DNA from: Vibrio taketomensis
Lineage (GTDB): Bacteria > Pseudomonadota > Gammaproteobacteria > Enterobacterales > Vibrionaceae
NCBI RefSeq assembly: GCF_009938165.1
Contig: NZ_AP019649.1
Span: 1,302,001 to 1,366,000 of the forward strand
DNA: 64,000 nt
Direction of reading: 5' to 3'
The notes under the pieces were generated by a model, which was not told the DNA's origin, ran no database searches, and saw only the letters and a list, made by a program, of their open reading frames with translations. A program made the position numbers and the translations under genes. This document shows positions 1-64,000 of the stretch, piece after piece. The stretch's first letter is position 1, and each line of letters opens with the position of its first letter.

Positions 1-64
1 AAAGGCGATCAATAAAATGCACGCTTAGCCATAAGCTAAGAAATGGTTATGTAGTCTTTCCACT

Positions 65-270
65 CCTCTGTCCTTTTGCCTGAGAGTTTCACTTCACATT
101 GATAATCAATGTAAAACTTGCTCCTTCGGCGACCGATTTAACGGTTCTCTCCAGAGGTTCCTCCAACTACAGTCCCCGCTACCTAGGTAGCACCTGAAAG
201 ATTTACTTCTTCGGTAGGTTATTTTGCACAAATGTTACCATTTGGTTAATAACCACTCTCCTGCAGTCTT
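65..270 (-). ncRNA. Tandem glycine riboswitch
   Basis: On the minus strand two consecutive glycine aptamers can be read. The first runs from about 268 to 170 and contains the ACCGAAGAAG-like core. The second runs from about 160 to 65, with the typical CTCTGGAGAGAACCG opening, the GCCGAAGGAGCAA core and the closing CTCTCAGGCAAAAGGAC segment. Tandem cooperative aptamers of this class control glycine cleavage or glycine/alanine transport genes. The regulated gene must lie to the left of position 1, outside the window. A small hairpin (CTTAGC/GCTAAG, 24-40) follows aptamer 2 and may be part of the expression platform. Confidence 0.93.
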
Positions 271-450
271 CATCGGAACAATTACTCATATAGTGAGTAA
301 ATGCTAGTTGATAGCACTGGTCGCTACCAACGTGAGAACTCTATCACTTTTTTTAGACAATTCAACACATTTTTGTGATTGAAATATTTCAATTTGGCAG
401 GTAGGAAGGTTAACGAGTCTGAAAGGCTTGAAAATAAAAGGCGTGGGTAC

Positions 451-473
451 AAAAAACGCCCAATTAAGGGCGC
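451..473 (-). terminator. Terminator of yggL
   Basis: A 5-bp GC stem (CGCCC/GGGCG) is followed on the minus strand by six T residues, 30 bp past the yggL stop codon. Confidence 0.8.
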
Positions 474-501
474 TTTATGTATGTTTATATTCGTGTGCTA
501 C

Positions 502-840
502 TTAGAAGTAGTTAGCGTCAACAAGCTCGCTAGAATCAACACTTGTTACTTCTTCACGTGCTTCAAGCCATGCGATAACTTGTGCTTTTTGCTCTTCTGT
601 CGCGTTTTGGTAGCGTTCTGCTGCACAAATGAAACCTTCGAAAATTTCAAGGCCACCGCCACCGAAACATAGGCCTAGGCTATCGATGTAGTCGATGAAT
701 TCATCAACAAACACGTCGTAGCGGTCGAAATCAGCGATGTTAGTTTTGCAGCTGATTTCAAAACCAAGCATAGCGAATTCGCCAAGGTACATTTTTTTCA
801 AAATGCGACGTTTCTTGTTTTCTTGTTTAAATGGTTTCAT
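502..840 (-). CDS. yggL: YggL family protein (DUF469)
   Basis: The 112-residue protein matches the YggL family in length and layout. It has a basic N-terminus (KPFKQENKKRRILKKMYLGEF), a middle segment with FVDEFIDYID, a glycine run (FGGGG) and the C-terminal EEQKAQVIAWLEAR helix. YggL proteins of gammaproteobacteria are small acidic cytosolic proteins reported to associate with the 50S ribosome; the exact role is unsettled. It is a single gene with its own terminator. The start at 840 gives the conserved MKPF N-terminus. Confidence 0.88.
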   Translation of the reverse strand: MKPFKQENKKRRILKKMYLGEFAMLGFEISCKTNIADFDRYDVFVDEFIDYIDSLGLCFGGGGLEIFEGFICAAERYQNATEEQKAQVIAWLEAREEVTSVDSSELVDANYF

Positions 841-1058
841 GATTTTGCCTCTAACATGGAATCACATTGGTTATACCCTAAATATCGCGGCTACCCAAAT
901 ATATTGCCAGTATCTTGCTTTGATTGATGGGGAATTAGCCAATTTTCAGCAATCCGCATCGTCTTAAACATTATCTTAGGTTTTGGCACTACAATTTGAA
1001 TGAGAAAACTACTTGGCTCTGACCTTTTTTATCGAAAAAATGGTATAAAAGAGATGTT

Positions 1059-1103
1059 TATACCTAAGTGGCGGCTCTCAAAAGCCGAGGTTGCTTAAGT
1101 ATA
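1059..1103 (+). other. Structured leader, branched inverted repeat
   Basis: An outer arm TATACCTAAG (1059-1068) pairs with CTTAAGTATA (1094-1103) with one mismatch. It encloses a perfect inner stem CGGCT/AGCCG (1072-1076 and 1083-1087). It sits 50 bp upstream of the small ORF at 1154 and is not followed by a T-run, so it looks like a leader RNA element rather than a terminator. The surrounding 841-1153 stretch contains no convincing gene. Confidence 0.5.
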
Positions 1104-1153
1104 TATTCCTGCTAAGTCAGGTTGTGAGCATGACGTCTCGCTAAGGAGAAGGG

Positions 1154-1312
1154 ATGACAAGATTAATCGCAATTGTATTTTTAATTGCCATAGCGTTTGT
1201 TTTGATTCGTTATCGAACCAATGAAAAACTGCAAAAATATGTCGTTATAACCTTAGTTGGTGGCTTTCTTGTTTACACCGCTAGCCTCATGATTACCGAA
1301 CTTATGCGCTAA
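1154..1312 (+). CDS. Small membrane protein, 52 aa
   Basis: A 53-codon frame starts with ATG and has a strong ribosome binding site (AAGGAGAAGGG). The product has two hydrophobic segments, about residues 4-19 (LIAIVFLIAIAFVLI) and 30-47 (VVITLVGGFLVYTASLM), joined by a basic hydrophilic loop (RYRTNEKLQKY). It looks like a two-pass inner-membrane protein. It ends 15 bp before the next gene, so the two are probably co-transcribed. I do not recognise a named family. Confidence 0.72.
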   Translation: MTRLIAIVFLIAIAFVLIRYRTNEKLQKYVVITLVGGFLVYTASLMITELMR

Positions 1313-1327
1313 ACCGTAGGAGCCAAA

Positions 1328-2083
1328 GTGAATAATTCAAACGAAAATGACGTTCGTGATGAAGATGTTGTCGTGATAGAAGAGCGTGATAAGCGTAGCT
1401 ATCTGTATATCGCGGTGGCAGCCGTTTTGGGTTTAGCACTTGGCGGTTTGGTTGGGTCATCAGTTACCGCAAACAAATGGCAAGCAACTTATATTGAATT
1501 GCAGCAACAATATCAGCAAGTTCAACAAGAGAAAGAAAAGGTTGTTGTGAAAGCGGAAGAGCGAGTGGCGAATGTCGATTTTGAAGTCGAGTCAAAGCTA
1601 AAGGCCAAACTGGCTGAATTACAAAAGAATCAACAAGCAGAGTTAGATGCGTTGAACCAACAAATCACGCAGTTACAGCAAGATAAATCTGATCTTTCGG
1701 CGCAAATTGCCGCTAAGAACAACGCAATCAATGATGCAGAAAAGAAAAACAATCAACTTAACCAGCAAGCAGATATGCAGGTTTCTTTGCTCGAGCGTTC
1801 TCGCGAATTATTCCAACGCGAGCTGAAGATTCAACAAGAACTAGAAGCGCTTAATAAAGAACTGACACAATTAGAGCCGAAGTTAGAAATTCTTAAAAAG
1901 AGTAATGCCTATCTTGATGGAACGTCTTGGGATGCAAAATCAGATTCTTGTGACAAACAAGATGAGGCAAGCTCTCGCATTAGCCAAATTAATCAGATGA
2001 TTAACGTACACAAGATGGATTTGGAACAGATAAAAGCGATTTCTGAAACAGTTAGGCCTAGAATAGTCATGACGCCTGAGTGA
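1328..2083 (+). CDS. Single-pass membrane coiled-coil protein
   Basis: A 251-residue protein starting at GTG, with GTAGGAG eight bases upstream. Residues 1-24 are charged and cytosolic, residues about 25-47 form one transmembrane helix (YLYIAVAAVLGLALGGLVGSS), and residues about 55-200 are a long Gln/Lys/Glu-rich coiled coil. It lies 15 bp behind the 52-aa membrane protein and is followed by a clear terminator. In Vibrio such proteins are often labelled chromosome-partitioning-ATPase-like because of the coiled coil, but no ATPase motif is present. The function is unknown; a structural or scaffolding role at the membrane is inferred only. Confidence 0.75.
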   Translation: MNNSNENDVRDEDVVVIEERDKRSYLYIAVAAVLGLALGGLVGSSVTANKWQATYIELQQQYQQVQQEKEKVVVKAEERVANVDFEVESKLKAKLAELQKNQQAELDALNQQITQLQQDKSDLSAQIAAKNNAINDAEKKNNQLNQQADMQVSLLERSRELFQRELKIQQELEALNKELTQLEPKLEILKKSNAYLDGTSWDAKSDSCDKQDEASSRISQINQMINVHKMDLEQIKAISETVRPRIVMTPE

Positions 2084-2106
2084 TTTCAAGTTTCTAATAC
2101 CAAAAT

Positions 2107-2134
2107 AAAACCCAGCAAATGTGCTGGGTTTTTT
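2107..2134. terminator. Bidirectional terminator
   Basis: A perfect 10-bp stem AAAACCCAGC/GCTGGGTTTT with T-runs in both directions. It serves the convergent genes ending at 2083 and 2160. Confidence 0.9.
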
Positions 2135-2159
2135 AGTACTTGATTACGCGTCTAGGTAG

Positions 2160-2708
2160 TTAGAACTTAAAGCGTGCAGTGAACATGACTTGATCACCAT
2201 AGAAATCGTTGAAGCGAGCTTCACCACCTAGAGAGAATAGTTCAGTTGCGTGGAAGCGTGCATATGCAGATGCTAGCCAATCTTCGTTATCATCGATTGA
2301 CACGTAACCGCCTTTGCCACCAACCTCAAGTTGTGGACCTAACCATTGGCGAATACCGAGGTTTAGTTCCATACCTGTTTCTGTGCCCATAGGTTTGCTG
2401 TCTACCATACGGAATAGAATTTCACCTGTAAGATCTGCCCAGTTGTTAATTGGAGCATGGAAGCCGAAACCAGCTGCAGTATCGAAGTCATCAGAAAACT
2501 CAGAGTCAAATCGAACCACTGCATGTGCATTAGGGTGGATTGATTTGCTCATTGCAGCACCGAATGTGCCTGGGCTAGCACCAATTCGTGCTTCAAGGTA
2601 ATCGTAGCTAAAGTTGCTCATGATAGTTGAAGAATTGTTGTAGTCTGGCGCCGCAAGAGTGTGGCCAGAAACAAGAACTAGCGCTGCAGCTAAGATCGTT
2701 TTACGCAT
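2160..2708 (-). CDS. Small outer-membrane beta-barrel protein
   Basis: The 182-residue protein has a signal peptide (MRKTILAAALVLVSGHTLA, cleaved before APDY). The mature part alternates polar and hydrophobic residues and ends in the aromatic strand MFTARFKF with C-terminal Phe, the outer-membrane insertion signature. Its size suits an eight-stranded barrel. It resembles YfaZ-type or Opa-type small barrels, but I cannot assign a substrate. Monocistronic by appearance. Confidence 0.75.
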   Translation of the reverse strand: MRKTILAAALVLVSGHTLAAPDYNNSSTIMSNFSYDYLEARIGASPGTFGAAMSKSIHPNAHAVVRFDSEFSDDFDTAAGFGFHAPINNWADLTGEILFRMVDSKPMGTETGMELNLGIRQWLGPQLEVGGKGGYVSIDDNEDWLASAYARFHATELFSLGGEARFNDFYGDQVMFTARFKF

Positions 2709-2767
2709 AAGGAAATGAGCCTATTAAGTTGTTAAATCCTAGTTTGGGTGACAATACAACCCGTATA

Positions 2768-2806
2768 CCTAGTGCATATTACTGGTTGTTTATCAGTGGC
2801 ACTAGG
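2768..2806. repeat. Long hairpin between the barrel gene and RR1
   Basis: Perfect 8-bp arms CCTAGTGC (2768-2775) and GCACTAGG (2799-2806) enclose a second stem ACTG/CAGT. It lies 60-98 bp upstream of the barrel gene and 76 bp past the RR1 stop. No T-run follows on either strand, so it could be a weak terminator, an operator or a leader structure. Confidence 0.45.
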
Positions 2807-2881
2807 CAAAAATGTCATTGTTTTGTCACTAATTATCTTTTAAAGCAATTAACATGCCGTGAGCGGTGATTTTATGTTCGC

Positions 2882-3377
2882 TTATTCACCAAAACTGATA
2901 CGGTTGTCAGCAATTGCATTAAAAATTTTCTCGGTGTCTAAGATTTGTGCCCAAGGCATCAGTTCAGATTCATTTTCAATCATGTACTGAGTCAACAATT
3001 CTTTGACAGTCGAACGAATTTGGTCACCGTTCCATGGTTTCGCCAGATAGAAATCTAGACTCGCATGGTTTATCGCTTCAACGGTATCTTCTAAACCGGC
3101 TTGACCAGTGAGTAACAATTTTTTCGCTTTTGCTGTCTGTTTATCATCACTTAATTCAATTGAAGCTGATACCCGTTTGCTCCGGCATGATATGGTCACA
3201 CAAAATTAGCGCTAGTTGGATTTCGTCTGCTTGGGCTTCTGCGATAATCTCTTTAGCTTCAGCAACCGATTCCGCCGCTTCGAGCATAAAATGCGCTTCA
3301 AAGCAGTCAAGATCTTGAATAACACTATCTAATACTTCTCTTTCGTCATCGACGCATAGGATGAGGTACTTGTTCAT
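2882..3377 (-). pseudogene. Response regulator RR1, frameshifted
   Basis: A receiver-only response regulator of about 165 residues with an acidic pocket (LCVDDE), phosphoacceptor D61 (LILCDHIMPEQTG), the LLLTGQ threonine strand and the AKPW lysine. The reading frame breaks at about 3156-3161: the first frame ends GISFN-stop and the rest resumes as IELSDDKQ. The REC-like domain of the adjacent kinase reads GAEFLIQL at this place, so one Leu codon is shortened and a 2-nt deletion is the simplest explanation. There is no output domain; the tail ILDTEKIFNAIADNRI resembles that of the kinase REC domain. It starts 3 bp after the kinase stop and forms an operon with it. Confidence 0.8.
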
Positions 3378-3380
3378 GGT

Positions 3381-5322
3381 TTATTCCTCGTTGAAATCTG
3401 GTTGTTGCTCAATCGGTAACCAAACCGACATCTTGGTATATTCGTTAACCTTTGAATCTACAGTAATAATGCCACCATGTTGATTAATTATCTGCTGGCA
3501 AACTGACAAACCGATACCTAGCCCAAAGTTTCCTTCCTTTTTAGTGGTGAAATTCAAATCAAAAACTTGTTGTTGTAGCTCGGGTGAAATACCGCATCCA
3601 TTATCTTGAACTTCTATTACGGCCCAACGCTTACCTTGTTTTATCGTTTGTTGGGTTCTTACCGTGAGTCTCCCTTGCGCTGGGAAGGCATCAATCGCGT
3701 TGGAGATGAGGTTTGTCCAAACTTGTTGTAACGCGATTGGCATGCATTTGATCTTGGGCAGATTTGCGTACTCTTTTTCAACACGATGCAGTTTGAGTTT
3801 GTTTTCGAAGATCACCAGCGTATCTTCAATACCTTCGTGAATATCTGCGTAGTGAAAGGTTTCATCATCTTGTCGAGCATAACCTTTCAGGCTTTTAACC
3901 ATGTCAGCAATACGTTGAGCGCATACGTTGATAGAGCGTAGTGTGGCTCCTGCTACGTGATAGCTTTCAAGTTCATCCAGCTGAGCATTGACTTCATCTG
4001 GATTGTATCGCGCGAGCTTCAACCAGTGCTCTTTTTCATGTAAGCCTAATTTGACCAGTTTTTTCGCAAGTCTACGATCGCCAATTTGTTGTTCTACTTG
4101 TTTGGTTTTTTGACGTTCATCTGCCGTTGAGTTGGGACGGGAGGAGAGGGCTCTCGTTAGAATGTCATTGTTCATTTCAGGCGGGCATTGTCCCTGACCA
4201 TTCACCAGTTGATGGATACTTTCAGTGAGGGTTTCTGTACCGCGTAATATTGCTGCGATTGGGTTATTAAGTTCGTGAGCGACGCCGGCGACGAGTTGGC
4301 CGAGCATTGCCATTTTTTCACTTTCAATTAATTGATGGTGAGCAAGCTCTAACGACTCTAGCGTTTTTTGTAGCTTGAGTTTGGTGTTGATATTGCGTTG
4401 CAAGCGACGGTTAAAGTGACGCAAAAGTAGGTTGGTAAAGAGTGGAAGCAATGCGGTATCAGAATACATGACTTTGCTAAATACGTCGCGGTCGATCTTT
4501 ATCACATCTGCGCTGGTCAGAGTTAATGCAGTGGAGAAGGAGGGCTCTCCAGTAACAAAGGACATACCACCGATGATATTACCCTTGGTATGGCGAACGA
4601 CCTCACGTTGCACGCCTTGGTCATCTTTTATATAGCGCAACTTCACCGGACATAATGAACCAGAGGAAGTTGTTGTCTTCGCCTTCGACTGTTAATAGGT
4701 GATCACTCGAGTAATGGCGTATCGCATGGGTTTCATCGCCTTTAGCAAAAAAGTCTTTTAGAGCGTTAATAACGCGCTCTGCCAATTCGCCGTCTGACAT
4801 TTTATGGTGGTCAGTGATAAAGCCAGCCTGATAGCTTTGCATCTTTTGATCAATGTGAGCGCGAAATAGTCGCTGCTGATCCAAGATAAGCCCGTAGGAA
4901 AGTAAATTCTCTCTGTCTTCTTCGATAACAAAATTGGTTAATTCATTAAAGGCGGTTTTATAAACCAGTTTTTCTTGCAGTGGCTTGGTTAAGCAGTGAT
5001 CTAAGCGCGTTTCATTCACGGTGTTTAAAATGGCTTGAATGTCTTGACCACAACTGATCAGCACTTTACGTGTTTTGTGCGTGAGTGGGGAATTGTCTAA
5101 TTGAATCAGGAATTCTGCGCCATTAAAGCTTTCATGGTGACTGGCTAATACCAGTGCGATGGTTTGATTTTTATCGTGGCAATACTGCAGTGTTTCGTAA
5201 CCATCTTCGATTGAATCGACACAATGTATATCAAACTTGGTCGCAAATACGCTGAGTTCTTTTCTAAGTTGCTCAATACTGACAGGGTTGCTGTCGAGGC
5301 ATATTAGGGCATATTGATTCAA
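3381..5322 (-). pseudogene. Hybrid sensor kinase HK1 (REC-like, cNMP-binding, HK), frameshifted
   Basis: Two overlapping frames together encode about 647 residues. First comes a pseudo-receiver (residues 1-130) whose phosphoacceptor is Ser61 (LVLASHHES), though the KP lysine remains. Next is a cyclic-nucleotide-binding-like domain (about 205-290), then a kinase core with the H-box QLVAGVAHELNNP, an unusual insertion of about 100 residues, the N-box WTNLISNAIDAF and the G-boxes DNGCGIS and NFGLGIGLS. The frame breaks at an A4 run at 4626-4629: one frame ends ALYKR-stop and the other continues KDDQGVQREV. This is either one extra A or two missing. The following gene RR1 is also broken. A paralogous intact pair lies at 58851-60648. 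Confidence 0.8.
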
Positions 5323-5534
5323 GCTATTTTTCCAATCTGTTCTCTTTCTTTGTCAAACAGGCTATCAATAAATGCCCTCTTGTGCTGCGAGCTAAGTTAT
5401 AGATATGTTGTATAATCAGTAAATTGAACAATACTCTGATTTATCTCAAGCTTTTTTGGTGTAGACTGGCTGAATTCACTGTTTCATTTCAGCTGCAAAT
5501 TAGCCAATGAATTTGAAATGATCGTTTTCAATAT

Positions 5535-6818
5535 ATGGATTACCTTAGAATGAGTTCTATGATGCAACTTAAAAAACTAGCTGCCATTGGTGGTGCGATA
5601 TCTTTAGCCCTTTGTTGGCCGCTTGCTGTTGGTCAAATTGGCCAAAGTGTTATTGAAGATGCTGTCCAAAACCTCAATTCGAATACGATTAAAAGTGAAA
5701 TTGTCAGCTATGATCGCGGTTACCTATCTTCGACGGTTGTTACGCGTTACACGGTCACTGACCCAGAATTGCTTTCGCAACTACAACTTGACGGTATTCC
5801 TGCTCAAATTGATGTAAAAAGCGATATTACGCATGGTTTGATCAGTTTAAGTGCGGATTCAGTGATGACGAATTGGCCTCAAATTCCATTGACAGCACAC
5901 ACAGTAACGCAACTAAACGGCAATACTGATTTCGAATTCAAGTTAGGCAATTGGCATCAAACGATCGACGGTGAAGGTGGTGCAACCATGCTAATCACTC
6001 CGTCTACATTGAAAGGGCACGCAACGGTGCTTGGCCAAGTGAGTTTTGAGCTAGATGTACCTTCAGTTGAAATGGATTTTAATACGGGTGAGAAACTGAT
6101 GATTGATAACCTTACCGGTAACGGTGACGGTAAAAAGGTTAACGGTTTCTGGATTGGCGATCAGGTACTTAAGATCAAACAGTTATCAGTGTTAGACCCA
6201 CAGCAAACCGCTCAATTTTCGATGAAAGATGCGGAGTATCAATACATCGCTAATCACGATGAGGCTACTCAGCGCGTTGCGAGTAATCATACTATTCGTA
6301 TTGGTGGAATTAGTGTTGAAGATGAAAGCTTAGACAAGGTTGAATTGAACTTTGCGTTTGGCGATGTCGATGCCGTATCTTTTGAGCAATTGGTAACGAG
6401 ATACCAAGATTCTCCGATGCTTACCGCGCAAGACTTACAAGCGATGATGCCATACCTAGATAGCCTGTTTGCGAAAGGTTTCTATATCTCAAGCGATAAG
6501 ATGGCGATAAATATCGGTGACGGTGAATTCACATCTAATTGGAAGTTAATTGTTCCTCAGGGAACGGATAACATTTCACAAAACCCAATGAAGCTAATGC
6601 CTGCACTTGAGGGACACTTTAATTCTTTTGTTTCTGATGATTTGGCTCAGCAATACCCATCAATCAAACAAGCGATGGATGAAGGCATGGTGATGGAGTT
6701 TGTTCAGCAGACAACGGGTGGCTATCAAGTAAAAGCAGAAATTAAAGAAGGCAATATTGTGTTCGAAGGTGGGCAAAAAGTACCACTTATGAGCCTGTTC
6801 CTACCTTTAATGATGTAG
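5535..6818 (+). CDS. YdgA-like DUF945 protein
   Basis: A 427-residue protein of the DUF945/YdgA family. It has an N-terminal signal anchor (about residues 10-33, MQLKKLAAIGGAISLALCWPLAVG), then a long beta-rich periplasmic region with the family-typical segments SEIVSYDRGYLSS and a conserved C-terminal GGYQVKAEIKEGNIVFEGG. E. coli YdgA is periplasmic and its function is unclear. The start is uncertain: ATG codons at 5535, 5550, 5559 and 5562 all precede the signal anchor and none has a strong ribosome binding site. Monocistronic with its own terminator. Confidence 0.82.
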   Translation: MDYLRMSSMMQLKKLAAIGGAISLALCWPLAVGQIGQSVIEDAVQNLNSNTIKSEIVSYDRGYLSSTVVTRYTVTDPELLSQLQLDGIPAQIDVKSDITHGLISLSADSVMTNWPQIPLTAHTVTQLNGNTDFEFKLGNWHQTIDGEGGATMLITPSTLKGHATVLGQVSFELDVPSVEMDFNTGEKLMIDNLTGNGDGKKVNGFWIGDQVLKIKQLSVLDPQQTAQFSMKDAEYQYIANHDEATQRVASNHTIRIGGISVEDESLDKVELNFAFGDVDAVSFEQLVTRYQDSPMLTAQDLQAMMPYLDSLFAKGFYISSDKMAINIGDGEFTSNWKLIVPQGTDNISQNPMKLMPALEGHFNSFVSDDLAQQYPSIKQAMDEGMVMEFVQQTTGGYQVKAEIKEGNIVFEGGQKVPLMSLFLPLMM

Positions 6819-6854
6819 CTTAGATTACTAGAATTAGTAAAATATCTTCTCCAA

Positions 6855-6890
6855 ACAAAGAGGTCTAAACACCTCTTTTGTTGCTTTTTA
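6855..6890 (+). terminator. Terminator after the YdgA-like gene
   Basis: Stem ACAAAGAGGT/ACCTCTTTTGT with a loop CTAAAC, followed by TTGCTTTTT. Confidence 0.8.
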
Positions 6891-6996
6891 TAGTGTGTAA
6901 AAAGTGGTATTAATGAAGCATCGACTCAAATCCTCTCGGTGATGCCCCAGATTTGAGTGTGCATTTTGAATTAAATCATGAGCAAGGAACGAAACA

Positions 6997-8079
6997 GTGG
7001 ACAACGTTTTTAACTTTAGTGCTGGTCCTGCGGCTTTACCGAAACCGGTAATGGAAAAAGCCCAGGCAGAATTATTGAACTGGCAAAATCTTGGCACATC
7101 GGTGATGGAAGTGAGTCACCGTGGTAAAGAATTTATTCAAGTCGCAGCCGAAGCGGAGCAAGATCTACGCGACTTGCTTCGAGTGCCAGATAACTACAAA
7201 GTGTTGTTTTGCCATGGTGGTGCGCGCGCACAATTCGCAGCGGTTCCAATGAACTTACTTGGAAGCAAATCAAAAGCGACATACATCGATGCAGGCTTTT
7301 GGGCAGAGAGCGCGATTGATGAAGCGCAAAAGTATTGTGAAGTCGATAAATTTGACGCAAAAGTTGCGTTGGATGGCAAGCTTGCTGTTAAGCCTGCGAC
7401 TGAATGGTCAATTGCCGATGACGCTGCTTACGTCCACTTTTGCCCGAATGAAACCATTGATGGCGTTGAGATTTTTGATTTGCCGCAAACGGACAAACCA
7501 ATCGTCGCGGATATGTCTTCAAACATTCTTTCACGCGAAATTGATGTATCAAAATACGGTGTTATTTACGCAGGCGCTCAAAAGAACATCGGTCCTTCAG
7601 GTATTTGTATCGTTATCGTACGTGATGACCTGTTAGATCTTGCTAGCGATATTCTGCCAAGTTTGTTGAACTACAAGATTTTGGCTGAGAAAGATTCTAT
7701 GTTCAATACGCCACCAACCTTTGCTTGGTACTTATCAGGCCTTGTGTTTAAGTGGTTAAAAGAGCAGGGTGGTGTAGCAGCGCTAGAGCAAATCAACCGC
7801 GAAAAAGCGGCATTGCTTTACAACTACATTGATTCTTCTGAGTTCTACCGTAATAACATTCATCCACAAAACCGTTCACGTATGAACGTACCGTTCCAAC
7901 TGGCAAAACCAGAGTTGGACGAGCTGTTCCTTGAGCAAGCGAAAGCTCGCGGGTTAGTTGCGTTGAAAGGTCACCGAGTGGTTGGTGGTATGCGTGCATC
8001 GATTTATAACGCAATGCCGCTTGAAGGTGTGCAAGCGCTTGTCGAGTTTATGCGAGAGTTTGAAGTTAGTAACGCATAA
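6997..8079 (+). CDS. serC: Phosphoserine aminotransferase
   Basis: The 360-residue PLP enzyme converts 3-phosphohydroxypyruvate and glutamate to phosphoserine in serine synthesis, and also acts in pyridoxine synthesis. It is full length with [10 protein letters not shown] at the N-terminus, HGGARAQF in the cofactor region, the PLP lysine K196 in [12 protein letters not shown], and a C-terminal [16 protein letters not shown] block. It starts with GTG preceded by AAGGAAC. It is monocistronic, between two terminators. Confidence 0.97.
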
Positions 8080-8103
8080 TGAATGTTGCAAATACCAAAA
8101 TTC

Positions 8104-8129
8104 AAAAGCCGGCTTAAGTCGGTTTTTTT
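8104..8129 (+). terminator. Terminator of serC
   Basis: Stem AAAAGCCG/CGGTTTTT (one G-T pair) followed by a T-run, 25 bp after serC. Confidence 0.82.
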
Positions 8130-8362
8130 ATGCAACAAACAACAGCGGCTAGAGTGATTTAGTTGAACTACACTTATTCTCAAGCACTTTGAGGTGACTT
8201 TAGTATATTCAACGACTGATTAACTTTGATGTTCATGGTGTTGTTAATGCGAAAAATTATTGTCGTAAAGATGCAATCGGTATTTGCGCAATTGGTGATT
8301 GCTCGTGGTTAACAATAGAGTACATTGAGACTAAGTTAGCAGTATCGCATATAGGAAAAATT

Positions 8363-8935
8363 ATGAGCGAGACACAACAATCAACATCTATGGGCGCACA
8401 GACGCTATTGTCAAAAGGTTGGAAATGGTTTGCGATTGTCGGCGTTTTAGTCGCTATTGCCGGCTTTGGGGCTCTCAGTTTACCAGTGGCAGCGGGCGTA
8501 ACGATCACCACTATTGTTGGTGGGCTTTTCCTATTTAGTGGTTTGGTTCAGGCTTACCACACATTTAATATCCATGCTTGGAAGGATAAGCTTTGGTATG
8601 TATTGAGCGCCGTGCTTTATATCGTTGGCGGTTTATTTATCCTGTTTAAACCCTTTGCCGGTTTGATCACTATGACGATGTTGATGGTCGTTGTGATGAT
8701 GTTTAATGGCGTGACGCGCATGGCATTTGGTTTGAAAAATCGCGCACTACCCGGCAGTGGTTGGATTATTTTTAGTGGCTTAGTTTCTCTTTTAATTGGT
8801 GGCTACTTCTTTACGCTATTGGATGATCCTGCGTTTTCACTTTCTTTGCTTGGTACATTCGTAGGTGTGTCACTACTGCTTGAAGGTTTTAGCTTTATCT
8901 TTCTTGGATTACAGATGCGAAAAGCCGCAAACTAA
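8363..8935 (+). CDS. HdeD-like membrane protein (DUF308)
   Basis: A 190-residue inner-membrane protein with about six hydrophobic helices arranged as repeated helix pairs, and the DUF308/HdeD pattern (GVLVAIAGFGALSLPVAAGVTI, GLFLFSGLVQAYHTF). HdeD is linked to acid resistance in E. coli; function here is by family only. It starts at ATG with AGGAAAAATT upstream. The 8080-8362 upstream stretch shows only promoter-like AT-rich sequence. Confidence 0.85.
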   Translation: MSETQQSTSMGAQTLLSKGWKWFAIVGVLVAIAGFGALSLPVAAGVTITTIVGGLFLFSGLVQAYHTFNIHAWKDKLWYVLSAVLYIVGGLFILFKPFAGLITMTMLMVVVMMFNGVTRMAFGLKNRALPGSGWIIFSGLVSLLIGGYFFTLLDDPAFSLSLLGTFVGVSLLLEGFSFIFLGLQMRKAAN

Positions 8936-8966
8936 GTGAGTTTAAAGGCCATATTGGTTATAGGCA

Positions 8967-8995
8967 AAAAGCCACCTGTTTAGCAGGTGGCTTTT
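8967..8995. terminator. Bidirectional terminator
   Basis: Perfect stem AAAAGCCACCTG/CAGGTGGCTTTT with loop TTTAG, between convergent genes ending at 8935 and 9042. Confidence 0.92.
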
Positions 8996-9041
8996 ACGTT
9001 TTATATGCTTAACTGATATACAACCAAGCTTTGGCTATCGA

Positions 9042-11399
9042 CTATCTATGTTTGGGCTTGCGATTGCCTTGTGGTTTAGCTCGACTACCAGTTTGAGGTC
9101 GACTATTACCATTCGTCGTTGGCTTGCCGCCTTTTGCTGCGCCTTGGTTACCAGTTGATTTAGGCTTGCCAGTGCTTTGTTGATTGCCGCCTGATTTACT
9201 AGCGTTTGGTTTAGCAAAGCCGCCTTTGCCCGCGCTACCACCTTGTCGTTTACCGTTTTCACCACGTTGACCACCATTTTGATTGCCAAAGCCTGGTTGG
9301 TTTTTGGTGTGCTTGGTGGCAAAGCGCTGTGAACCATGGCGACCTGATTTACGACGTTGCGCTGGGGTCAATACGTCATCATCGGTCGCTGGCACTAAGC
9401 ATCCCGGTTTGTCACCAATCAGATGTTTTTTACCCATGCTGATTAACGCTTCACGGATCATCGGCCAGTTAGCTGGATCGTGGTAGCGAAGTAGGGCTTT
9501 GTGCAGACGACGCTGACGTTCACCTTTAGCAACTGGAACCACTTCACGCTGTTTGTATTTCACGCGCTTAAGCGGGTTGGTTTCTGAGTAGTACATGGAT
9601 GTCGCATTACACATCGGTGATGGGTAGAAGTTCTGTACTTGGTCCGTCTCGAAGTTGTTTTTCTTCAACCACAATGCCAAATTAACCATATCTTCATCTT
9701 CAGTGCCTGGGTGAGCAGAGATAAAGTAAGGGATCAGATACTGCTTTTTACCTGCTTCAGCGCTGTATTTCTCAAACATCTCTTTGAAGCGATCGTAAGT
9801 GCCCATGCCCGGTTTCATCATCAGATCGAGTGGACCTTTTTCTGTGTGCTCCGGTGCAATTTTTAGGTAGCCGCCAACGTGGTGAGTTACCAGTTCACGT
9901 ACGTATTCCGGCGATTCAATCGCAAGGTCATAACGAACACCAGATGCGATCATCACTTTCTTAACGCCTTTTACTTGGCGCGCAGCACGGTACAGATCGA
10001 TGGTGTGTTTATGATCGGTATTAAGCTTGTTACAGATACCCGGGAACACACACGATGGACGACGACAGTTAGCCTCTGCCTTCGGATCACTACAACCAAG
10101 GCGATACATGTTGGCTGTTGGTCCACCAAGATCGGAAATCGTGCCAGTAAAGCCCGGTACTTTATCGCGAATTTCTTCCAGTTCGTTGATGATTGACTCT
10201 TGCGAGCGGTTTTGAATGATGCGGCCTTCGTGTTCGGTAATTGAACAGAATGAACAGCCACCAAAACAGCCGCGCATGATGTTAACCGAGGTTTTGATCA
10301 TGTCGTAAGCTGGAATTTTCGCTTTACCGTATGAAGGGTGAGGGACGCGAGCGAAGTGCAAACCAAACACGTAGTCCATTTCTTCTGTGGTCAATGGAAT
10401 TGGCGGCTGGTTTACCCACAATTCGCGATCGCCATGTCGCTGAATCAGCGCTCGACCAGAATATGGGTTCGTCTCTAAGTGCATGATACGGCTTGCGTGT
10501 GCATACAGAATACGGTCACTGTTTAGTTTTTCAAACGGAGGCAGACGCACAGCACTCGTCGCTGCATCATGACGTGATGGGCGAATGGTGATTGGCTTTG
10601 CTGCGTCTTTTTCTTCAGCTTTGGTTTCGCACTGCTCTTCAATCGCATAAGGGTTTGGCGGAATAAACGCCTCTTTGCGCGGTTTTTCAATGCGTGAAGA
10701 GTCAATGATGGTGTAATCTTCAGGCTCTGCCGGAAGGTTAACCGCAGTACCACGAATATTGGTCAATGTTGAAATGTCTTCGCCATCAGCAAGACGGTGA
10801 GCAAGTTCAACCAGTGCACGTTCAGCGTTACCAAACAGCAGAATATCGGCTTTTGCATCAAACAATACTGAGCGGCGAACTTTGTCTGACCAGTAATCAT
10901 AGTGTGCAAGACGACGTAGACTCGCCTCGATGCCACCTAGAATAATTGGCACACCTTTGTAGGCTTCACGGCAACGCTGTGAGTACACCAAAGTTGCACG
11001 GTCAGGACGTTTACCACCCTCGTTATTTGGTGTGTAGGCATCATCATGGCGCAGTTTACGGTCAGCCGTGTAACGGTTGATCATTGAGTCCATGTTGCCT
11101 GCGGTGATGCCAAAGAATAGATTTGGTTTACCCAGCGCCATAAAGGCGTCTTTGGTGTTCCAATCTGGTTGAGCAATAATACCTACGCGAAAACCTTGCG
11201 CTTCAAGTAGACGACCAATGATCGCCATACCAAAACTTGGGTGATCGACGTATGCATCACCAGTCACGATGATGATGTCACAACTGTCCCATCCTAGGGC
11301 ATCCATTTCCTTACGGCTAGTCGGTAAAAAAGGTGCAGTACCAAAGCATTCTGCCCAGTACTTTTTGTGCTCGTGAATTGGAATGATGTCGTTGTACAT
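9042..11399 (-). CDS. ygiQ: YgiQ family radical SAM protein
   Basis: A 785-residue UPF0313 radical SAM protein. Residues about 1-330 form the N-terminal B12-binding-like region. The 4Fe-4S/SAM motif is C378-x3-C382-x2-C385 ([18 protein letters not shown]). A typical [22 protein letters not shown] stretch follows. The last 110 or so residues are a low-complexity tail rich in Gly, Lys, Asn, Gln and Ser, probably disordered and nucleic-acid-friendly. The biochemical substrate of YgiQ is not established. Monocistronic. Confidence 0.95.
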
Positions 11400-11644
11400 A
11401 TTTTGCTCTTAAATCCAGTGAGCGCGAATTATAGCGGCTTATCTACTATCTATCTATAGTTGTAACCCGGTTATTTCTCCAATCTATCAATAGTGAGGCT
11501 AACTGACAAAGCCTTATAAATACTAGGGTTGGATAGCGTCGCAGATAGAACATACCGATGCACTAGCACTAGAATTTCGATAGCCAAAAAACGTCAGTTT
11601 GTTATCATCCGTGCCAGTTTATTTTCCCCTATAGATACATCACT

Positions 11645-12325
11645 ATGATTCAAAACTTGTTAGCTTTGTTTGCACCTATGTTGTTGGGCGCACAAATTAT
11701 TTTGACTCTTGTTTTAGTTAAAGGCGAGATTTGCCCAGGTCAGCGTGGTCGAGTACACAAGTTGCTACCTATTTTGGCGGTCATTTGGCTTGCCGTGTCG
11801 TCACTCAAAATTGAAGCCTTCATGGTGACGGCGGCGTTAACTTATTTCTATACGCAAGTGCAAACCAAAAAAACGCGTGAGAAAGGGCCGCTTTGGGTGA
11901 TGTATCTAGCGAACGGTTTAGCCTTGGCTTACGTGGCCATTATGCTTGGTGAGCAAACGAATTTTGCAGCGAGTGCCAACGTGTTTATGCAAATTCTTCT
12001 GTTGGGCGGCTGTTTTGCTCAACTGCTATTGGTAGTCGCACGCTCACGTTTACAAGCATTTCAACGCATTTTGCCAGTTGTTGGTGTCGTGTCTGCAATG
12101 CTGACCAGCTTAACCATTCTAGGTGCAATTTATGGGTTACCGGATAGTGAGCTTGAGCAATTAATTATGCCGTTGTTTACTTCATTTGGTGCCATGATTG
12201 TCGGTGTGGTTGTATGGTGCTGGCATATGTTCAGCCACAAAGCGGCCAATAAAGTTCAGCTTGGTTTAGCGCTAACAGCCTTGTTGGTCGCAAGTTTAGC
12301 TAGTCAGTCATTGCTAGTACTTTAA
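11645..12325 (+). CDS. Polytopic membrane protein, unknown
   Basis: A 226-residue, very hydrophobic protein with about seven predicted transmembrane helices: 4-24, 40-70, 83-100, 109-127, 135-158, 170-190 and 205-225. A basic loop (QTKKTREKGPL) follows helix 2. I recognise no catalytic or transport signature. It is followed after 108 bp by the DUF4250 gene on the same strand. Inner-membrane location is inferred from hydrophobicity only. Confidence 0.7.
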   Translation: MIQNLLALFAPMLLGAQIILTLVLVKGEICPGQRGRVHKLLPILAVIWLAVSSLKIEAFMVTAALTYFYTQVQTKKTREKGPLWVMYLANGLALAYVAIMLGEQTNFAASANVFMQILLLGGCFAQLLLVVARSRLQAFQRILPVVGVVSAMLTSLTILGAIYGLPDSELEQLIMPLFTSFGAMIVGVVVWCWHMFSHKAANKVQLGLALTALLVASLASQSLLVL

Positions 12326-12433
12326 ATGGTGCTAACGCATCTGATTTAAAATTATTCGATCCCACTCACTGTTAAATCAGTCAATGAGAACTAGGCTTTG
12401 AGTAAGCTTACTTTTCAAAGCGGGAGTGGAGAT

Positions 12434-12634
12434 ATGGATCTGAGCAATGTACGCAGCCTAGATAGCATTATTCTACTAGGCATCGTCAATGAGAAGCTGC
12501 GCCTTGAGTGTGATAGCTTTGACGAATTGGTTAGTATGTATGAAATGGACGTTGAACAAGTGGTCGGTAAACTCGATGTACTTGGTTACCAATACGACCC
12601 GCTGACCAACCAGTTTAAAGCCAATCAAGGTTAG
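12434..12634 (+). CDS. DUF4250 family small protein
   Basis: A 66-residue protein matching the short DUF4250 pattern: ILLGIVNEKLRLECDSFDELVSMYEMDVEQVVGKLDVLGYQYDPLTNQF. An in-frame TTG at 12398 would add 12 residues, but the ATG at 12434 has a better ribosome binding site (GGGAGTGGAG) and gives the family's usual length, so I chose it. The fold looks like a small helical, winged-helix-like unit; function unknown. Confidence 0.8.
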   Translation: MDLSNVRSLDSIILLGIVNEKLRLECDSFDELVSMYEMDVEQVVGKLDVLGYQYDPLTNQFKANQG

Positions 12635-12660
12635 CCATTCAATTAGTAGATAAATCGTTA

Positions 12661-12687
12661 AGCCTCATCTATCGATGGGGCTTTTTT
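12661..12687. terminator. Terminator between DUF4250 gene and metR
   Basis: Stem AGCCTCAT/ATGGGGCT (one T-G pair) followed by six T on the plus strand. Its right end touches the metR stop codon. Confidence 0.85.
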
Positions 12688-13597
12688 ACGCCAGCTTAAT
12701 ACCTTCCAAATGGCTTTTGCATTGTTGCTTTGCCGTCGAGAAAAACGCTTGCAGATAGCGTTTGTCTCGCTCTGAACTCCTTACTGCGGCAAACAATCGG
12801 CGCCACAATCCGTCACCCAGAGGAATGCTAGCAATTAAGCCTTGGCGAGAAAATTCACTGATTGCCCAGTTGGGCAGGGCGGCGACTCCCAAACCTGCGG
12901 AAACCATCTGCACCAACATGAGTGTGTTATCGCATTGCTTCCATTTAGCTGGCTCAATACCTGCAGGCTGTAAGAAGTGTTTGACCACATCCAAGCGTTG
13001 CTTTTGTACTGGGTAGGAGATCAACGTTTGATCAGCGATATCCTGTGGAGTAATGGCCTTTTTTTCCGCTAACGGATGATTGATTGCGGTAATTAGCCGC
13101 ATTTCAAAATCAAATAGGGGCTCAAAATGTACTTCTGATCTCGGCTGAATATCGGAAGTAATCACTAAATCTAGCTCGCCACTCATTAAAGCTGGCAGGG
13201 GCTCAAAACCAAAACCTGATGAAAAGTCCAGAGCGACACTTGGCCAACTTAGTTGGTACTCTTTGAGTGCTGGCATTAGCCATTGAAAGCAAGAGTGGCA
13301 CTCGATCGCCATATGCAGCCTTCCATTGACGTCTTCCTTTAGGCTAGCAATCGCATTTTCTGCTTTAGCAAAACGCGGCAATACTTCATCAGCGAGGCGT
13401 AATAGGATGTCACCTTCTGAGGTGAATTTTACTGGTCGAGTTTTGCGTAAAAAAAGTTGTCCACCGAGCCGCGATTCAAGCTCTTTGATCTGGTGTGATA
13501 ACGCAGATTGGGTGAGATGAAGTGCCGTAGCTGTAGCGGTAAGCGATCCTGTCTCACGCAAAGATGCAATGGTACGTAAATGTTTAAGCTCAATCAT
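12686..13597 (-). CDS. metR: LysR-type regulator MetR
   Basis: A 303-residue LysR regulator with an N-terminal winged helix-turn-helix (residues 1-60, ASLRETGSLTATATALHLTQSALSHQ) and a C-terminal periplasmic-binding-like effector domain that senses homocysteine in the family. It is divergent from metE across a 249-bp region, the classical metR-metE arrangement, so it is expected to activate metE. Confidence 0.95.
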   Translation of the reverse strand: MIELKHLRTIASLRETGSLTATATALHLTQSALSHQIKELESRLGGQLFLRKTRPVKFTSEGDILLRLADEVLPRFAKAENAIASLKEDVNGRLHMAIECHSCFQWLMPALKEYQLSWPSVALDFSSGFGFEPLPALMSGELDLVITSDIQPRSEVHFEPLFDFEMRLITAINHPLAEKKAITPQDIADQTLISYPVQKQRLDVVKHFLQPAGIEPAKWKQCDNTLMLVQMVSAGLGVAALPNWAISEFSRQGLIASIPLGDGLWRRLFAAVRSSERDKRYLQAFFSTAKQQCKSHLEGIKLA

Positions 13598-13663
13598 AAG
13601 CCTTGTTTACCTAAATATTCATTCCTTGAATAACAATAACCTAACGTCTTTTAAATTGAATGT

Positions 13664-13679
13664 AAACGTCTAGACGTCT
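13664..13679. promoter_or_regulatory. Tandem met boxes, MetJ operator
   Basis: Two adjacent 8-bp met boxes: AAACGTCT (13664-13671, 7/8 to AGACGTCT) and AGACGTCT (13672-13679, 8/8). A weaker copy TAACGTCT sits at 13642-13649. MetJ binds such head-to-tail boxes cooperatively with S-adenosylmethionine. The site lies between metR and metE, 167 bp from the metE start and 67 bp from that of metR. Confidence 0.82.
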
Positions 13680-13846
13680 ATTAATTATAAATGGAATCAA
13701 TTATCCATCAGGCATACATGAAATAATTTAATAATCACATTGAATAATTGGACGTTGTTTAGCCAGACAAATAACGCAATATTTTAGCCATCTGGACATC
13801 TTAAGTGTTCATCTAAATAGACTAACAACGACTAAGGATTAGGACG

Positions 13847-16135
13847 ATGGCAACAATTGCACATATTCTCGGGTATCCCCGAATTGGCGAAAAACGTGAA
13901 TTAAAATTCGCGCTTGAAAAGTACTGGCGCGGTGAGATTGATCAAAAGGCATTGAAACAAGTCGGCGCAGAGTTGCGTGATCACAACTGGCAAGTTCAAG
14001 CCAATGCAGGTTTAGATTTTGTCACTGCTGGGGACTTTGCATGGTATGACCACGTACTGACTACCACACTGTTACTTGGGCATGTTCCAAAGCGTCATCA
14101 TCAAGGATTCCCAGATCTCGATACGTTATTTCGTGTGGGACGCGGGCAGTCACAAGACGCTTGCGGCTGCACGGGTAGTGCCGCGTCAGACATGACCAAA
14201 TGGTTTAACACCAACTATCACTATATTGTGCCGGAGTTTAGTAAAGATGATACGTTTGAGGTGAGTTGGCCTCAATTGTTTGAAGAGGTAAATCAAGCGT
14301 TGCAAGCAGGCCATAAAGTAAAACCTGTTCTGCTTGGACCGTTGAGTTACTTATATCTTGGTAAAGAGGTAGAAGAGGGTTTTGACCGTTTGTCTTTATT
14401 GCCACGTTTGCTTTCGGCTTATCAAGCTATTTTGGCTAAGCTAGCCAAACAAGGGGTGGAATGGGTGCAAATTGATGAGCCTATTTTAAGCCTAGAATTG
14501 GATAAAAAGTGGCTGGACTCGTTTAAATTGGCGTATCAAGTCATTCGCAGTGACGTAAAAGTTCTGCTAACGACCTACTTTGATTCCGTCGAAGATACAT
14601 TGGAGCGCATTGTTGAACTAAACGTTGATGGTTTACACCTGGATGTGTCGGCTGCCCCTGAGCAACTTAATAAGGTAGTTGAAAAACTACCTCAGGATTG
14701 GGTGTTGTCGGCAGGCGTGATTAACGGGCGCAACGTTTGGCGCGCGGATCTCTCAAAGCAACTTGAGTTACTTGAACCGATAAAAGCAAACCTCGGTGAT
14801 AAGTTGTGGGTAGCAAGTTCGTGTTCATTACTGCATAGCCCAGTTGATTTGGAGCTGGAACCAAATTTAAGCGAAGAAGTGACCAGTTGGTTTGCATTTG
14901 CCAAACAAAAAGTCGCGGAAGTGACATTATTAGCCAAAGCACTTGATGGTGACCAGAATGCCATTCTTGCTTGTGATACCTACAGCGCGCCGATCCAAGC
15001 TCGTAAGCAATCTACTCAGGTTAATAAACCTCGCGTAAAACAGCGTTTGAACTCGATAAGCAAAGCACTCACAGAACGAAGTGCAACTTATAGAGAGCGC
15101 GCTGCTCATCAGGCTGAAGTATTAGGTTTACCACTGTTTCCAACCACGACGATTGGTTCGTTTCCGCAGACAAGCGAGATCCGGCTGCAACGTAGCGCCT
15201 TTCGTGCAGGCAAGCTGAGCAATGATGACTATCAATCTGCACTTAGAGGGCATATAGAAGACGCGGTTAAACGCCAAGAGGCGCTGGACTTAGACGTGTT
15301 AGTGCACGGTGAAGCCGAGCGTAATGATATGGTGGAATACTTTGCGGAAAACCTAGCAGGATTCCAAACAACCAAGTTTGGTTGGGTGCAAAGTTACGGT
15401 TCACGCTGCGTAAAACCAGCCATTGTGGTGGCCGATATTGAGCGTGAAAAACCGATCACCGTGGAATGGTCTACTTATGCTCAGTCGCTAACCAGCAAGC
15501 AGATGAAAGGGATGCTTACTGGGCCGGTGACGATTCTTTGCTGGACTTTCCCTCGCGAAGACATCTCTCGCCAAGAGATTGCAAACCAACTAGCACTGGC
15601 ACTGCGTGATGAAGTCGCGGATCTGCAAGATGCGGGCATCAACATTATTCAAATTGATGAGCCAGCGATTAGAGAAGGGTTACCATTGAAAAAACGTGAC
15701 CACAAAGCTTATTTAGAATGGGCGGTGGATGCCTTTAAGATATCAGCTGCCAGCGCAAAACCAGAAACTCAGATTCATACTCATATGTGCTATTCCGAGT
15801 TTAACGAGATCATTGATTCAGTAGCGGCATTAGACGCAGATGTGATCACGATTGAGACCTCGCGCTCTAACATGGAATTGCTGAAAGCGTTTGAAGAGTT
15901 TAATTACCCGAATGAGATAGGCCCAGGTGTATACGATATTCACTCGCCTAACATTCCAACTCAGGAATGGATTGAATCGCTAATCAATACTGCGGCGAAG
16001 CAGATTCCAGCGGAACGTTTATGGGTGAACCCAGATTGTGGTTTGAAAACGCGTAACTGGGCAGAAACGGAAGCCTCATTGGCTAATATGGTCTTAGCGG
16101 CGAAAGCACTGCGTAAGCAGTTTGCAGAGGCATAA
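13847..16135 (+). CDS. metE: Cobalamin-independent methionine synthase
   Basis: The 762-residue enzyme transfers the methyl group of 5-methyltetrahydropteroyl-triglutamate to homocysteine. It is full length with a duplicated barrel architecture. The zinc site is visible as H646 and C648 ([10 protein letters not shown]) and C731 (NPDCGLKTR). The [12 protein letters not shown] segment marks the start of the catalytic C-terminal barrel. It starts at ATG after AAGGATTAGGACG. It is expected to be repressed by MetJ and activated by MetR. Confidence 0.98.
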
Positions 16136-16159
16136 TCATAAACTTACCTCCTAGAAATA

Positions 16160-16197
16160 AAAATCCCCACCTTGCAAAAGCGAAGTGGGGATTTTTT
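16160..16197. terminator. Bidirectional terminator of metE and ybjL
   Basis: Stem AAAATCCCCAC.TT/AA.GTGGGGATTTT with A and T runs on both sides. Confidence 0.9.
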
Positions 16198-16216
16198 GTG
16201 TTCTCAGGGGTATCAG

Positions 16217-17899
16217 TTAGCTGAGAATGATCAGCACGGTACCGCCTAACGTCATTAAAATATTGGCGATCGCATAAGTACCCGCATAGCCAAGTGCAGG
16301 AATGGTTGATTTGGCGTATTCGTTTACGATATCCATCGCTGGGCCACAGGTGCGAGCACCGATGATCGCACCGAAAAGTAGCGCGCGGTTCATTTTCAAC
16401 ACATAAGCACCAACCAAGTAAGCAAGTACAACAGGCACAACGCTAACTAAGAAGGCAAGACCAATCACCTGTGGGCCTACTTGGGCTAAATGCTCAAACA
16501 TTTTGCCGCCAGCACTTAAGCCGATGCCGACCATAAAGAACATCAGACCAAGGTCCTTGACCATGTTCAGCGCCCCTTGTGGTACGTAACCGAAAGTCGG
16601 GTGGTTGGCTCGCAAGAAGCCAAGAGTAATACCCGATAGCAATAGACCAACCGCATTGCCAAGACCAAACGACACTTGACCAAAGGTCATGGTAATCAAG
16701 CCAAACAGAATACCTAGAATAAAGAAGCTACAGAAAGCAAGTAGGTCGGCCATTTGGCTATGAATTGAGATAAAACCGATTTTTTCCGCAAGGAACTGAA
16801 CGCGGCTTTTCTCACCACTCACTTGTAACACGTCGCCTTTTGCCAATAGGATATCTAAGTCCATCGGCATTTCGATTTGCGCGCGTACCACTCGGTTTAG
16901 GAAACAGCCGTACTCAGACAGGTTCAAATCAGACAGGCGTTTGCCTGCAATGGCGTCGCTCTTAACTACGATCTCTTCTTCGACGATTCGAAGGTCAAGC
17001 AGGTTACGGTCAAAGACTTCTTTACCATTGCGGAAGCTTGGGTCTAAACGTGCGTGGCTATCAGGGAAGCCCACTAGCGCAATCTCATCGCCTTCTTGCA
17101 GAATTGCATCACCATCTGGGTGCGCAAGAATGCCACCACGGCGAATACGCTCAATGTAACAACCGGTTTGGCGGTAGATACCCAGTTCACGCAGGTTTTT
17201 ACCATCAGTCCAATCAATCAATTCTGGGCCAACACGGTAAGCGCGAATAATCGGTAGGTAAACCTTACGTTGACCAGAACCACCTAAACCGCGTTCTTGG
17301 GCAATTTGCTGTGCTGAATCTGACAGATTTTCTTTTTGCAGGCGTGGCAGTAACTTGGCGAACATAATCATCGAGATTAAGCCAATCAAATACGCCATTG
17401 CATAGCCAACGGAGAGGTTTTCTAGCACTAAGCTGAAATCCATATTGCGTGGTGCCATGGCAAGCCCAGAGTTAAGCGCATCTTGCGCACCAACAAGCAC
17501 GGGGGTTGACGTTAGTGCGCCTGCCATAGTACCCGCAGCTAAGCCGAAATCGAGCCCCATATATTGACTGCAAAAGTGGGTAATCAAAAGTGCAGACACT
17601 AATACGGTTAAGCTGAGGATCAGATAATGCTTACCATCACGGAAGAAGATACCAAAGAAGTTCGGCCCGGCCTCGATACCTACACAATAGATAAACAACA
17701 TAAAGCCAATGGTTAGAGCGTCAGGATTGAAGCTAAAACCAAGGTGACCCATGATGAGTGAGGTGATTAAGACTCCAATGGAGTTACCAAGTTGCAGTGT
17801 ACCAAAGCGAATTTTACCGATGGCAAGGCCGATCGCTAACACCACAAAGATGAGAAGAATAGGGTTTTGTTCTAACAAGTGTACGACGTCAATATTCAC
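16217..17899 (-). CDS. ybjL: YbjL-type AspT/RCK transporter
   Basis: A 560-residue member of the aspartate:alanine exchanger family, nearly identical in length to E. coli YbjL (561). Hydrophobic helices at about residues 10-190, then two TrkA-C/RCK regulatory domains (about 200-290 and 290-375), then a second block of five helices to the end. The family signature [16 protein letters not shown] is present. The substrate of YbjL is not established. It is adjacent to grxA as in enterobacteria, though 211 bp and a terminator separate the two. Confidence 0.92.
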
Positions 17900-18066
17900 A
17901 GGGCAGTTCTTGAATCAGTGCCTAAGCCAGCCAGTTACTCGATTATACGAGTATGGCAACCAGATGAGCGAATTGTAACTGATTAATACAAAATTTAAGC
18001 AGGAAGTACTATTATTTTTGCGATTAAATTAAGAATTTTAATCTAGCTAATTAACTAGTTAGATAC

Positions 18067-18092
18067 AAAAACCGCTGAATTCAGCGGTTTTT
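18067..18092 (-). terminator. Terminator of grxA
   Basis: Perfect palindromic stem AAAAACCGCTGAA/TTCAGCGGTTTTT immediately downstream of grxA on the minus strand. Confidence 0.9.
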
Positions 18093-18110
18093 AGACAAGG
18101 CTAAAGAATC

Positions 18111-18374
18111 TTAGTCAAATAGACCTAGGTTTTCTTTTGCGTATGCTTCGAAATCATCACAGCCGCCAATGTGCGTTTGGTCGATGAAGATTTGTGGAAC
18201 TGTCTCAACTGGTTTGCCGACAGTTTTTTCAAGGTCAGCTTTTGAAATGCCTTCAGCTTGAATGTCAACATAGCGGTAGTTGAAGTCGTCACGTTTTGCT
18301 TTTAGAGTTTCAGCGTGCTCTTTTGCGCGTACACAGTAAGGACATGCTGGGCGACCGAAAATAACTACGAACAT
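18111..18374 (-). CDS. grxA: Glutaredoxin 1
   Basis: An 87-residue dithiol glutaredoxin with the CPYC redox site (C11 and C14), the TVPQIF cis-Pro motif and the IGGCDDF glutathione-binding segment. It uses glutathione to reduce protein disulfides such as ribonucleotide reductase. The start has an AAGGAGAAAG ribosome binding site. An OxyR-type site lies upstream. Confidence 0.97.
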   Translation of the reverse strand: MFVVIFGRPACPYCVRAKEHAETLKAKRDDFNYRYVDIQAEGISKADLEKTVGKPVETVPQIFIDQTHIGGCDDFEAYAKENLGLFD

Positions 18375-18456
18375 AGATTCTTTCTCCTTTATCTTGTTGT
18401 TGGCAACTATGCCGCAAAGTTTGGCGAAAATAAAGTGGCATTTACCACTTGATTCG

Positions 18457-18493
18457 ATAGGAAAAACCTATTGCTACAAAAGTAGCCAAACAT
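18457..18493 (-). promoter_or_regulatory. Putative OxyR site upstream of grxA
   Basis: ATAG-N7-CTAT is exact at 18457-18471. After the expected 7-bp spacing comes a degenerate second half, AAAG-N7-ACAT. It is 83-119 bp upstream of grxA, a known OxyR target in E. coli. The rest of the 353-bp gap between grxA and the dehydrogenase gene (18375-18727) holds no gene that I can support. Confidence 0.55.
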
Positions 18494-18727
18494 TGACGAA
18501 ATTTTGCAGTGTTACATTAAATTCAAAAATCCGACCTTCAATTGCTAGTGCTAATTTTCCTCGTCATCAAGATCATGCGAGCTTAAATTTACAAACAATC
18601 GATCTAAATCGCGAAAGCCATAATTTGTTTGTGGTTAATCGCAACAAAGAGCACTAAATCAATGTATTTTTTTTCGCCAAAAGGCAAGCTAACGGTAGCT
18701 TAATTTTACCAAAGGAGTCTGTTTGGC

Positions 18728-19981
18728 ATGTTCCAGTTTATGACCTCCACGCGCATTATCTTCGGAGAAGATGCGCTGCAATCCTCCCTCTCTGTAATAA
18801 ATCAATTTGGCTATAGTGTTTTGTTGGTGTCGGGTAAAAACACTCAGCGAGCATCGCCGATTATTCAATATATAAAGAACCAAGGGATGCGCTATCAACA
18901 TGTGGCGATATCTGGCGAACCAAATATCACCATGGTTGAAGAAACGGCATTAAGTGGCCGTAAGTTTCAGCCTGATATGGTAGTGGCAATTGGTGGTGGC
19001 AGTGTATTGGATATGGGAAAAGCCTTAGCGGCGATTATTCCTAACCAAGGCGACGTGTACGATTACGTTGAAGTGGTTGGTCGCAATGTTCCACTCAAAA
19101 CCAAGCCATTACCATTTATCGCCATTCCAACGACAGCGAGCACCGGTTCGGAAGTGACGCGTAATGCCGTGTTGCGTTCGGGGCAAGATAGAGTGAAAGT
19201 GAGCCTACGCAGCCCAGATATGTTGGCAGATGTGGCGATTGTCGACCCAACATTAACCTATGGTACAGACCGATATACGTCGGGACGTGGGGCGATGGAT
19301 GCGTTTACTCATTTAATGGAAGCGTATGTGTGCGGCGATCCGAATCCAATCACCGATATGATATGTGAAGAAGGGTTAAGACGTTTAAGCCGCTCGGTAA
19401 TCGATGGTTGCTTGAATGATGATTTTTCAGCACGCGCCGATCTATCTTTTGCCGCGATGTTAGGTGGCATGGCGATCACTAATGCTAAATTGGGCGCGGC
19501 ACATGGTTTGGCGTCAGCATTAGGTGGTAAACTTGCGGCGCCGCATAGCGTGATCACGGCAAGACTCGCTCCATATGTGATGCAAGAGAACATTCGCGCA
19601 GCGGAAAAATCGGGCAGGGCGGATGTGCTCGCACGTTATCGTAAAATGGCTCAGCTATTGACTAAGCGCACTAATGCCTGTCGTGATGACTCTGTTTTGT
19701 GGGTCAATATGATGTTGGAGAAACTCGAGTTACCAAAGCTAAGTGAGTTTGGTGTCTGTCAGACTTCATTTGAACGTGTGGCAGATGATGCTCTCATGTC
19801 GGTTGCGATCAAAGGGAATCCACTCCCACTGACCAAAGATAGGCTAATGTATATTTTAGAGCAGGTCTGTCACTGCGATGGCGATTGTGAGTCTGCGTCA
19901 TCAATGGATAGCACGACTAGTGTTTCACTGGTCGATCAATCCAACCAAAGTGGTTTAACTGCGTATCAAGACATCAATTAA
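18728..19981 (+). CDS. Iron-containing alcohol dehydrogenase
   Basis: A 417-residue group III metal-dependent dehydrogenase. The NAD-binding GGGSVLDMGKA motif is at about residues 96-106. The metal ligand segment is GAMDAFTHLMEAY, and further ligands are in AAHGLASALGG and APHSV. The core is about 380 residues; the C-terminus carries an extra tail with a C-x-C-x3-C cluster (CHCDGDC) and a Ser/Thr-rich end. It starts at ATG behind AAGGAGTC. The physiological substrate is unknown. Confidence 0.9.
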   Translation: MFQFMTSTRIIFGEDALQSSLSVINQFGYSVLLVSGKNTQRASPIIQYIKNQGMRYQHVAISGEPNITMVEETALSGRKFQPDMVVAIGGGSVLDMGKALAAIIPNQGDVYDYVEVVGRNVPLKTKPLPFIAIPTTASTGSEVTRNAVLRSGQDRVKVSLRSPDMLADVAIVDPTLTYGTDRYTSGRGAMDAFTHLMEAYVCGDPNPITDMICEEGLRRLSRSVIDGCLNDDFSARADLSFAAMLGGMAITNAKLGAAHGLASALGGKLAAPHSVITARLAPYVMQENIRAAEKSGRADVLARYRKMAQLLTKRTNACRDDSVLWVNMMLEKLELPKLSEFGVCQTSFERVADDALMSVAIKGNPLPLTKDRLMYILEQVCHCDGDCESASSMDSTTSVSLVDQSNQSGLTAYQDIN

Positions 19982-20001
19982 GCGCAATGTAATGACAAAC
20001 T

Positions 20002-20027
20002 AAAAAGAGGCCAATTGGCCTCTTTTC
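20002..20027. terminator. Bidirectional terminator
   Basis: Palindromic stem AAAAGAGGCCAATTGGCCTCTTTT between the convergent dehydrogenase and hexR genes. Confidence 0.92.
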
Positions 20028-20051
20028 TATTTCTGCTTATCTACACTGGGA

Positions 20052-20904
20052 TTAGAAGTGTGAAAGCTTATCGTAGCGTGAATCTTTAAGCGCATCTTTA
20101 ACGCGACGTAGGTTTTCACGGAAACCAGTACCGCGGCGAAGCGTAAAGCCTGTTGCGAGAACGTCGATAACTGTCATTTGTACTACGCGACTTGCCATTG
20201 GCATGTACACGTCAGTGTCTTCCGGCACATCAAGCGCGATGGTGAGCGAACTTGCTTTATCCAGCGGCGAATCTTTAGCCGTAATTGAGATTACTGTTGC
20301 GCCATTTTCACGAGCAAGGTGTGCGATCTCTACTTGGCTCTTAGTACGGCCAGTGTGTGAAATTAGCACGATAACATCGTTATCAGAGCTGTTGATGCAG
20401 CTCATGCGTTGCATCACGATATCTTCAAAACAAGTGATAGGAATATTAAAACGAATAAACTTGTTTTGAGCATCTTTTGCAACTGCCGATGATGCACCTA
20501 AGCCAAAAAACGAAATGCGTTTGGCTTGAGTCAGTAGATCAACGGCACGATTGATTTGCATTGGGTCTAGGCTATTTTTAGCCACATCAAGGCAAGCCAT
20601 CGTTGATTCAAAGATTTTGTGGCTGTATGCGTCTGGGCCGTCGTCTTCTTCAACATTTCGGTTTACATATGGCGTACCGTTAGCAAGACTTTGAGCAAGA
20701 TGCAATTTAAAGTCCGGGAAACCCTTAGTGTCCAATCGACGACAAAAGCGGTTAACAGTAGGCTCACTGACATCAGCCATTTTTGCTAATGTCGCAATAC
20801 TAGAGTGAATTGCAGTTTGTGGCGAAGCCATGATCACTTCCGCGACCTTGCGCTCCGACTTACTAAAATTCTCTAGATTTTCTGTATTTTTCTAATGTAT
20901 TCAT
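20052..20904 (-). pseudogene. hexR: HexR (RpiR family), N-terminus frameshifted
   Basis: HexR represses or activates central carbon genes and senses 2-keto-3-deoxy-6-phosphogluconate through its SIS domain. The continuous frame starts only at GTG 20837 (VIMASPQTAIHSS) and contains most of the helix-turn-helix and the whole SIS domain. Upstream, ATG at 20902-20904 opens MNTLEK in another frame. Adding one A to each of two short A-runs (GAAAAATAC and AGAAAATC) restores MNTLEKIQKNLENFSKSERK, joined to VAEV, and a 284-residue protein of normal HexR length. So two 1-nt losses separate start and body. The protein is either a sequence artefact or lacks about 22 N-terminal residues. Confidence 0.85.
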
Positions 20905-21116
20905 AGTTTCCACAAGGGTATAGAGAACGGCTCGCTCACTGAGCTGTATGAATTCTTAATCATTCAGACTAAGTGCTCCACAAACAACCAATACCTTTAG
21001 TATGGTTGACCCAGTATAAACCTAACCTCTGGATTTATAGTAATTTTTGCACGGATCAATTGGTGAGAATATGACAGGCATCAAACAAAATTTTATGAAA
21101 ACTACAAAAATTTTAG

Positions 21117-21147
21117 TCAATCGCCCCTGAATAGGGGCGAATTGAGG
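21117..21147 (-). terminator. Terminator of panP
   Basis: Stem CAATCGCCCC..GGGGCGAATTG about 40 bp past the panP stop. The T-run is weak. The rest of the 20905-21187 gap shows no gene. Confidence 0.65.
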
Positions 21148-21187
21148 CCTAACTGATAACAAATTACACTAAATCAGAAAGAAAGTT

Positions 21188-22837
21188 TCAGTTTTCTAGG
21201 ACGTCATTTGCTAACTGATCAATCTTATTAAACAGTGCAGGGGCGCCTGTTCGGGCGATTTCACGCTGTTCTATAAGGATATTTTGTAGAATGTCATTGG
21301 TAGAGAGAGGGTTCGCTAGCACAACACGGAAAACGATAGTATTCAATTCGTTAAGTTGAATTGGATTGAGTCGTGTACGTGATACAAACGAGCGACCATT
21401 TTCACGTTGGCGTTTTTGTACAAACTTAGTGAGTTCATTGAGTAGCTTGTTTAACTCTGAGAACTGCTTTGGCGTAGCAATACTCATTGCACGATGAACA
21501 TTTTCAGGAACATAGCGGTACGTCAACAAACACAGCTCTGGCTCAGAAATAAGTTCGAAGTCGGGCTGTTGTTTAATGAGTTCGGCAAAATAGGCCGCTT
21601 TATTAATACTTTGATCGATGAGCAGTTCGTAACCTGGGCGGCTAATAATATGCATTGCCGCATAAACCAACATTGCCATACCAGAACGTGATCCTTCAAG
21701 GGTATGGCTGCCCAAATCTTTCGAACCTTTACGCAAAATATATTGCGCATGGTGCTCGATTGATTTCATTGCACTTGGATCTTTGAACAACACCATACCG
21801 GCACCCATCGGGATGTAGAGTTGTTTATGCGCATCGATGGTCACTGAGTCGGCAAGTTCAACACCTTTTAAAAGATGACGGTGATTGTTCGACATTAATG
21901 TCGCGCCGCCCCAAGCTGCATCGACATGGAAGTGACAATCTTCTTGCTGGCAGATTGCAGCAATCTCTGTAAGTGGGTCGATATTACCGGTTTCAGTGGT
22001 ACCTGCAACACCCACAACAGCAAACGGTTTGATGCTGTGTGCTTTCAGTTCTTTAATTTTTGCTTTTAAGCTTTCAGGACAGATGCGGTTGTTGCTGTCG
22101 GTTTTCACTGCAACTAAACCGTCTTGACCTAAGCCAAGAACGTCCGCGGCTTTTTTCAGCGAATAGTGGCCGCGTTCAGAAACCAAAATAGCCATGCCTT
22201 CATAGCCATAATGTTTCATCGCTCTAAATAGACCTTCTTTCTCTACACCACGGAAGTTGTTTTGTGGTCGCAGTGCGTTGTTACGAGCAACCCAAAGTGC
22301 CGTGATGTTTGCGATGGTACCACCTGAGCAAAATGCCCCTAGCGAATGGTTCGCGCTATGCATCCATTGGCTATAGAAATTTTCATCTTGTGCGTAGATA
22401 AGGCGGTGTAGCATGCCTAGGACTTGACGTTCTAGTGGTGTGAAGGCTTTTGATGTCTCGATTTTCACTAAGTTTTGATTGAGCGCAATCATTATCTTAG
22501 AAAGAGGCATTAAGAAGTAAGGGAGCGCAGATGTCATGTGGCCAATAAAGCTTGGCGCAGATGTGTGTACCGAATGAGATACCAGTGTATCCATTAGGTG
22601 TTGAGTATGATCGGAAACGAACTCAGGCTGTTCCGGAATAACCGGAGAGGAGAAGTCCTTCTCGATTTCTTTTAAAGGTTTTTCTTCCGCAACGATGTGT
22701 TCTCGCAAAAACTTGTTCAAGTTTCGCGATAGTTCTTCTTCGATTTGCGTAAGTGTTGAGTCTGGGCCTTCTGGGACGGTAAAGATTCGAAGTAGACTTT
22801 CGAAGCTCGCGTCAGCTGTTTTGTGTTCCGATACCAT
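21188..22837 (-). CDS. panP: PLP-dependent aspartate 1-decarboxylase PanP
   Basis: A 549-residue group II PLP decarboxylase of the PanP type found in Vibrio, which supplies beta-alanine for pantothenate where pyruvoyl PanD is absent. Visible motifs are the substrate-site CSGGTIANITALW, VDAAWGG (Asp contacting the PLP ring) and the Schiff-base lysine in TIDAHKQLYIPMGAG. Such genes are often annotated as glutamate decarboxylase; that is possible but the length and context favour PanP. It is followed downstream by hexR on the same strand. Confidence 0.87.
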   Translation of the reverse strand: MVSEHKTADASFESLLRIFTVPEGPDSTLTQIEEELSRNLNKFLREHIVAEEKPLKEIEKDFSSPVIPEQPEFVSDHTQHLMDTLVSHSVHTSAPSFIGHMTSALPYFLMPLSKIMIALNQNLVKIETSKAFTPLERQVLGMLHRLIYAQDENFYSQWMHSANHSLGAFCSGGTIANITALWVARNNALRPQNNFRGVEKEGLFRAMKHYGYEGMAILVSERGHYSLKKAADVLGLGQDGLVAVKTDSNNRICPESLKAKIKELKAHSIKPFAVVGVAGTTETGNIDPLTEIAAICQQEDCHFHVDAAWGGATLMSNNHRHLLKGVELADSVTIDAHKQLYIPMGAGMVLFKDPSAMKSIEHHAQYILRKGSKDLGSHTLEGSRSGMAMLVYAAMHIISRPGYELLIDQSINKAAYFAELIKQQPDFELISEPELCLLTYRYVPENVHRAMSIATPKQFSELNKLLNELTKFVQKRQRENGRSFVSRTRLNPIQLNELNTIVFRVVLANPLSTNDILQNILIEQREIARTGAPALFNKIDQLANDVLEN

Positions 22838-23006
22838 GCAATGACATTGCTCTATTTGATGTTTTGTTGCAGCCGAACAATCTAAACGAAAAACAAATCA
22901 ATGTCCCGTCTTAATTCAAGAATCTTATTTTGTAACTTCGGAGATTGAACGAAAATACTAGAAAGTGAGGGATAATTAGCCACTTTCGCCAATTATCCCT
23001 ATAAAA

Positions 23007-23519
23007 CTATGGGCAAGTCATCGCTTCGACTTTACTGATTGATGAATTATAGCGTTTTAAAGCGGCATCAATTTTAGTCGGATGACTGAGTAAATCTGCA
23101 AATGCCGAGCGTAATTCATAGTTTTGTGGATGAGGTTTTGCTTGACGATCAGCAAATGTTTTTGCAGCTATCACACCCAATTGGTCTGAACGGGAGGCTA
23201 AGGTTTTTATGTCTTTTTGCTCTAGTTGTAACCAAGCTTCAACCGGTTTTTCAGTGGCCACTTTTACAGGGTCATTATCCAAATAGTATTTTACTGCGGC
23301 TGCATTGAGGTCAAAATGATTTTGGCGACCTTCCAAATACCATTCGCTAACTTCCTTTAGCTCAGGGTATTGTTGAGCGGTTAGGGCAGATAAATCCTCA
23401 TACCAGTGCATAGAGGCTTCAATGTACGCATCGTACTTGTTGGCGAGGCATGCATTATCTGCAGCGAATGCCAAACTAGAAGTTGCGCTGAGCAGCAACG
23501 TAAATAAAGTACGTTTCAT
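23007..23519 (-). CDS. Secreted protein of unknown function
   Basis: A 170-residue protein with a signal peptide (MKRTLFTLLLSATSSLAFA, cleaved before ADNAC). The mature part is helical and has two cysteines, near the N-terminus (NACLA) and the C-terminus (AMTCP), that could form a disulfide. I do not recognise a family. Confidence 0.72.
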   Translation of the reverse strand: MKRTLFTLLLSATSSLAFAADNACLANKYDAYIEASMHWYEDLSALTAQQYPELKEVSEWYLEGRQNHFDLNAAAVKYYLDNDPVKVATEKPVEAWLQLEQKDIKTLASRSDQLGVIAAKTFADRQAKPHPQNYELRSAFADLLSHPTKIDAALKRYNSSISKVEAMTCP

Positions 23520-23585
23520 GTTAACTTCCTAATTGTTATCAATTGTGAGCGTAGTTTATGGAAATTTTAAAATAATTCCCGAGAT

Positions 23586-24491
23586 CTATCCCGCAAGTGA
23601 GACAAAGAACAACATTAAAACCGGTACCAATAGACTGAGAATAAAGCCACTGACGATAGCCACTGGCACACAACGAACGCCTCCCGTGGTTTGGATCACG
23701 GGTAAAGTAAAGTCCATGGCTGTGGCGCCAGCATAGCCGATTGCGGTGCACGGACGAGAGCGGATTACCAGCGGTATTAATACTAACGCAACCAATTCAC
23801 GAAGTAGCTCTAGCATAAAAGAGGCTCCACCATAAACGGGACCAAACGCATCACCCATTAAAATGCCGGCAAGAGAATACCAACCAAAGCCAGAAGCCAT
23901 CGCAAATCCTCGATAGATGTCGATGTCTAAAATCATGGCCGCAATGGCGCCGCCAATCAGTGAGCTAGCAATGATCAGCGTCGCGATACACATACCCTGT
24001 TTATTGATCAAGATTTGCTTGAGAGTTAGGCCACTGTTACGTAGTTGAATGCCGATAAAAAACAGTAGGATAAATAAAATCCATTCACTGGCAGTATCCA
24101 CCCAAGAGAGGTCGATAGGTAGTAATAAACCAACCACCAAGCCACCACCAACCACCATGATTAGCTTTAATGATTCCATTGCCATTGAAGACAGAGGCAA
24201 ATGGGTGTGTTTTGCATCGGTCTCCAAAGGAAGAAACTTATCAACCAACGGCAATACAGCGAGGTTACAAACTCCGAGGCAAACGAAAAATGTGGCAGTG
24301 TAACTTAGGATGGTTTGTAGATTCTGACTCAGATTATCGAGAGCCGCGAGGCTTAGACCCATCAGAGCAAGAATGACAAAAACCAGTCGAGAAGTGGTGA
24401 GGTTGATTTGGTCTAACAACTTTTGGTTAGACACAGCGATAAGATACCCCACAACGAGTGGGGCAAAAATAAATAACATCCCTGAAAACAT
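23586..24491 (-). CDS. lysO: LysO family lysine exporter
   Basis: A 301-residue DUF340/YbjE membrane protein with about eight hydrophobic helices. The conserved motifs GFGWYSLAGILMGDAFGP and GYAGATAMDFTLPVIQTTGG are characteristic of LysO, which exports L-lysine. It starts 28 bp behind the HDOD gene with a good AGGAAG site, so the two are probably co-transcribed. Confidence 0.9.
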   Translation of the reverse strand: MFSGMLFIFAPLVVGYLIAVSNQKLLDQINLTTSRLVFVILALMGLSLAALDNLSQNLQTILSYTATFFVCLGVCNLAVLPLVDKFLPLETDAKHTHLPLSSMAMESLKLIMVVGGGLVVGLLLPIDLSWVDTASEWILFILLFFIGIQLRNSGLTLKQILINKQGMCIATLIIASSLIGGAIAAMILDIDIYRGFAMASGFGWYSLAGILMGDAFGPVYGGASFMLELLRELVALVLIPLVIRSRPCTAIGYAGATAMDFTLPVIQTTGGVRCVPVAIVSGFILSLLVPVLMLFFVSLAG

Positions 24492-24519
24492 ACAACTTCC
24501 TGCGGGTGAACGTAGCGGA

Positions 24520-25438
24520 TTAAATTCCGCTGGCTCTAATTAAATCCTGAATTTTGGTGTGGAATTCACTATCGCTTAAATTGGTGAGGTTGTACAGAAT
24601 ATCCGCACCAGTTACGTCGATTTCTACTTCATGTTCTTCTAGGTTTTCGTCTTGGCGACGGAACATAAGGATGTGGTTGGCGATACGAGCCACATCGAGA
24701 TAGGAGACATCAACGTCAAGTTGTTGACTATTTTCGTTGAGTGCTACGTCGATGAAATCTTTATCGAATCCCCATTTTTCTAGTACCAATCGGCTGGCTG
24801 CTGGACAAAGATTATTGAAAATACGTAACGCTAATTCGCTATCTAGATAGTTTCCACGTTCAAGGTAGAGATGGTATTCATGAACGATACAAAATAGACC
24901 AATGTCAGATAGCAGACCCGTAAGCAGGGCTTTGTCTGATAAAAGGTGCGCGTATTCTGGTGATTGAGTTTGGCGAAATTCCTTGGTGACCATCACCATG
25001 GTAGCGGCTAACTCTTTTGAGGTGTGGGCGCTGCGGCGAAGTACGGTATTACATTCTTTGGACAGGTTGACCGAGTTTTTTAATTGTTCAATGGCTTGTG
25101 CCGTTACAATATCACGGACTCTATTAATGCCAAGGCGTGAGACCGCGGTGATCACTTCAGTGCATTCAATATTACGACGATTAAAAATAACCGAATTGGC
25201 GATGCGAATGACCGCTGCGGTTAGCCCTGGATCTTCAACCAAACAATCAGCAACATCCATGACACTAGTAGAATCTATGGCACATAAGCGTTGAATTTTT
25301 GTGACGACTTCAGGAATGGGAGGAAGTGTGATTTTCCCTGATTCGATTGAGCTTTCTAAGTAGGAGGCGAATTCGGACTCAATACTTTTTTCAATTAAAG
25401 CGCGGTTTCTGGCAGCCAGTAAAAGATAGATGGGTCAT
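24520..25438 (-). pseudogene. HDOD domain signalling protein, N-terminus frameshifted
   Basis: The HDOD core reads LPPIPEVVTKIQRL, then DPGLTAAVIRIANSVIF and later GLLSDIGLF. HDOD proteins are output or adaptor modules linked to motility and cyclic-di-GMP signalling; no nuclease or cyclase residues are present. The first standard start in the main frame is at 25260, in the middle of the domain. The frame stays open upstream to about 25432 and encodes the missing LLAARNRALIEKSIESEF part, but has no start. ATG 25436-25438 opens MTHLSF in another frame. One T too many, or two bases missing, at the T-run about 25420-25425 would join them into about 305 residues. Confidence 0.72.
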
Positions 25439-25588
25439 ACAAATATTATTATGAATTTTATGTGTCAATATTAACGTTGATTAGAGCGATAGAGCAATCG
25501 AAGATTGTAAGTCGATAATATTTTACTAAATAGTTTTAGTTGGCTCGAAAAGTGATTTTTGACGCTGATGAATTGTCGATTTTCCGCC

Positions 25589-25604
25589 GTGAGATATTTC
25601 TCAC
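25589..25604. repeat. Palindrome in the tfoX upstream region
   Basis: GTGAGA-TATT-TCTCAC is a perfect inverted repeat about 190 bp upstream of tfoX. It resembles a CRP site but the half-site spacing is 8 rather than 6. The rest of the 355-bp gap 25439-25794 holds no supported gene. Confidence 0.35.
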
Positions 25605-25794
25605 ATAAATTAGCAATTTCGTGTTGATTGATGTGAAGTATGACCAGACTTAATTCGTTTCGTTAACTATGATCTGTCGTACTAAATAACTGCCGAATTT
25701 CAACACTATAAACTATACGGCAGAATTAAAATTTTACGCTTAATACGCTGCAAATCTGGTGATCATACATAATCGGGGAAGATTAGAAGGATCA

Positions 25795-26382
25795 ATGGAT
25801 ATGACAGAGCAATCGTTCATTCAATACGTTAGTAAATATGGCACTTTCCAAAAACGTTCTATGTTTGGAGGAACAGGATTATTTAAAGATGACGCTATGT
25901 TCGCTCTAATCAATAGCGAGCACGTGTTTATTCGCGGTGGTGATTCATTAGATGATGAACTGTGTGCACTTGGCTGTGAAAAATACCGCCACGTGAAAAA
26001 ACAGACTACAGCGACGGTTAACTATTACGATATTAGCCAGCTATTCAACACTCGCGACGAAAATCTCGACATTATTGTGAAGAAGTCAATTGACTACTCA
26101 GTGTCACAGCGAAAATTTAAGCGTTCATCAGCGAATCGCCGTCTACGTGATTTACCAAACATGCAACTCACTCTTGAGCGTATGGTTAAAAAAGCGGGTA
26201 TTGATGACGTTGAACAGTTCATCGAGTTAGGTGCAGCGCAAGTATTTTCACGCGTGAAACAAACCTACGGCAGTGATGTAGATGTGAAACTACTTTGGAA
26301 ATTTGCTGGTGCAATTGAAGGTATTCACTGGAAATTGATCCAAGAACCACGCAAGCGTCAACTGTTAGCGAGCTGCCAATAA
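25795..26382 (+). CDS. tfoX: Competence regulator TfoX/Sxy
   Basis: The 195-residue protein has the N-terminal TfoX domain (KRSMFGGTGLF, ALINSEHVFIRGG) and the C-terminal helical TfoX domain (LRDLPNMQLTLERMVKKAGIDDVEQFIELGAAQVF, LLWKFAGAIEGIHW). In Vibrio it links chitin sensing to competence and type VI secretion genes together with CRP. An in-frame ATG at 25759 exists, but the ATG at 25795 has the AGAAGGATC site and gives the normal MDM N-terminus. Confidence 0.96.
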   Translation: MDMTEQSFIQYVSKYGTFQKRSMFGGTGLFKDDAMFALINSEHVFIRGGDSLDDELCALGCEKYRHVKKQTTATVNYYDISQLFNTRDENLDIIVKKSIDYSVSQRKFKRSSANRRLRDLPNMQLTLERMVKKAGIDDVEQFIELGAAQVFSRVKQTYGSDVDVKLLWKFAGAIEGIHWKLIQEPRKRQLLASCQ

Positions 26383-26408
26383 CGAGCAATCAATTACGAT
26401 TTGAATAG

Positions 26409-26434
26409 ACACCGAGCATACGCTCGGTGTTTTG
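26409..26434 (+). terminator. Terminator of tfoX
   Basis: Stem ACCGAGC/GCTCGGT with loop ATAC, followed by GTTTTGCTTTAT. Confidence 0.85.
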
Positions 26435-26486
26435 CTTTATGGTCCACTGAGATAAAATAAAGCTAAATAACCTAGGTGAGAGTGCG

Positions 26487-26804
26487 ATGGAAACTGAGCA
26501 GCACAAAATTTCGCTTCCTTCGCTAATTCATCGAATCGGTCGAGACCAAGTCGACAGCATACGTGAAATGGCTGTTGAACACGGATGTATGTTAAAACGA
26601 ATAAGAAGGTCAAGAAATTGGCAGGTTGAAGGCAGCTATTTTAGTTTGCGAACACTGATTTCTGAATTGGCGAAAGGTGACTCGCTTAAATTCCAATATG
26701 TGATTAAGAAGCTGAACGAGGCAATAGCAAACATTGAACCACCACGCACGATCGAGCAACAGCTCGCTGATTTACTTCAAAAATCCAAACATCACTTTGA
26801 ATGA
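26487..26804 (+). CDS. Hypothetical protein, 105 aa
   Basis: A 105-residue, basic cytosolic protein with no signal or membrane segment. It starts at ATG with TAGGTGAGAG upstream. The middle has an Arg-rich stretch (LKRIRRSRNWQVEG) that may contact nucleic acid; the rest is predicted helical. I recognise no family. Confidence 0.65.
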   Translation: METEQHKISLPSLIHRIGRDQVDSIREMAVEHGCMLKRIRRSRNWQVEGSYFSLRTLISELAKGDSLKFQYVIKKLNEAIANIEPPRTIEQQLADLLQKSKHHFE

Positions 26805-26933
26805 GTTAGTTACTGAAACTGGATGTGAAATTTCACAAGCCCGCCAAGCCCGTTTTCATTACGAGTCATTGTGAAAGCGGCTTATTTCTTTATGTAGATG
26901 TAAAATTAGAAATATTTTATAACATAAAAGTTC

Positions 26934-26964
26934 TTTACCTCAAGTTAAGTTGAGGTACTAGAGT
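26934..26964 (+). promoter_or_regulatory. SoxR-type promoter of the VOC gene
   Basis: The -35 TTTACC (26934-26939) and -10 TAGAGT (26959-26964) are separated by 19 bp, the overlong spacer typical of MerR-family activators. Between them lies CCTCAAGTTAAGTTGAGG (26938-26955), 17/18 identical to the E. coli soxS SoxR box. The predicted start of transcription is about 30 bp before the VOC gene. Confidence 0.85.
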
Positions 26965-27000
26965 GTCTTTAACGTTTAAGACATTAGAAGGAACTGAATT

Positions 27001-27429
27001 ATGAAAAACTATTTTGAACATGCCAATATTTCTGTAGTAAACCCACAAAGCACGATCAAACTGATACTGGCGGCGCTACCTAACTGGACAATCCGTGGTA
27101 ACGGCGAATGGATGAATGATCGTGGTGAAAACGTTGAATGGTTTCATGTCGGTGATGACAACTTCTATCTGGCTATTGATTCGCAAGGGAAGGGCAGTAT
27201 GCCATATTGGACAGAGCGCTTTACCGGGCTCAATCATCTTGGCTTTGCTGTTGATGATGTCAAAGCCTTAGTCGCTCGTTTACAAGAGGCAGGATTCGAG
27301 ATGGATCACTGGGGTGGCGAGCATCCACATCGTCAAAGCGTTTACTTTATGGATGAACACGGGATTCAAGTTGAGTTCGTCGAATATTTCTCGGAAATAA
27401 ATGAAGAACGTAATGATTACAGTCTTTAA
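27001..27429 (+). CDS. VOC superfamily (glyoxalase-like) protein
   Basis: A 142-residue single-unit vicinal-oxygen-chelate protein with two beta-alpha-beta-beta-beta modules. Possible metal ligands are H8 (FEHANISVV), H77 in GLNHLGFAV and Glu in VEFVEYF. The start has an AGAAGGAAC site. It is a solitary gene behind a SoxR-type promoter and before a hairpin, which suggests a role against redox-cycling or electrophilic compounds. The substrate is unknown. Confidence 0.88.
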   Translation: MKNYFEHANISVVNPQSTIKLILAALPNWTIRGNGEWMNDRGENVEWFHVGDDNFYLAIDSQGKGSMPYWTERFTGLNHLGFAVDDVKALVARLQEAGFEMDHWGGEHPHRQSVYFMDEHGIQVEFVEYFSEINEERNDYSL

Positions 27430-27437
27430 AACTGCTC

Positions 27438-27473
27438 AAGAATAAGCCCATTGCAAAGATGGGCTTATTCTTG
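27438..27473. terminator. Bidirectional terminator
   Basis: Perfect 15-bp arms CAAGAATAAGCCCAT/ATGGGCTTATTCTTG between the convergent VOC and cupredoxin genes. Confidence 0.88.
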
Positions 27474-27502
27474 TAATTACATTGTCCCGTCCTGAAATGT
27501 GT

Positions 27503-28084
27503 TTACAAACTTAGCTGCATCGCATGGTCATGCTGGTGGTGGCCATCAATATTGCAATCAATCACTACCTGATCATCACCATGGAAATGCCAAGTAAATT
27601 GACGCGCTTTCTTTGGTTGCACAATGACTGAGCTATTGGTGTCATGCTCCATGCCGGCCATTTTCGCCATCATCTTACGGTGCTGAGCAAGCTCTTTGGC
27701 TGAGCCGATAGCAAATTCATGAGCTTGGCTACCGGTATTCATAACCACAAATTGCACCACATCATTTGGCTCGATATCAACCGGCTTTTTAAACTTAATT
27801 GGCTGGTCGTCGCTCAAAATGACATGGACCACTTTATCTGCCTTAGCACCTTTAGCTGGCATGCCAACAGCAGACATGCCAGGCATATTCATCATGCTAT
27901 GGCCCATTTTTGAATGATCCATTTCACTATGCTGCATCTCACCGTGTTTCATTGTTCCATGCATCATGTCATCGTGCTGCATTTTGCCGTGTCCCATATG
28001 TTCATGGTTCATTTCTTGATTCGCTAGTGCCAAGGTTGAGGCTAGGCTTAGCGTCAGTAGTAAGCTGGTTTTGATCATATTCAT
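27503..28084 (-). CDS. Met/His-rich periplasmic cupredoxin (CopI-like)
   Basis: A 193-residue protein with a signal peptide (about 1-21), then a region (about 24-70) of repeated Met and His (MNHEHMGHGKMQHDDMMHG and so on), then a cupredoxin fold with copper ligands in AHEFAIG and near the C-terminus (WHFHGDD, VIDCNIDGHHQHDHAM). Such proteins bind periplasmic copper. It is the last gene of the copper operon, starting 16 bp after cusA with an AAGGAAGA site. It resembles CopI of Vibrio and other copper-binding plastocyanin-like proteins. Confidence 0.88.
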   Translation of the reverse strand: MNMIKTSLLLTLSLASTLALANQEMNHEHMGHGKMQHDDMMHGTMKHGEMQHSEMDHSKMGHSMMNMPGMSAVGMPAKGAKADKVVHVILSDDQPIKFKKPVDIEPNDVVQFVVMNTGSQAHEFAIGSAKELAQHRKMMAKMAGMEHDTNSSVIVQPKKARQFTWHFHGDDQVVIDCNIDGHHQHDHAMQLSL

Positions 28085-28100
28085 TGTCTGTTCTTCCTTG

Positions 28101-31100
28101 TTATTTTGTAGGCGTTTGTTGTAAGCGTTTGAGTTCGCGTTGTTTCCATAGTTTAAAAATGGCAGGTAGCACTAGTAGCGTGAGTAGCAAGGCTGAAGCC
28201 ATACCGCCAATCATTGGGGCCGCAATGCGTTGCATTACTTCTGAGCCCGTGCCGTGCCCATACATGATGGGTATAAGACCGATAATTACCGTGCTAACCG
28301 TCATCATTACTGGGCGTACACGCAGACCTGCACCTTGACCGATAGCATGATCCAGTTGCTGGTTGCTCAGTGTTTGTCGGTTTTGATTCGCATCTTGTTT
28401 GTGCTGCTCCCAGGCTTGGTTGAGATACACCAACATGATTACGCCGATTTCGACTGCAACACCCGCTAGCGCAATAAAACCGACGCCGACAGCAATCGAG
28501 AAATTGAACTTAAGCCAATACATCAGCCATAAACCACCGACCATAGCGAGGGGCAGGGTAGACATGATGATCGCTACTTCGCCTACTCGGCGGAAGCTGA
28601 GGTAAAGCAGTAGTACGATGATCGCAATGGTAATTGGCACGACGACAGAGAGACGCTGTTTCGCACGCTCCATATATTCGTATTGTCCTGACCAAGTTAG
28701 CGAATAACCAGCAGGAAGCTGTAGCTGATCCGCAACCGCCTGTTGTGCTTCAACCACATACGAGCCAAGGTCGCGGCCTTCAATATCAACAAATACCCAG
28801 CCGTTTGGTCGAGCGTTCTCAGTTTTGATCATTGGTGGACCATCTTCATAACGCACATCAGCAACGTCAGCCAGTGCAATACGAGCACCATTTGGTGTCA
28901 CCAATGGTAGGTTTTGTAGTTTTTCTACCGAGTCACGATAGTCTTGTGGGTAACGTACGTTGATAGGGTAGCGTTCTAACCCTTCCACCGTTTCACCGAC
29001 CTTCATACCACCCACTGCGGTGGCAATGACTTGCTGAATATCTTTGATATTTAGGCCATAGCGTGCTGCTTGGCGACGTTTGATGTCGATAGTAACGTAG
29101 CGACCACCGGCAACTCGCTCTGCATACACTGATGTGGTACCCGCAATTGGCGTTAAAATCGGCTCAATTTGCGCACCAATCTTTTCGATTTGCTTAAGAT
29201 CGGGGCCAGAGATTTTGATCCCGATAGGGGTCTTAATCCCTGTTGCTAACATGTCAATGCGCGTTTTTATCGGCATCACCCATGCGTTAGTTAACCCCGG
29301 AAATTGCACCAATTGGTCAAACTCTTTACGTAGTGATTCGGTGGTAACACCTTCACGCCATTCATCTCGTGGTTTGAGCTGAATCGTGGTTTCAATCATG
29401 GTTAGCGGTGCAGGGTCGGTTGCAGTTTCAGCACGGCCAATCTTACCCCAAACGGTTTTTACTTCCGGGACGGTTTTAATTAACTTGTTCGTTTGCTGCA
29501 GTAATTCTCGCGCTTTACCAATCGAAATGCCCGGGTAGGTGGTGGGCATGTACATCAAATCACCTTCATCCAAAGGTGGAATGAACTCGCTGCCAAGTTT
29601 ACTCATTGGGTAGTAAGAAGAAGCGAGTAGCGCCAATGCGATGGCAATCATGCTTTTTGGATAACGCAGGCTCAAATTGAGCATCGGACGATAGAGCGCA
29701 ACTAAGCCACGGTTGACCGGGTTTTTATGCTCTGGCAGTACTTTGCCACGAATAAAGTAACCCATTAAAACTGGTACCAAGGTGATCGCTAAACCCGCCG
29801 CTGCTGCCATGGCATACGTTTTGGTAAACGCCAGCGGTGAGAACATCTTGCCTTCTTGACCTTGCAGGGCAAATACCGGCACGAAACTTAACGTAATGAT
29901 CAGTAGTGAGAAGAACAGTGGTGCACCGACTTCTTCGGCTGCCTTACCAATCACTTGCCAGCGGTTTTCATTAGTCAGTGGCGTTTTCTCGATGTGTTTG
30001 TGCACGTTTTCGATCATCACGATCGCCCCGTCCACCATCGCACCAATGGCTATCGCTATCCCGCCAAGCGACATGATGTTGGCATTGATACCTTGCCAGT
30101 GCATCACGATAAAGGCAGACAAAATACCAATAGGCAAGCTGATCGCAATGACTAGCGACGAGCGAATGTGGAATAAGAACAGCGCACACACCACCGCTAC
30201 CACCAAAAACTCTTCTGCCAGTTTTTGCCATAGGTTATCGACTGCTGAGTTAATCAAAGTCGAACGGTCATAAGTGGTCACGATTTCGACGCCAGCAGGT
30301 AAACTGCGTTGCAATTCGCTGAGCTTCGCTTTGACGTTTTCAATCACTTGGCTTGCGTTCTCGCCATAGCGCATCACAATCACGCCGCCAACTGCTTCGC
30401 CTTCGCCATTAAACTCAGAGATACCACGACGCATTTGCGGACCGAGATTGATTTCAGCGACATCACCCAAAAGTAATGGTGTGCCATTTTGGGTGACTTT
30501 CAGTGGCAGTGCACGCAGATCATCAATGCTGGTCAAATAGCCTGACGTACGTACCATATGTTCCGCTTCACCCACTTCGATGACCGAGGCGCCGGTTTCT
30601 TGGTTGCCGTTGGTAATCGCAGCGTTAACTTGTTGCAGCGTTAAATCGTAAGCACGCAATTTAGCGGGATCAATTTGCACTTGGTATTGCTTAACCATAC
30701 CGCCAACTGTTGCCACTTCAGACACGCCTGCGACGGTTTGTAACTCATACTTTAGAAACCAGTCTTGCAGACTACGTAGCTCGGCTAAATCGTGTTTGCC
30801 CGTTTTGTCTTGCAATACGTAGCTATACACCCAGCCCACACCCGTCGCATCAGGGCCAAGAGTCGGTTTAGCCTGAGCCGGTAGATTTGGCGCAACTTGA
30901 CTTAAGTATTCCAATACCCGTGAGCGTGCCCAGTACATGTCAGTATCATCGTTAAAGATGATGTAGACATAAGAGTCGCCAAAGAAAGAATAACCACGCA
31001 CGGTTTCTGCACCCGGGACGGCCAACATGGCCGTGGTAAGCGGGTAGGTCACTTGATCTTCGACGACTTGTGGCGCTTGACCTGGGTAGCTGGTTTTAAT

Positions 31101-31244
31101 GATCACCTGAACATCAGATAGATCTGGAATCGCATCCACCGGGGTATTTTTAACACTGTACAGGCCGCCTAGCGTTAGCATCACAGAAGCAACCAGTACG
31201 AGAAAACGGTTGTTGATCGACCAACGAATAATCGCACTTATCAT
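28101..31244 (-). CDS. cusA: Copper/silver RND efflux pump CusA
   Basis: The 1047-residue inner-membrane RND transporter of the heavy-metal class has 12 transmembrane segments and two large periplasmic loops. Visible signatures are VDAIPDLSDVQVI near the N-terminus, the DGAIVMIENVHKH segment in helix 4 and the VAVEIGVIMLVYL helix in the second half. The start at 31244 (MISAIIRW) overlaps the cusB stop as ATGA and has an AGGAGAG site. A longer frame to 31283 exists but is less likely. It expels Cu(I)/Ag(I) with CusB and CusC. Confidence 0.95.
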   Translation of the reverse strand: MISAIIRWSINNRFLVLVASVMLTLGGLYSVKNTPVDAIPDLSDVQVIIKTSYPGQAPQVVEDQVTYPLTTAMLAVPGAETVRGYSFFGDSYVYIIFNDDTDMYWARSRVLEYLSQVAPNLPAQAKPTLGPDATGVGWVYSYVLQDKTGKHDLAELRSLQDWFLKYELQTVAGVSEVATVGGMVKQYQVQIDPAKLRAYDLTLQQVNAAITNGNQETGASVIEVGEAEHMVRTSGYLTSIDDLRALPLKVTQNGTPLLLGDVAEINLGPQMRRGISEFNGEGEAVGGVIVMRYGENASQVIENVKAKLSELQRSLPAGVEIVTTYDRSTLINSAVDNLWQKLAEEFLVVAVVCALFLFHIRSSLVIAISLPIGILSAFIVMHWQGINANIMSLGGIAIAIGAMVDGAIVMIENVHKHIEKTPLTNENRWQVIGKAAEEVGAPLFFSLLIITLSFVPVFALQGQEGKMFSPLAFTKTYAMAAAAGLAITLVPVLMGYFIRGKVLPEHKNPVNRGLVALYRPMLNLSLRYPKSMIAIALALLASSYYPMSKLGSEFIPPLDEGDLMYMPTTYPGISIGKARELLQQTNKLIKTVPEVKTVWGKIGRAETATDPAPLTMIETTIQLKPRDEWREGVTTESLRKEFDQLVQFPGLTNAWVMPIKTRIDMLATGIKTPIGIKISGPDLKQIEKIGAQIEPILTPIAGTTSVYAERVAGGRYVTIDIKRRQAARYGLNIKDIQQVIATAVGGMKVGETVEGLERYPINVRYPQDYRDSVEKLQNLPLVTPNGARIALADVADVRYEDGPPMIKTENARPNGWVFVDIEGRDLGSYVVEAQQAVADQLQLPAGYSLTWSGQYEYMERAKQRLSVVVPITIAIIVLLLYLSFRRVGEVAIIMSTLPLAMVGGLWLMYWLKFNFSIAVGVGFIALAGVAVEIGVIMLVYLNQAWEQHKQDANQNRQTLSNQQLDHAIGQGAGLRVRPVMMTVSTVIIGLIPIMYGHGTGSEVMQRIAAPMIGGMASALLLTLLVLPAIFKLWKQRELKRLQQTPTK

Positions 31245-32980
31245 TTGGTCTCTCCTACCGCTTCGATTTGTTTGATTGCCCATTCACCGGATTGATTTTC
31301 CGCTAGAAACCGAACCTTTTGGCCCTCACTAAAGGGCGATAAGTCGAAATTATCACTGACGGTAAAGTTCTGTTCACCCGCTTGCCATTGCCACTCAGGT
31401 ACCGCTGGATGGGAGAGGGTGATCATGTCAAAGTCGGCCATTAACATGGTTATGGTGCCCTCAATCCACACTTCGCTTTCAGCAGCAAGTGCTGGTTTTA
31501 TGTCCATGATTTGATATTGACCTTGCTTGGTTTTTTCCATCTCAAACTCAATCGCATCACCAGATTTGAGAGAGTTAATGTCGACGTTGTCTGCAACAGT
31601 AAAGTTCATCACCATTCCCGGCCAGTTCCATTTCTTCACCGGTTGATGATTGATTGTAAGCATGCGATGACCAACCATCACATCACTAATCGTACCCATC
31701 GCCCAAGCCCGATCTGTGGCAGATGCGTGCTCTGTGTTTGATGAATTATGAGTCGTTGCTTCAGTAGAATTAATTCGCGATAAGTCTGCGCTTTGGCTTG
31801 ATTCCGAATCGAGCATAAATTGCGCTGAGGTCACAATACGCTCGCCTTCGTCTAAACCTTGTAGCACTTCAATGTTATCGCCAGCTTCGCGTCCTGCCTC
31901 GATGCGCGCCGAGCGGAATTTACCATCCCCCAATGCTAGTACCACTCGAGTCATGCCACCGGAACGAATCACCGCCGAACGAGGGATGGTCAGTACCGGT
32001 GTTTCGCTTTGCGGCTTAAGTGCGATATTGGCAAACATATTGGGTTTCAATTCGCCATTTGGGTTATCAAACTTCAAACGAACACGCAAAGTACGCGTCG
32101 CTGGGTCAAGGATCGGATACACGTAGTCCACCGTGCCTTGCCAAGTTTTACCCGGAATCGCTTCTAAGTTCATATCGGCTTGACTACCTGCTTTTACCCA
32201 ATGAGATTGGCGTTCAAACAGTTCGACATCGACCCAAACATGATTTAGTGGGCCTGCACTAATCACAGTTTGTGATGGCGAGAGGTAACCACCTTCACGA
32301 ATATTTAGGCTGGCAATCACACCGTCAGCAATTGCCTTGATCTCGACTTGTTGTTTAGCTTTACCGGAGCGGTAGATTTGCTCGATCTGCGCTGAATCAA
32401 CCCCTAAGGCTGAGAGTCGATCTTTGGCGCCTTGAATCAGACCTTTACGGCCGCTGCGCTTAGCACTGAGTAACTCTTCTTGCGCTTTAACGAGCTCTGG
32501 CGAATAGAAGGTGAATAGCACATCGCCACGAGTGACTTTTTCGCCCACAGAATCGACATTTAGCTTTTCTACCCAGCCGCTAGTGCGCACGTTGGTTTGC
32601 CATAAGGTACTTTCGTCAAAGGCAATGTAGCCAACCGCATCAATAATTGGTTGTAGTGGTTGTAAGCTTACCTGTGCTGTTTTTACCCCAAGATTGTTTT
32701 CAACCGCTGGAGAAATGGTGACCGTACCTGCTTGTTGGCTCTCACCGTTTAGGTCTTCGGCATAAACAGGGATCAAATCCATGCCCATTGGTGATTTACC
32801 CGGTTTATCACGTTTATAGTTTGGGTCCATCGGCGCAACCCAATATAAAGGCTCGTCGGAACTTGCTATAGTCGTCGATTGATCCATATTGTGACTTGTT
32901 GGTACTAACCACTGATTGGCGGCAAAGCCGATCGCACCACCAATAACTAGGGCAATCGTTGCGACTTTAAATGTTTTCAT
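31241..32980 (-). CDS. cusB: Membrane fusion protein CusB with two C-terminal CusF domains
   Basis: A 579-residue periplasmic adaptor. N-terminal membrane anchor (residues 1-22), then a heavy-metal-binding motif (YWVAPMDPNY..DKPGKSPMGMDL, about 45-75), lipoyl/barrel and alpha-hairpin adaptor domains to about 400, then two CusF-like domains (about 422-495 and 502-579). The first has the Cu(I) set H445, W453, M456, M458. The second keeps H524 and W532 but has Gly and Gln in place of both Met. The start at 32980 has an AGGAGAATAAC site; an upstream in-frame ATG at 33058 lies inside cusC. Confidence 0.93.
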   Translation of the reverse strand: MKTFKVATIALVIGGAIGFAANQWLVPTSHNMDQSTTIASSDEPLYWVAPMDPNYKRDKPGKSPMGMDLIPVYAEDLNGESQQAGTVTISPAVENNLGVKTAQVSLQPLQPIIDAVGYIAFDESTLWQTNVRTSGWVEKLNVDSVGEKVTRGDVLFTFYSPELVKAQEELLSAKRSGRKGLIQGAKDRLSALGVDSAQIEQIYRSGKAKQQVEIKAIADGVIASLNIREGGYLSPSQTVISAGPLNHVWVDVELFERQSHWVKAGSQADMNLEAIPGKTWQGTVDYVYPILDPATRTLRVRLKFDNPNGELKPNMFANIALKPQSETPVLTIPRSAVIRSGGMTRVVLALGDGKFRSARIEAGREAGDNIEVLQGLDEGERIVTSAQFMLDSESSQSADLSRINSTEATTHNSSNTEHASATDRAWAMGTISDVMVGHRMLTINHQPVKKWNWPGMVMNFTVADNVDINSLKSGDAIEFEMEKTKQGQYQIMDIKPALAAESEVWIEGTITMLMADFDMITLSHPAVPEWQWQAGEQNFTVSDNFDLSPFSEGQKVRFLAENQSGEWAIKQIEAVGETK

Positions 32981-32990
32981 TGTTATTCTC

Positions 32991-34385
32991 CTAGCGACGT
33001 AACGGCTGGTGGCTGTTGGCCTGACTTTCGGTTGCGTAAATGCCGACAAGATTGGCAATTTGATTATTGGTTAGATTTAAATCGGTAATTAGACGTTCAA
33101 GTTCAAGTTGAATACTTAATTCGGTTATTGATGACGTGACAATGTCACCAAAGCTGGCGCTGTTATTTTGATAACCACGTTCAACCGCAGCGTTTTGTGC
33201 CTGCGCCTGTGTTAGCAGTGAATATTGGTATTGATCAATGCGTTGTTGAATATGGTTGCGATCGGAGATTAGCCCTGATAGTTGCGCTTCCATACGTGCA
33301 AGCCATGCATCACGTTGGGATTTGGCTGCACCGACTTGATACTGTGCAGACTCTAATGCTTTGTCTTGCTTACTGCCGGTAAAGAGAGGAATGTCCATCG
33401 TCAGATACGCACTTACCATATCTGGCGCAGGCTCTCCACGCATGTTGTTCGCTTCTCGATGGGCGTACATTAACTCCACGCCAAACTGCGGCGAGTAGGC
33501 TTCTTTGGCGATCGAGACCTGAGTTTGCGCACTGCTTACCGACGAATCGAGTGATTTAACAGCAGGATGTTGCATCAGTAATTGATAGCGAGCTTGGGCG
33601 GTATCACTCGCTGCGAGGATTTGCTGCAAGTGAGGCCAAGCGACTTGATTGGTTGTGCTGAGGTGAGCGGATTTTTGCAGCCAATCTGAGCCCAACCATT
33701 CAGAAAGTTGTGACAATAATTTGCGCTGCATTTGTTGGTTGCTGACCAGTTTTTGCTCTAGCTGGCTGAGTTTAAGCTGTGCGGCGAGCACGTCTTGTGA
33801 GTCATTTAAGCCAAGTGCATAGTTGGCATCGAGGTTAGTAACTAGCTGTTTTAGCCATTGCTGCTGTTTCATTAACAGTTGCTGCGCTTTTTGGTTGTAG
33901 CCGAGTTCGAGCCATAATGCGGTCACTGTGGTGATCACATCTTGCTGACGTACATTGGCTTGTTCGGCAATCGCATTAGATTGCTGCAGCGCCTGGGTTG
34001 ACTGCAATTCAATGGTGTCGCCACGGTCGAATTTTTGCATCACACCCAGTGAGACATTACTCATTGGATCTTGGTCGAGACTAAAACTGTCGACAGGAAT
34101 CCCCCCAAAGCCAACTTTGATCGTCGGATCCATAAGGGTTGCTTTGGCTTGTCCACCACTTAACGTCGCTTGAGATTGAGCGATGAGTTGTGCATGGCTG
34201 GCATCTTGTTCAAGGGCGATAGCAATAATCTGATCAAGTGATTGTGTGGTTTGCTCACTCGATGCTTGATCGCTAATGGTTGTCGTTGCCGCAGGGCGAT
34301 GTGCCCAAGCTGAATTTGTCGCACTCAAAGCTAAAGCGAGGCTGAGCGCAAGTAGGTTGTATTTTGTTTTCACAGTACAATCCAT
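32991..34385 (-). CDS. cusC: Outer-membrane efflux protein CusC (TolC family)
   Basis: A 464-residue TolC-family protein with a signal peptide (about 1-28, ending SAWA) and two repeated OEP domains rich in Gln/Leu helices. It ends 10 bp before cusB, consistent with the operon order cusC-cusB-cusA. It forms the outer-membrane channel of the copper pump. The N-terminus has no lipobox, unlike E. coli CusC. Confidence 0.9.
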   Translation of the reverse strand: MDCTVKTKYNLLALSLALALSATNSAWAHRPAATTTISDQASSEQTTQSLDQIIAIALEQDASHAQLIAQSQATLSGGQAKATLMDPTIKVGFGGIPVDSFSLDQDPMSNVSLGVMQKFDRGDTIELQSTQALQQSNAIAEQANVRQQDVITTVTALWLELGYNQKAQQLLMKQQQWLKQLVTNLDANYALGLNDSQDVLAAQLKLSQLEQKLVSNQQMQRKLLSQLSEWLGSDWLQKSAHLSTTNQVAWPHLQQILAASDTAQARYQLLMQHPAVKSLDSSVSSAQTQVSIAKEAYSPQFGVELMYAHREANNMRGEPAPDMVSAYLTMDIPLFTGSKQDKALESAQYQVGAAKSQRDAWLARMEAQLSGLISDRNHIQQRIDQYQYSLLTQAQAQNAAVERGYQNNSASFGDIVTSSITELSIQLELERLITDLNLTNNQIANLVGIYATESQANSHQPLRR

Positions 34386-34503
34386 TCATTACTGATGCGC
34401 AGAATGGCGAATACAAACAGGTAATCGCAAATGCAGAATCAGATGTGATAGTTGGTAAGCAGCATACGAATCGCTGCCAAATATCTAACAGATGAATAGA
34501 AAG

Positions 34504-34908
34504 TTAAGCACTCGGTGGGCGATAGAGCGAATCAACACCTTTGACGGTGGAACGAGTGGGCTCCAGTGGGTAGGAAAAGGTGGAGAATATAGGTGTAAGC
34601 GGAAGCGGCTCACTACTTAGAGTAGCAAACACGTTGATACAAGTTGTGCCGCAACAATCGTGTTGCATGCTGCTGTCTGTGTCGCAGTCGATAGTGATTG
34701 GATCAGAACTGTCATTGCTGATTTGATGGTGCAAATCATCAAGATTCATTGTTGCCATCATGCTTGGTGAGCAATGGGAGATACTGTCAGCATTCATGGC
34801 CAGCATTTGAATAGGCATAAGGGTTTTGCTCGACGCCATGCTTGACGCAATGAGCGCCAACGACGTAAGCATAACCAACCAAATTGTACGCAGAGTGATT
34901 GCGTGCAT
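34504..34908 (-). CDS. Cys/His/Met-rich exported protein, first gene of copper operon
   Basis: A 134-residue protein with a signal peptide or anchor (about 1-26, LVMLTSLALIASSMASS). The mature part holds many potential copper ligands: AMNADSISHCSPSMM, then DLHHQ and DCDTDSSMQHDCCGTTC. The layout resembles DUF2946-type small proteins near copper genes, but I cannot assign it firmly. It starts about 22 bp downstream of the predicted CueR-type promoter start site. A 118-bp gap separates it from cusC. Confidence 0.75.
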   Translation of the reverse strand: MHAITLRTIWLVMLTSLALIASSMASSKTLMPIQMLAMNADSISHCSPSMMATMNLDDLHHQISNDSSDPITIDCDTDSSMQHDCCGTTCINVFATLSSEPLPLTPIFSTFSYPLEPTRSTVKGVDSLYRPPSA

Positions 34909-34938
34909 TATGGAGACCCATTCAAAAATAACGTGATA

Positions 34939-34969
34939 AGCATAATCCTTTCCCTAGGGGGAAGGTCAA
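34939..34969 (-). promoter_or_regulatory. CueR-type promoter of the copper operon
   Basis: On the minus strand: -35 TTGACC (34969-34964), a 19-bp spacer, and -10 TATGCT (34944-34939). The spacer and its flank carry the dyad CCTTCCCCCTAGGGAAAGG, close to the E. coli copA/cueO CueR operator. The 19-bp spacing is the hallmark of MerR-family activation. CueR itself is not encoded in the window. Confidence 0.88.
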
Positions 34970-34970
34970 C

Positions 34971-35008
34971 AAAAAAAGCCTGATAATTTATTAAATATCA
35001 GGCTTTTT
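34971..35008 (-). terminator. Terminator of the M20 peptidase gene
   Basis: Stem AAAAAGCCTGATA/TATCAGGCTTTTT with T-runs on both strands, directly upstream of the copper promoter and thus insulating it. Confidence 0.88.
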
Positions 35009-35053
35009 GCTTAATAAGTCGGCAATAACTGTCCGCAGTATGAATGGAAAACC

Positions 35054-36160
35054 TTAGTGAGTAAGGTAGTGCTGAATAAACTCAGACACTTTAACCATAT
35101 CATCGATAGCGATGAATTCATCAGTGGTATGCACTTTAGCCATACCGGTTGAGATATTTACGGTTGGTAGACCCGCTTTATTGAAGTTGTTGGCATCGCT
35201 ACCACCACCAGTAGATTTGGTGTGTGGTTCCGCACCAATCGCAGCGAAAGAAGCTTTGATTTGTTCAATATGTGGATGATCAGCTGGCAGAACAAATGCG
35301 TTGTATGCGCGAGTGGATTCGATTTCAACTTCAGCACCGTGTTTAGCCGCAACAGTTTGGAAAGTCTCAATCATGTGATCAACTTGGTTTGCCAGCTTGT
35401 CATCGTTAAGAGAGCGAGCTTCTGCGATGATTTTGAGCTCAGGCATCACGATGTTAGTCGCATGACCCCCTTCGATAATACCGATGTTAGCCGTGGTTTC
35501 TTCATCAATGCGTAGCAGTTTCATTTGCGTAATCGCATCGGCGGCCACGCTGATTGCACTGATGCCTTCTTCAGGAGCAAGACCTGCGTGAGCAGGGCGA
35601 CCTTTGATGTGTGCAACAATGCGTTGTTGACCAGGCGCTGCATTAACAATGCTACCGATAGGACCGCCTGTATCTAACACAATTGCCTTACTAGATTGTA
35701 CTTTGCTCATATCAAAGTGCTCTGAACCACGCAGACCACCTTCTTCATGTACGGTAAAGGCAAGTTCGATAGTTTTGTGTTCTAGGTTATCCGCTTGAAT
35801 ACAACGCACGGCTTCCATAATTGCCGCAATGCCGGATTTATCATCACCACCTAGAATCGTGTTGCCTTTTGAGCGGATGATGCCATCTTCAATAATTGGC
35901 TCAATACCTTTACCTAGGGCAACAGTATCCATGTGACAGCTTAGAAGAACACTGTCATCAATGGTGCCATCAAGGCGTGCGTAAACATTAAAGCCGTTAG
36001 TGTATTTTTCTGGTACCGGTAATTTTTCAACGCTAAAACCCATACTACCTAGTTGTTCAGCGAGAGTTTCTGCGATTTCTTTTTCAAAACCTGATTCACT
36101 ATCGATTTGGATGAGTTGACAGAAGTGTTCAACCAAACGGTCGCGGTTAATTGGAGTCAT
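35054..36160 (-). CDS. M20 family metallopeptidase (PepT-like)
   Basis: A 368-residue M20 zinc peptidase. Metal-site motifs: LLSCHMDTV, ILGGDDKSGIAA, VHEEGGLRGSEHFD (catalytic Glu), and a C-terminal KVHTTDEFI His. The bridging dimerisation domain is about 175-290 (PGQQRIVAHIKGRPAHAGLAPEEG). It is closest to the tripeptidase-T-like YqjE type. The start at 36160 has an AGTAGGT site; the frame extends to 36223 without support. Confidence 0.88.
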   Translation of the reverse strand: MTPINRDRLVEHFCQLIQIDSESGFEKEIAETLAEQLGSMGFSVEKLPVPEKYTNGFNVYARLDGTIDDSVLLSCHMDTVALGKGIEPIIEDGIIRSKGNTILGGDDKSGIAAIMEAVRCIQADNLEHKTIELAFTVHEEGGLRGSEHFDMSKVQSSKAIVLDTGGPIGSIVNAAPGQQRIVAHIKGRPAHAGLAPEEGISAISVAADAITQMKLLRIDEETTANIGIIEGGHATNIVMPELKIIAEARSLNDDKLANQVDHMIETFQTVAAKHGAEVEIESTRAYNAFVLPADHPHIEQIKASFAAIGAEPHTKSTGGGSDANNFNKAGLPTVNISTGMAKVHTTDEFIAIDDMVKVSEFIQHYLTH

Positions 36161-36343
36161 TTTTATACCTACTAAACGGGAACAGAGAAAGTAAACATAC
36201 TCTTTAATTTGGTGGTTAAACACTGCGGTAAATCAAATTTCCAATTTAAAGCATTATCCCTATGCGTTGTTGCTGGATATTTGTACAAAATTTCTGCTTT
36301 TGATAGTGGATTATAGTGATATGACTTTGCCATCAGTTACATA

Positions 36344-36361
36344 TGTAAAATTTCCATTACA
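36344..36361 (+). promoter_or_regulatory. Candidate TyrR box upstream of hpd
   Basis: TGTAAA-ATTTCC-ATTACA matches TGTAAA-N6-TTTACA with one mismatch. A second palindrome TGTAAATTTTACA lies at 36452-36464, but with a shorter spacing. The 396-bp gap (36161-36556) between the divergent peptidase and tyrosine-catabolism genes contains no supported gene. Confidence 0.5.
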
Positions 36362-36556
36362 TATAAATGTCCATTTTTTCTAGTTATATTAATGATTTAT
36401 TGGTTCCCGATACTCATTATTGGTCGTAGTTTACGCTTCGCGAGAGAAAAGTGTAAATTTTACAGAGAAAATTTGTCCTAAATTGCCAGTTATTGTTCAT
36501 GTTTATATCAGCACATTTGCTTTTGATATTTCTAATATTAATGGCGAGGAAAGATT

Positions 36557-37630
36557 ATGGATGAACATTTAAACCCACTTGGTACGGACGGATTTGAATT
36601 CGTAGAATACACCGCCGTCGATGAAACGGGCATTAACGCTCTCAAGCACTTATTCGCATCCTTAGGCTTTGCCGAAGTTGCAAAACATCGCTCAAAACAA
36701 GCTTGGTTATACCAGCAAGGCGATGTGAGTTTTGTGATCAACGCAGAGCCTCATAGCCAAGCCGAAGCATTCGCTCGCAAGCATGGACCATCGGTATGCG
36801 GCATGGCATTTCGTGTGAAAGACAGCGCTCAAGCGATGCAACATGCGTTGGCAAACGGCGGGGTGAAATACGTGACTGAAATCGGGCCGATGGAGTTGTC
36901 GATACCGGCCATTTACGGTATTGGCGATAGCCTCATTTACTTTGTGGATCGTTATGGTAAGCAAAGTATTTACGATGTGGATTTTTGTTTTTATGACGAT
37001 GCAGACAAGCGTCGGCAGGAGCAATCGGTAGGGCTACTCGAGATTGATCATCTCACTCATAATGTGAAACAAGGGCATATGGATATGTGGTCTGGGTTTT
37101 ATGAGCGCCTTGGTAACTTTCGCGAGATCCGTTACTTCGATATCGAGGGCAAATTAACTGGATTAGTTAGCCGAGCGATGACAGCGCCTTGTGGCAAAAT
37201 TCGCATTCCGATCAATGAGTCTTCGGATGACAAATCGCAAATCGAAGAGTTTATACGCAAGTACAACGGGGAGGGGATTCAACATATTGCGCTGAGCACC
37301 GATGATATTTATCACACCGTGCAAACACTGCGTGATAGAGGGATGGATTTTATGCCAACCCCCGATACCTATTATGAAAAAGTACATCAACGGGTGAGTG
37401 GGCACAATGAAGACCCCAAGTTGTTAAAACAACTGCGTATTTTGATTGATGGTGCGCCACTTAAAGATGGCATTTTATTGCAAATCTTTACTCAAACGGT
37501 GATTGGTCCGGTGTTCTTTGAAATCATTCAGCGTAAAGGCAATGAAGGCTTTGGCGAAGGTAATTTTAAAGCGCTGTTTGAATCGATCGAAGAAGATCAA
37601 ATTAGGCGTGGGGTACTGAAAGATGCGTAA
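36557..37630 (+). CDS. hpd: 4-Hydroxyphenylpyruvate dioxygenase
   Basis: The 357-residue Fe(II) enzyme converts 4-hydroxyphenylpyruvate to homogentisate. It consists of two VOC-type modules. Iron ligands are visible as His in EIDHLTHNV, His in GIQHIALST and Glu in GPVFFEIIQRKG, and the C-terminal FGEGNFKALFESIE motif is conserved. First gene of the tyrosine catabolic operon; the next gene overlaps it by 8 nt. Confidence 0.96.
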   Translation: MDEHLNPLGTDGFEFVEYTAVDETGINALKHLFASLGFAEVAKHRSKQAWLYQQGDVSFVINAEPHSQAEAFARKHGPSVCGMAFRVKDSAQAMQHALANGGVKYVTEIGPMELSIPAIYGIGDSLIYFVDRYGKQSIYDVDFCFYDDADKRRQEQSVGLLEIDHLTHNVKQGHMDMWSGFYERLGNFREIRYFDIEGKLTGLVSRAMTAPCGKIRIPINESSDDKSQIEEFIRKYNGEGIQHIALSTDDIYHTVQTLRDRGMDFMPTPDTYYEKVHQRVSGHNEDPKLLKQLRILIDGAPLKDGILLQIFTQTVIGPVFFEIIQRKGNEGFGEGNFKALFESIEEDQIRRGVLKDA

Positions 37631-38756
37631 ACGCATAACGTATCCGCACCGTGAAGGCAGTTGCTCGAAGCAGGCACATGCGGATTTTCCAACGCAGGGA
37701 ATTTACGAGCGAGAAGCGGGTCGATCGGGATTTTTCGGACCTGCCAGCCACTTTCACCATCGTCATGCGCCCACGGGATGGAGTGAGTGGCAAGGTGAGC
37801 TCAAACCGAGAGCGTTTAATTTGAATTACGTTCAAGGTGCAGATGCGCTTTCTCCTTGGCAAGTGCCGAACTTGCTTGAAAATAGTCAGTGCAAGGTTCG
37901 AGTGTGGCAATTGAGCAAAGATATGGAACATTTGGTGCGGAATGCCGACGGTGACGATTTGCTGTTTATTCATCAAGGCAGCGGTGAATTGTTTTGTGAT
38001 TATGGTCATATGAGCATTAATGAGGGTGACTATGTGGTGATCCCTCGTTCAACCAACTGGCGCATAGAAGTGAGCCAACCACTGTTTTTTCTGATGATTG
38101 AAAATAGCGATGGTTCATTTGGTTTACCTGATAAAGGTATGGTCGGGCAACATGCGGTATTTGACCCGGCGGTGTTAGATGTACCTGCAATTGATGCTCT
38201 GTTCCAAGCGCAATATAGCGAAACCACTACTCAGGTGCAGGTTAAACGCCATGGGGATATCAGCACGATTACCTATCCATTTAATCCTTTAGATGCAATT
38301 GGTTGGCATGGCGATCTGTCAGTGGTACGTGTCAATTGGCGTGATATTCGACCATTGATGTCCCACCGTTATCATCTGCCACCGTCAGCGCATACCACGT
38401 TTGTGGCCGATGGTTTTGTCGTGTGTACTTTTGTACCAAGGCCGATAGAAAGCGACCCTGGCGCATTAAAAGTGCCGTTCTACCATAACAATGATGACTA
38501 TGATGAAGTGCTGTTCTATCACCAAGGTGACTTCTTTAGCCGTGACAATATCGAAGCCGGTATGGTGACTTTCCATCCCGCCGGATTTACTCATGGTCCA
38601 CACCCCAAAGCGTTTGCTGCTGGCATGCAGCATCAAAAGAAATTTACCGATGAAGTTGCGGTGATGATTGACTGTCGCCGTGCATTAGCGTTTTCAAAAC
38701 ACGCACAGCAAGTCGAAGTTGAAGAGTACGTCTACAGTTGGCGAGAAAAGAAGTGA
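37623..38756 (+). CDS. hmgA: Homogentisate 1,2-dioxygenase
   Basis: The 377-residue cupin-type dioxygenase opens the homogentisate ring to maleylacetoacetate. Iron-site region: VPFYHNNDDYDEVLFYHQGDFF and HPAGFTHGPHPKA. It is the short bacterial type. It overlaps hpd by 8 nt and ends 6 bp before fahA, so translation is coupled. Confidence 0.95.
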   Translation: MRKRITYPHREGSCSKQAHADFPTQGIYEREAGRSGFFGPASHFHHRHAPTGWSEWQGELKPRAFNLNYVQGADALSPWQVPNLLENSQCKVRVWQLSKDMEHLVRNADGDDLLFIHQGSGELFCDYGHMSINEGDYVVIPRSTNWRIEVSQPLFFLMIENSDGSFGLPDKGMVGQHAVFDPAVLDVPAIDALFQAQYSETTTQVQVKRHGDISTITYPFNPLDAIGWHGDLSVVRVNWRDIRPLMSHRYHLPPSAHTTFVADGFVVCTFVPRPIESDPGALKVPFYHNNDDYDEVLFYHQGDFFSRDNIEAGMVTFHPAGFTHGPHPKAFAAGMQHQKKFTDEVAVMIDCRRALAFSKHAQQVEVEEYVYSWREKK

Positions 38757-38762
38757 GGGAAT

Positions 38763-39773
38763 ATGAAGCTTGCAACGCTCAAAAATAAATCAAGAGATGG
38801 CATGCTGGTGGTGGTCAGTAGCGATCTAACCCATTGTGTTGCCGTTCCCAACATCGCCATGACGCTACAGCAAGCGTTGGATAACTGGGCGCACTGTGAA
38901 CCGCTGCTTGCCGAGATATATCAGGCACTCAATCAGGGTGAAATTGAAGGGATGGAGTTTGTAGCCAAACAGTGTGAATCGCCGTTACCGAGAGCATTTC
39001 ATTGGGCCGATGGCAGTGCGTACGTAAACCATGTGGAGTTGGTGCGCCGAGCAAGGGGAGCAGAAGTGCCAGAGAGCTTTTGGCATGATCCTTTGATGTA
39101 TCAAGGCGGCTCCGATACGTTTATCGGCCCTTGTGACGACATTCGATTTACCAGTCAAGAGTGGGGCATTGATTTTGAAGCGGAAGTGGCAGTAATTACC
39201 GATGATGTGCCGATGGGCTGCTCCCTAGAACAGGCGCAGAATAGTATTCGCTTGCTGATGTTGGTTAACGATGTCTCACTGCGCAATTTGATTCCCGCAG
39301 AACTGGCGAAAGGATTTGGTTTTTATCAATCAAAGCCTTCTTCGGCTTTTTCACCGGTTGCGATTACGCCAGATGAACTGGGGGATGCATGGTATAAGAG
39401 TAAGGTGCATTTGCCCCTCCATAGCACTTACAACCGAGCATCGTTTGGCTTGCCCAATGCAGGGCAAGACATGACGTTTAGTTTTGCGGATTTGATTGTT
39501 CATGCAAGCAAAACCCGTAACTTGGCGGCGGGTACGATTATTGGTTCAGGAACGGTGTCCAATAAGCAGGGCACTGAATACGGTTCGGCAGTCACGGAAG
39601 GGGGCGTCGGCTATTCCTGCATTGCTGAAATTCGCATGATTGAAACGATCAGAGACGGCGCACCAACGACACAGTTTATGCAGTTTGGTGACACGATAAA
39701 AATAGAAATGTTGGATGGACTAGGCAACAGCTTATTTGGCGCAATTGAACAAACGGTGGTGGAGGCAAAATGA
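38763..39773 (+). CDS. fahA: Fumarylacetoacetate hydrolase
   Basis: A 336-residue FAH-family hydrolase that cleaves fumarylacetoacetate to fumarate and acetoacetate. Metal-binding acidic residues lie in GIDFEAEVAVI. The family block MLVNDVSLRNLIP and the SKPSSAFSPVAITPDELG segment are intact. It overlaps maiA by 4 nt. Confidence 0.94.
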   Translation: MKLATLKNKSRDGMLVVVSSDLTHCVAVPNIAMTLQQALDNWAHCEPLLAEIYQALNQGEIEGMEFVAKQCESPLPRAFHWADGSAYVNHVELVRRARGAEVPESFWHDPLMYQGGSDTFIGPCDDIRFTSQEWGIDFEAEVAVITDDVPMGCSLEQAQNSIRLLMLVNDVSLRNLIPAELAKGFGFYQSKPSSAFSPVAITPDELGDAWYKSKVHLPLHSTYNRASFGLPNAGQDMTFSFADLIVHASKTRNLAAGTIIGSGTVSNKQGTEYGSAVTEGGVGYSCIAEIRMIETIRDGAPTTQFMQFGDTIKIEMLDGLGNSLFGAIEQTVVEAK

Positions 39774-40429
39774 AGTTATATGGATATTGGCGCTCGTCTG
39801 CAGCGTACCGAGTGAGAATCGCACTCAACCTCAAAAAGATTGCTTACGAATATATCGCAGTCGATCTGCTCAAAGACGGCGGGGAGCAGCATAGTGACGA
39901 TTTTCATCAAATCAATGCGACTGAGTTAGTGCCAGTATTGGTGGATGGGGATATGCGCATTAGCCAGTCTCTCAATATTATTGATTACCTAGATGATCAC
40001 TATTTCCCTCCACAATTGACACCTGTTGCGGGTCAAGATCGCTATACCGCAAAAGAGATTGCACAAGATATCGCAATCGATATTCACCCGCTCAACAACT
40101 TACGAGTACAGCAGTATTTGATTAGCCAAGAAGAGTTTACCGAACAAGATGAGCTTGATTGGGTCAAACATTGGATCATGGTCGGCTTTGAAGCGCTTGA
40201 AGAAAAACTGTTGAGAAGTTCAGGGGCCTATTGCGTCGGCACACAACTTACCGTTGCAGATGTTTGTTTAGTGCCTCAGGTTTATAACGCACTGCGATTT
40301 GGTGTCGATTTGAGTTTTTATCCAACAATTGAGCGGCTTTACCACTCGTTGAATGAAATGAGCGAGTTCAAGCTGGCAGCCCCAGAAAATCAGCCCGATG
40401 CCCCAACAAAAAAACCACCTATTGAATAG
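39770..40429 (+). CDS. maiA: Maleylacetoacetate isomerase (zeta GST)
   Basis: A 219-residue zeta-class glutathione transferase. The active-site motif SSAAYRVRIALNLK replaces the usual SSCS version; the GSH-binding INATELVPVL and DYLDDHY follow. It starts in the ATGA overlap with fahA. Its last codons and stop lie inside the operon terminator. Confidence 0.94.
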   Translation: MKLYGYWRSSAAYRVRIALNLKKIAYEYIAVDLLKDGGEQHSDDFHQINATELVPVLVDGDMRISQSLNIIDYLDDHYFPPQLTPVAGQDRYTAKEIAQDIAIDIHPLNNLRVQQYLISQEEFTEQDELDWVKHWIMVGFEALEEKLLRSSGAYCVGTQLTVADVCLVPQVYNALRFGVDLSFYPTIERLYHSLNEMSEFKLAAPENQPDAPTKKPPIE

Positions 40430-40437
40430 GTGGTTTT
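40408..40437. terminator. Terminator overlapping the end of maiA
   Basis: Stem AAAACCACCTATT/AATAGGTGGTTTT. The maiA stop TAG (40427-40429) is in the right arm, so the hairpin encodes the last residues. The small minus-strand gene ends at 40495, so it may serve both. Confidence 0.88.
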
Positions 40438-40494
40438 AAGATTCATCCTTGGCTAACGTGTATTATTGCTCGATTCAGAGCCACGTTGGGCATT

Positions 40495-40680
40495 TTAATG
40501 CATCAGTTGTGCTTGACGCTCTCGCTGTTGCATCTCTGCTAGGTTAAATTGACGCACATCCAGTGCAGCAAAGTCGAAACACGCTTTACATGAATGATGG
40601 CACATGCCATCAACGTATTCGTGTTTGGTCAGCAGGTTCGGCTTTTTACACCAATCGCAAACGCCTTCAATTTTGAACAT
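40495..40680 (-). CDS. Small zinc-ribbon-like protein, 61 aa
   Basis: A 61-residue protein with two metal-binding knuckles: CDWCKK near the N-terminus and CHHSCKACFD in the middle. The C-terminus is a charged helix (LAEMQQRERQAQLMH). The start at 40680 has an AGGAGCGTTAC site. It appears to be a Vibrio zinc-ribbon protein of unknown role. Confidence 0.75.
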   Translation of the reverse strand: MFKIEGVCDWCKKPNLLTKHEYVDGMCHHSCKACFDFAALDVRQFNLAEMQQRERQAQLMH

Positions 40681-40864
40681 GTAACGCTCCTACCGTTATT
40701 ACCAAGGGTTATTTTCGGGGCGTATTATTACACATAAAGTAATTGTGGGTTAATGATTTGTTACGCGAAGCGAGATCGAGATCGATTGCGTTTGTCCTGT
40801 ATTTTCGGGTGCTACAGGGTGTCTTTCTATGTCTGTTTATTTTGCGTAACCATTTGTTAACGTA

Positions 40865-41290
40865 TTATTTGCGTTTGCTCATAATCAGTTTTAAGGCGTG
40901 ATTGAGGCGCTTCATCTCTTCATCGCTGCCACGCAAATCCGGGTGATAGATTTTGCATAATTGTTTGTAGCGCTGCTTGATTCCTTCAACTGGGGGAAGG
41001 GCGTGTTTTTCATAGCCGAACATCGCGCAAGCAAGATCGAGTTCGGTAGCATGACTAGACGAGGTCTGTGATATATGGCTTGCAGACGCTTGTCGCAATT
41101 GTTGTGATAGTTGAGAGAGCAACTGCTGCTGTTTTTTGATCGCTTGTTCTTGTCGTGCAATATGCTGTTTTAACTGTTGATTTTCTAAGAAGGAAGCATT
41201 AACGGTGGCTGACAATGTCTGTTCGGTATCGGCTTCCGTGGTTGACTTAAGCATTTTGAGTTTGCGGCGGCGAGTTATTCTGTACGACAC
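40865..41290 (-). CDS. J-domain protein
   Basis: A 141-residue protein with a coiled-coil middle (about 35-75, Gln-rich) and a C-terminal J domain (about 90-138), with the HPD motif in QLCKIYHPDLRG. It would stimulate an Hsp70 partner. The frame starts at GTG 41290, but stays open upstream to about 41360 and would encode a hydrophobic N-terminus (RIAVIAIALVSYR) without any ATG, GTG or TTG. A membrane anchor and a displaced or non-canonical start are therefore possible. Confidence 0.72.
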   Translation of the reverse strand: MSYRITRRRKLKMLKSTTEADTEQTLSATVNASFLENQQLKQHIARQEQAIKKQQQLLSQLSQQLRQASASHISQTSSSHATELDLACAMFGYEKHALPPVEGIKQRYKQLCKIYHPDLRGSDEEMKRLNHALKLIMSKRK

Positions 41291-41378
41291 AAGAGCGATA
41301 GCTATAACCGCAATCCGGAGCTGACAGGGACAATCAATTCTTGATATGAAAGTGATGAAAATAGATTTTTAGGATGGT

Positions 41379-41885
41379 TTAAATGGTCAAATTCAGCCAA
41401 CGTTTGACTCGTTGCTGGTTAAATTCATCTTGTAAAATACTGCTATAAGCGGCTTCTGCTGCTGGATTTGTCTCTGCAGCCATTTGAAACCAAAGTTTTG
41501 CCAGCATACTTGCATTAAGCGCATCTGGTTGTGATTGATAAATCATGCCAAGTTGATACTGCGCGTTATCATTGCCATTGAGGGCTAATTTGGTGAGCCA
41601 ATAGATGCCACGTTCGAAATGATTTTTGTTTTTTTGATTCGAAAGGTAATACTCAACCAAATCGAGTTGCGCCTGTTGATAGCGGTTATTGGCCGCTTGC
41701 TCTAACCAATAAAGGGCATCTTGGGAGGATTGTGTCACCCCTTTACCGTTTTGGTAAGCTTGGGATAGTTGGTACTGGGCTCGTGGGTTATTGAGTTCCG
41801 CTTGCTCGAGCAATTCATTAAATGCAGAGTTTTGGGCGTGGGCAATAGATGAAACGAGAATGAGTAGGGTGAGAAACAATTTCAT
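41379..41885 (-). CDS. Sel1-repeat periplasmic protein
   Basis: A 168-residue protein with a signal peptide (MKLFLTLLILVSSIAHA). The mature part contains three to four Sel1/TPR-like repeats (AQYQLSQAYQNGKGVTQSSQDALYWLEQAA, then ..ERGIYWLTKLALNGNDNAQYQLGMIYQ). These usually mediate protein interactions. The start at 41885 begins the signal peptide directly; six extra upstream residues are possible. Confidence 0.82.
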   Translation of the reverse strand: MKLFLTLLILVSSIAHAQNSAFNELLEQAELNNPRAQYQLSQAYQNGKGVTQSSQDALYWLEQAANNRYQQAQLDLVEYYLSNQKNKNHFERGIYWLTKLALNGNDNAQYQLGMIYQSQPDALNASMLAKLWFQMAAETNPAAEAAYSSILQDEFNQQRVKRWLNLTI

Positions 41886-41950
41886 CTTAAACCAGAAATC
41901 CATTTGGTTGCATTTAAATAGATTTCATATTTTACACTTAAGCACAATAA

Positions 41951-41977
41951 TCCCAAGCCCTATGTAAGGGCTTGGGG
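41951..41977 (-). terminator. Hairpin after the OmpA-like lipoprotein gene
   Basis: Stem CCAAGCCCT/AGGGCTTGG with loop ATGTA, located 35 bp past the lipoprotein stop. The downstream minus-strand sequence is ATTATTGTG, so the T-run is weak. Confidence 0.6.
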
Positions 41978-42011
41978 AGACTTTGTTCTCAAGTCCAACG
42001 AAAGGGGCTGC

Positions 42012-42680
42012 TTATTTTAGAGGCAAAATCTTAATTTCTACGCGGCGGTTACATGCACGACCAGCAGTTGTGTCGTTAGTGCATAGTGGGAAACGTTCAC
42101 CATAGCCACGAGAGATTGCACGACCTGGTGCAACGCCTTGTTGAACTAGGTAGTTACGTACTGATTCAGCGCGGCGCTCTGATAGAGTTTGGTTCATTGC
42201 ATCGTTACCGGTGCTATCGGTGTAACCTTCGATTACTAGGCTTGTGTCTGGGTATTCAACCAAAATACGCGCTACGCCTTGCAGTGTGCGGTGAATACTT
42301 GCGTCTAGTTGGTATGAACTTGATTGGAAACCGATACCGTTTTCCATGCGAAGCACGAGTTGGTTTTCACCAACGCGTTGAACTTGAACACCTGAATCAA
42401 GTAGAGATTTACGTAGAGCCGCTTCTTGTTGGTCGAAGTAGTAACCTGCGCCACCACCAATCGCTGCACCGCCTGCTGCACCAATCAATGCATTTTTGCG
42501 ACGCTCGTCTGCGTTGTCACCTGTAGCAAGACCAACGGCAACACCTGCGATTGCACCAATGATAGCGCCAGAAGTTGTTGAGTTAGTTTCGTACTCACCA
42601 GTAGTTGCGTTTTGACGTTGAGTAGCCTGACAGCCAGATAGAGCGATAGTCATAGCTAAAGCGATAGTTAGTTTTTTCAC
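42012..42680 (-). CDS. OmpA-family lipoprotein with glycine zipper
   Basis: A 222-residue lipoprotein: signal with lipobox LSGC (Cys17), a glycine-zipper region (about 38-85, GAIIGAIAGVAVGLATG, GAAGGAAIGGGAGYY), and a C-terminal OmpA peptidoglycan-binding domain (about 105-220) with EGYTDSTGNDAMNQTLSERRAESVRNYL and the RRVEI end. It resembles E. coli YiaD. Likely anchored in the outer membrane and contacting the cell wall. Confidence 0.92.
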   Translation of the reverse strand: MKKLTIALAMTIALSGCQATQRQNATTGEYETNSTTSGAIIGAIAGVAVGLATGDNADERRKNALIGAAGGAAIGGGAGYYFDQQEAALRKSLLDSGVQVQRVGENQLVLRMENGIGFQSSSYQLDASIHRTLQGVARILVEYPDTSLVIEGYTDSTGNDAMNQTLSERRAESVRNYLVQQGVAPGRAISRGYGERFPLCTNDTTAGRACNRRVEIKILPLK

Positions 42681-42890
42681 AGAATACGTCTCCGTGTGAA
42701 AGTGTAATCAAGACAGATTGTTAGGGCGCTAATAGACATCAAGCCTGCAAGTTAGTCAAACCCCTCTAACAATATTTGACACAAGCTTAACAAGCGATGA
42801 AAGAAGCGTTCATAAATACGTCAGGGATTTCGCGAAAATGTTCAAAGTGCCTGCACGGTGTTCTGGCACTTCAAGCAAGTAATAGGGGAG

Positions 42891-43586
42891 TTAGCGGAGC
42901 AGTTTTGGTGCTTGCGCACCGTTGATTGGACGACTTACCGACAGTGTGCGGCCTTTTTTAAGTCCAACTTCGTAATCGTCAGTGAGGTTTTTCATTGCCT
43001 CACGCAGTTGTTGTTTGAATGTTTCACGGTCGATATTTTTAAACTCTTTATCGATGTAATCTTCAATCTTATTGGCAGACTCTTCATCTGGTGAAATGAC
43101 CGGTAATTTTTCCAGCGCACCTTCAACCCAACCAGATACAAATGAGTTAACGCGGCGGTTAACTTCCATCGACGACGTACCAGAACCAGCGAAACTGTTG
43201 CGGAATTTCCCGGTGTGTTCGTTCAGTTCGCGATAGACAATATCAAATGCGAAAGCTGCAAAGATGGCACGATCTGCTTCACCAATAAATTCAAGGCGCT
43301 TTAAGCCTTTGTGGTTCAGCAGCACTGCTTCTACACCGAAACGGGTGTTGATCCCACGAATTACGCGCAATATGGTTGAGCCGATGTTTGATGGCAACAA
43401 ATGGGTCGATTGTGTTTTGCCCATTTTGATAAACTCAATGTCGTCCTTATCCAAGCCGTATTTGAGCATGAGACGATGCGCCATTTTAATCGCATTCGCT
43501 GCTTCGTTAACGTTGGCTGAGTTACCAAGTTCTAGACACTTAGCAATCTTTTTAAGGGCTTTTTGTTTATCCATGGACAGCGACAA
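42891..43586 (-). CDS. DUF2786 domain protein
   Basis: A 231-residue soluble protein with the N-terminal DUF2786 motif (KIAKCLELGNSANVNEAANAIKMAHRLMLKYGLDKDDIE), followed by a longer domain resembling the DUF7168-type partner. Start candidates are 43586 and 43574 (MDKQKAL); both lack a clear ribosome site. The function of the family is unknown. Confidence 0.82.
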   Translation of the reverse strand: MSLSMDKQKALKKIAKCLELGNSANVNEAANAIKMAHRLMLKYGLDKDDIEFIKMGKTQSTHLLPSNIGSTILRVIRGINTRFGVEAVLLNHKGLKRLEFIGEADRAIFAAFAFDIVYRELNEHTGKFRNSFAGSGTSSMEVNRRVNSFVSGWVEGALEKLPVISPDEESANKIEDYIDKEFKNIDRETFKQQLREAMKNLTDDYEVGLKKGRTLSVSRPINGAQAPKLLR

Positions 43587-43661
43587 AACTCGTAAAATTC
43601 ACAAAGTCGGCTATTTTAACGTGTTCTACGTCTGTATCGCAACCGCACATCAAAATTAGAT

Positions 43662-43693
43662 AAACAAAAGGCTTCAAAAGAAGCCTTTTGTTT
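43662..43693 (-). terminator. Terminator of the DUF3334 gene
   Basis: Stem AAACAAAAGGCTT/AAGCCTTTTGTTT with loop CAAAAG, 40 bp past the stop codon at 43733. Confidence 0.88.
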
Positions 43694-43732
43694 GATGTTA
43701 CAGCGTGTTGATTACGCTTTTGAGATAATTGG

Positions 43733-44416
43733 TTATAGGCCGAGTTCGCTCAGTAGATCATCGGCATCACTGTTGGTGGTAGGCTTAGCACCCGCCTCTT
43801 TTTCTCGCATTTGTTGCTGCGTTCTTTCTAAGATGTCATCTGGGTTTTCATCTTCATCCGCATCAAAATCTTCAAGTTGGATGAATTCGGTTTTATCCAT
43901 CGCTAACTCCAAATAGAAAATGTTGTGATTTTCTGTTGAGAAGGTCACGCGGCGCGCTTGAGGTCGATCAAGATTGGTATCGACAGAGAGGATCACCTGC
44001 TTGTTTAAGGACAACATCTTCGGTTGGTTCTGAGTAATATGGGTTTGCAGCTCTTTGCGAATCTTGTTGGTGAAATCCCCAACGAGTTGATTCATAAGTT
44101 CGCCCAAAACGTCACCGACCTCATCAGAGGTATGTGCAATCGCCAATTCTTCAGCAGGGATGCCCATATGCTGCATATATTTCGTATAGATCTCTAATGC
44201 GGCTTTAGCGGTAAAGTTGATCACAACCAGGCCGGAAAAGCCTCCGTCAAATAAGACGAAGCAACCAAAGTCGGGTTTAAGGCTGGTTTTATTGATTTTC
44301 TGCACCATTGCAGAGTAGGACACGTGGGAGTCAGTGGCAGAACTCAGTACACCAGACACCGACTGACAAAGTTTAAGTAGAATATCTTCTGTTGTGACGA
44401 TTTTATTCTTTTTCAT
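43733..44416 (-). CDS. DUF3334 (CheX-like) protein
   Basis: A 227-residue protein. The N-terminal 160 or so residues resemble the CheX/CheC-like fold (DFGCFVLFDGGFSGLVVINF, SDEVGDVLGELMNQLVGDFTNKIRKEL with the E..N.. pattern of CheX phosphatases). The C-terminus is acidic (LEDFDADEDENPDDI) and ends in DDLLSELGL. A role in chemotaxis-type dephosphorylation is a family inference only. The 44417-44733 stretch upstream contains promoters but no gene. Confidence 0.82.
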   Translation of the reverse strand: MKKNKIVTTEDILLKLCQSVSGVLSSATDSHVSYSAMVQKINKTSLKPDFGCFVLFDGGFSGLVVINFTAKAALEIYTKYMQHMGIPAEELAIAHTSDEVGDVLGELMNQLVGDFTNKIRKELQTHITQNQPKMLSLNKQVILSVDTNLDRPQARRVTFSTENHNIFYLELAMDKTEFIQLEDFDADEDENPDDILERTQQQMREKEAGAKPTTNSDADDLLSELGL

Positions 44417-44733
44417 TGGCTTGGTTCAATGCTGCTGATGATGTACTCAAACCACAGTGGAAAAGCCAGATTTTTGGAGCAGCTTGCACAAAAATCGCTA
44501 CTGAGTAGGGTTTGAGAAATAGGAACAATTCAGGCGATAAATATTGATGTTGTATCCGATCAATAGTGGTTGAAACTCGCACTGGTCAGTTATTGGGTAT
44601 CGCTATTCACCACAAATTCTATTTTGGCACTGTATTTCTGTTTTAATCACGCTTTTAAATGTTGTAAAGTGACGAAAATCAAAAGAATAGTAACCCAAAG
44701 CTGATTGGATCAGCGTTGTAGGGGCAGGACGCA

Positions 44734-47700
44734 ATGTTACCAAGACTTCATTCTCATCAAGACATCGATCATGTTGTACTGAGTTTTTTAGAGGAACTAA
44801 AAAACGCAGGCTTTAGCGGGGATATTGAAACCCAATATTCGAGCCGCCTTGCCGTAGCAACGGACAACAGTGTTTATCAATTATTACCGCAAGCGGTTAT
44901 TCACCCTCGAACCACACAAGACGTCTCTCTGATTGGTAAAATCAGCGTCAAGCCGGTTTATGAACGGGTGAAGTTCTCACCTCGCGGTGGTGGTACGGGC
45001 ACTAATGGTCAATCGCTAACACCGGGTGTGGTGGTAGATCTATCCCGCCATATGAACAAGGTGCTTGAGATCAATGAAAAAGAGGGTTGGGTACGTGTGC
45101 AAACTGGGGTGGTCAAAGACCAACTCAACGACGCAGTACGCCCTTATGGCTATTTCTTTTCTCCGGATCTTTCTACCAGTAACCGAGCGACCATTGGTGG
45201 CATGATTAACACAGACGCGTCTGGGCAAGGTTCACTAAAATACGGTAAAACCTCGAATCACGTCCTGTCATTACAGGCTGTTTTTGCTGATGGCTCATTG
45301 TTGGAATCGGATCTCTCCAAAGGTTTACCAGAGCAAGAGTCATACGCTGAAAGGGCGTTGCAGGTTACGGAACAGGTATGCCGTGGAAAACGAGCGCAGA
45401 TTGTTGCGAAATTTCCGCCACTAAATCGATTCCTAACCGGTTACGATCTTAAAAATGCAGTAAGCGAAGCGGATGATAGTTTCGACATTACGCGCGTGCT
45501 TTGTGGTGCAGAAGGGTCACTGGCATTCATTACTGAAGCGAAACTTAATCTGACCAAAATTCCTAAAGCTCGCACCTTAGTGAACGTTAAGTACAACAGT
45601 TTTGATTCCGCGTTGCGTAATGCGGCATTTATGGTGGAAGCTAATGCACTTTCGGTAGAGACCGTAGATTCAAAAGTATTAAACCTAGCTAAAGAAGATA
45701 TCATTTGGCATACGGTTAGCGACCTGTTAGCCGATGTACCGGGCAAAGAAATGCTTGGTATCAATATGGTCGAGTTTGCAGGAGAAAACAGCGAAGAGAT
45801 TGAACAGCAAGTTGCTTCGTTGACCGCGCGTTTAGATCAAATGTTAGCGAATGAAGAAGCGGGCATTATTGGCTATCAAGTTTGTAATGATCTCGCGAGT
45901 ATCGGCAAAATCTACAACATGCGTAAAAAAGCGGTCGGTTTGCTCGGCGCAGCGAAAGGGCGAGCCAAGCCGGTTGCGTTTGCTGAAGATACTTGTGTTC
46001 CTCCTGAAAACCTCGCTGATTTTATTGCCGAATTTCGCCAATTGCTCGACGCGAAGCAGTTGAAGTATGGCATGTTTGGACATGTCGACGCCGGAGTGCT
46101 GCATGTTCGTCCAGCGCTCGATTTGTGCGATCCTCACCAAGAACGCATGATGCAAGAAATCTCCGATCAGGTGGTGAAGCTGGTGGCAAAATATGGCGGC
46201 CTGATGTGGGGTGAGCACGGTAAAGGCTTCCGTTCTGAATATGGCCCAGAGTTCTTTGGTGAAGAGTTATTTACCGAATTAAGACGGGTTAAGTCGGCGT
46301 TTGACCCGCACAATAAAATGAATCCGGGGAAAATTTGTACGCCGTTGGAAAGTGGCGATCAGCTGGTGAAAGTTAGCGATACCAAACGCGGATTTTATGA
46401 CCGTCAGATTGCAGTTGAGGTCCGTGATAGCTTTAAACAAGCCATGGAGTGTAATGGTAACGGCTTGTGTTTTAACTACGATACAGCGTCTCCAATGTGC
46501 CCATCGATGAAAGTCACTGCTGACCGCAGACACTCGCCGAAAGGTCGAGCAGGGCTTGTGCGTGAGTGGTTACGTCAATTAACCGAGCAGGGTATTGATA
46601 TTCTCGATCTTGAACAGCAGGCGCTGAAAACCGCGTCTGTTAAAACCATGCTGGATCGCGTGCGTAATAGCTTCAATAAAAAGCACGAATATGACTTTTC
46701 ACACGAAGTTTATGAGGCAATGAATGGCTGTTTGGCTTGTAAAGCGTGTGCCAGCCAATGTCCTATAAAAGTCGATGTTCCGAGTTTCAGAGCTCGATTC
46801 TTAAATATCTATTACAGCCGCTATCAGCGCCCTTTCAAAGATTATTTGGTAGCAAACATTGAGAGTATGCTACCAAAGATGGCTTTGGCACCACAGTTGG
46901 TTAACGGTGTATTGAAGCAGAAATGGGTACAAGATTTAACCGCGGCGACTGTCGGTTATGTTGATGCGCCATTACTTTCAATACCAACGCTTGCAAAGCG
47001 AACTAAGCAGTTAAAGCCATTTGATATGCAGGCTCTGGCGGCAATGTCGCAAGAAGACAAAGCCAATCACGTATTGATCGTGCAAGATCCTTTTACTTCA
47101 TATTACGATGCTGACGTGGTCGAAGATTTTATCAAGCTCTTGATAAAAATTGATAAAACGCCCGTGCTTTTACCATTTAAGCCCAACGGTAAAGCGCAGC
47201 ATATTAAAGGCTTTTTAGCTCAGTTTGCCAAGAGTGCGACCACGACATCGGTGTTCTTGCAGCAAGTAGCGGATTTAGGAATCCCAATGGTGGGCGTTGA
47301 CCCCGCTTTAGTGCTCTGTTACCGAGATGAGTACAATGAAATCCTTGGTGACAAGCGTGGTGAGTTTGACGTTCTGACTGTTCATGAATGGTTACTACCA
47401 AGGCTTAATGAGTTTTCTGCTCGAGAGACTGGTGGTGAACCTTGGTATTTGCTTGCTCACTGCACCGAGAAAACCAAATTGCCCAATGCAGAAAAAGAAT
47501 GGGGCACCATCTTTACCCATTTTGGCGCTCAGCTAAATAGCGTTGCTGTTGGCTGTTGTGGTATGGCGGGAACTTTTGGCCATGAGGTGGACAAATTGCA
47601 AATATCGAAAGATGTTTACGCGCTTAGCTGGAAACCTCGTTTAGAAGAGTTACCTGCTGAGCGCTGCTTAGTCACTGGCTATTCATGTCGGAGCCAAGTA

Positions 47701-47760
47701 AAACGCTTCGAGCATGTAAAAACGAAACACCCACTGCAAGCGTTGTTAGAGGTGCTTTAA
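44734..47760 (+). CDS. ydiJ: YdiJ-type FAD/Fe-S oxidoreductase
   Basis: A 1008-residue fusion. FAD-binding PCMH domain (about 40-270, SPRGGGTGTNGQSLTPGVVVDLSRHMN), FAD-oxidase C domain (about 270-540), then a ferredoxin-type region with CLACKACASQCPI and a C-terminal CCG-type cluster (CCGMAGTFGHE). It matches E. coli YdiJ throughout (1018 aa), reported as a D-2-hydroxyglutarate dehydrogenase-like enzyme. The downstream methyltransferase-like gene begins in its stop codon. Confidence 0.94.
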   Translation: MLPRLHSHQDIDHVVLSFLEELKNAGFSGDIETQYSSRLAVATDNSVYQLLPQAVIHPRTTQDVSLIGKISVKPVYERVKFSPRGGGTGTNGQSLTPGVVVDLSRHMNKVLEINEKEGWVRVQTGVVKDQLNDAVRPYGYFFSPDLSTSNRATIGGMINTDASGQGSLKYGKTSNHVLSLQAVFADGSLLESDLSKGLPEQESYAERALQVTEQVCRGKRAQIVAKFPPLNRFLTGYDLKNAVSEADDSFDITRVLCGAEGSLAFITEAKLNLTKIPKARTLVNVKYNSFDSALRNAAFMVEANALSVETVDSKVLNLAKEDIIWHTVSDLLADVPGKEMLGINMVEFAGENSEEIEQQVASLTARLDQMLANEEAGIIGYQVCNDLASIGKIYNMRKKAVGLLGAAKGRAKPVAFAEDTCVPPENLADFIAEFRQLLDAKQLKYGMFGHVDAGVLHVRPALDLCDPHQERMMQEISDQVVKLVAKYGGLMWGEHGKGFRSEYGPEFFGEELFTELRRVKSAFDPHNKMNPGKICTPLESGDQLVKVSDTKRGFYDRQIAVEVRDSFKQAMECNGNGLCFNYDTASPMCPSMKVTADRRHSPKGRAGLVREWLRQLTEQGIDILDLEQQALKTASVKTMLDRVRNSFNKKHEYDFSHEVYEAMNGCLACKACASQCPIKVDVPSFRARFLNIYYSRYQRPFKDYLVANIESMLPKMALAPQLVNGVLKQKWVQDLTAATVGYVDAPLLSIPTLAKRTKQLKPFDMQALAAMSQEDKANHVLIVQDPFTSYYDADVVEDFIKLLIKIDKTPVLLPFKPNGKAQHIKGFLAQFAKSATTTSVFLQQVADLGIPMVGVDPALVLCYRDEYNEILGDKRGEFDVLTVHEWLLPRLNEFSARETGGEPWYLLAHCTEKTKLPNAEKEWGTIFTHFGAQLNSVAVGCCGMAGTFGHEVDKLQISKDVYALSWKPRLEELPAERCLVTGYSCRSQVKRFEHVKTKHPLQALLEVL

Positions 47761-48221
47761 TGGCGGTATTGGAAAGGAAAGTCCCACCTGTAGCGTTGTT
47801 TATTTTGTTTATCATTGCTTCAGCGTTTTGCAAAAATTGGTTTGCAAATTTTGCGTTTGATTTTCCCTTTCCCGCCATCGTTGTTAGCCTGATGGTTATA
47901 CTCTCAGGCTATATCGGCTGTGCTGGCGTACTGGAATTTCGCAAGGCAAAGACCACGGTCAATCCCATTAAGGTTGATACAGCAAGCACTGTTGTGGAGA
48001 GTGGCATATTTGCTTATACGCGCAATCCAATGTATTTGGCGTTATTGATTCTGTTGTTTGCTTACGGCTATTGGCAACAGAATATCATTAGCCTTGTTTT
48101 ACCATTTGGGTTTATTGTTTATATGAATCGTTTTCAGATTCAGCCTGAAGAACAAGCGCTAGGCAAATTATTTGGTGAGCAATATATCAGTTATAAAAGC
48201 CGTGTTAGACGTTGGATTTAG
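47760..48221 (+). CDS. Isoprenylcysteine methyltransferase family membrane protein
   Basis: A 153-residue protein with about four transmembrane helices and the ICMT/PEMT C-terminal motif: GIFAYTRNPMYLALLILL, then EEQALGKLFGEQYISYKSRVRRWI. It binds S-adenosylmethionine in this family; the bacterial substrate is unknown. The start overlaps the ydiJ stop (TAATG), so it is translationally coupled. Confidence 0.88.
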   Translation: MAVLERKVPPVALFILFIIASAFCKNWFANFAFDFPFPAIVVSLMVILSGYIGCAGVLEFRKAKTTVNPIKVDTASTVVESGIFAYTRNPMYLALLILLFAYGYWQQNIISLVLPFGFIVYMNRFQIQPEEQALGKLFGEQYISYKSRVRRWI

Positions 48222-48233
48222 ATTGAACAAAAC

Positions 48234-48263
48234 AAAAAAAGCCGCACATTGTTGCGGCTTTTA
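48234..48263. terminator. Bidirectional terminator
   Basis: Stem AAAAAGCCGCA/TGCGGCTTTT between the convergent methyltransferase-like gene and artM. Confidence 0.92.
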
Positions 48264-48285
48264 TCTTTTTGGCAATAGCGTCTTT

Positions 48286-48954
48286 TTATGAAGCTTCGAA
48301 CGCCAATGCTTTTTTCTCGAGCTGACGAAACAGTAATGTCAGCACACCATTCACAGTGAGGTACATTAGGCCCGCGATACCAAATACCGTAAGCGTATCG
48401 TAGGTTTGTGCGTTGATACGCTGAGCATATCCCATTAAATCCATGATAGTGATGGTACTTGCCAGTGAGGTGCCTTTGAAGACTAAAATCACTTCGTTAG
48501 AATACGCAGGAATGGCACGGCGTAACGCGTAAGGAAGTAGTACTTTCATGCTCGCTACTTTATTCATGCCAAGCGCTTTACATGCGTGCCATTGCCCAGT
48601 CTCAATGGTATTAAACGCACCTTTAAACAGTTGTGTGCTGTAAGCTGCCGTATTTAGAGCCAGAGCAAGCATAGCGCAAAACCACGGTTGACTTAGCCAA
48701 TGCCAAGCAAAGCTCTCTTTAATCCAGTCAAATTGCCCTGGACCATAGTAGACCAAGAAAATTTGCACCAACAGTGGCGTGCCAGTAAACACGATAATAA
48801 TGCCACGACAAATCCAATGTAGAATCGGTGTGCGCATTACCAAAATTACAGTCATGAGCAACGATAGTGTACAACCAACGAGTAGAGATGCGAGAGTCAG
48901 TTGAAAGCTAGTAAGCAAGCCTTCAAACATTTGCCATAAATGATCTGGTTTCAT
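48286..48954 (-). CDS. artM: Arginine ABC transporter permease ArtM
   Basis: A 222-residue amino-acid ABC permease with five hydrophobic helices and the EAA loop (CKALGMNKVASMKVLLPYALRRAIPAYSNEVILVFKGTSL). It overlaps artQ by 4 nt. Last gene of the order artP-artI/J-artQ-artM, as in E. coli. Substrate specificity is inferred from this order. Confidence 0.9.
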   Translation of the reverse strand: MKPDHLWQMFEGLLTSFQLTLASLLVGCTLSLLMTVILVMRTPILHWICRGIIIVFTGTPLLVQIFLVYYGPGQFDWIKESFAWHWLSQPWFCAMLALALNTAAYSTQLFKGAFNTIETGQWHACKALGMNKVASMKVLLPYALRRAIPAYSNEVILVFKGTSLASTITIMDLMGYAQRINAQTYDTLTVFGIAGLMYLTVNGVLTLLFRQLEKKALAFEAS

Positions 48955-49640
48955 GCTTTGACTCCTTTCAACTCGCCCATGCCTTTGATGGCAAATTTGT
49001 TATCAATAATTTTGACCACGTATTGGGTGATTAGGGTTATAACTAAGTAGATTGCCGCAGCAATCGCGTACCAGGTAAAAGCTTCATGGGTAGATGCTGA
49101 CGTCAATTGCGCTTGTTTTAGTAAGTCAGTCACGCCAATAAGCGACACTAATGCTGTGTCTTTTAGTAATACTAACCATTGGTTAGTTAAACCAGGCAGT
49201 GCATGACGCACGGCTTGTGGCAGAATAATTTTAAAGAACGCATGAGGGCGAGTCATGCCAAGTGCTGCTGCGGCTTCGCGCTGACCTTTACTTACCGCTT
49301 TAAACGCTCCACGAATGGTTTGAGAAGCGTAGGAAGCAAAGATCAGAGAAAGGGCAATAACACCAGAAAGAAACGGGCTAATCTCTACAAACTCACCAGT
49401 TATTAAGAAAATAACTTGAGTTGAACCAAAATAGATAAACAACACCACAAGCAGTTCTGGAAGACCACGGATAATGGTCACTAAGCTGGTGGTTGGCCAT
49501 TTTACAGCGAGGTTACGTGACATTTCACCTGTTGCAAATACGACCGCTAAAACAAGCCCAACCAGTAGGCTGGTAAAGGCAAGCTGAACAGTCATCCAGC
49601 TTGCTTGTACGAGAGAGAGAGAGTAACCCGTTAACACCAT
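48951..49640 (-). CDS. artQ: Arginine ABC transporter permease ArtQ
   Basis: A 229-residue permease of the HisM/ArtQ family, with the EAA motif REAAAALGMTRPHAFFKIILPQAVRHALPG. It lies 1 bp after the binding-protein gene and overlaps artM. It partners ArtM in the inner membrane. Confidence 0.92.
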   Translation of the reverse strand: MVLTGYSLSLVQASWMTVQLAFTSLLVGLVLAVVFATGEMSRNLAVKWPTTSLVTIIRGLPELLVVLFIYFGSTQVIFLITGEFVEISPFLSGVIALSLIFASYASQTIRGAFKAVSKGQREAAAALGMTRPHAFFKIILPQAVRHALPGLTNQWLVLLKDTALVSLIGVTDLLKQAQLTSASTHEAFTWYAIAAAIYLVITLITQYVVKIIDNKFAIKGMGELKGVKA

Positions 49641-49641
49641 A

Positions 49642-50376
49642 TTATTTTCCGAAGTATTTCGCGTGAATGTCAGCGTAAACGCCGTTGCTCACGATTTTTG
49701 TCAGTGCTGAGTTTAGTTTTTCAACAAGAGCTTGGTTGTCTTTGTTGACCGCAATACCAAAACCGTTGCCAAAGTACTTAGCGTTTGTTACTGGTTCGCC
49801 AACGTAAGCAAGTTTCGCATCTGCGTCTTTAAACCATTCAGCCACTACCGCGTTGTCACCAAATACAGAATCGATACGACCATTTTTCATGTCAATAAAG
49901 GCATCTTGGTAACTTGAGTAAGGAACAGCGGTTACACCATCCATTTGCTCGAGTAGGTAGCTCTGGTGAGTTGAGCCGTTTTGTACGCCTACACGCTTAC
50001 CTTTTAGTGCCTCTTTGTTCGCGATTTTGCCTTCACCCGCAACGAATGCTGCAGCGTTGTCGTAGTATGCGTCGCTAAACGCAACCTGTTCTAGACGTGC
50101 ATCAGTAATATCCATTGCAGAGATAGCAGCATCGTAACGTTTGAATTTTAGTGCAGGGATCAAGCTGTCAAATGCTTGGTTGTGGAATGAACATTTTGCC
50201 GCCATTTCAGTACACAGTGCGTTAGCGATATCCACATCAAAACCTTGGATTTGGTTGTTTGCATCCATGTATTCGAATGGTGGATAAGTGGCTTCCATTA
50301 CGAACTTGATCTCGTCTTGAGCGATAGCATTAGAAGCAACTACGCTAAGCAATGAAGCTAGAAGAACCTTTTTCAT
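49642..50376 (-). CDS. artJ: Arginine-binding periplasmic protein (ArtJ/ArtI)
   Basis: A 244-residue solute-binding protein with a signal peptide (MKKVLLASLLSVVASNAIA). Mature features: the FVMEATYPPFEYMDANNQIQGFDVDIA ligand-binding segment and the single disulfide-like Cys pair (ALCTEMAAKCSF). Whether ArtI or ArtJ is the better name cannot be judged from sequence alone. It lies 91 bp after artP and 1 bp before artQ. Confidence 0.9.
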   Translation of the reverse strand: MKKVLLASLLSVVASNAIAQDEIKFVMEATYPPFEYMDANNQIQGFDVDIANALCTEMAAKCSFHNQAFDSLIPALKFKRYDAAISAMDITDARLEQVAFSDAYYDNAAAFVAGEGKIANKEALKGKRVGVQNGSTHQSYLLEQMDGVTAVPYSSYQDAFIDMKNGRIDSVFGDNAVVAEWFKDADAKLAYVGEPVTNAKYFGNGFGIAVNKDNQALVEKLNSALTKIVSNGVYADIHAKYFGK

Positions 50377-50467
50377 TTTATTACTCCATAATTCAAAAGT
50401 GCTTGCTCGACCATTGAGCAGCGAATGGTTGTTTATTTTCTTTCAGAGAACTCTCTGAAGTGAATAA

Positions 50468-51203
50468 TTAGTGCTTTAGATAATCCGCAAAAGCTTGAGT
50501 TTGTGGATTAGTAAATATCTCGTTGGTGCCATGCTCCACGATATGACCTTTCTCTAAATAAAGGACGTGTGAGGCAATTTTTTTGGCGAAATCGACTTCA
50601 TGTGTCACCACCACTTGAGTGATACCGGTCGCGCTCAGTTCTTTGATGATTTCGACCACTTGAGTTGTAATTTCTGGGTCGAGAGCCGCTGTTGGTTCAT
50701 CAAACAGCAATACTTCAGGTTTCATCATCAACGCACGAGCAATCGCAACACGTTGTTGCTGACCACCAGAGAGTTGTAGTGGCCAAGTATCGGCTTTGTC
50801 AGCAAGTTGCAATGTTGTAAGTATTTCTAAAGCCTGATTTTTTGCGAGTGTTTTATCCATGCCTGCAACTTTAACAGGGGCTTCGATGAGGTTTTGCATC
50901 ACCGTCATATGGGGCCACAGGTTATATTGCTGAAAGTATAACCCGACGAAGTTCCAATTCTTGCTTTTCGGCAATCGATTGAGAGAAGTCAAATTGATGT
51001 TGTGCGATAGAAAGCTGTCCGTTATCGGCGCTTTCAAGTAGGTTCAATACACGCAGTAAAGAGCTTTTTCCCGCACCGCTCGGGCCGAGTAAAACAAGCG
51101 TCTCGCCGTTGTTGCACTCAAAGCTAACATCGTGCAGAACTTGGGTTGAACCATAGGATTTATTGATCTGTTTAACTTGAATACTCATGCTCTGAAACTG
51201 CAT
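50468..51203 (-). pseudogene. artP: Arginine ABC transporter ATPase ArtP, frameshifted
   Basis: The ABC ATPase is split into two frames. The first has Walker A (GPSGAGKSS) and ends [12 protein letters not shown]. The second, 50468-51037, begins in the overlap and holds [14 protein letters not shown] (Q loop), the signature [15 protein letters not shown], Walker B LLFDEP and the H-loop VTHE. The junction at 50943-50949 lacks two residues between ELR and VG. Restoring 8 nt gives 242 residues from ATG 51188, the E. coli ArtP length. As written, no active ATPase is made. ATG 51203 or 51188 is the start. Confidence 0.85.
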
Positions 51204-51412
51204 TAATTACCATATGGCATTCATACTAACCGAAATGAGACATTATGCAATATAAATGTATAAAAATTTAGTGGTTAAAATATTGTACCGGCTTGTTCAG
51301 TTGTACGATGCTTTTGACTGGTCAGGTGAGATATCAATCTCATGGCATATTGAGAAACAGATACAGAGTAAAAAGAATGGCAATAGTGAGTAAATGGTGT
51401 GGGGCAGGATCA

Positions 51413-51440
51413 AAAAGCCCCGCTGGATAGCGAGGCTTTA
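51413..51440 (-). terminator. Terminator of the DUF3581 gene
   Basis: Imperfect stem AAAGCCCCGCT/AGCGAGGCTTT followed on the minus strand by TTTTTG, 20 bp past the stop. Confidence 0.75.
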
Positions 51441-51460
51441 AGATAAGAGAGGGGTTACTT

Positions 51461-52188
51461 TCAAGCGGCTGCTTGTGCAAATTGAGCGAGAAAGCCTTCT
51501 TTGCGTTCATTGAAGCGATTGACCAAGTCATCGATATCCGCTTGATTGTAGGGTTTCAAGCCGCTTGCTACCATTCGTTTGATACCTTTGCCGACTACTT
51601 CACCTTGCTCGATAAAGTCAAAGTTAAGTGTTACTAAGCCGCGTTTACCGTCTACATCAAACGTTGCACCCGAAAATTCGACTTCAGGAGCGGTCAAATC
51701 TAAGCGACTAAATTCTACTTCCATGCTCTCATAAATGACTAATGGGCGTTGGCAGTTGATCATCATCTGCTTCTCTTCCATCAGCGGTACCATGATGTGC
51801 GGAAAATTCATACCAGAGAACTGAACGTAGTTTGTTACAACATGTTCAATGAATTTCGCGTCATGATTAATACTGCCTTCGCGATGCATTTGCAGATATT
51901 CTTTGCCATTCGCATCAATAACGGCGGCTTGCTTGGTGCATTTATGCTCGATATGCAATTCTACGCCATCATTCACCATACCAGAGAAGTCGAAACGCAT
52001 TTTTTGGCTGATGCCTTCTTTGCTAAGAAGCACTGAAAACAGTAGATCGCCTGGAACACAGAAACGTTTACTATCTTCGTCGTGAATAGGGTTGAAATCG
52101 CAGCAACTTTTTTCGCAAAGTGGCTTGCTTGAAGACGAGTAAACTGAAACTGATTATCTTTTGAAGTGAAGTAGGGTGTTAAAAACAT
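51461..52188 (-). pseudogene. DUF3581 / MaoC-like hotdog protein, frameshifted
   Basis: The intact product would be 242 residues. The N-terminal frame starts at ATG 52188 (MFLTPYFTSKDNQFQF..FAKKVA) and breaks at about 52099-52103. The continuing frame reads DFNPIHDEDSKRFCVPGDLLFSVLLSKEGISQKM. One G missing in GCTGGCGAT is the simplest change. The GDFNPIH stretch is the catalytic motif of MaoC-type (R)-hydratases, so this family looks like a hotdog hydratase-like protein. A FadR-like operator overlaps its promoter. Confidence 0.78.
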
Positions 52189-52219
52189 ATCATACGCTTA
52201 ATAGCCAAATCTGAGAGCG

Positions 52220-52255
52220 ATTATATGAGAATTTTTGACTGGTCAATCCAGTCAA
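52220..52255 (-). promoter_or_regulatory. Promoter with FadR-like operator
   Basis: Perfect inverted repeat TTGACTGG-TCAAT-CCAGTCAA (52235-52255). Aligned to ACTGGTC-N-GACCAGT it has two mismatches. On the minus strand it is followed by TATAAT (52225-52220) and the start codon of the DUF3581 gene 32 bp further, so it would cover the -35 region. FadR control is inferred from this match. Confidence 0.55.
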
Positions 52256-52366
52256 TTTGTTTGTAATTCGCATCTGTTGATGCGAAAAATCACCGACAGT
52301 ACTGGTATGCGATGCTCCTCGACTCAAAGCCATTTGGAGATAATAAGATAGCAAAGGAAGTTTAGT

Positions 52367-53107
52367 ATGTTTGGCAAATTGAAAGCGTCACTTGGGATTG
52401 GGGCGGCAAAAGTGGATACCGTCTTGAACACGAACGCTGTGATGCAAAGCGAAAGCATTCACGGTACCGTCCATATCTACGGTGGTGATGTTGCTCAACA
52501 AGTTGATGCAATTAACCTCAAATTATGCACTGAAGTGAAAGTAGAAACGGAAGATAGCACCAGTTATCAGAGTGTTATGATCGGTCAGTTACAAGCAGTG
52601 CAACCATTTATGATTGAAGTGGGCGAACATAAGCAAGTTCCTTTCACTATCAAACTAGCCGATGAAGCACCGATTACGGCATTAAATGCCTATAAGAATC
52701 AAAGCCATGTTTGGATTGAAACGACGTTAGATATTGATTTTGCACTTGACCCAAAAGATCGAGACTATGTTGAGGTTCATCCTTTACCTGTGGTAGCTAA
52801 AGTTATTGCAGCGATTCAATCTGCCGGGTTTGAGATGGTCAAAGCCGATGTCGAGAAGGGCTTTCTGCGCGGACAAAACTTCAGTTCAACGTCTGGATTT
52901 TATCAGGAAATCGAGTTTCGTAATCGTGGCTTTATGAACCGTAAAGAGATAGAACTCTCTTTTGTGCTAGAGGGAAATGCGGTGCATTGTTTGGCTGAAG
53001 TTGATAGAGCGCTAGGTAGAGGTGACCAATATACCTCATTTACTTTGTCGCGACATGCATCGGACATGGAAGTAAGCAATGCGGTATCACGAGTTCTGTC
53101 AATCTAG
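52367..53107 (+). CDS. Spo0M-like (arrestin-fold) protein
   Basis: A 246-residue sporulation-control-protein Spo0M family member. N-terminus MFGKLKASLGIGAAKVDTVL, then the arrestin-like beta sandwich with VMQSESIHGTVHIYGGDVAQQVDAINL. In non-sporulating bacteria the role is unknown. The start has an AGGAAG site. Its stop codon overlaps the stop of the convergent DUF3187 gene by 4 nt. Confidence 0.9.
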   Translation: MFGKLKASLGIGAAKVDTVLNTNAVMQSESIHGTVHIYGGDVAQQVDAINLKLCTEVKVETEDSTSYQSVMIGQLQAVQPFMIEVGEHKQVPFTIKLADEAPITALNAYKNQSHVWIETTLDIDFALDPKDRDYVEVHPLPVVAKVIAAIQSAGFEMVKADVEKGFLRGQNFSSTSGFYQEIEFRNRGFMNRKEIELSFVLEGNAVHCLAEVDRALGRGDQYTSFTLSRHASDMEVSNAVSRVLSI

Positions 53108-54085
53108 TCTCGAGAGCCAAAGCGGTACCGGTAGGCAAGCGTAAAAGCGATATCGGTACTGTTATCGGCATTAATGGTGTTTTCAATAACAGAAAACTCT
53201 ATGGCCGAGCTTGTCATTTGATAGCGATAACCCAACGTCACTTCGGTCGCTATTTCGGAAAATTCATCGTCATTTGACGAGACCCCTTCATAAACGCCCA
53301 GTTGTAAGATCACATAATGGCGAGTAAACCATTGATATCGGTAGCTACTACCGACAAACCAACCGCTCTTTTTATACGGCATATTTTCGAAGTTGGTGGG
53401 AGCGTCACGGAACGTTTGACTAACAGTGGCATCGAAGCCATGTTTTCCTGAAAGAAAACCATAATTAAGTTGAAGGCTTTGCTCCCAATCACTGTGAGCA
53501 AAGAATCCGCTGCCGAAATCCGCGTAGTAGAGACTGGCACCAAATGATAATCCATGGTGTTGATTTTGGTAGAGCTGATATTGAAGGTAGCTATACAAAC
53601 CTTGGCTTAACACTTTGTTGTTAAAGTCTTTTTCTTCGATTCCATATTGGGGCATGTCGATCACATAACGATCATTATCCACTTCATCACGCCCATTTTG
53701 ATCGATGGAAAACCAGTCATGAAATTCATGGTTAACGAATCGAGAGACCATTATCGGCAGCGTAATTAATACGGTAGCCAAAATCGACTTGCCATACGGG
53801 ATTGAGCTGCCACTTGGCGCCGATTTGGAACTGATTTTGGTAGTAATCGAGTTCATAAGCGTAGTTTTTGGCCCACACACTGGCGGCAGTGAGCGCACCG
53901 TATAGTTCAATGTCATCTTTTGCCATTGAAATCCCAGAGCGTACTTGGGGGGCTAATCCATTAGTAATAAATGGTGATTGAGCGTAACTTTGCAGCGGAC
54001 CAAAATCTACAGGAGTAACGGCCGCAAATGCGCTGGCTTGGACAAATAGGCAACAACTAATTGCGATAGATTGTGTTATACGCAT
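53104..54085 (-). pseudogene. DUF3187 outer-membrane protein, frameshifted
   Basis: A barrel protein of about 327 residues with signal peptide (MRITQSIAISCCLFVQASAFA) and a C-terminal strand FTLAYRYRFGSRD. The frame breaks at about 53742-53746: one frame ends YAADNGLSIR-stop, and the other continues RFVNHEFHDWFSIDQNGRDEV. Two missing bases (for example GA in CTCGATCGA) would join them as DNGLDRFV. As written, the barrel is truncated after about 117 residues. Confidence 0.78.
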
Positions 54086-54161
54086 ATCTCATTATTTTTT
54101 GTTTTCCCTGATAAAACTGTAGGTTAAAAAATGAGAATGTGTGAACTAAGTTGCTTAAATT

Positions 54162-54185
54162 GATCGGTTGATTGCTCAACCGATC
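54162..54185 (-). terminator. Terminator of relV
   Basis: Perfect 10-bp arms GATCGGTTGA/TCAACCGATC with loop TTGC, starting 6 bp past the relV stop; a short AATTT follows. Confidence 0.75.
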
Positions 54186-54191
54186 TTGGTT

Positions 54192-54968
54192 TTATGCAGC
54201 ACTTAAGTGTGTTGTGATGTAGGGTTGCCAAGCATTTTGGTACATTTGGCGGGATTGGTTACGCATCTTATTAATTTGCGCGATTTCAAATTCATTTAGA
54301 GAACGCATTTCAACATCTGCTTGGCGTTCAATTCGTTGGATTTGTTCGTAGAGATCGTGCTCAGGACCTGATTTGACATCGGCAATCGCTTTTAAGTGTA
54401 ACTGCACTTCAGCGATAAGTTTCGTCTTTGGTAATTGGACCAAGATGTTTAAGTCTCGGTAGCCTGATGGTGCTGGTTTTTTAAAGCGGTTTTTTACACG
54501 AACTATCGTAGTTTCACGATCAAGAGCTTCATAAACCTCCATTAAACTTGCCACGTCATTCGCGACAATAGTTGCACGAGCTAGGTCAGTAATGCGATTT
54601 ACTTGGTTGTCTAAATTTAGAGTTATCTTTTGTTGTGCGCGTTGTGAAGATTTTACCCCTGCGAAGTAGGCGTCAGTATTGGTTAATAGTGCAGTACTTT
54701 TACAGATGGTTTCTAATTCAAACTGAGCTTGATGAGCTTTACTATACAGCACATCAAAGTCTGAATAAGGTTGGGTAGGGTATGTATCGATCGATGGAAT
54801 ACCATACAAGCCACTTAAATTGTGCTTGAAGGCTTTAGAACAAACCTGATCTTGGTTTGCACTTCGGTTGCCGTCACTATTTGGAGCTGGCATCGGCATC
54901 GCGGCAAAAGCTGGGGTACGGCTCAGCATTAATAACATTAGTGCCGTGGTGCGCAGGAATAAGCTCAT
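54192..54968 (-). CDS. relV: Small alarmone synthetase RelV
   Basis: A 258-residue RelA/SpoT-domain protein. Synthetase motifs: FAGVKSSQRAQQK (basic ATP-binding segment), NRITDLARATIV (Asp/Arg), GYRDLNILVQL and AEVQLHLKAI (catalytic Glu). It lacks hydrolase and regulatory domains, as in Vibrio RelV, the third (p)ppGpp synthetase besides RelA and SpoT. The N-terminus (MSLFLRTTALMLLMLSRTPAFAAMP) looks like a signal peptide with an AFA-A cleavage site, odd for an enzyme with cytosolic substrates. The 54969-55303 upstream stretch has no supported gene. Confidence 0.9.
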   Translation of the reverse strand: MSLFLRTTALMLLMLSRTPAFAAMPMPAPNSDGNRSANQDQVCSKAFKHNLSGLYGIPSIDTYPTQPYSDFDVLYSKAHQAQFELETICKSTALLTNTDAYFAGVKSSQRAQQKITLNLDNQVNRITDLARATIVANDVASLMEVYEALDRETTIVRVKNRFKKPAPSGYRDLNILVQLPKTKLIAEVQLHLKAIADVKSGPEHDLYEQIQRIERQADVEMRSLNEFEIAQINKMRNQSRQMYQNAWQPYITTHLSAA

Positions 54969-55303
54969 TCACTCTCCTCAGAATTGTCGTTGCTTAGATA
55001 AAAAAGGCGAATATAAAAGTCATAACACCTAAGCAAAACAGCCCGTTATCTGAGTTATGTGGGCAAATTCTTTGGTTTCAATCCTAACAGAAGCTTCTAA
55101 TGCGAAAGTTTTAACTACTTCACATAAGTAATTGTTTGGAGTGAAGCAAGTGAAAAAGGTTCGCTTCTCATTTGTAACCAATTTTTTCCACTCAAGTTTC
55201 GTCTATATTAACAACGATAGATGAACTTAATTTGAACCTAAGGTTCAAATTTTGTAAGATTTGGTTAGTCTATGCGGCTAAAAGTCAGCAGAGAAATAAT
55301 AAA

Positions 55304-55951
55304 ATGATAGATCCAGAGTTTTGGCACAACAAATGGGCGTCCAACAGTATTGGTTTTCATCTTGAGGATGTGAACCCACTTCTCGTTCAATATTGGCCGA
55401 GTACCAAACCGACCCGAGAAGATAAAGTCTTTGTACCGTTGTGCGGTAAATCTGAGGATTTAGTTTGGTTAGCGACTAAACATGAAGACGTTCAAGGGGT
55501 AGAGCTGAGTAATATTGCGGTAAGAGCATTTTTTGCCGAGCATTTTTATACGCCGATGGTGATGCCAATCAACGGGCATACGGAGTTGTTTCAGTTTGAT
55601 GAGTTATCGATTTATGTCGGTGACTACTTTAGTGCGCCAATCAAGCCTGTCGACATTGTGTATGATCGCGCAGCTTTAGTCGCAATGCCTGCTGAAATGA
55701 GAGAGCAATATATCGCGCGTTTGAAAAATCTACTTAACCCAGGAGCCCGAATCTTGTTGGTAACGTTGGATTATCAGCAAGATGAAATGGTTGGCCCTCC
55801 GTTCTCGGTGCCAGAGTCCGAGGTGATGCATCATTTTTCTGAATTCAAGGTAACGAAATTGTACCGTGATGAGGCGAATGAAACTCACCCTAAAATCGCT
55901 AAACAGGGTTTAACTCGCTTTGCTGAAGAAGTGTATTTGATTGAAGCCTAG
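55304..55951 (+). CDS. tpm: Thiopurine S-methyltransferase
   Basis: The 215-residue SAM-dependent methyltransferase shows [22 protein letters not shown] at the N-terminus, the SAM-binding [15 protein letters not shown] and [11 protein letters not shown]. Bacterial TPMT acts on selenium and tellurium compounds as well as thiopurines. The start at 55304 gives the family's length; a frame to 55232 adds unsupported residues. Confidence 0.95.
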
Positions 55952-55961
55952 TCTTCACCAT

Positions 55962-56000
55962 AAAAGAACAGCGCCCATCTTAGACAAGCGCTGTTCTTTT
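55962..56000. terminator. Bidirectional terminator
   Basis: Perfect arms AAAAGAACAGCGC/GCGCTGTTCTTTT between convergent tpm and purT. Confidence 0.93.
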
Positions 56001-56016
56001 GGTAAGTAAAGCCCAA

Positions 56017-57188
56017 TTAGTAAATGATATTGATTTTTTGTGCCGCGAAGATCGCGTCTTCAATTGCTAGGTCGAGCGCTTCACGTTGAGTCATCACCAC
56101 GCCCAAACGACGTCGACCATCAATATCGGGTTTACCAAATAGGCGCACTTGAGTTTTGGGAGCCGCGAGAGCCTCGTTCAACCCTTCAAAACGAAGGTTG
56201 TTGGACGTGCCTTGTCCTAAAATAACCGCTGATGCAGCAGGGCCATATTGCTGGATCGCTCCAATCGGCATACCTGTAAATGCGCGCACATGCAGCGCAA
56301 ATTCAGACATATCTTGTGATGCCAAAGTGACTAATCCAGTATCATGTGGGCGAGGGGATACCTCATTGAAAATGACAGTGTCACCTTTTACAAATAGCTC
56401 AACACCAAAAATTCCGTAACCACCCAGTGCATTGACCACTTTTTCTGCCGCATGTTGCGCAGCTTTAAGTGCTTTATCTGACATAACCTGAGGCTGCCAA
56501 GATTCGCGATAATCACCATCTTCTTGACGATGCCCGATTGGTGCGCAGAAGTGAACCCCATCAACGGCTCTGACAGTCAGCTGAGTGATTTCATAATCGA
56601 AATCGATGAAGCCTTCAACAATGACACGTCCGGCCCCAGTTCGCCCGCCTTCTTGAGCGTAGTTCCACGCTTTTTCGACATCTTCAACACTACGAATGAC
56701 ACTCTGACCTTTGCCTGAGGAGCTCATTACGGGTTTGCACACACAAGGCATGCCGACAGCTTCGATTGCTGCGGTAAAATCTTGGTAGTTATCTGCGAAT
56801 CGATAAGGGGAGGTCGTCAGATTCAACTCTTCAGCGGCAAGACGACGAATACCCTCACGATTCATCGTCAACTTGGTCGCGTTGGCGGTAGGGACGACAT
56901 TGAATCCCTGACTTTCTAACTCTACCAATTTGTCGGTAGCGATTGCTTCAATTTCAGGCACGATGAAAGCTGGTTTTTCGGTTTTAATGATGTTTTCCAG
57001 CGCTTCACCATCGAGCATATCTAATACATAACTGCGGTGAGCAACCTGCATAGCAGGCGCATTGGCATAGCGATCACAAGCGATGACTTCAAGTCCTAGA
57101 CGTTGGCATTCAATGGCCACTTCTTTACCTAGTTCACCGATCCCAAAAGTACGCGAGTAGAATTGTCACAAGTTGCGGTACCGAACAT
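56017..57188 (-). pseudogene. purT: Formate-dependent GAR transformylase PurT, N-terminus frameshifted
   Basis: PurT uses formate and ATP to formylate glycinamide ribonucleotide. The main frame from GTG 57120 ([18 protein letters not shown]) holds the ATP-grasp core ([20 protein letters not shown]). The true start ATG 57186-57188 reads [19 protein letters not shown] then stop. The body continues [10 protein letters not shown], so one base (or four) is missing within about 57135-57152. The lost part is the conserved LLGSGELGKE loop that binds phosphate. Restored length is about 391 residues, as in E. coli (392). A PurR box lies upstream. Confidence 0.87.
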
Positions 57189-57249
57189 AGATAACCTTCC
57201 GTTTCAAGAGTGGGAGAAATTGGCAGAATGATACTGGAACCAAACAAAA

Positions 57250-57265
57250 AAGCAAACGTTTGCGC
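57250..57265 (-). promoter_or_regulatory. PurR operator of purT
   Basis: AAGCAAACGTTTGCGC, 14/16 to ACGCAAACGTTTGCGT with a perfect GCAAACGTTTGC core, about 62 bp upstream of the purT start. Confidence 0.88.
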
Positions 57266-57428
57266 ATGTTGTGGTGTTAACCAAAAGGAGCAAAGTTCGA
57301 ACTGACCCACATTTTTGTAACAGCTTGTTTCAATACTTAAATTTCATTGATCTAACACCAAATTTGTTAATCAAAACAGGAGGATGATACACAGAGTTAA
57401 ATTAAATCTCAGGAAGAGTAGTAGCGTG

Positions 57429-58847
57429 ATGCGTTCTTTTATTAAATACGTCATACCAGTGTTGATACCACTGTTAATTTTATTAATGCCTTTGAGTGCC
57501 TTTCCGTTCGAAGGCATGACCATTCTTCAACAGCGAGTTATCGCGATATTCTTATTAGCAGCACTTTGCTGGGTGTTAGAACCTATTCCTATCTATGCCA
57601 CTTCCGTGGTGATTATTGTTTTAGAACTACTCATGCTTTCTGACAAAGGCATCATTTGGTTTCGTAGTAGCCAAGGTGAAGCGCATTTTGGAGAACTGCT
57701 TAGATACAACGATATTATGGCGACCTTTGCGAGCCCAATTATCATGCTATTTTTGGGTGGTTTTTTCCTGGCGATGGCGGCGACGAAATACCGTTTGGAT
57801 GTGAACTTAGCGCGTGTGTTGCTAAAGCCTTTTGGTAATCAGCCTAAATATGTGATGTTAGGTTTAATGCTGATTACTGCTGTATTTTCAATGTTCATGT
57901 CCAATACCGCGACAACAGCAATGATGCTGGCGATTCTTACCCCAGTAATTGCGGTGTTTGCACCTAATGATCCAGGCCGCGTTGCCTTTGCGCTGTGCAT
58001 TCCTGTGGCAGCGAACATTGGTGGTATTGGTACACCAATCGGTACGCCTCCTAACGCTATCGCACTCAAATACCTAGTGGGTGAAAACTATATTTCATTC
58101 GGTGAATGGATGGCATTTGGCGTTCCTTTTGTTGTGGTCATGATGGCGTTTGCATGGTTTGTAATCAATGCGCTATACACAGCAGAACAAAAGAACATTG
58201 AGTTGACTATTCAAGGTAAATTCCTCAAAACACCAAAAGCGATGGTGGTGTATGTCACGTTCGGTTTAACAGTTCTACTTTGGTTGATGGGGTCATCACA
58301 TGGTATGAACTCCTATACCGTTGCGTTAATTCCTGTCGCGATCTTCTCTCTGACTGGCATTATCAACAAAGAAGACCTTAAGAAAATTTCTTGGGATGTA
58401 TTGTGGTTAGTGTCTGGTGGTATTGCTCTTGGTTTAGCTCTGGATAAAACCGGGTTAGCAAGCCTTGTTGTTCATAGCATACCGTTTGATGAATATTCTC
58501 CTTACGTAGTTTTATTCGGTGCAGCGGGTCTATGTTTGTTGATGGCAAACTTTATGTCACACACGGCAACAGCCAACTTATTGATGCCGATTATGGCAGC
58601 GCTTGGCGCATCGATGACTTCACTGGCTCCGCTGGGTGGAGAAGTGACGCTTATTCTCGTGGTAACGTTCGCAGCGTCGTTGGGTATGTCTTTACCAATC
58701 AGTACACCACCAAACGCACTGGCGCATGCAACGGGTAATGTACAAAGTAATCAAATGGCGAAAGTTGGCGTGATTATTGGTGTAGTTGGTGTTGCGATGA
58801 GCTTTTTCATGGTGTGGTTACTGCACACGGTTGGACACATTGGATAA
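57429..58847 (+). CDS. DASS family sodium/dicarboxylate symporter
   Basis: A polytopic transporter of about 472 residues of the SLC13/DASS family. Two sodium-site motifs are visible: MSNTATTAMM and SMSLPISTPPNALAHAT, plus GGIGTPIGTPPNAIAL. About eleven hydrophobic segments. The substrate is probably a di- or tricarboxylate or sulfate. The frame extends to 57384, but MRSFIKYVIP at 57429 gives a natural start. It lies 3 bp before a kinase gene. Confidence 0.88.
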   Translation: MRSFIKYVIPVLIPLLILLMPLSAFPFEGMTILQQRVIAIFLLAALCWVLEPIPIYATSVVIIVLELLMLSDKGIIWFRSSQGEAHFGELLRYNDIMATFASPIIMLFLGGFFLAMAATKYRLDVNLARVLLKPFGNQPKYVMLGLMLITAVFSMFMSNTATTAMMLAILTPVIAVFAPNDPGRVAFALCIPVAANIGGIGTPIGTPPNAIALKYLVGENYISFGEWMAFGVPFVVVMMAFAWFVINALYTAEQKNIELTIQGKFLKTPKAMVVYVTFGLTVLLWLMGSSHGMNSYTVALIPVAIFSLTGIINKEDLKKISWDVLWLVSGGIALGLALDKTGLASLVVHSIPFDEYSPYVVLFGAAGLCLLMANFMSHTATANLLMPIMAALGASMTSLAPLGGEVTLILVVTFAASLGMSLPISTPPNALAHATGNVQSNQMAKVGVIIGVVGVAMSFFMVWLLHTVGHIG

Positions 58848-58850
58848 ACA

Positions 58851-60173
58851 ATGAATCAACCAGATTTATCCAGTTTAATCAGCCGCTACTTTAGTCAACC
58901 GGACCGGACTCTTGAAGTGGAGGCCGGTGCCACCTTGTTAGAGCAGCATGAGCGTAATGAGCGGCTTTATTATGTGTTGGACGGTGAGTTAGAGGGGTAT
59001 GTCTCAGATCGCGGTGAGGAAAGGGCAAAAGTTTTTTCAGCGGGCGCAGGCGCGTTTATTGGAGTACACAGTTTCTTCTCTGGAATTTGGCTTGCCTCCT
59101 CGACAGTGATTGCTAAAACCAGAGCGACACTGGCGTGGATCGACCGTAATATTCCGGCAGTCGACGAAGAGACATTTGGTCCATTAACTGCTCAGTTTAC
59201 GCCCGTGATTGTCAATGAGTTGTCTCGCCGTCAATGGCGCGCTACACAAGAAGCATTAGCCAAAGAAAAGGCGTTACGTAAGTTGGCTATGGCCGAGCAG
59301 ATGACCACGCTTGGTCAGTTAGCGGCAGGTATTGCACATGAGCTCAATAATGCGATTGGTGTGGTAAGTAGTAAATCTGAACGTTTAGAAGGCGTTATTG
59401 TTACTCTCTTGGAAGAATTGCATCCGGAAGCAAGCCAGTTCTTCGACCATGGCTTATTGTATGGGCAAAAATGTACATCCAGTGAGGCACGAGTCAGAGC
59501 AAGAGAGTACGAAAAGCGTTATGGTTTAGATAAAGCAACCGCAAAAGACTTAGCGCGAGCACTACCGTGTGAGATGCTTTCAAAACATTGGCTGACAAAC
59601 CCTCAACAAGCGGTCAAGTATTGGAAAATGGGGCGCGATTTACATGATCTTAGAATGGCTTCTAAGCATACAGTAGGCATTGTTCGCTCGGTAAAACAAC
59701 TGGGGCGCGCTGATATAGATGCGCAAGAGTTAGTTGATATTAACGAAAGCATCAACCGTGCAGTGTCATTACTACATAGTGAATTAAGACGAGTATCGGT
59801 GCGCATTAATCCCGGAGAGCTGCCAAGATTTCAAGGCTCTCAAACAGAACTTGTTCAGGTTTGGGTGAACATTATTAAGAATGCGTGTGATGCAATGCAA
59901 GCCACACCTTCGCCTTTAATCGAAATTAAGACAAGGAAAAACCGTAATCGATTATTAGTGACGATTACAAACAATGGGCCAGAAATAGAGGCCAATACCA
60001 GAAGACGAATATTTGACCCCAACTTTACGACTAAAAAAGGTGGGTTGTCTTTTGGCCTAGGATTAGGTCTATCTATCGCTCGTAGAATAGTGTCCGGTTA
60101 TGGAGGCACTATCGCGGTTAAAAGCGGTGAACAACAGACCATATTTAGAATTAAATTACCTATCGAGGATTAA
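58851..60173 (+). CDS. Sensor kinase HK2 with cNMP-binding domain
   Basis: A 440-residue soluble kinase with no membrane segment. Residues about 15-125 form a cyclic-nucleotide-binding-like domain (VLDGELEGYVSDRG). H163 lies in the H-box LGQLAAGIAHELNNAIG. An insertion of about 105 residues with ARVRAREYEKRYGLDKATAKDLARALP follows. The HATPase has WVNIIKNACDAM and FGLGLGLSIARRI. It is paralogous to the broken HK1 at 3381-5322. It is in an operon with the DASS transporter and RR2. Confidence 0.9.
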   Translation: MNQPDLSSLISRYFSQPDRTLEVEAGATLLEQHERNERLYYVLDGELEGYVSDRGEERAKVFSAGAGAFIGVHSFFSGIWLASSTVIAKTRATLAWIDRNIPAVDEETFGPLTAQFTPVIVNELSRRQWRATQEALAKEKALRKLAMAEQMTTLGQLAAGIAHELNNAIGVVSSKSERLEGVIVTLLEELHPEASQFFDHGLLYGQKCTSSEARVRAREYEKRYGLDKATAKDLARALPCEMLSKHWLTNPQQAVKYWKMGRDLHDLRMASKHTVGIVRSVKQLGRADIDAQELVDINESINRAVSLLHSELRRVSVRINPGELPRFQGSQTELVQVWVNIIKNACDAMQATPSPLIEIKTRKNRNRLLVTITNNGPEIEANTRRRIFDPNFTTKKGGLSFGLGLGLSIARRIVSGYGGTIAVKSGEQQTIFRIKLPIED

Positions 60174-60174
60174 C

Positions 60175-60648
60175 ATGGACAAGCTAAATGTAATTTGTGT
60201 CGACGACCAAAGAGAGGTTCTGAGCGCGGTATTGCACGATCTTGAACCGTTAGCAGAATGGTTAAATATCGAGGACTGTGAATCTGCTGATGAGGTGTTA
60301 GCGCTTATGGATGAGCTGGACTCGGAAGGAGAGTACATCGCAGTTGTTGTCTCTGACCACGTTATGCCTGCCAAAACGGGCGTAGAACTGCTAACGGATA
60401 TTTGTGCTGATCGTCGTTTCACTCACACCAAAAAAGTACTGCTGACTGGGCAGGCAACTCATACTGATACGATTCAAGCGATCAACACTGCAGGCATTAA
60501 TCAGTATTTTGAAAAGCCTTGGCAATCTGATGTGTTAATTCAAGCTATCACCCGTTTAGCGACTGAGTTTATTTTTGATTCAGGGTTGGATTACAGTCAA
60601 TATCATGCGCACCTTGATCAGCAAGTAGTATTAGAAAGATTGCGCTAA
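60175..60648 (+). CDS. Response regulator RR2 (REC only)
   Basis: A 157-residue receiver domain with acidic pocket CVDDQ, phosphoacceptor D61 (VVVSDHVMPAKTG), LLTGQ and the EKPW lysine. A tail of about 30 residues has no known output domain. It starts 1 bp after the HK2 stop with GAGG upstream. It is the intact paralogue of RR1 at 2882-3377. Confidence 0.92.
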   Translation: MDKLNVICVDDQREVLSAVLHDLEPLAEWLNIEDCESADEVLALMDELDSEGEYIAVVVSDHVMPAKTGVELLTDICADRRFTHTKKVLLTGQATHTDTIQAINTAGINQYFEKPWQSDVLIQAITRLATEFIFDSGLDYSQYHAHLDQQVVLERLR

Positions 60649-60683
60649 GCGATTAGAGAGTCTCTTTTAAAATACGATTTAGT

Positions 60684-60717
60684 AAACCGAGATGGCTGAC
60701 ACTGTCTCGGTTTTTTT
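60684..60717 (+). terminator. Terminator of the transporter-HK2-RR2 operon
   Basis: Stem AAACCGAGA/TCTCGGTTT followed by TTTTTT. The rest of 60649-60964 holds no gene. Confidence 0.88.
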
Positions 60718-60964
60718 ATCTAGAACAAATTGTTGCCAGTACTATCGTCGTATCCACAAACCATCCAATCTTGCTAAACAGCGTGCCTCGAGATGGGGTG
60801 TTACTATTCCTCATCGAGATGCTATTTAGTGATTGTCACTGATTTTCAAAAGTTGTGATCCAAATGAGCACATATTTTAAGCGTTCGCATGCGTACCTAA
60901 AGAAATGTGTCCGTAACAATAATATACTTGCGTCGTTTTCAAGGCGTAAAAAGAGTTTGTGGTC

Positions 60965-62205
60965 ATGATGCAGTACGATCCAAAAAATGTAGTTAAAATT
61001 TCTATTGATACACTGACTCTCGGTATGTTTGTGATTGCGATTGAACATAGTAAGCGTGTCAATCTTACTAATGCAGGGCGCGTTGCTAGCGAGAAATCCA
61101 TCCAGCAGTTAAAACAAAGCGGTGTAAAATACGCATGGGTAGACAAATCGCTTTCAGTCCAAGGCTGCGTATTTAAAGCGGTTGATTCATCAGAAACTAA
61201 TGGATTTAGTGACGATACGAAATCATCGCCAGCAAAACAAAGCCCCAACCACCTAGCGCACGCCAAGCAATCAAAACAAGCCGTTTTGCTCAGCAAAAAC
61301 AAGCGTCGAGGATTATTCGTGAAGCCAAAGGCCTTGCTCAAAAACTGATAAATCAAACCTTTGAGGGTAAGGTTATTCATGTCGGAGAGATCGAAAATTG
61401 GGCAGATGATGTTATTGATTCCGTATTAGTGGACTCTGATGCGTTGCAATGTGTTTCCGCGCTGCGCAATAAAGATAAATACTTATTGGAGCATTCAGTC
61501 AATGTGGCGTGTTTGCTCGTCAGTTTTGGTAAACACTTAGGCTTGCCAAAAGCCACTTTAAAGCACTTGGCAATTGGCGGCATTATTCACGACGTTGGTA
61601 AAATCAAAGTTGATGACAAGGTTCTGCATAAGCCTGCGCGTTTGACGCCAGAAGAGTTCGAACATATGAAATTGCATCAGGTTTACGCCAAGCAAATCAT
61701 CACGAATGTAAAAGGGTTAAGTGATGTTTCACGCGATGTTTGCTTGATGCACCATGAAAAACTCGACGGCTCAGGATACCCGATGGGGCTGACGGCGGAA
61801 GAGATGCCAATGCATGGTCGTATGAGTGGTATTGTTGACATTTATGACGCGTTAACCGCCGATCGCTGCTATAAAAAAGGAATGAGTTCAGCCGAAGCCT
61901 TTAAGGTGTTATTGAGCCTGACCCCAAACCATCTAGATAAAGATTTGGTTTATAAATTTATCAACTGCATTGGCGTCTATCCTGTTGGTTCGATCGTCGA
62001 ACTCAATGATGGGCGCGTAGGTATAGTTTGGACATCCAACCCTGATGAGCCTCTAAAACCTGAAGTGAAGTGTTTTTACTCAAGAAAATACAAGCGATAT
62101 ATCGAGGTTAATTACGTAGATTTGAAACATAGCCAATGTAAGATTGAAAAGGCAATTGCGCCTCATAATTTGGAAGTGGATGCGATGCCATTTTTTGATC
62201 TTTAA
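60965..62205 (+). pseudogene. HD-GYP c-di-GMP phosphodiesterase, frameshifted
   Basis: A DUF3391-type N-terminal domain (VVKISIDTLTLGMFVIAIEHSKRV) is joined to an HD-GYP domain (IIHDVGKIKVDD, HMKLHQ, HHEKLDGSGYP). These degrade cyclic di-GMP. The frame breaks at an A5 run (61295-61299). The first frame ends KPKALLKN-stop, and the correct continuation is QASRIIREAKGLAQKLINQTFEGKVIHVG. One missing A would restore about 413 residues. All HD-GYP catalytic motifs lie after the break. Confidence 0.85.
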
Positions 62206-62238
62206 GTTTAAATACTCGATCACCATAAATAAAAGATT

Positions 62239-62271
62239 AAGCGCTCGATGTATTCATAGAGCGCTTTTTTT
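62239..62271. terminator. Bidirectional terminator
   Basis: Arms AAGCGCTC/GAGCGCTT plus T-run between convergent HD-GYP and cdd genes. Confidence 0.9.
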
Positions 62272-62281
62272 ATCTTGATAA

Positions 62282-63169
62282 TTAGATAGCCAAGTACGTT
62301 AGCGGGATATCTGGATTGATCACTTCTAATGAAGCTTGTGTATCTGCTAGGTGGCTAATCGAACCATCGCTCATTTCTACCAGAGCAGCACTTTCAATTG
62401 ATTCAAAAGTGTTACCTGAAAGTAGGATCTGGCCAAGCGCGACTTGTAATGGCGGTAGGCTAGGGTTAAACGCTGCGTTCTCTGCGTAACTACCACGATA
62501 GATACGACCATCTTTAAGTTTAATCGCGACGCCGCTGTAATTGTGAGTATATGGTGAATGGCTAGAGTTGAGAGCACTCAGTGCTGCCGTTACCAAAGAG
62601 TCTTCTTCATTACATGATTTACCATGATCTACTTTTGCCATTAAACCTGCGTCAATCCCCAAATCTGCTGGGCCAAAAGACTCTGGAAGGTATTGCTGTA
62701 GCGTCATCTCTTCACGTTTTGGTAGTTGAACAATTAAATTGTTCGCCGTCGTTAGTTCATTCATAAACTGGCGACAGTGACCACATGGGCTGAAGTTAAT
62801 GGTGATATCTGAGACACCTTGTTCACCCTTCATCCACGCATGACTAATGGCAGATTGCTCTGCATGAACGGTTTGACCAAGCTGTGCACCAGCTAATTCC
62901 ATATTGGCACCAAAATATAGGCGACCCGTTAATCCACGCACGATCGCTCCCACGTAGAAATTTGAAATCGGAGCGTACGAATAAGCTGCCGCTAGAGGGA
63001 GTAAAGCAACGCGTAATGCAGCATCGCTTAATTGGGATAGCGTCAGTAACTGTTGGTACTGGTCTTCGCTCAGCGTTGCATCAAAATCTTGTGCTAATAC
63101 GATCGGTGAAAGGTACTCAGCTACTTCTGTTGGTAGGTTTTGTAATGCCTGCTCGATACGGGTTCTCAT
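62282..63169 (-). CDS. cdd: Cytidine deaminase
   Basis: The 295-residue enzyme is the long dimeric form found in E. coli. The zinc site is [11 protein letters not shown] and PCGHCRQFM. The C-terminal half is a degenerate second deaminase-like domain. It deaminates cytidine and deoxycytidine for pyrimidine salvage. A CRP-like site lies upstream. Confidence 0.96.
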
Positions 63170-63260
63170 AAGAAATCCTTCAATTATTCGTATGCGATAG
63201 TGAGAGCATGAGATCTCAGTATCTCTGTATTTACATTTTATGATGGTCTTAGCAATAAAC

Positions 63261-63276
63261 CGTGATCAAAATCATT
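63261..63276 (-). promoter_or_regulatory. Candidate CRP site upstream of cdd
   Basis: CGTGA-TCAAAA-TCATT has 7 of 10 conserved CRP bases, about 92-107 bp upstream of the cdd start. CRP/CytR control of cdd is known in enterobacteria and Vibrio. Confidence 0.4.
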
Positions 63277-63314
63277 ATACAAAATATAGATTACATTATT
63301 ACATAGTTGGAGTG

Positions 63315-63337
63315 AGGTCACACAAGTTGTGTGACCT
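63315..63337. repeat. Perfect 23-bp palindrome between lrgB and cdd
   Basis: Arms AGGTCACACAA/TTGTGTGACCT with a single G centre. It lies 28 bp past the lrgB stop. No T-run follows, so it could be an atypical terminator or an operator. Confidence 0.5.
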
Positions 63338-63365
63338 AGGATAGCTTGATAGGTGAAAATTTAGG

Positions 63366-64000
63366 CTACGCACTTAGCCAAAGAGCAAGCGTGAAGAAAC
63401 TAGGAGCTAAAACTGAAGTAATCACACCGCATAGCACTAGAGCTAAAGAGCTAAATGCTGCGTCTTCGCCATTTTTCTCCGCGCAAGTCGCAGTACCGAG
63501 AGCGTGAGAAACCGTGCCCATGGTTAGGCCTTTGGCAATGGGATGGGTGATATTGAGTAGGTTGTAAATCGGATAAGCAAGAATTGCCCCAAACAGTCCG
63601 ACTAAAAGAACCAGAATCGCAGCAATGGCTGGCTCACCACCTAAGTTACGTGATACTTCCATAGCGATTGGAGTTGTCACTGATTTACCAAGTAGACTGG
63701 CGATCAAAGTGATATCGGCTTTTAGAGAAATAGCGATAAGCGTACTGGTTAGCATTGACATAATGCTACCAACGCTACAGGCAAGAGTAACTATGCGCCA
63801 ATTGGCACGTATCTGGGGTAATTGCTCATAGAGCGGATAGGCAAGCGCGACGACAGCGGGCTGCAGCGCGAAGCTAAGCCATTCATTCTCAGCATAATAG
63901 GTATCAAATGGGACTTTAAAGTATATTAATGCAGGAATAATTATCGCGATACTGATGATAAGCGGGTTGAAAATTGGTGTATTGAATTTTCGGCTAACCC
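63366..64000 (-). CDS. lrgB: LrgB/CidB family membrane protein (5' end cut by window)
   Basis: The frame is open to the window edge: PIFNPLIISIAIIIP, then FALQPAVVALAYPLYEQLPQI and GKSVTTPIAMEVSRNLGG, then HALGTATC. This is the LrgB family, which is linked to holin-like LrgA and to murein hydrolase control or pyruvate transport. At least 211 codons are inside the window; the start and any lrgA lie beyond 64000. Confidence 0.9.
   Translation of the reverse strand, partial: VSRKFNTPIFNPLIISIAIIIPALIYFKVPFDTYYAENEWLSFALQPAVVALAYPLYEQLPQIRANWRIVTLACSVGSIMSMLTSTLIAISLKADITLIASLLGKSVTTPIAMEVSRNLGGEPAIAAILVLLVGLFGAILAYPIYNLLNITHPIAKGLTMGTVSHALGTATCAEKNGEDAAFSSLALVLCGVITSVLAPSFFTLALWLSA

What the first reader, a model, noticed from the sequence alone, without database searches (positions are those of the whole stretch)
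2882..62205. Nine conserved genes each split by one or two tiny indels
RR1, HK1, hexR, the HDOD gene, artP, DUF3581, DUF3187, purT and the HD-GYP gene all show a single abrupt frame change with strong family sequence on both sides. The simplest repairs are mostly deletions: 1, 1+1, 2 and 8 nt. No other decay is seen in these genes, while long neighbours (1060, 1008, 785, 762 codons) are intact. Four of the nine are two-component, HDOD or HD-GYP signalling genes, which make up only about a tenth of the coding length here. Either the sequence has indel errors, or this strain has many very young lesions concentrated in regulation.
Basis: partly seen in the sequence, partly recalled or inferred. 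Interest (0 to 1): 0.75.

Follow-up and report, generated by a model that had tools for sequence, protein, structure and literature searches.

The report
Sequencing indel errors splitting Vibrio genes
Nine genes in this stretch of a Vibrio genome look broken, but so do genes a cell is not expected to live without elsewhere in the same genome, so the breaks are very probably sequencing errors rather than biology.

Summary
In detail: all nine genes change reading frame at or close to the stated places when compared with intact relatives, and two more genes in the window probably do too. The cause is very probably uncorrected indel errors in the assembly, not young mutations. (1) In two sampled blocks of chromosome 1, 39 frame changes were found in 544 genes, against 1 in 486 comparisons among four relatives; a third block of 72 genes had none. 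(2) They are small, deletion-biased indels; the stop-only places that passed the filter lie in an IS transposase or in upstream ORF extensions. (3) They ignore essentiality: murB, birA, rseP and bamA are split, and whole-genome searches find murB and bamA only in pieces. With one filter for all, essential genes have 2 changes, 2.16 expected. (4) Genes without a break match a Poisson expectation. (5) Breaks favour genes rich in A/T runs. One point stays open: two-component and c-di-GMP genes carry about three times their share (8 of 39 events, p about 0.01, partly post hoc). Reads are needed to settle each junction.

The parts
2882..3377 (-). RR1, receiver-domain response regulator, frame change near 3160
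   Evidence: receiver domain split over two frames; Response_reg in the intact relative; no Pfam match for the 105-aa piece alone
3381..5325 (-). HK1, histidine kinase with cNMP-binding domain, frame change near 4628
20052..20913 (-). hexR (RpiR family), frame change near 20885, about 10 residues from the start
24520..25438 (-). HDOD gene, two frame changes between 25407 and 25424
50468..51203 (-). artP (ABC ATPase), frame change at 50935-50947
51461..52188 (-). DUF3581 gene, frame change near 52099
   Evidence: also with V. fluminensis and LaRot3 orthologues
53104..54085 (-). DUF3187 gene, frame change at 53724-53747
56017..57188 (-). purT, frame change near 57138
60959..62205 (+). HD-GYP gene (DUF3391 + HD), frame change within 61222-61303
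26487..26856 (+). RRF_GI-family gene, probable frame change near 26782, not in the finding
   Evidence: not passed by the strict filter
40865..41903 (-). Sel1-repeat gene, probable frame change near 41400 (low identity on one side), not in the finding
   Evidence: not passed by the strict filter

Best explanation
The frame changes are consensus errors of the genome assembly: small, mostly one- or two-base losses left behind when the genome was assembled, probably from long reads without adequate correction (platform inferred, not shown). In the cell the nine genes are most likely intact. Shown: occurrence in other chromosome blocks, deletion bias, A/T-run preference, hits in single-copy essential genes, Poisson spread over genes. 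Inferred: sequencing platform, and that each individual junction in the window is an error.
For: Rate: 39 frame changes (in 37 of 544 genes, 179,145 aligned residues) in two sampled own blocks against 1 in 486 relative-to-relative comparisons (180,788 residues; the same genes compared more than once), p about 3e-11. Essential genes: of 136 E. coli proteins recalled as essential, 95 were found in the held own DNA, 4 with a frame change under a looser filter (murB, birA, rseP, bamA) and glmM with one near its start. With the strict filter for all genes, 43 essential genes (11,076 residues) carry 2 changes, 2.16 expected from 573 others (37 per 190,069 residues), p=1.0. Whole-genome family searches find murB only as two adjacent pieces, bamA over cut-off only as two adjacent pieces (three weaker matches below cut-off), and one biotin-ligase match starting at model position 39 of 235. 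Of the 4 stop-only places that passed the filter 2 lie in an IS110 transposase and 2 upstream of the gene start (fructokinase, purT); 0 nonsense beside 39 frame changes has p=0.002 if 15% were expected. Of 22 events with one simple alignment gap, 21 are losses of one or two bases and 1 a gain. AAAA/TTTT lies within 12 nt of 16 of 31 single events, 6.9 expected; run density predicts breakage, p=0.004. Genes without event: 273 observed, 273.3 expected; 234, 233.8.
Against: No reads, no second assembly of the strain and no platform record could be seen. 11 of 15 single one-base losses are not in runs of four or more, a weaker homopolymer association than reported for nanopore R9.4. 17 of 39 events have several alignment gaps and were not sized. 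Density varies: 12 per 88,912 residues in the origin block, 27 per 90,233 in the terminus block (p=0.024), 0 in 72 genes and 22,000 residues elsewhere. Signalling genes are over-hit about 3.4-fold. Five families searched genome-wide are open (rplB, mutS, ftsZ, dnaE, infB). One cluster, in cardiolipin synthase, holds a stop together with two frame changes, and before filtering one search listed 23 stops, many near alignment ends. The control comparisons cover other genes than most of the test set.
Confidence: 0.93

Rival explanations
1. Real, very young lesions in a strain with relaxed selection on regulation (for example laboratory passage or a host-restricted life).
For: Signalling genes carry 8 of 39 events on 5.8% of residues; identity is not clearly lower in broken genes (0.887 against 0.897; 0.849 against 0.838).
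Against: murB and bamA are found only in pieces; essential genes are hit as often as others (2 against 2.16 expected); no nonsense change in an ordinary gene passed the filter beside 39 frame changes.
Confidence: 0.03
2. Mixture: mostly errors, plus a few real lesions in two-component or c-di-GMP genes.
For: Signalling excess survives a rotation test (p=0.010) and adjustment for A/T runs (p=0.008); in separate held DNA 2 of 17 signalling-domain loci are split, both EAL.
Against: Partly post hoc; 7 genes only; no excess in the origin block (1 of 12, p=0.28); domain models seeded partly from orthologues of broken genes; one of the genes is hit twice; losses of one or two bases as elsewhere.
Confidence: 0.06
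3. Mismatch-repair mutator accumulating run-length indels.
For: Excess near A/T runs.
Against: mutS is open and full length (885 aa); essential genes are not spared; 11 of 15 one-base losses lie outside runs of four or more. mutL and mutH were not tested.
Confidence: 0.01
4. The genes are read through by programmed frameshifting.
For: Protein similarity continues on both sides of the changes.
Against: No common motif stood out beyond A/T-run words among k-mers of 3 to 5; both shift directions occur; relatives keep one frame.
Confidence: 0.005

Closest known systems
Gene-fragmenting indel errors in long-read bacterial assemblies (Kastor, PMC12007338; abstract and section 'Profile of Kastor detected errors' read)
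   Same: Indels dominate, false deletions outnumber insertions, A/T runs over-represented, many genes appear pseudogenised.
   Different: There deletions are highly associated with homopolymers; here 4 of 15 single one-base losses lie in runs of four or more. Fewer genes are hit here (37 of 544; their example had 23.3% pseudogenes before correction).
Systematic nanopore consensus errors (Homopolish, PMC8011154; passages read)
   Same: Uncorrected indels shift frames and inflate pseudogene counts.
   Different: Platform of this genome is unknown.
Genuine recent bacterial pseudogenes (recalled knowledge)
   Same: Single frame changes in otherwise conserved genes.
   Different: Essential genes are hit here and nonsense changes in ordinary genes did not pass the filter.

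Membership tests
Assembly indel errors | Many more frame changes than in relatives processed the same way | tested here: met
   39 per 179,145 residues against 1 per 180,788; but 0 per 22,000 in a third own block
Assembly indel errors | Blind to gene function, including single-copy essential genes | tested here: met
   murB, birA, rseP, bamA; same-filter test 2 against 2.16 expected, p=1.0. Against: signalling excess
Assembly indel errors | Deletion bias | tested here: met
   21 of 22 single-gap events are losses; 17 of 39 events not sized
Assembly indel errors | Concentrated in homopolymers | tested here: inconclusive
   AAAA/TTTT 16 against 6.9 expected of 31, but 11 of 15 one-base losses outside runs of four or more
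Assembly indel errors | Reads disagree with the consensus | not testable with these tools
   no reads available
Genuine young pseudogenes | Nonsense changes beside frame changes | tested here: not met
   4 stop-only places passed the filter, 2 in an IS110 transposase and 2 upstream of the gene start, beside 39 frame changes
Genuine young pseudogenes | Essential single-copy genes spared | tested here: not met
Genuine lesions concentrated in regulation | Excess in signalling genes over share of coding length | tested here: met
   8 of 39 events on 5.8% of residues, p=0.002; outside the window 6 of 34, p=0.007; origin block alone 1 of 12, p=0.28; rotation p=0.010; partly post hoc
Mismatch-repair mutator | Loss of mutS | tested here: not met
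   open frame of 885 aa
Mismatch-repair mutator | Loss of mutL or mutH | not tested

The most novel reading that the evidence does not exclude
Beneath an error background, this Vibrio strain carries real, selected losses in c-di-GMP phosphodiesterase and two-component genes: four of the five EAL loci in the held DNA lie in interrupted genes (CsrD-like near C1:370250, one near C1:1186500, one near C1:2447630, one on C2), and so are the window's HD-GYP, HDOD, HK1 and RR1 genes. Such losses would push the cell towards high c-di-GMP and a sessile state.
Probability: 0.06. Interest if true: 0.45.

Novelty: not a real feature. Interest (0 to 1): 0.08.

Why it matters
If the rates of the two blocks (0.135-0.30 per 1000 codons) held genome-wide, there would be roughly 170-375 frame changes (my extrapolation; the third block, with none, lowers it), including those in bamA and murB. 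Left uncorrected they would mislead studies of regulation or gene loss in this Vibrio clade. A genome rated 99.97% complete can still carry such errors.

Tried and rejected
Rejected: restriction of the breaks to the window (found in other blocks of chromosome 1); a GATC methylation motif at the sites (3 observed, 2.7 expected); lower conservation of broken genes (identity 0.849 against 0.838, and 0.887 against 0.897); local clustering as in a bad patch (dispersion p=0.20 and 0.63). ORF-length statistics by region were too noisy to use. One search used mechanical ORFs of E. coli and its non-essential class was swamped by shadow ORFs; it was replaced with annotated coordinates. One search used a looser filter (34 frame-change clusters and 4 stop-only in own; 12 rows in controls, several of them near N-termini or in short ORFs); one search replaced it. 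One frame-change row that I judge to lie in an rRNA region (C1:312666) was dropped from the count of 39; still used it in its expected value, corrected. One search stopped half-way on a formatting error; the rest was rerun. One search compared essential genes (looser filter) with the origin block (strict filter); one search repeats it with one filter. A first signalling test used seeds made of orthologues of broken genes and was replaced, whose seeds still come partly from them. A 100 kb relative block meant as a replicate had no frame change in 72 genes, so it could not test signalling. With a V. sinaloensis locus one search printed a stop-only row inside the intact 44734-47760 gene, which I take for a shadow ORF. 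A repeat search of a low-coding C2 stretch found nothing. A search for papers naming Vibrio with such errors (8 of 37 listed, titles and abstract starts seen) gave no report on this genome among those listed.

Full report
What was checked. The window is C1:1302001-1366000 of a 4,305,214-base genome in two contigs, 99.97% complete. A protein of the window matches Vibrio species, best V. fluminensis and V. rhodolitus at 86%, and the closest of 227 genus genomes searched (own included) are about 77% identical at a long gene. G151 is inferred to be V. rhodolitus from its contig length. Its 460 kb contig covers the window and its surroundings, so its intact ORFs were used as yardsticks.

The nine breaks are real features of the printed sequence. 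A frame-aware alignment shows a frame change in each of the nine genes at or within about a dozen bases of the stated junctions, except the HD-GYP gene where a variable linker leaves an 80-base range. Five of nine pass a strict filter; the other four do not. Orthologues in V. fluminensis, V. intestinalis and V. sp. LaRot3 show, without that filter, the same places for DUF3187, purT and HD-GYP, and for DUF3581 where an orthologue was found. With the filter, 3 of 27 loci showed a frame change. Two more genes in the window, of the RRF_GI family and with Sel1 repeats, probably have one too.

They are not special to the window. With one filter (20 residues at 60% identity on both sides; third codon positions carrying at least half the differences), 259 genes of C1:1142001-1586000 against G151 gave 27 frame changes and 4 stop-only places, and 285 genes, 279 of them in C1:1-400000, against G132 gave 12 after dropping one that I judge to lie in an rRNA region. 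The same filter on twelve relative-to-relative comparisons (486 gene comparisons, 180,788 residues) gave one frame change and one stop-only place, in the same query ORF. A third own block, 72 genes and 22,000 residues, gave none. Chromosome 2 was not tested against relatives.

They do not spare essential genes. Of 136 E. coli proteins that I recall as essential, 95 have an orthologue in 1.444 Mb of held chromosome-1 DNA. Four have a frame change under a looser filter (15 residues at 35% identity): murB, birA, rseP and bamA; glmM has one close to its start. Among 58 other E. coli proteins found, recG has one and trmO a less certain pair. murB, birA and recG were seen again with the Vibrio relative G132 and the strict filter. 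Whole-genome family searches show murB only as two adjacent pieces, bamA over cut-off only as two adjacent pieces and one biotin-ligase match that starts at model position 39. Other families searched genome-wide are open: rplB, mutS, ftsZ, dnaE, infB. With the strict filter for all genes, 43 essential genes carry 2 changes where the rate of the other 573 predicts 2.16. A cell with no working BamA or MurB would not be expected to grow (established knowledge), so these breaks are unlikely to be real, and the others have the same form.

Form of the breaks. Of 39 events 22 reduce to one alignment gap: 21 losses of one or two bases and one gain; the other 17 were not sized. Four of 15 one-base losses lie in runs of four or more, which hold about 5% of bases. 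A/T tetramers lie near 16 of 31 single events against 6.9 expected; GATC is not enriched. Density of A/T runs in a gene predicts breakage (p=0.004), as does low GC (p=0.0025). Of the four stop-only places two lie in an IS110 transposase and two upstream of the gene start: fructokinase, where the family model starts at residue 25 and the stop is at 23, and purT, where two relatives' 391-residue proteins start downstream of it. One search, before filtering, listed 23 stops, many near alignment ends or next to frame changes. The number of genes without any event matches a Poisson model in both blocks (273 against 273.3; 234 against 233.8). This resembles the profile described for uncorrected long-read assemblies, where false deletions dominate and A/T runs are over-represented (PMC12007338, section read; PMC8011154, passages), though the run association here is weaker. 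Which platform was used is not known to me.

What remains open. With domain models iterated over the held proteins, 22 of 544 genes are signalling genes and carry 8 of 39 events on 5.8% of residues (p=0.002; outside the window 6 of 34, p=0.007; terminus block 7 of 27, p=0.008; origin block 1 of 12, p=0.28). A test that rotates events along the genome gives p=0.010, and the excess stays after adjusting for A/T runs (rate ratio 3.4, p=0.008). In other held own DNA, 2 of 17 signalling-domain loci are split, both EAL domains. The hypothesis came from the window itself, the seeds came partly from orthologues of broken genes, and the gene number is small. I treat it as unexplained, with a small chance that a few losses are real.

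Verdict. The finding is very probably an artefact of sequence quality. Reads at the junctions would settle it gene by gene.

Noticed in passing
L069:11516-12514 (G000:C1:1293516-1294514), upstream of the window: An IS110-family transposase copy with in-frame stops and frame changes relative to a 91% identical copy in the relative; may be a truly decayed element.
   Followed up: partly
L092:6159-8077 (G000:C1:1168159-1170077): Cardiolipin synthase and a neighbouring sodium-dependent transporter carry several frame changes and stops within 2 kb, a dense patch.
   Followed up: partly
L180:7005-7754 (G000:C1:2447005-2447754) and L110:7573-8183 (C2): Two further EAL-domain genes split inside the domain; with the CsrD-like gene and the one near C1:1186500, four of five EAL loci in the held DNA lie in interrupted genes.
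   Followed up: partly
L108 (G000:C2:700001-720000): Very low coding fraction (0.56) and short ORFs (mean 133 aa); no direct repeats of 40 bases or more found, so an integron cassette array is not shown.
   Followed up: partly
window 3381-5325: The kinase pairs a cyclic-nucleotide-binding domain with a histidine kinase ATPase domain and sits next to a lone receiver protein.
   Followed up: no
G000:C1:1-400000 against 1142001-1586000: Frame-change density is about twice as high in the terminus block as in the origin block (27 against 12 events, p=0.024), as lower read depth near the terminus would give.
   Followed up: partly
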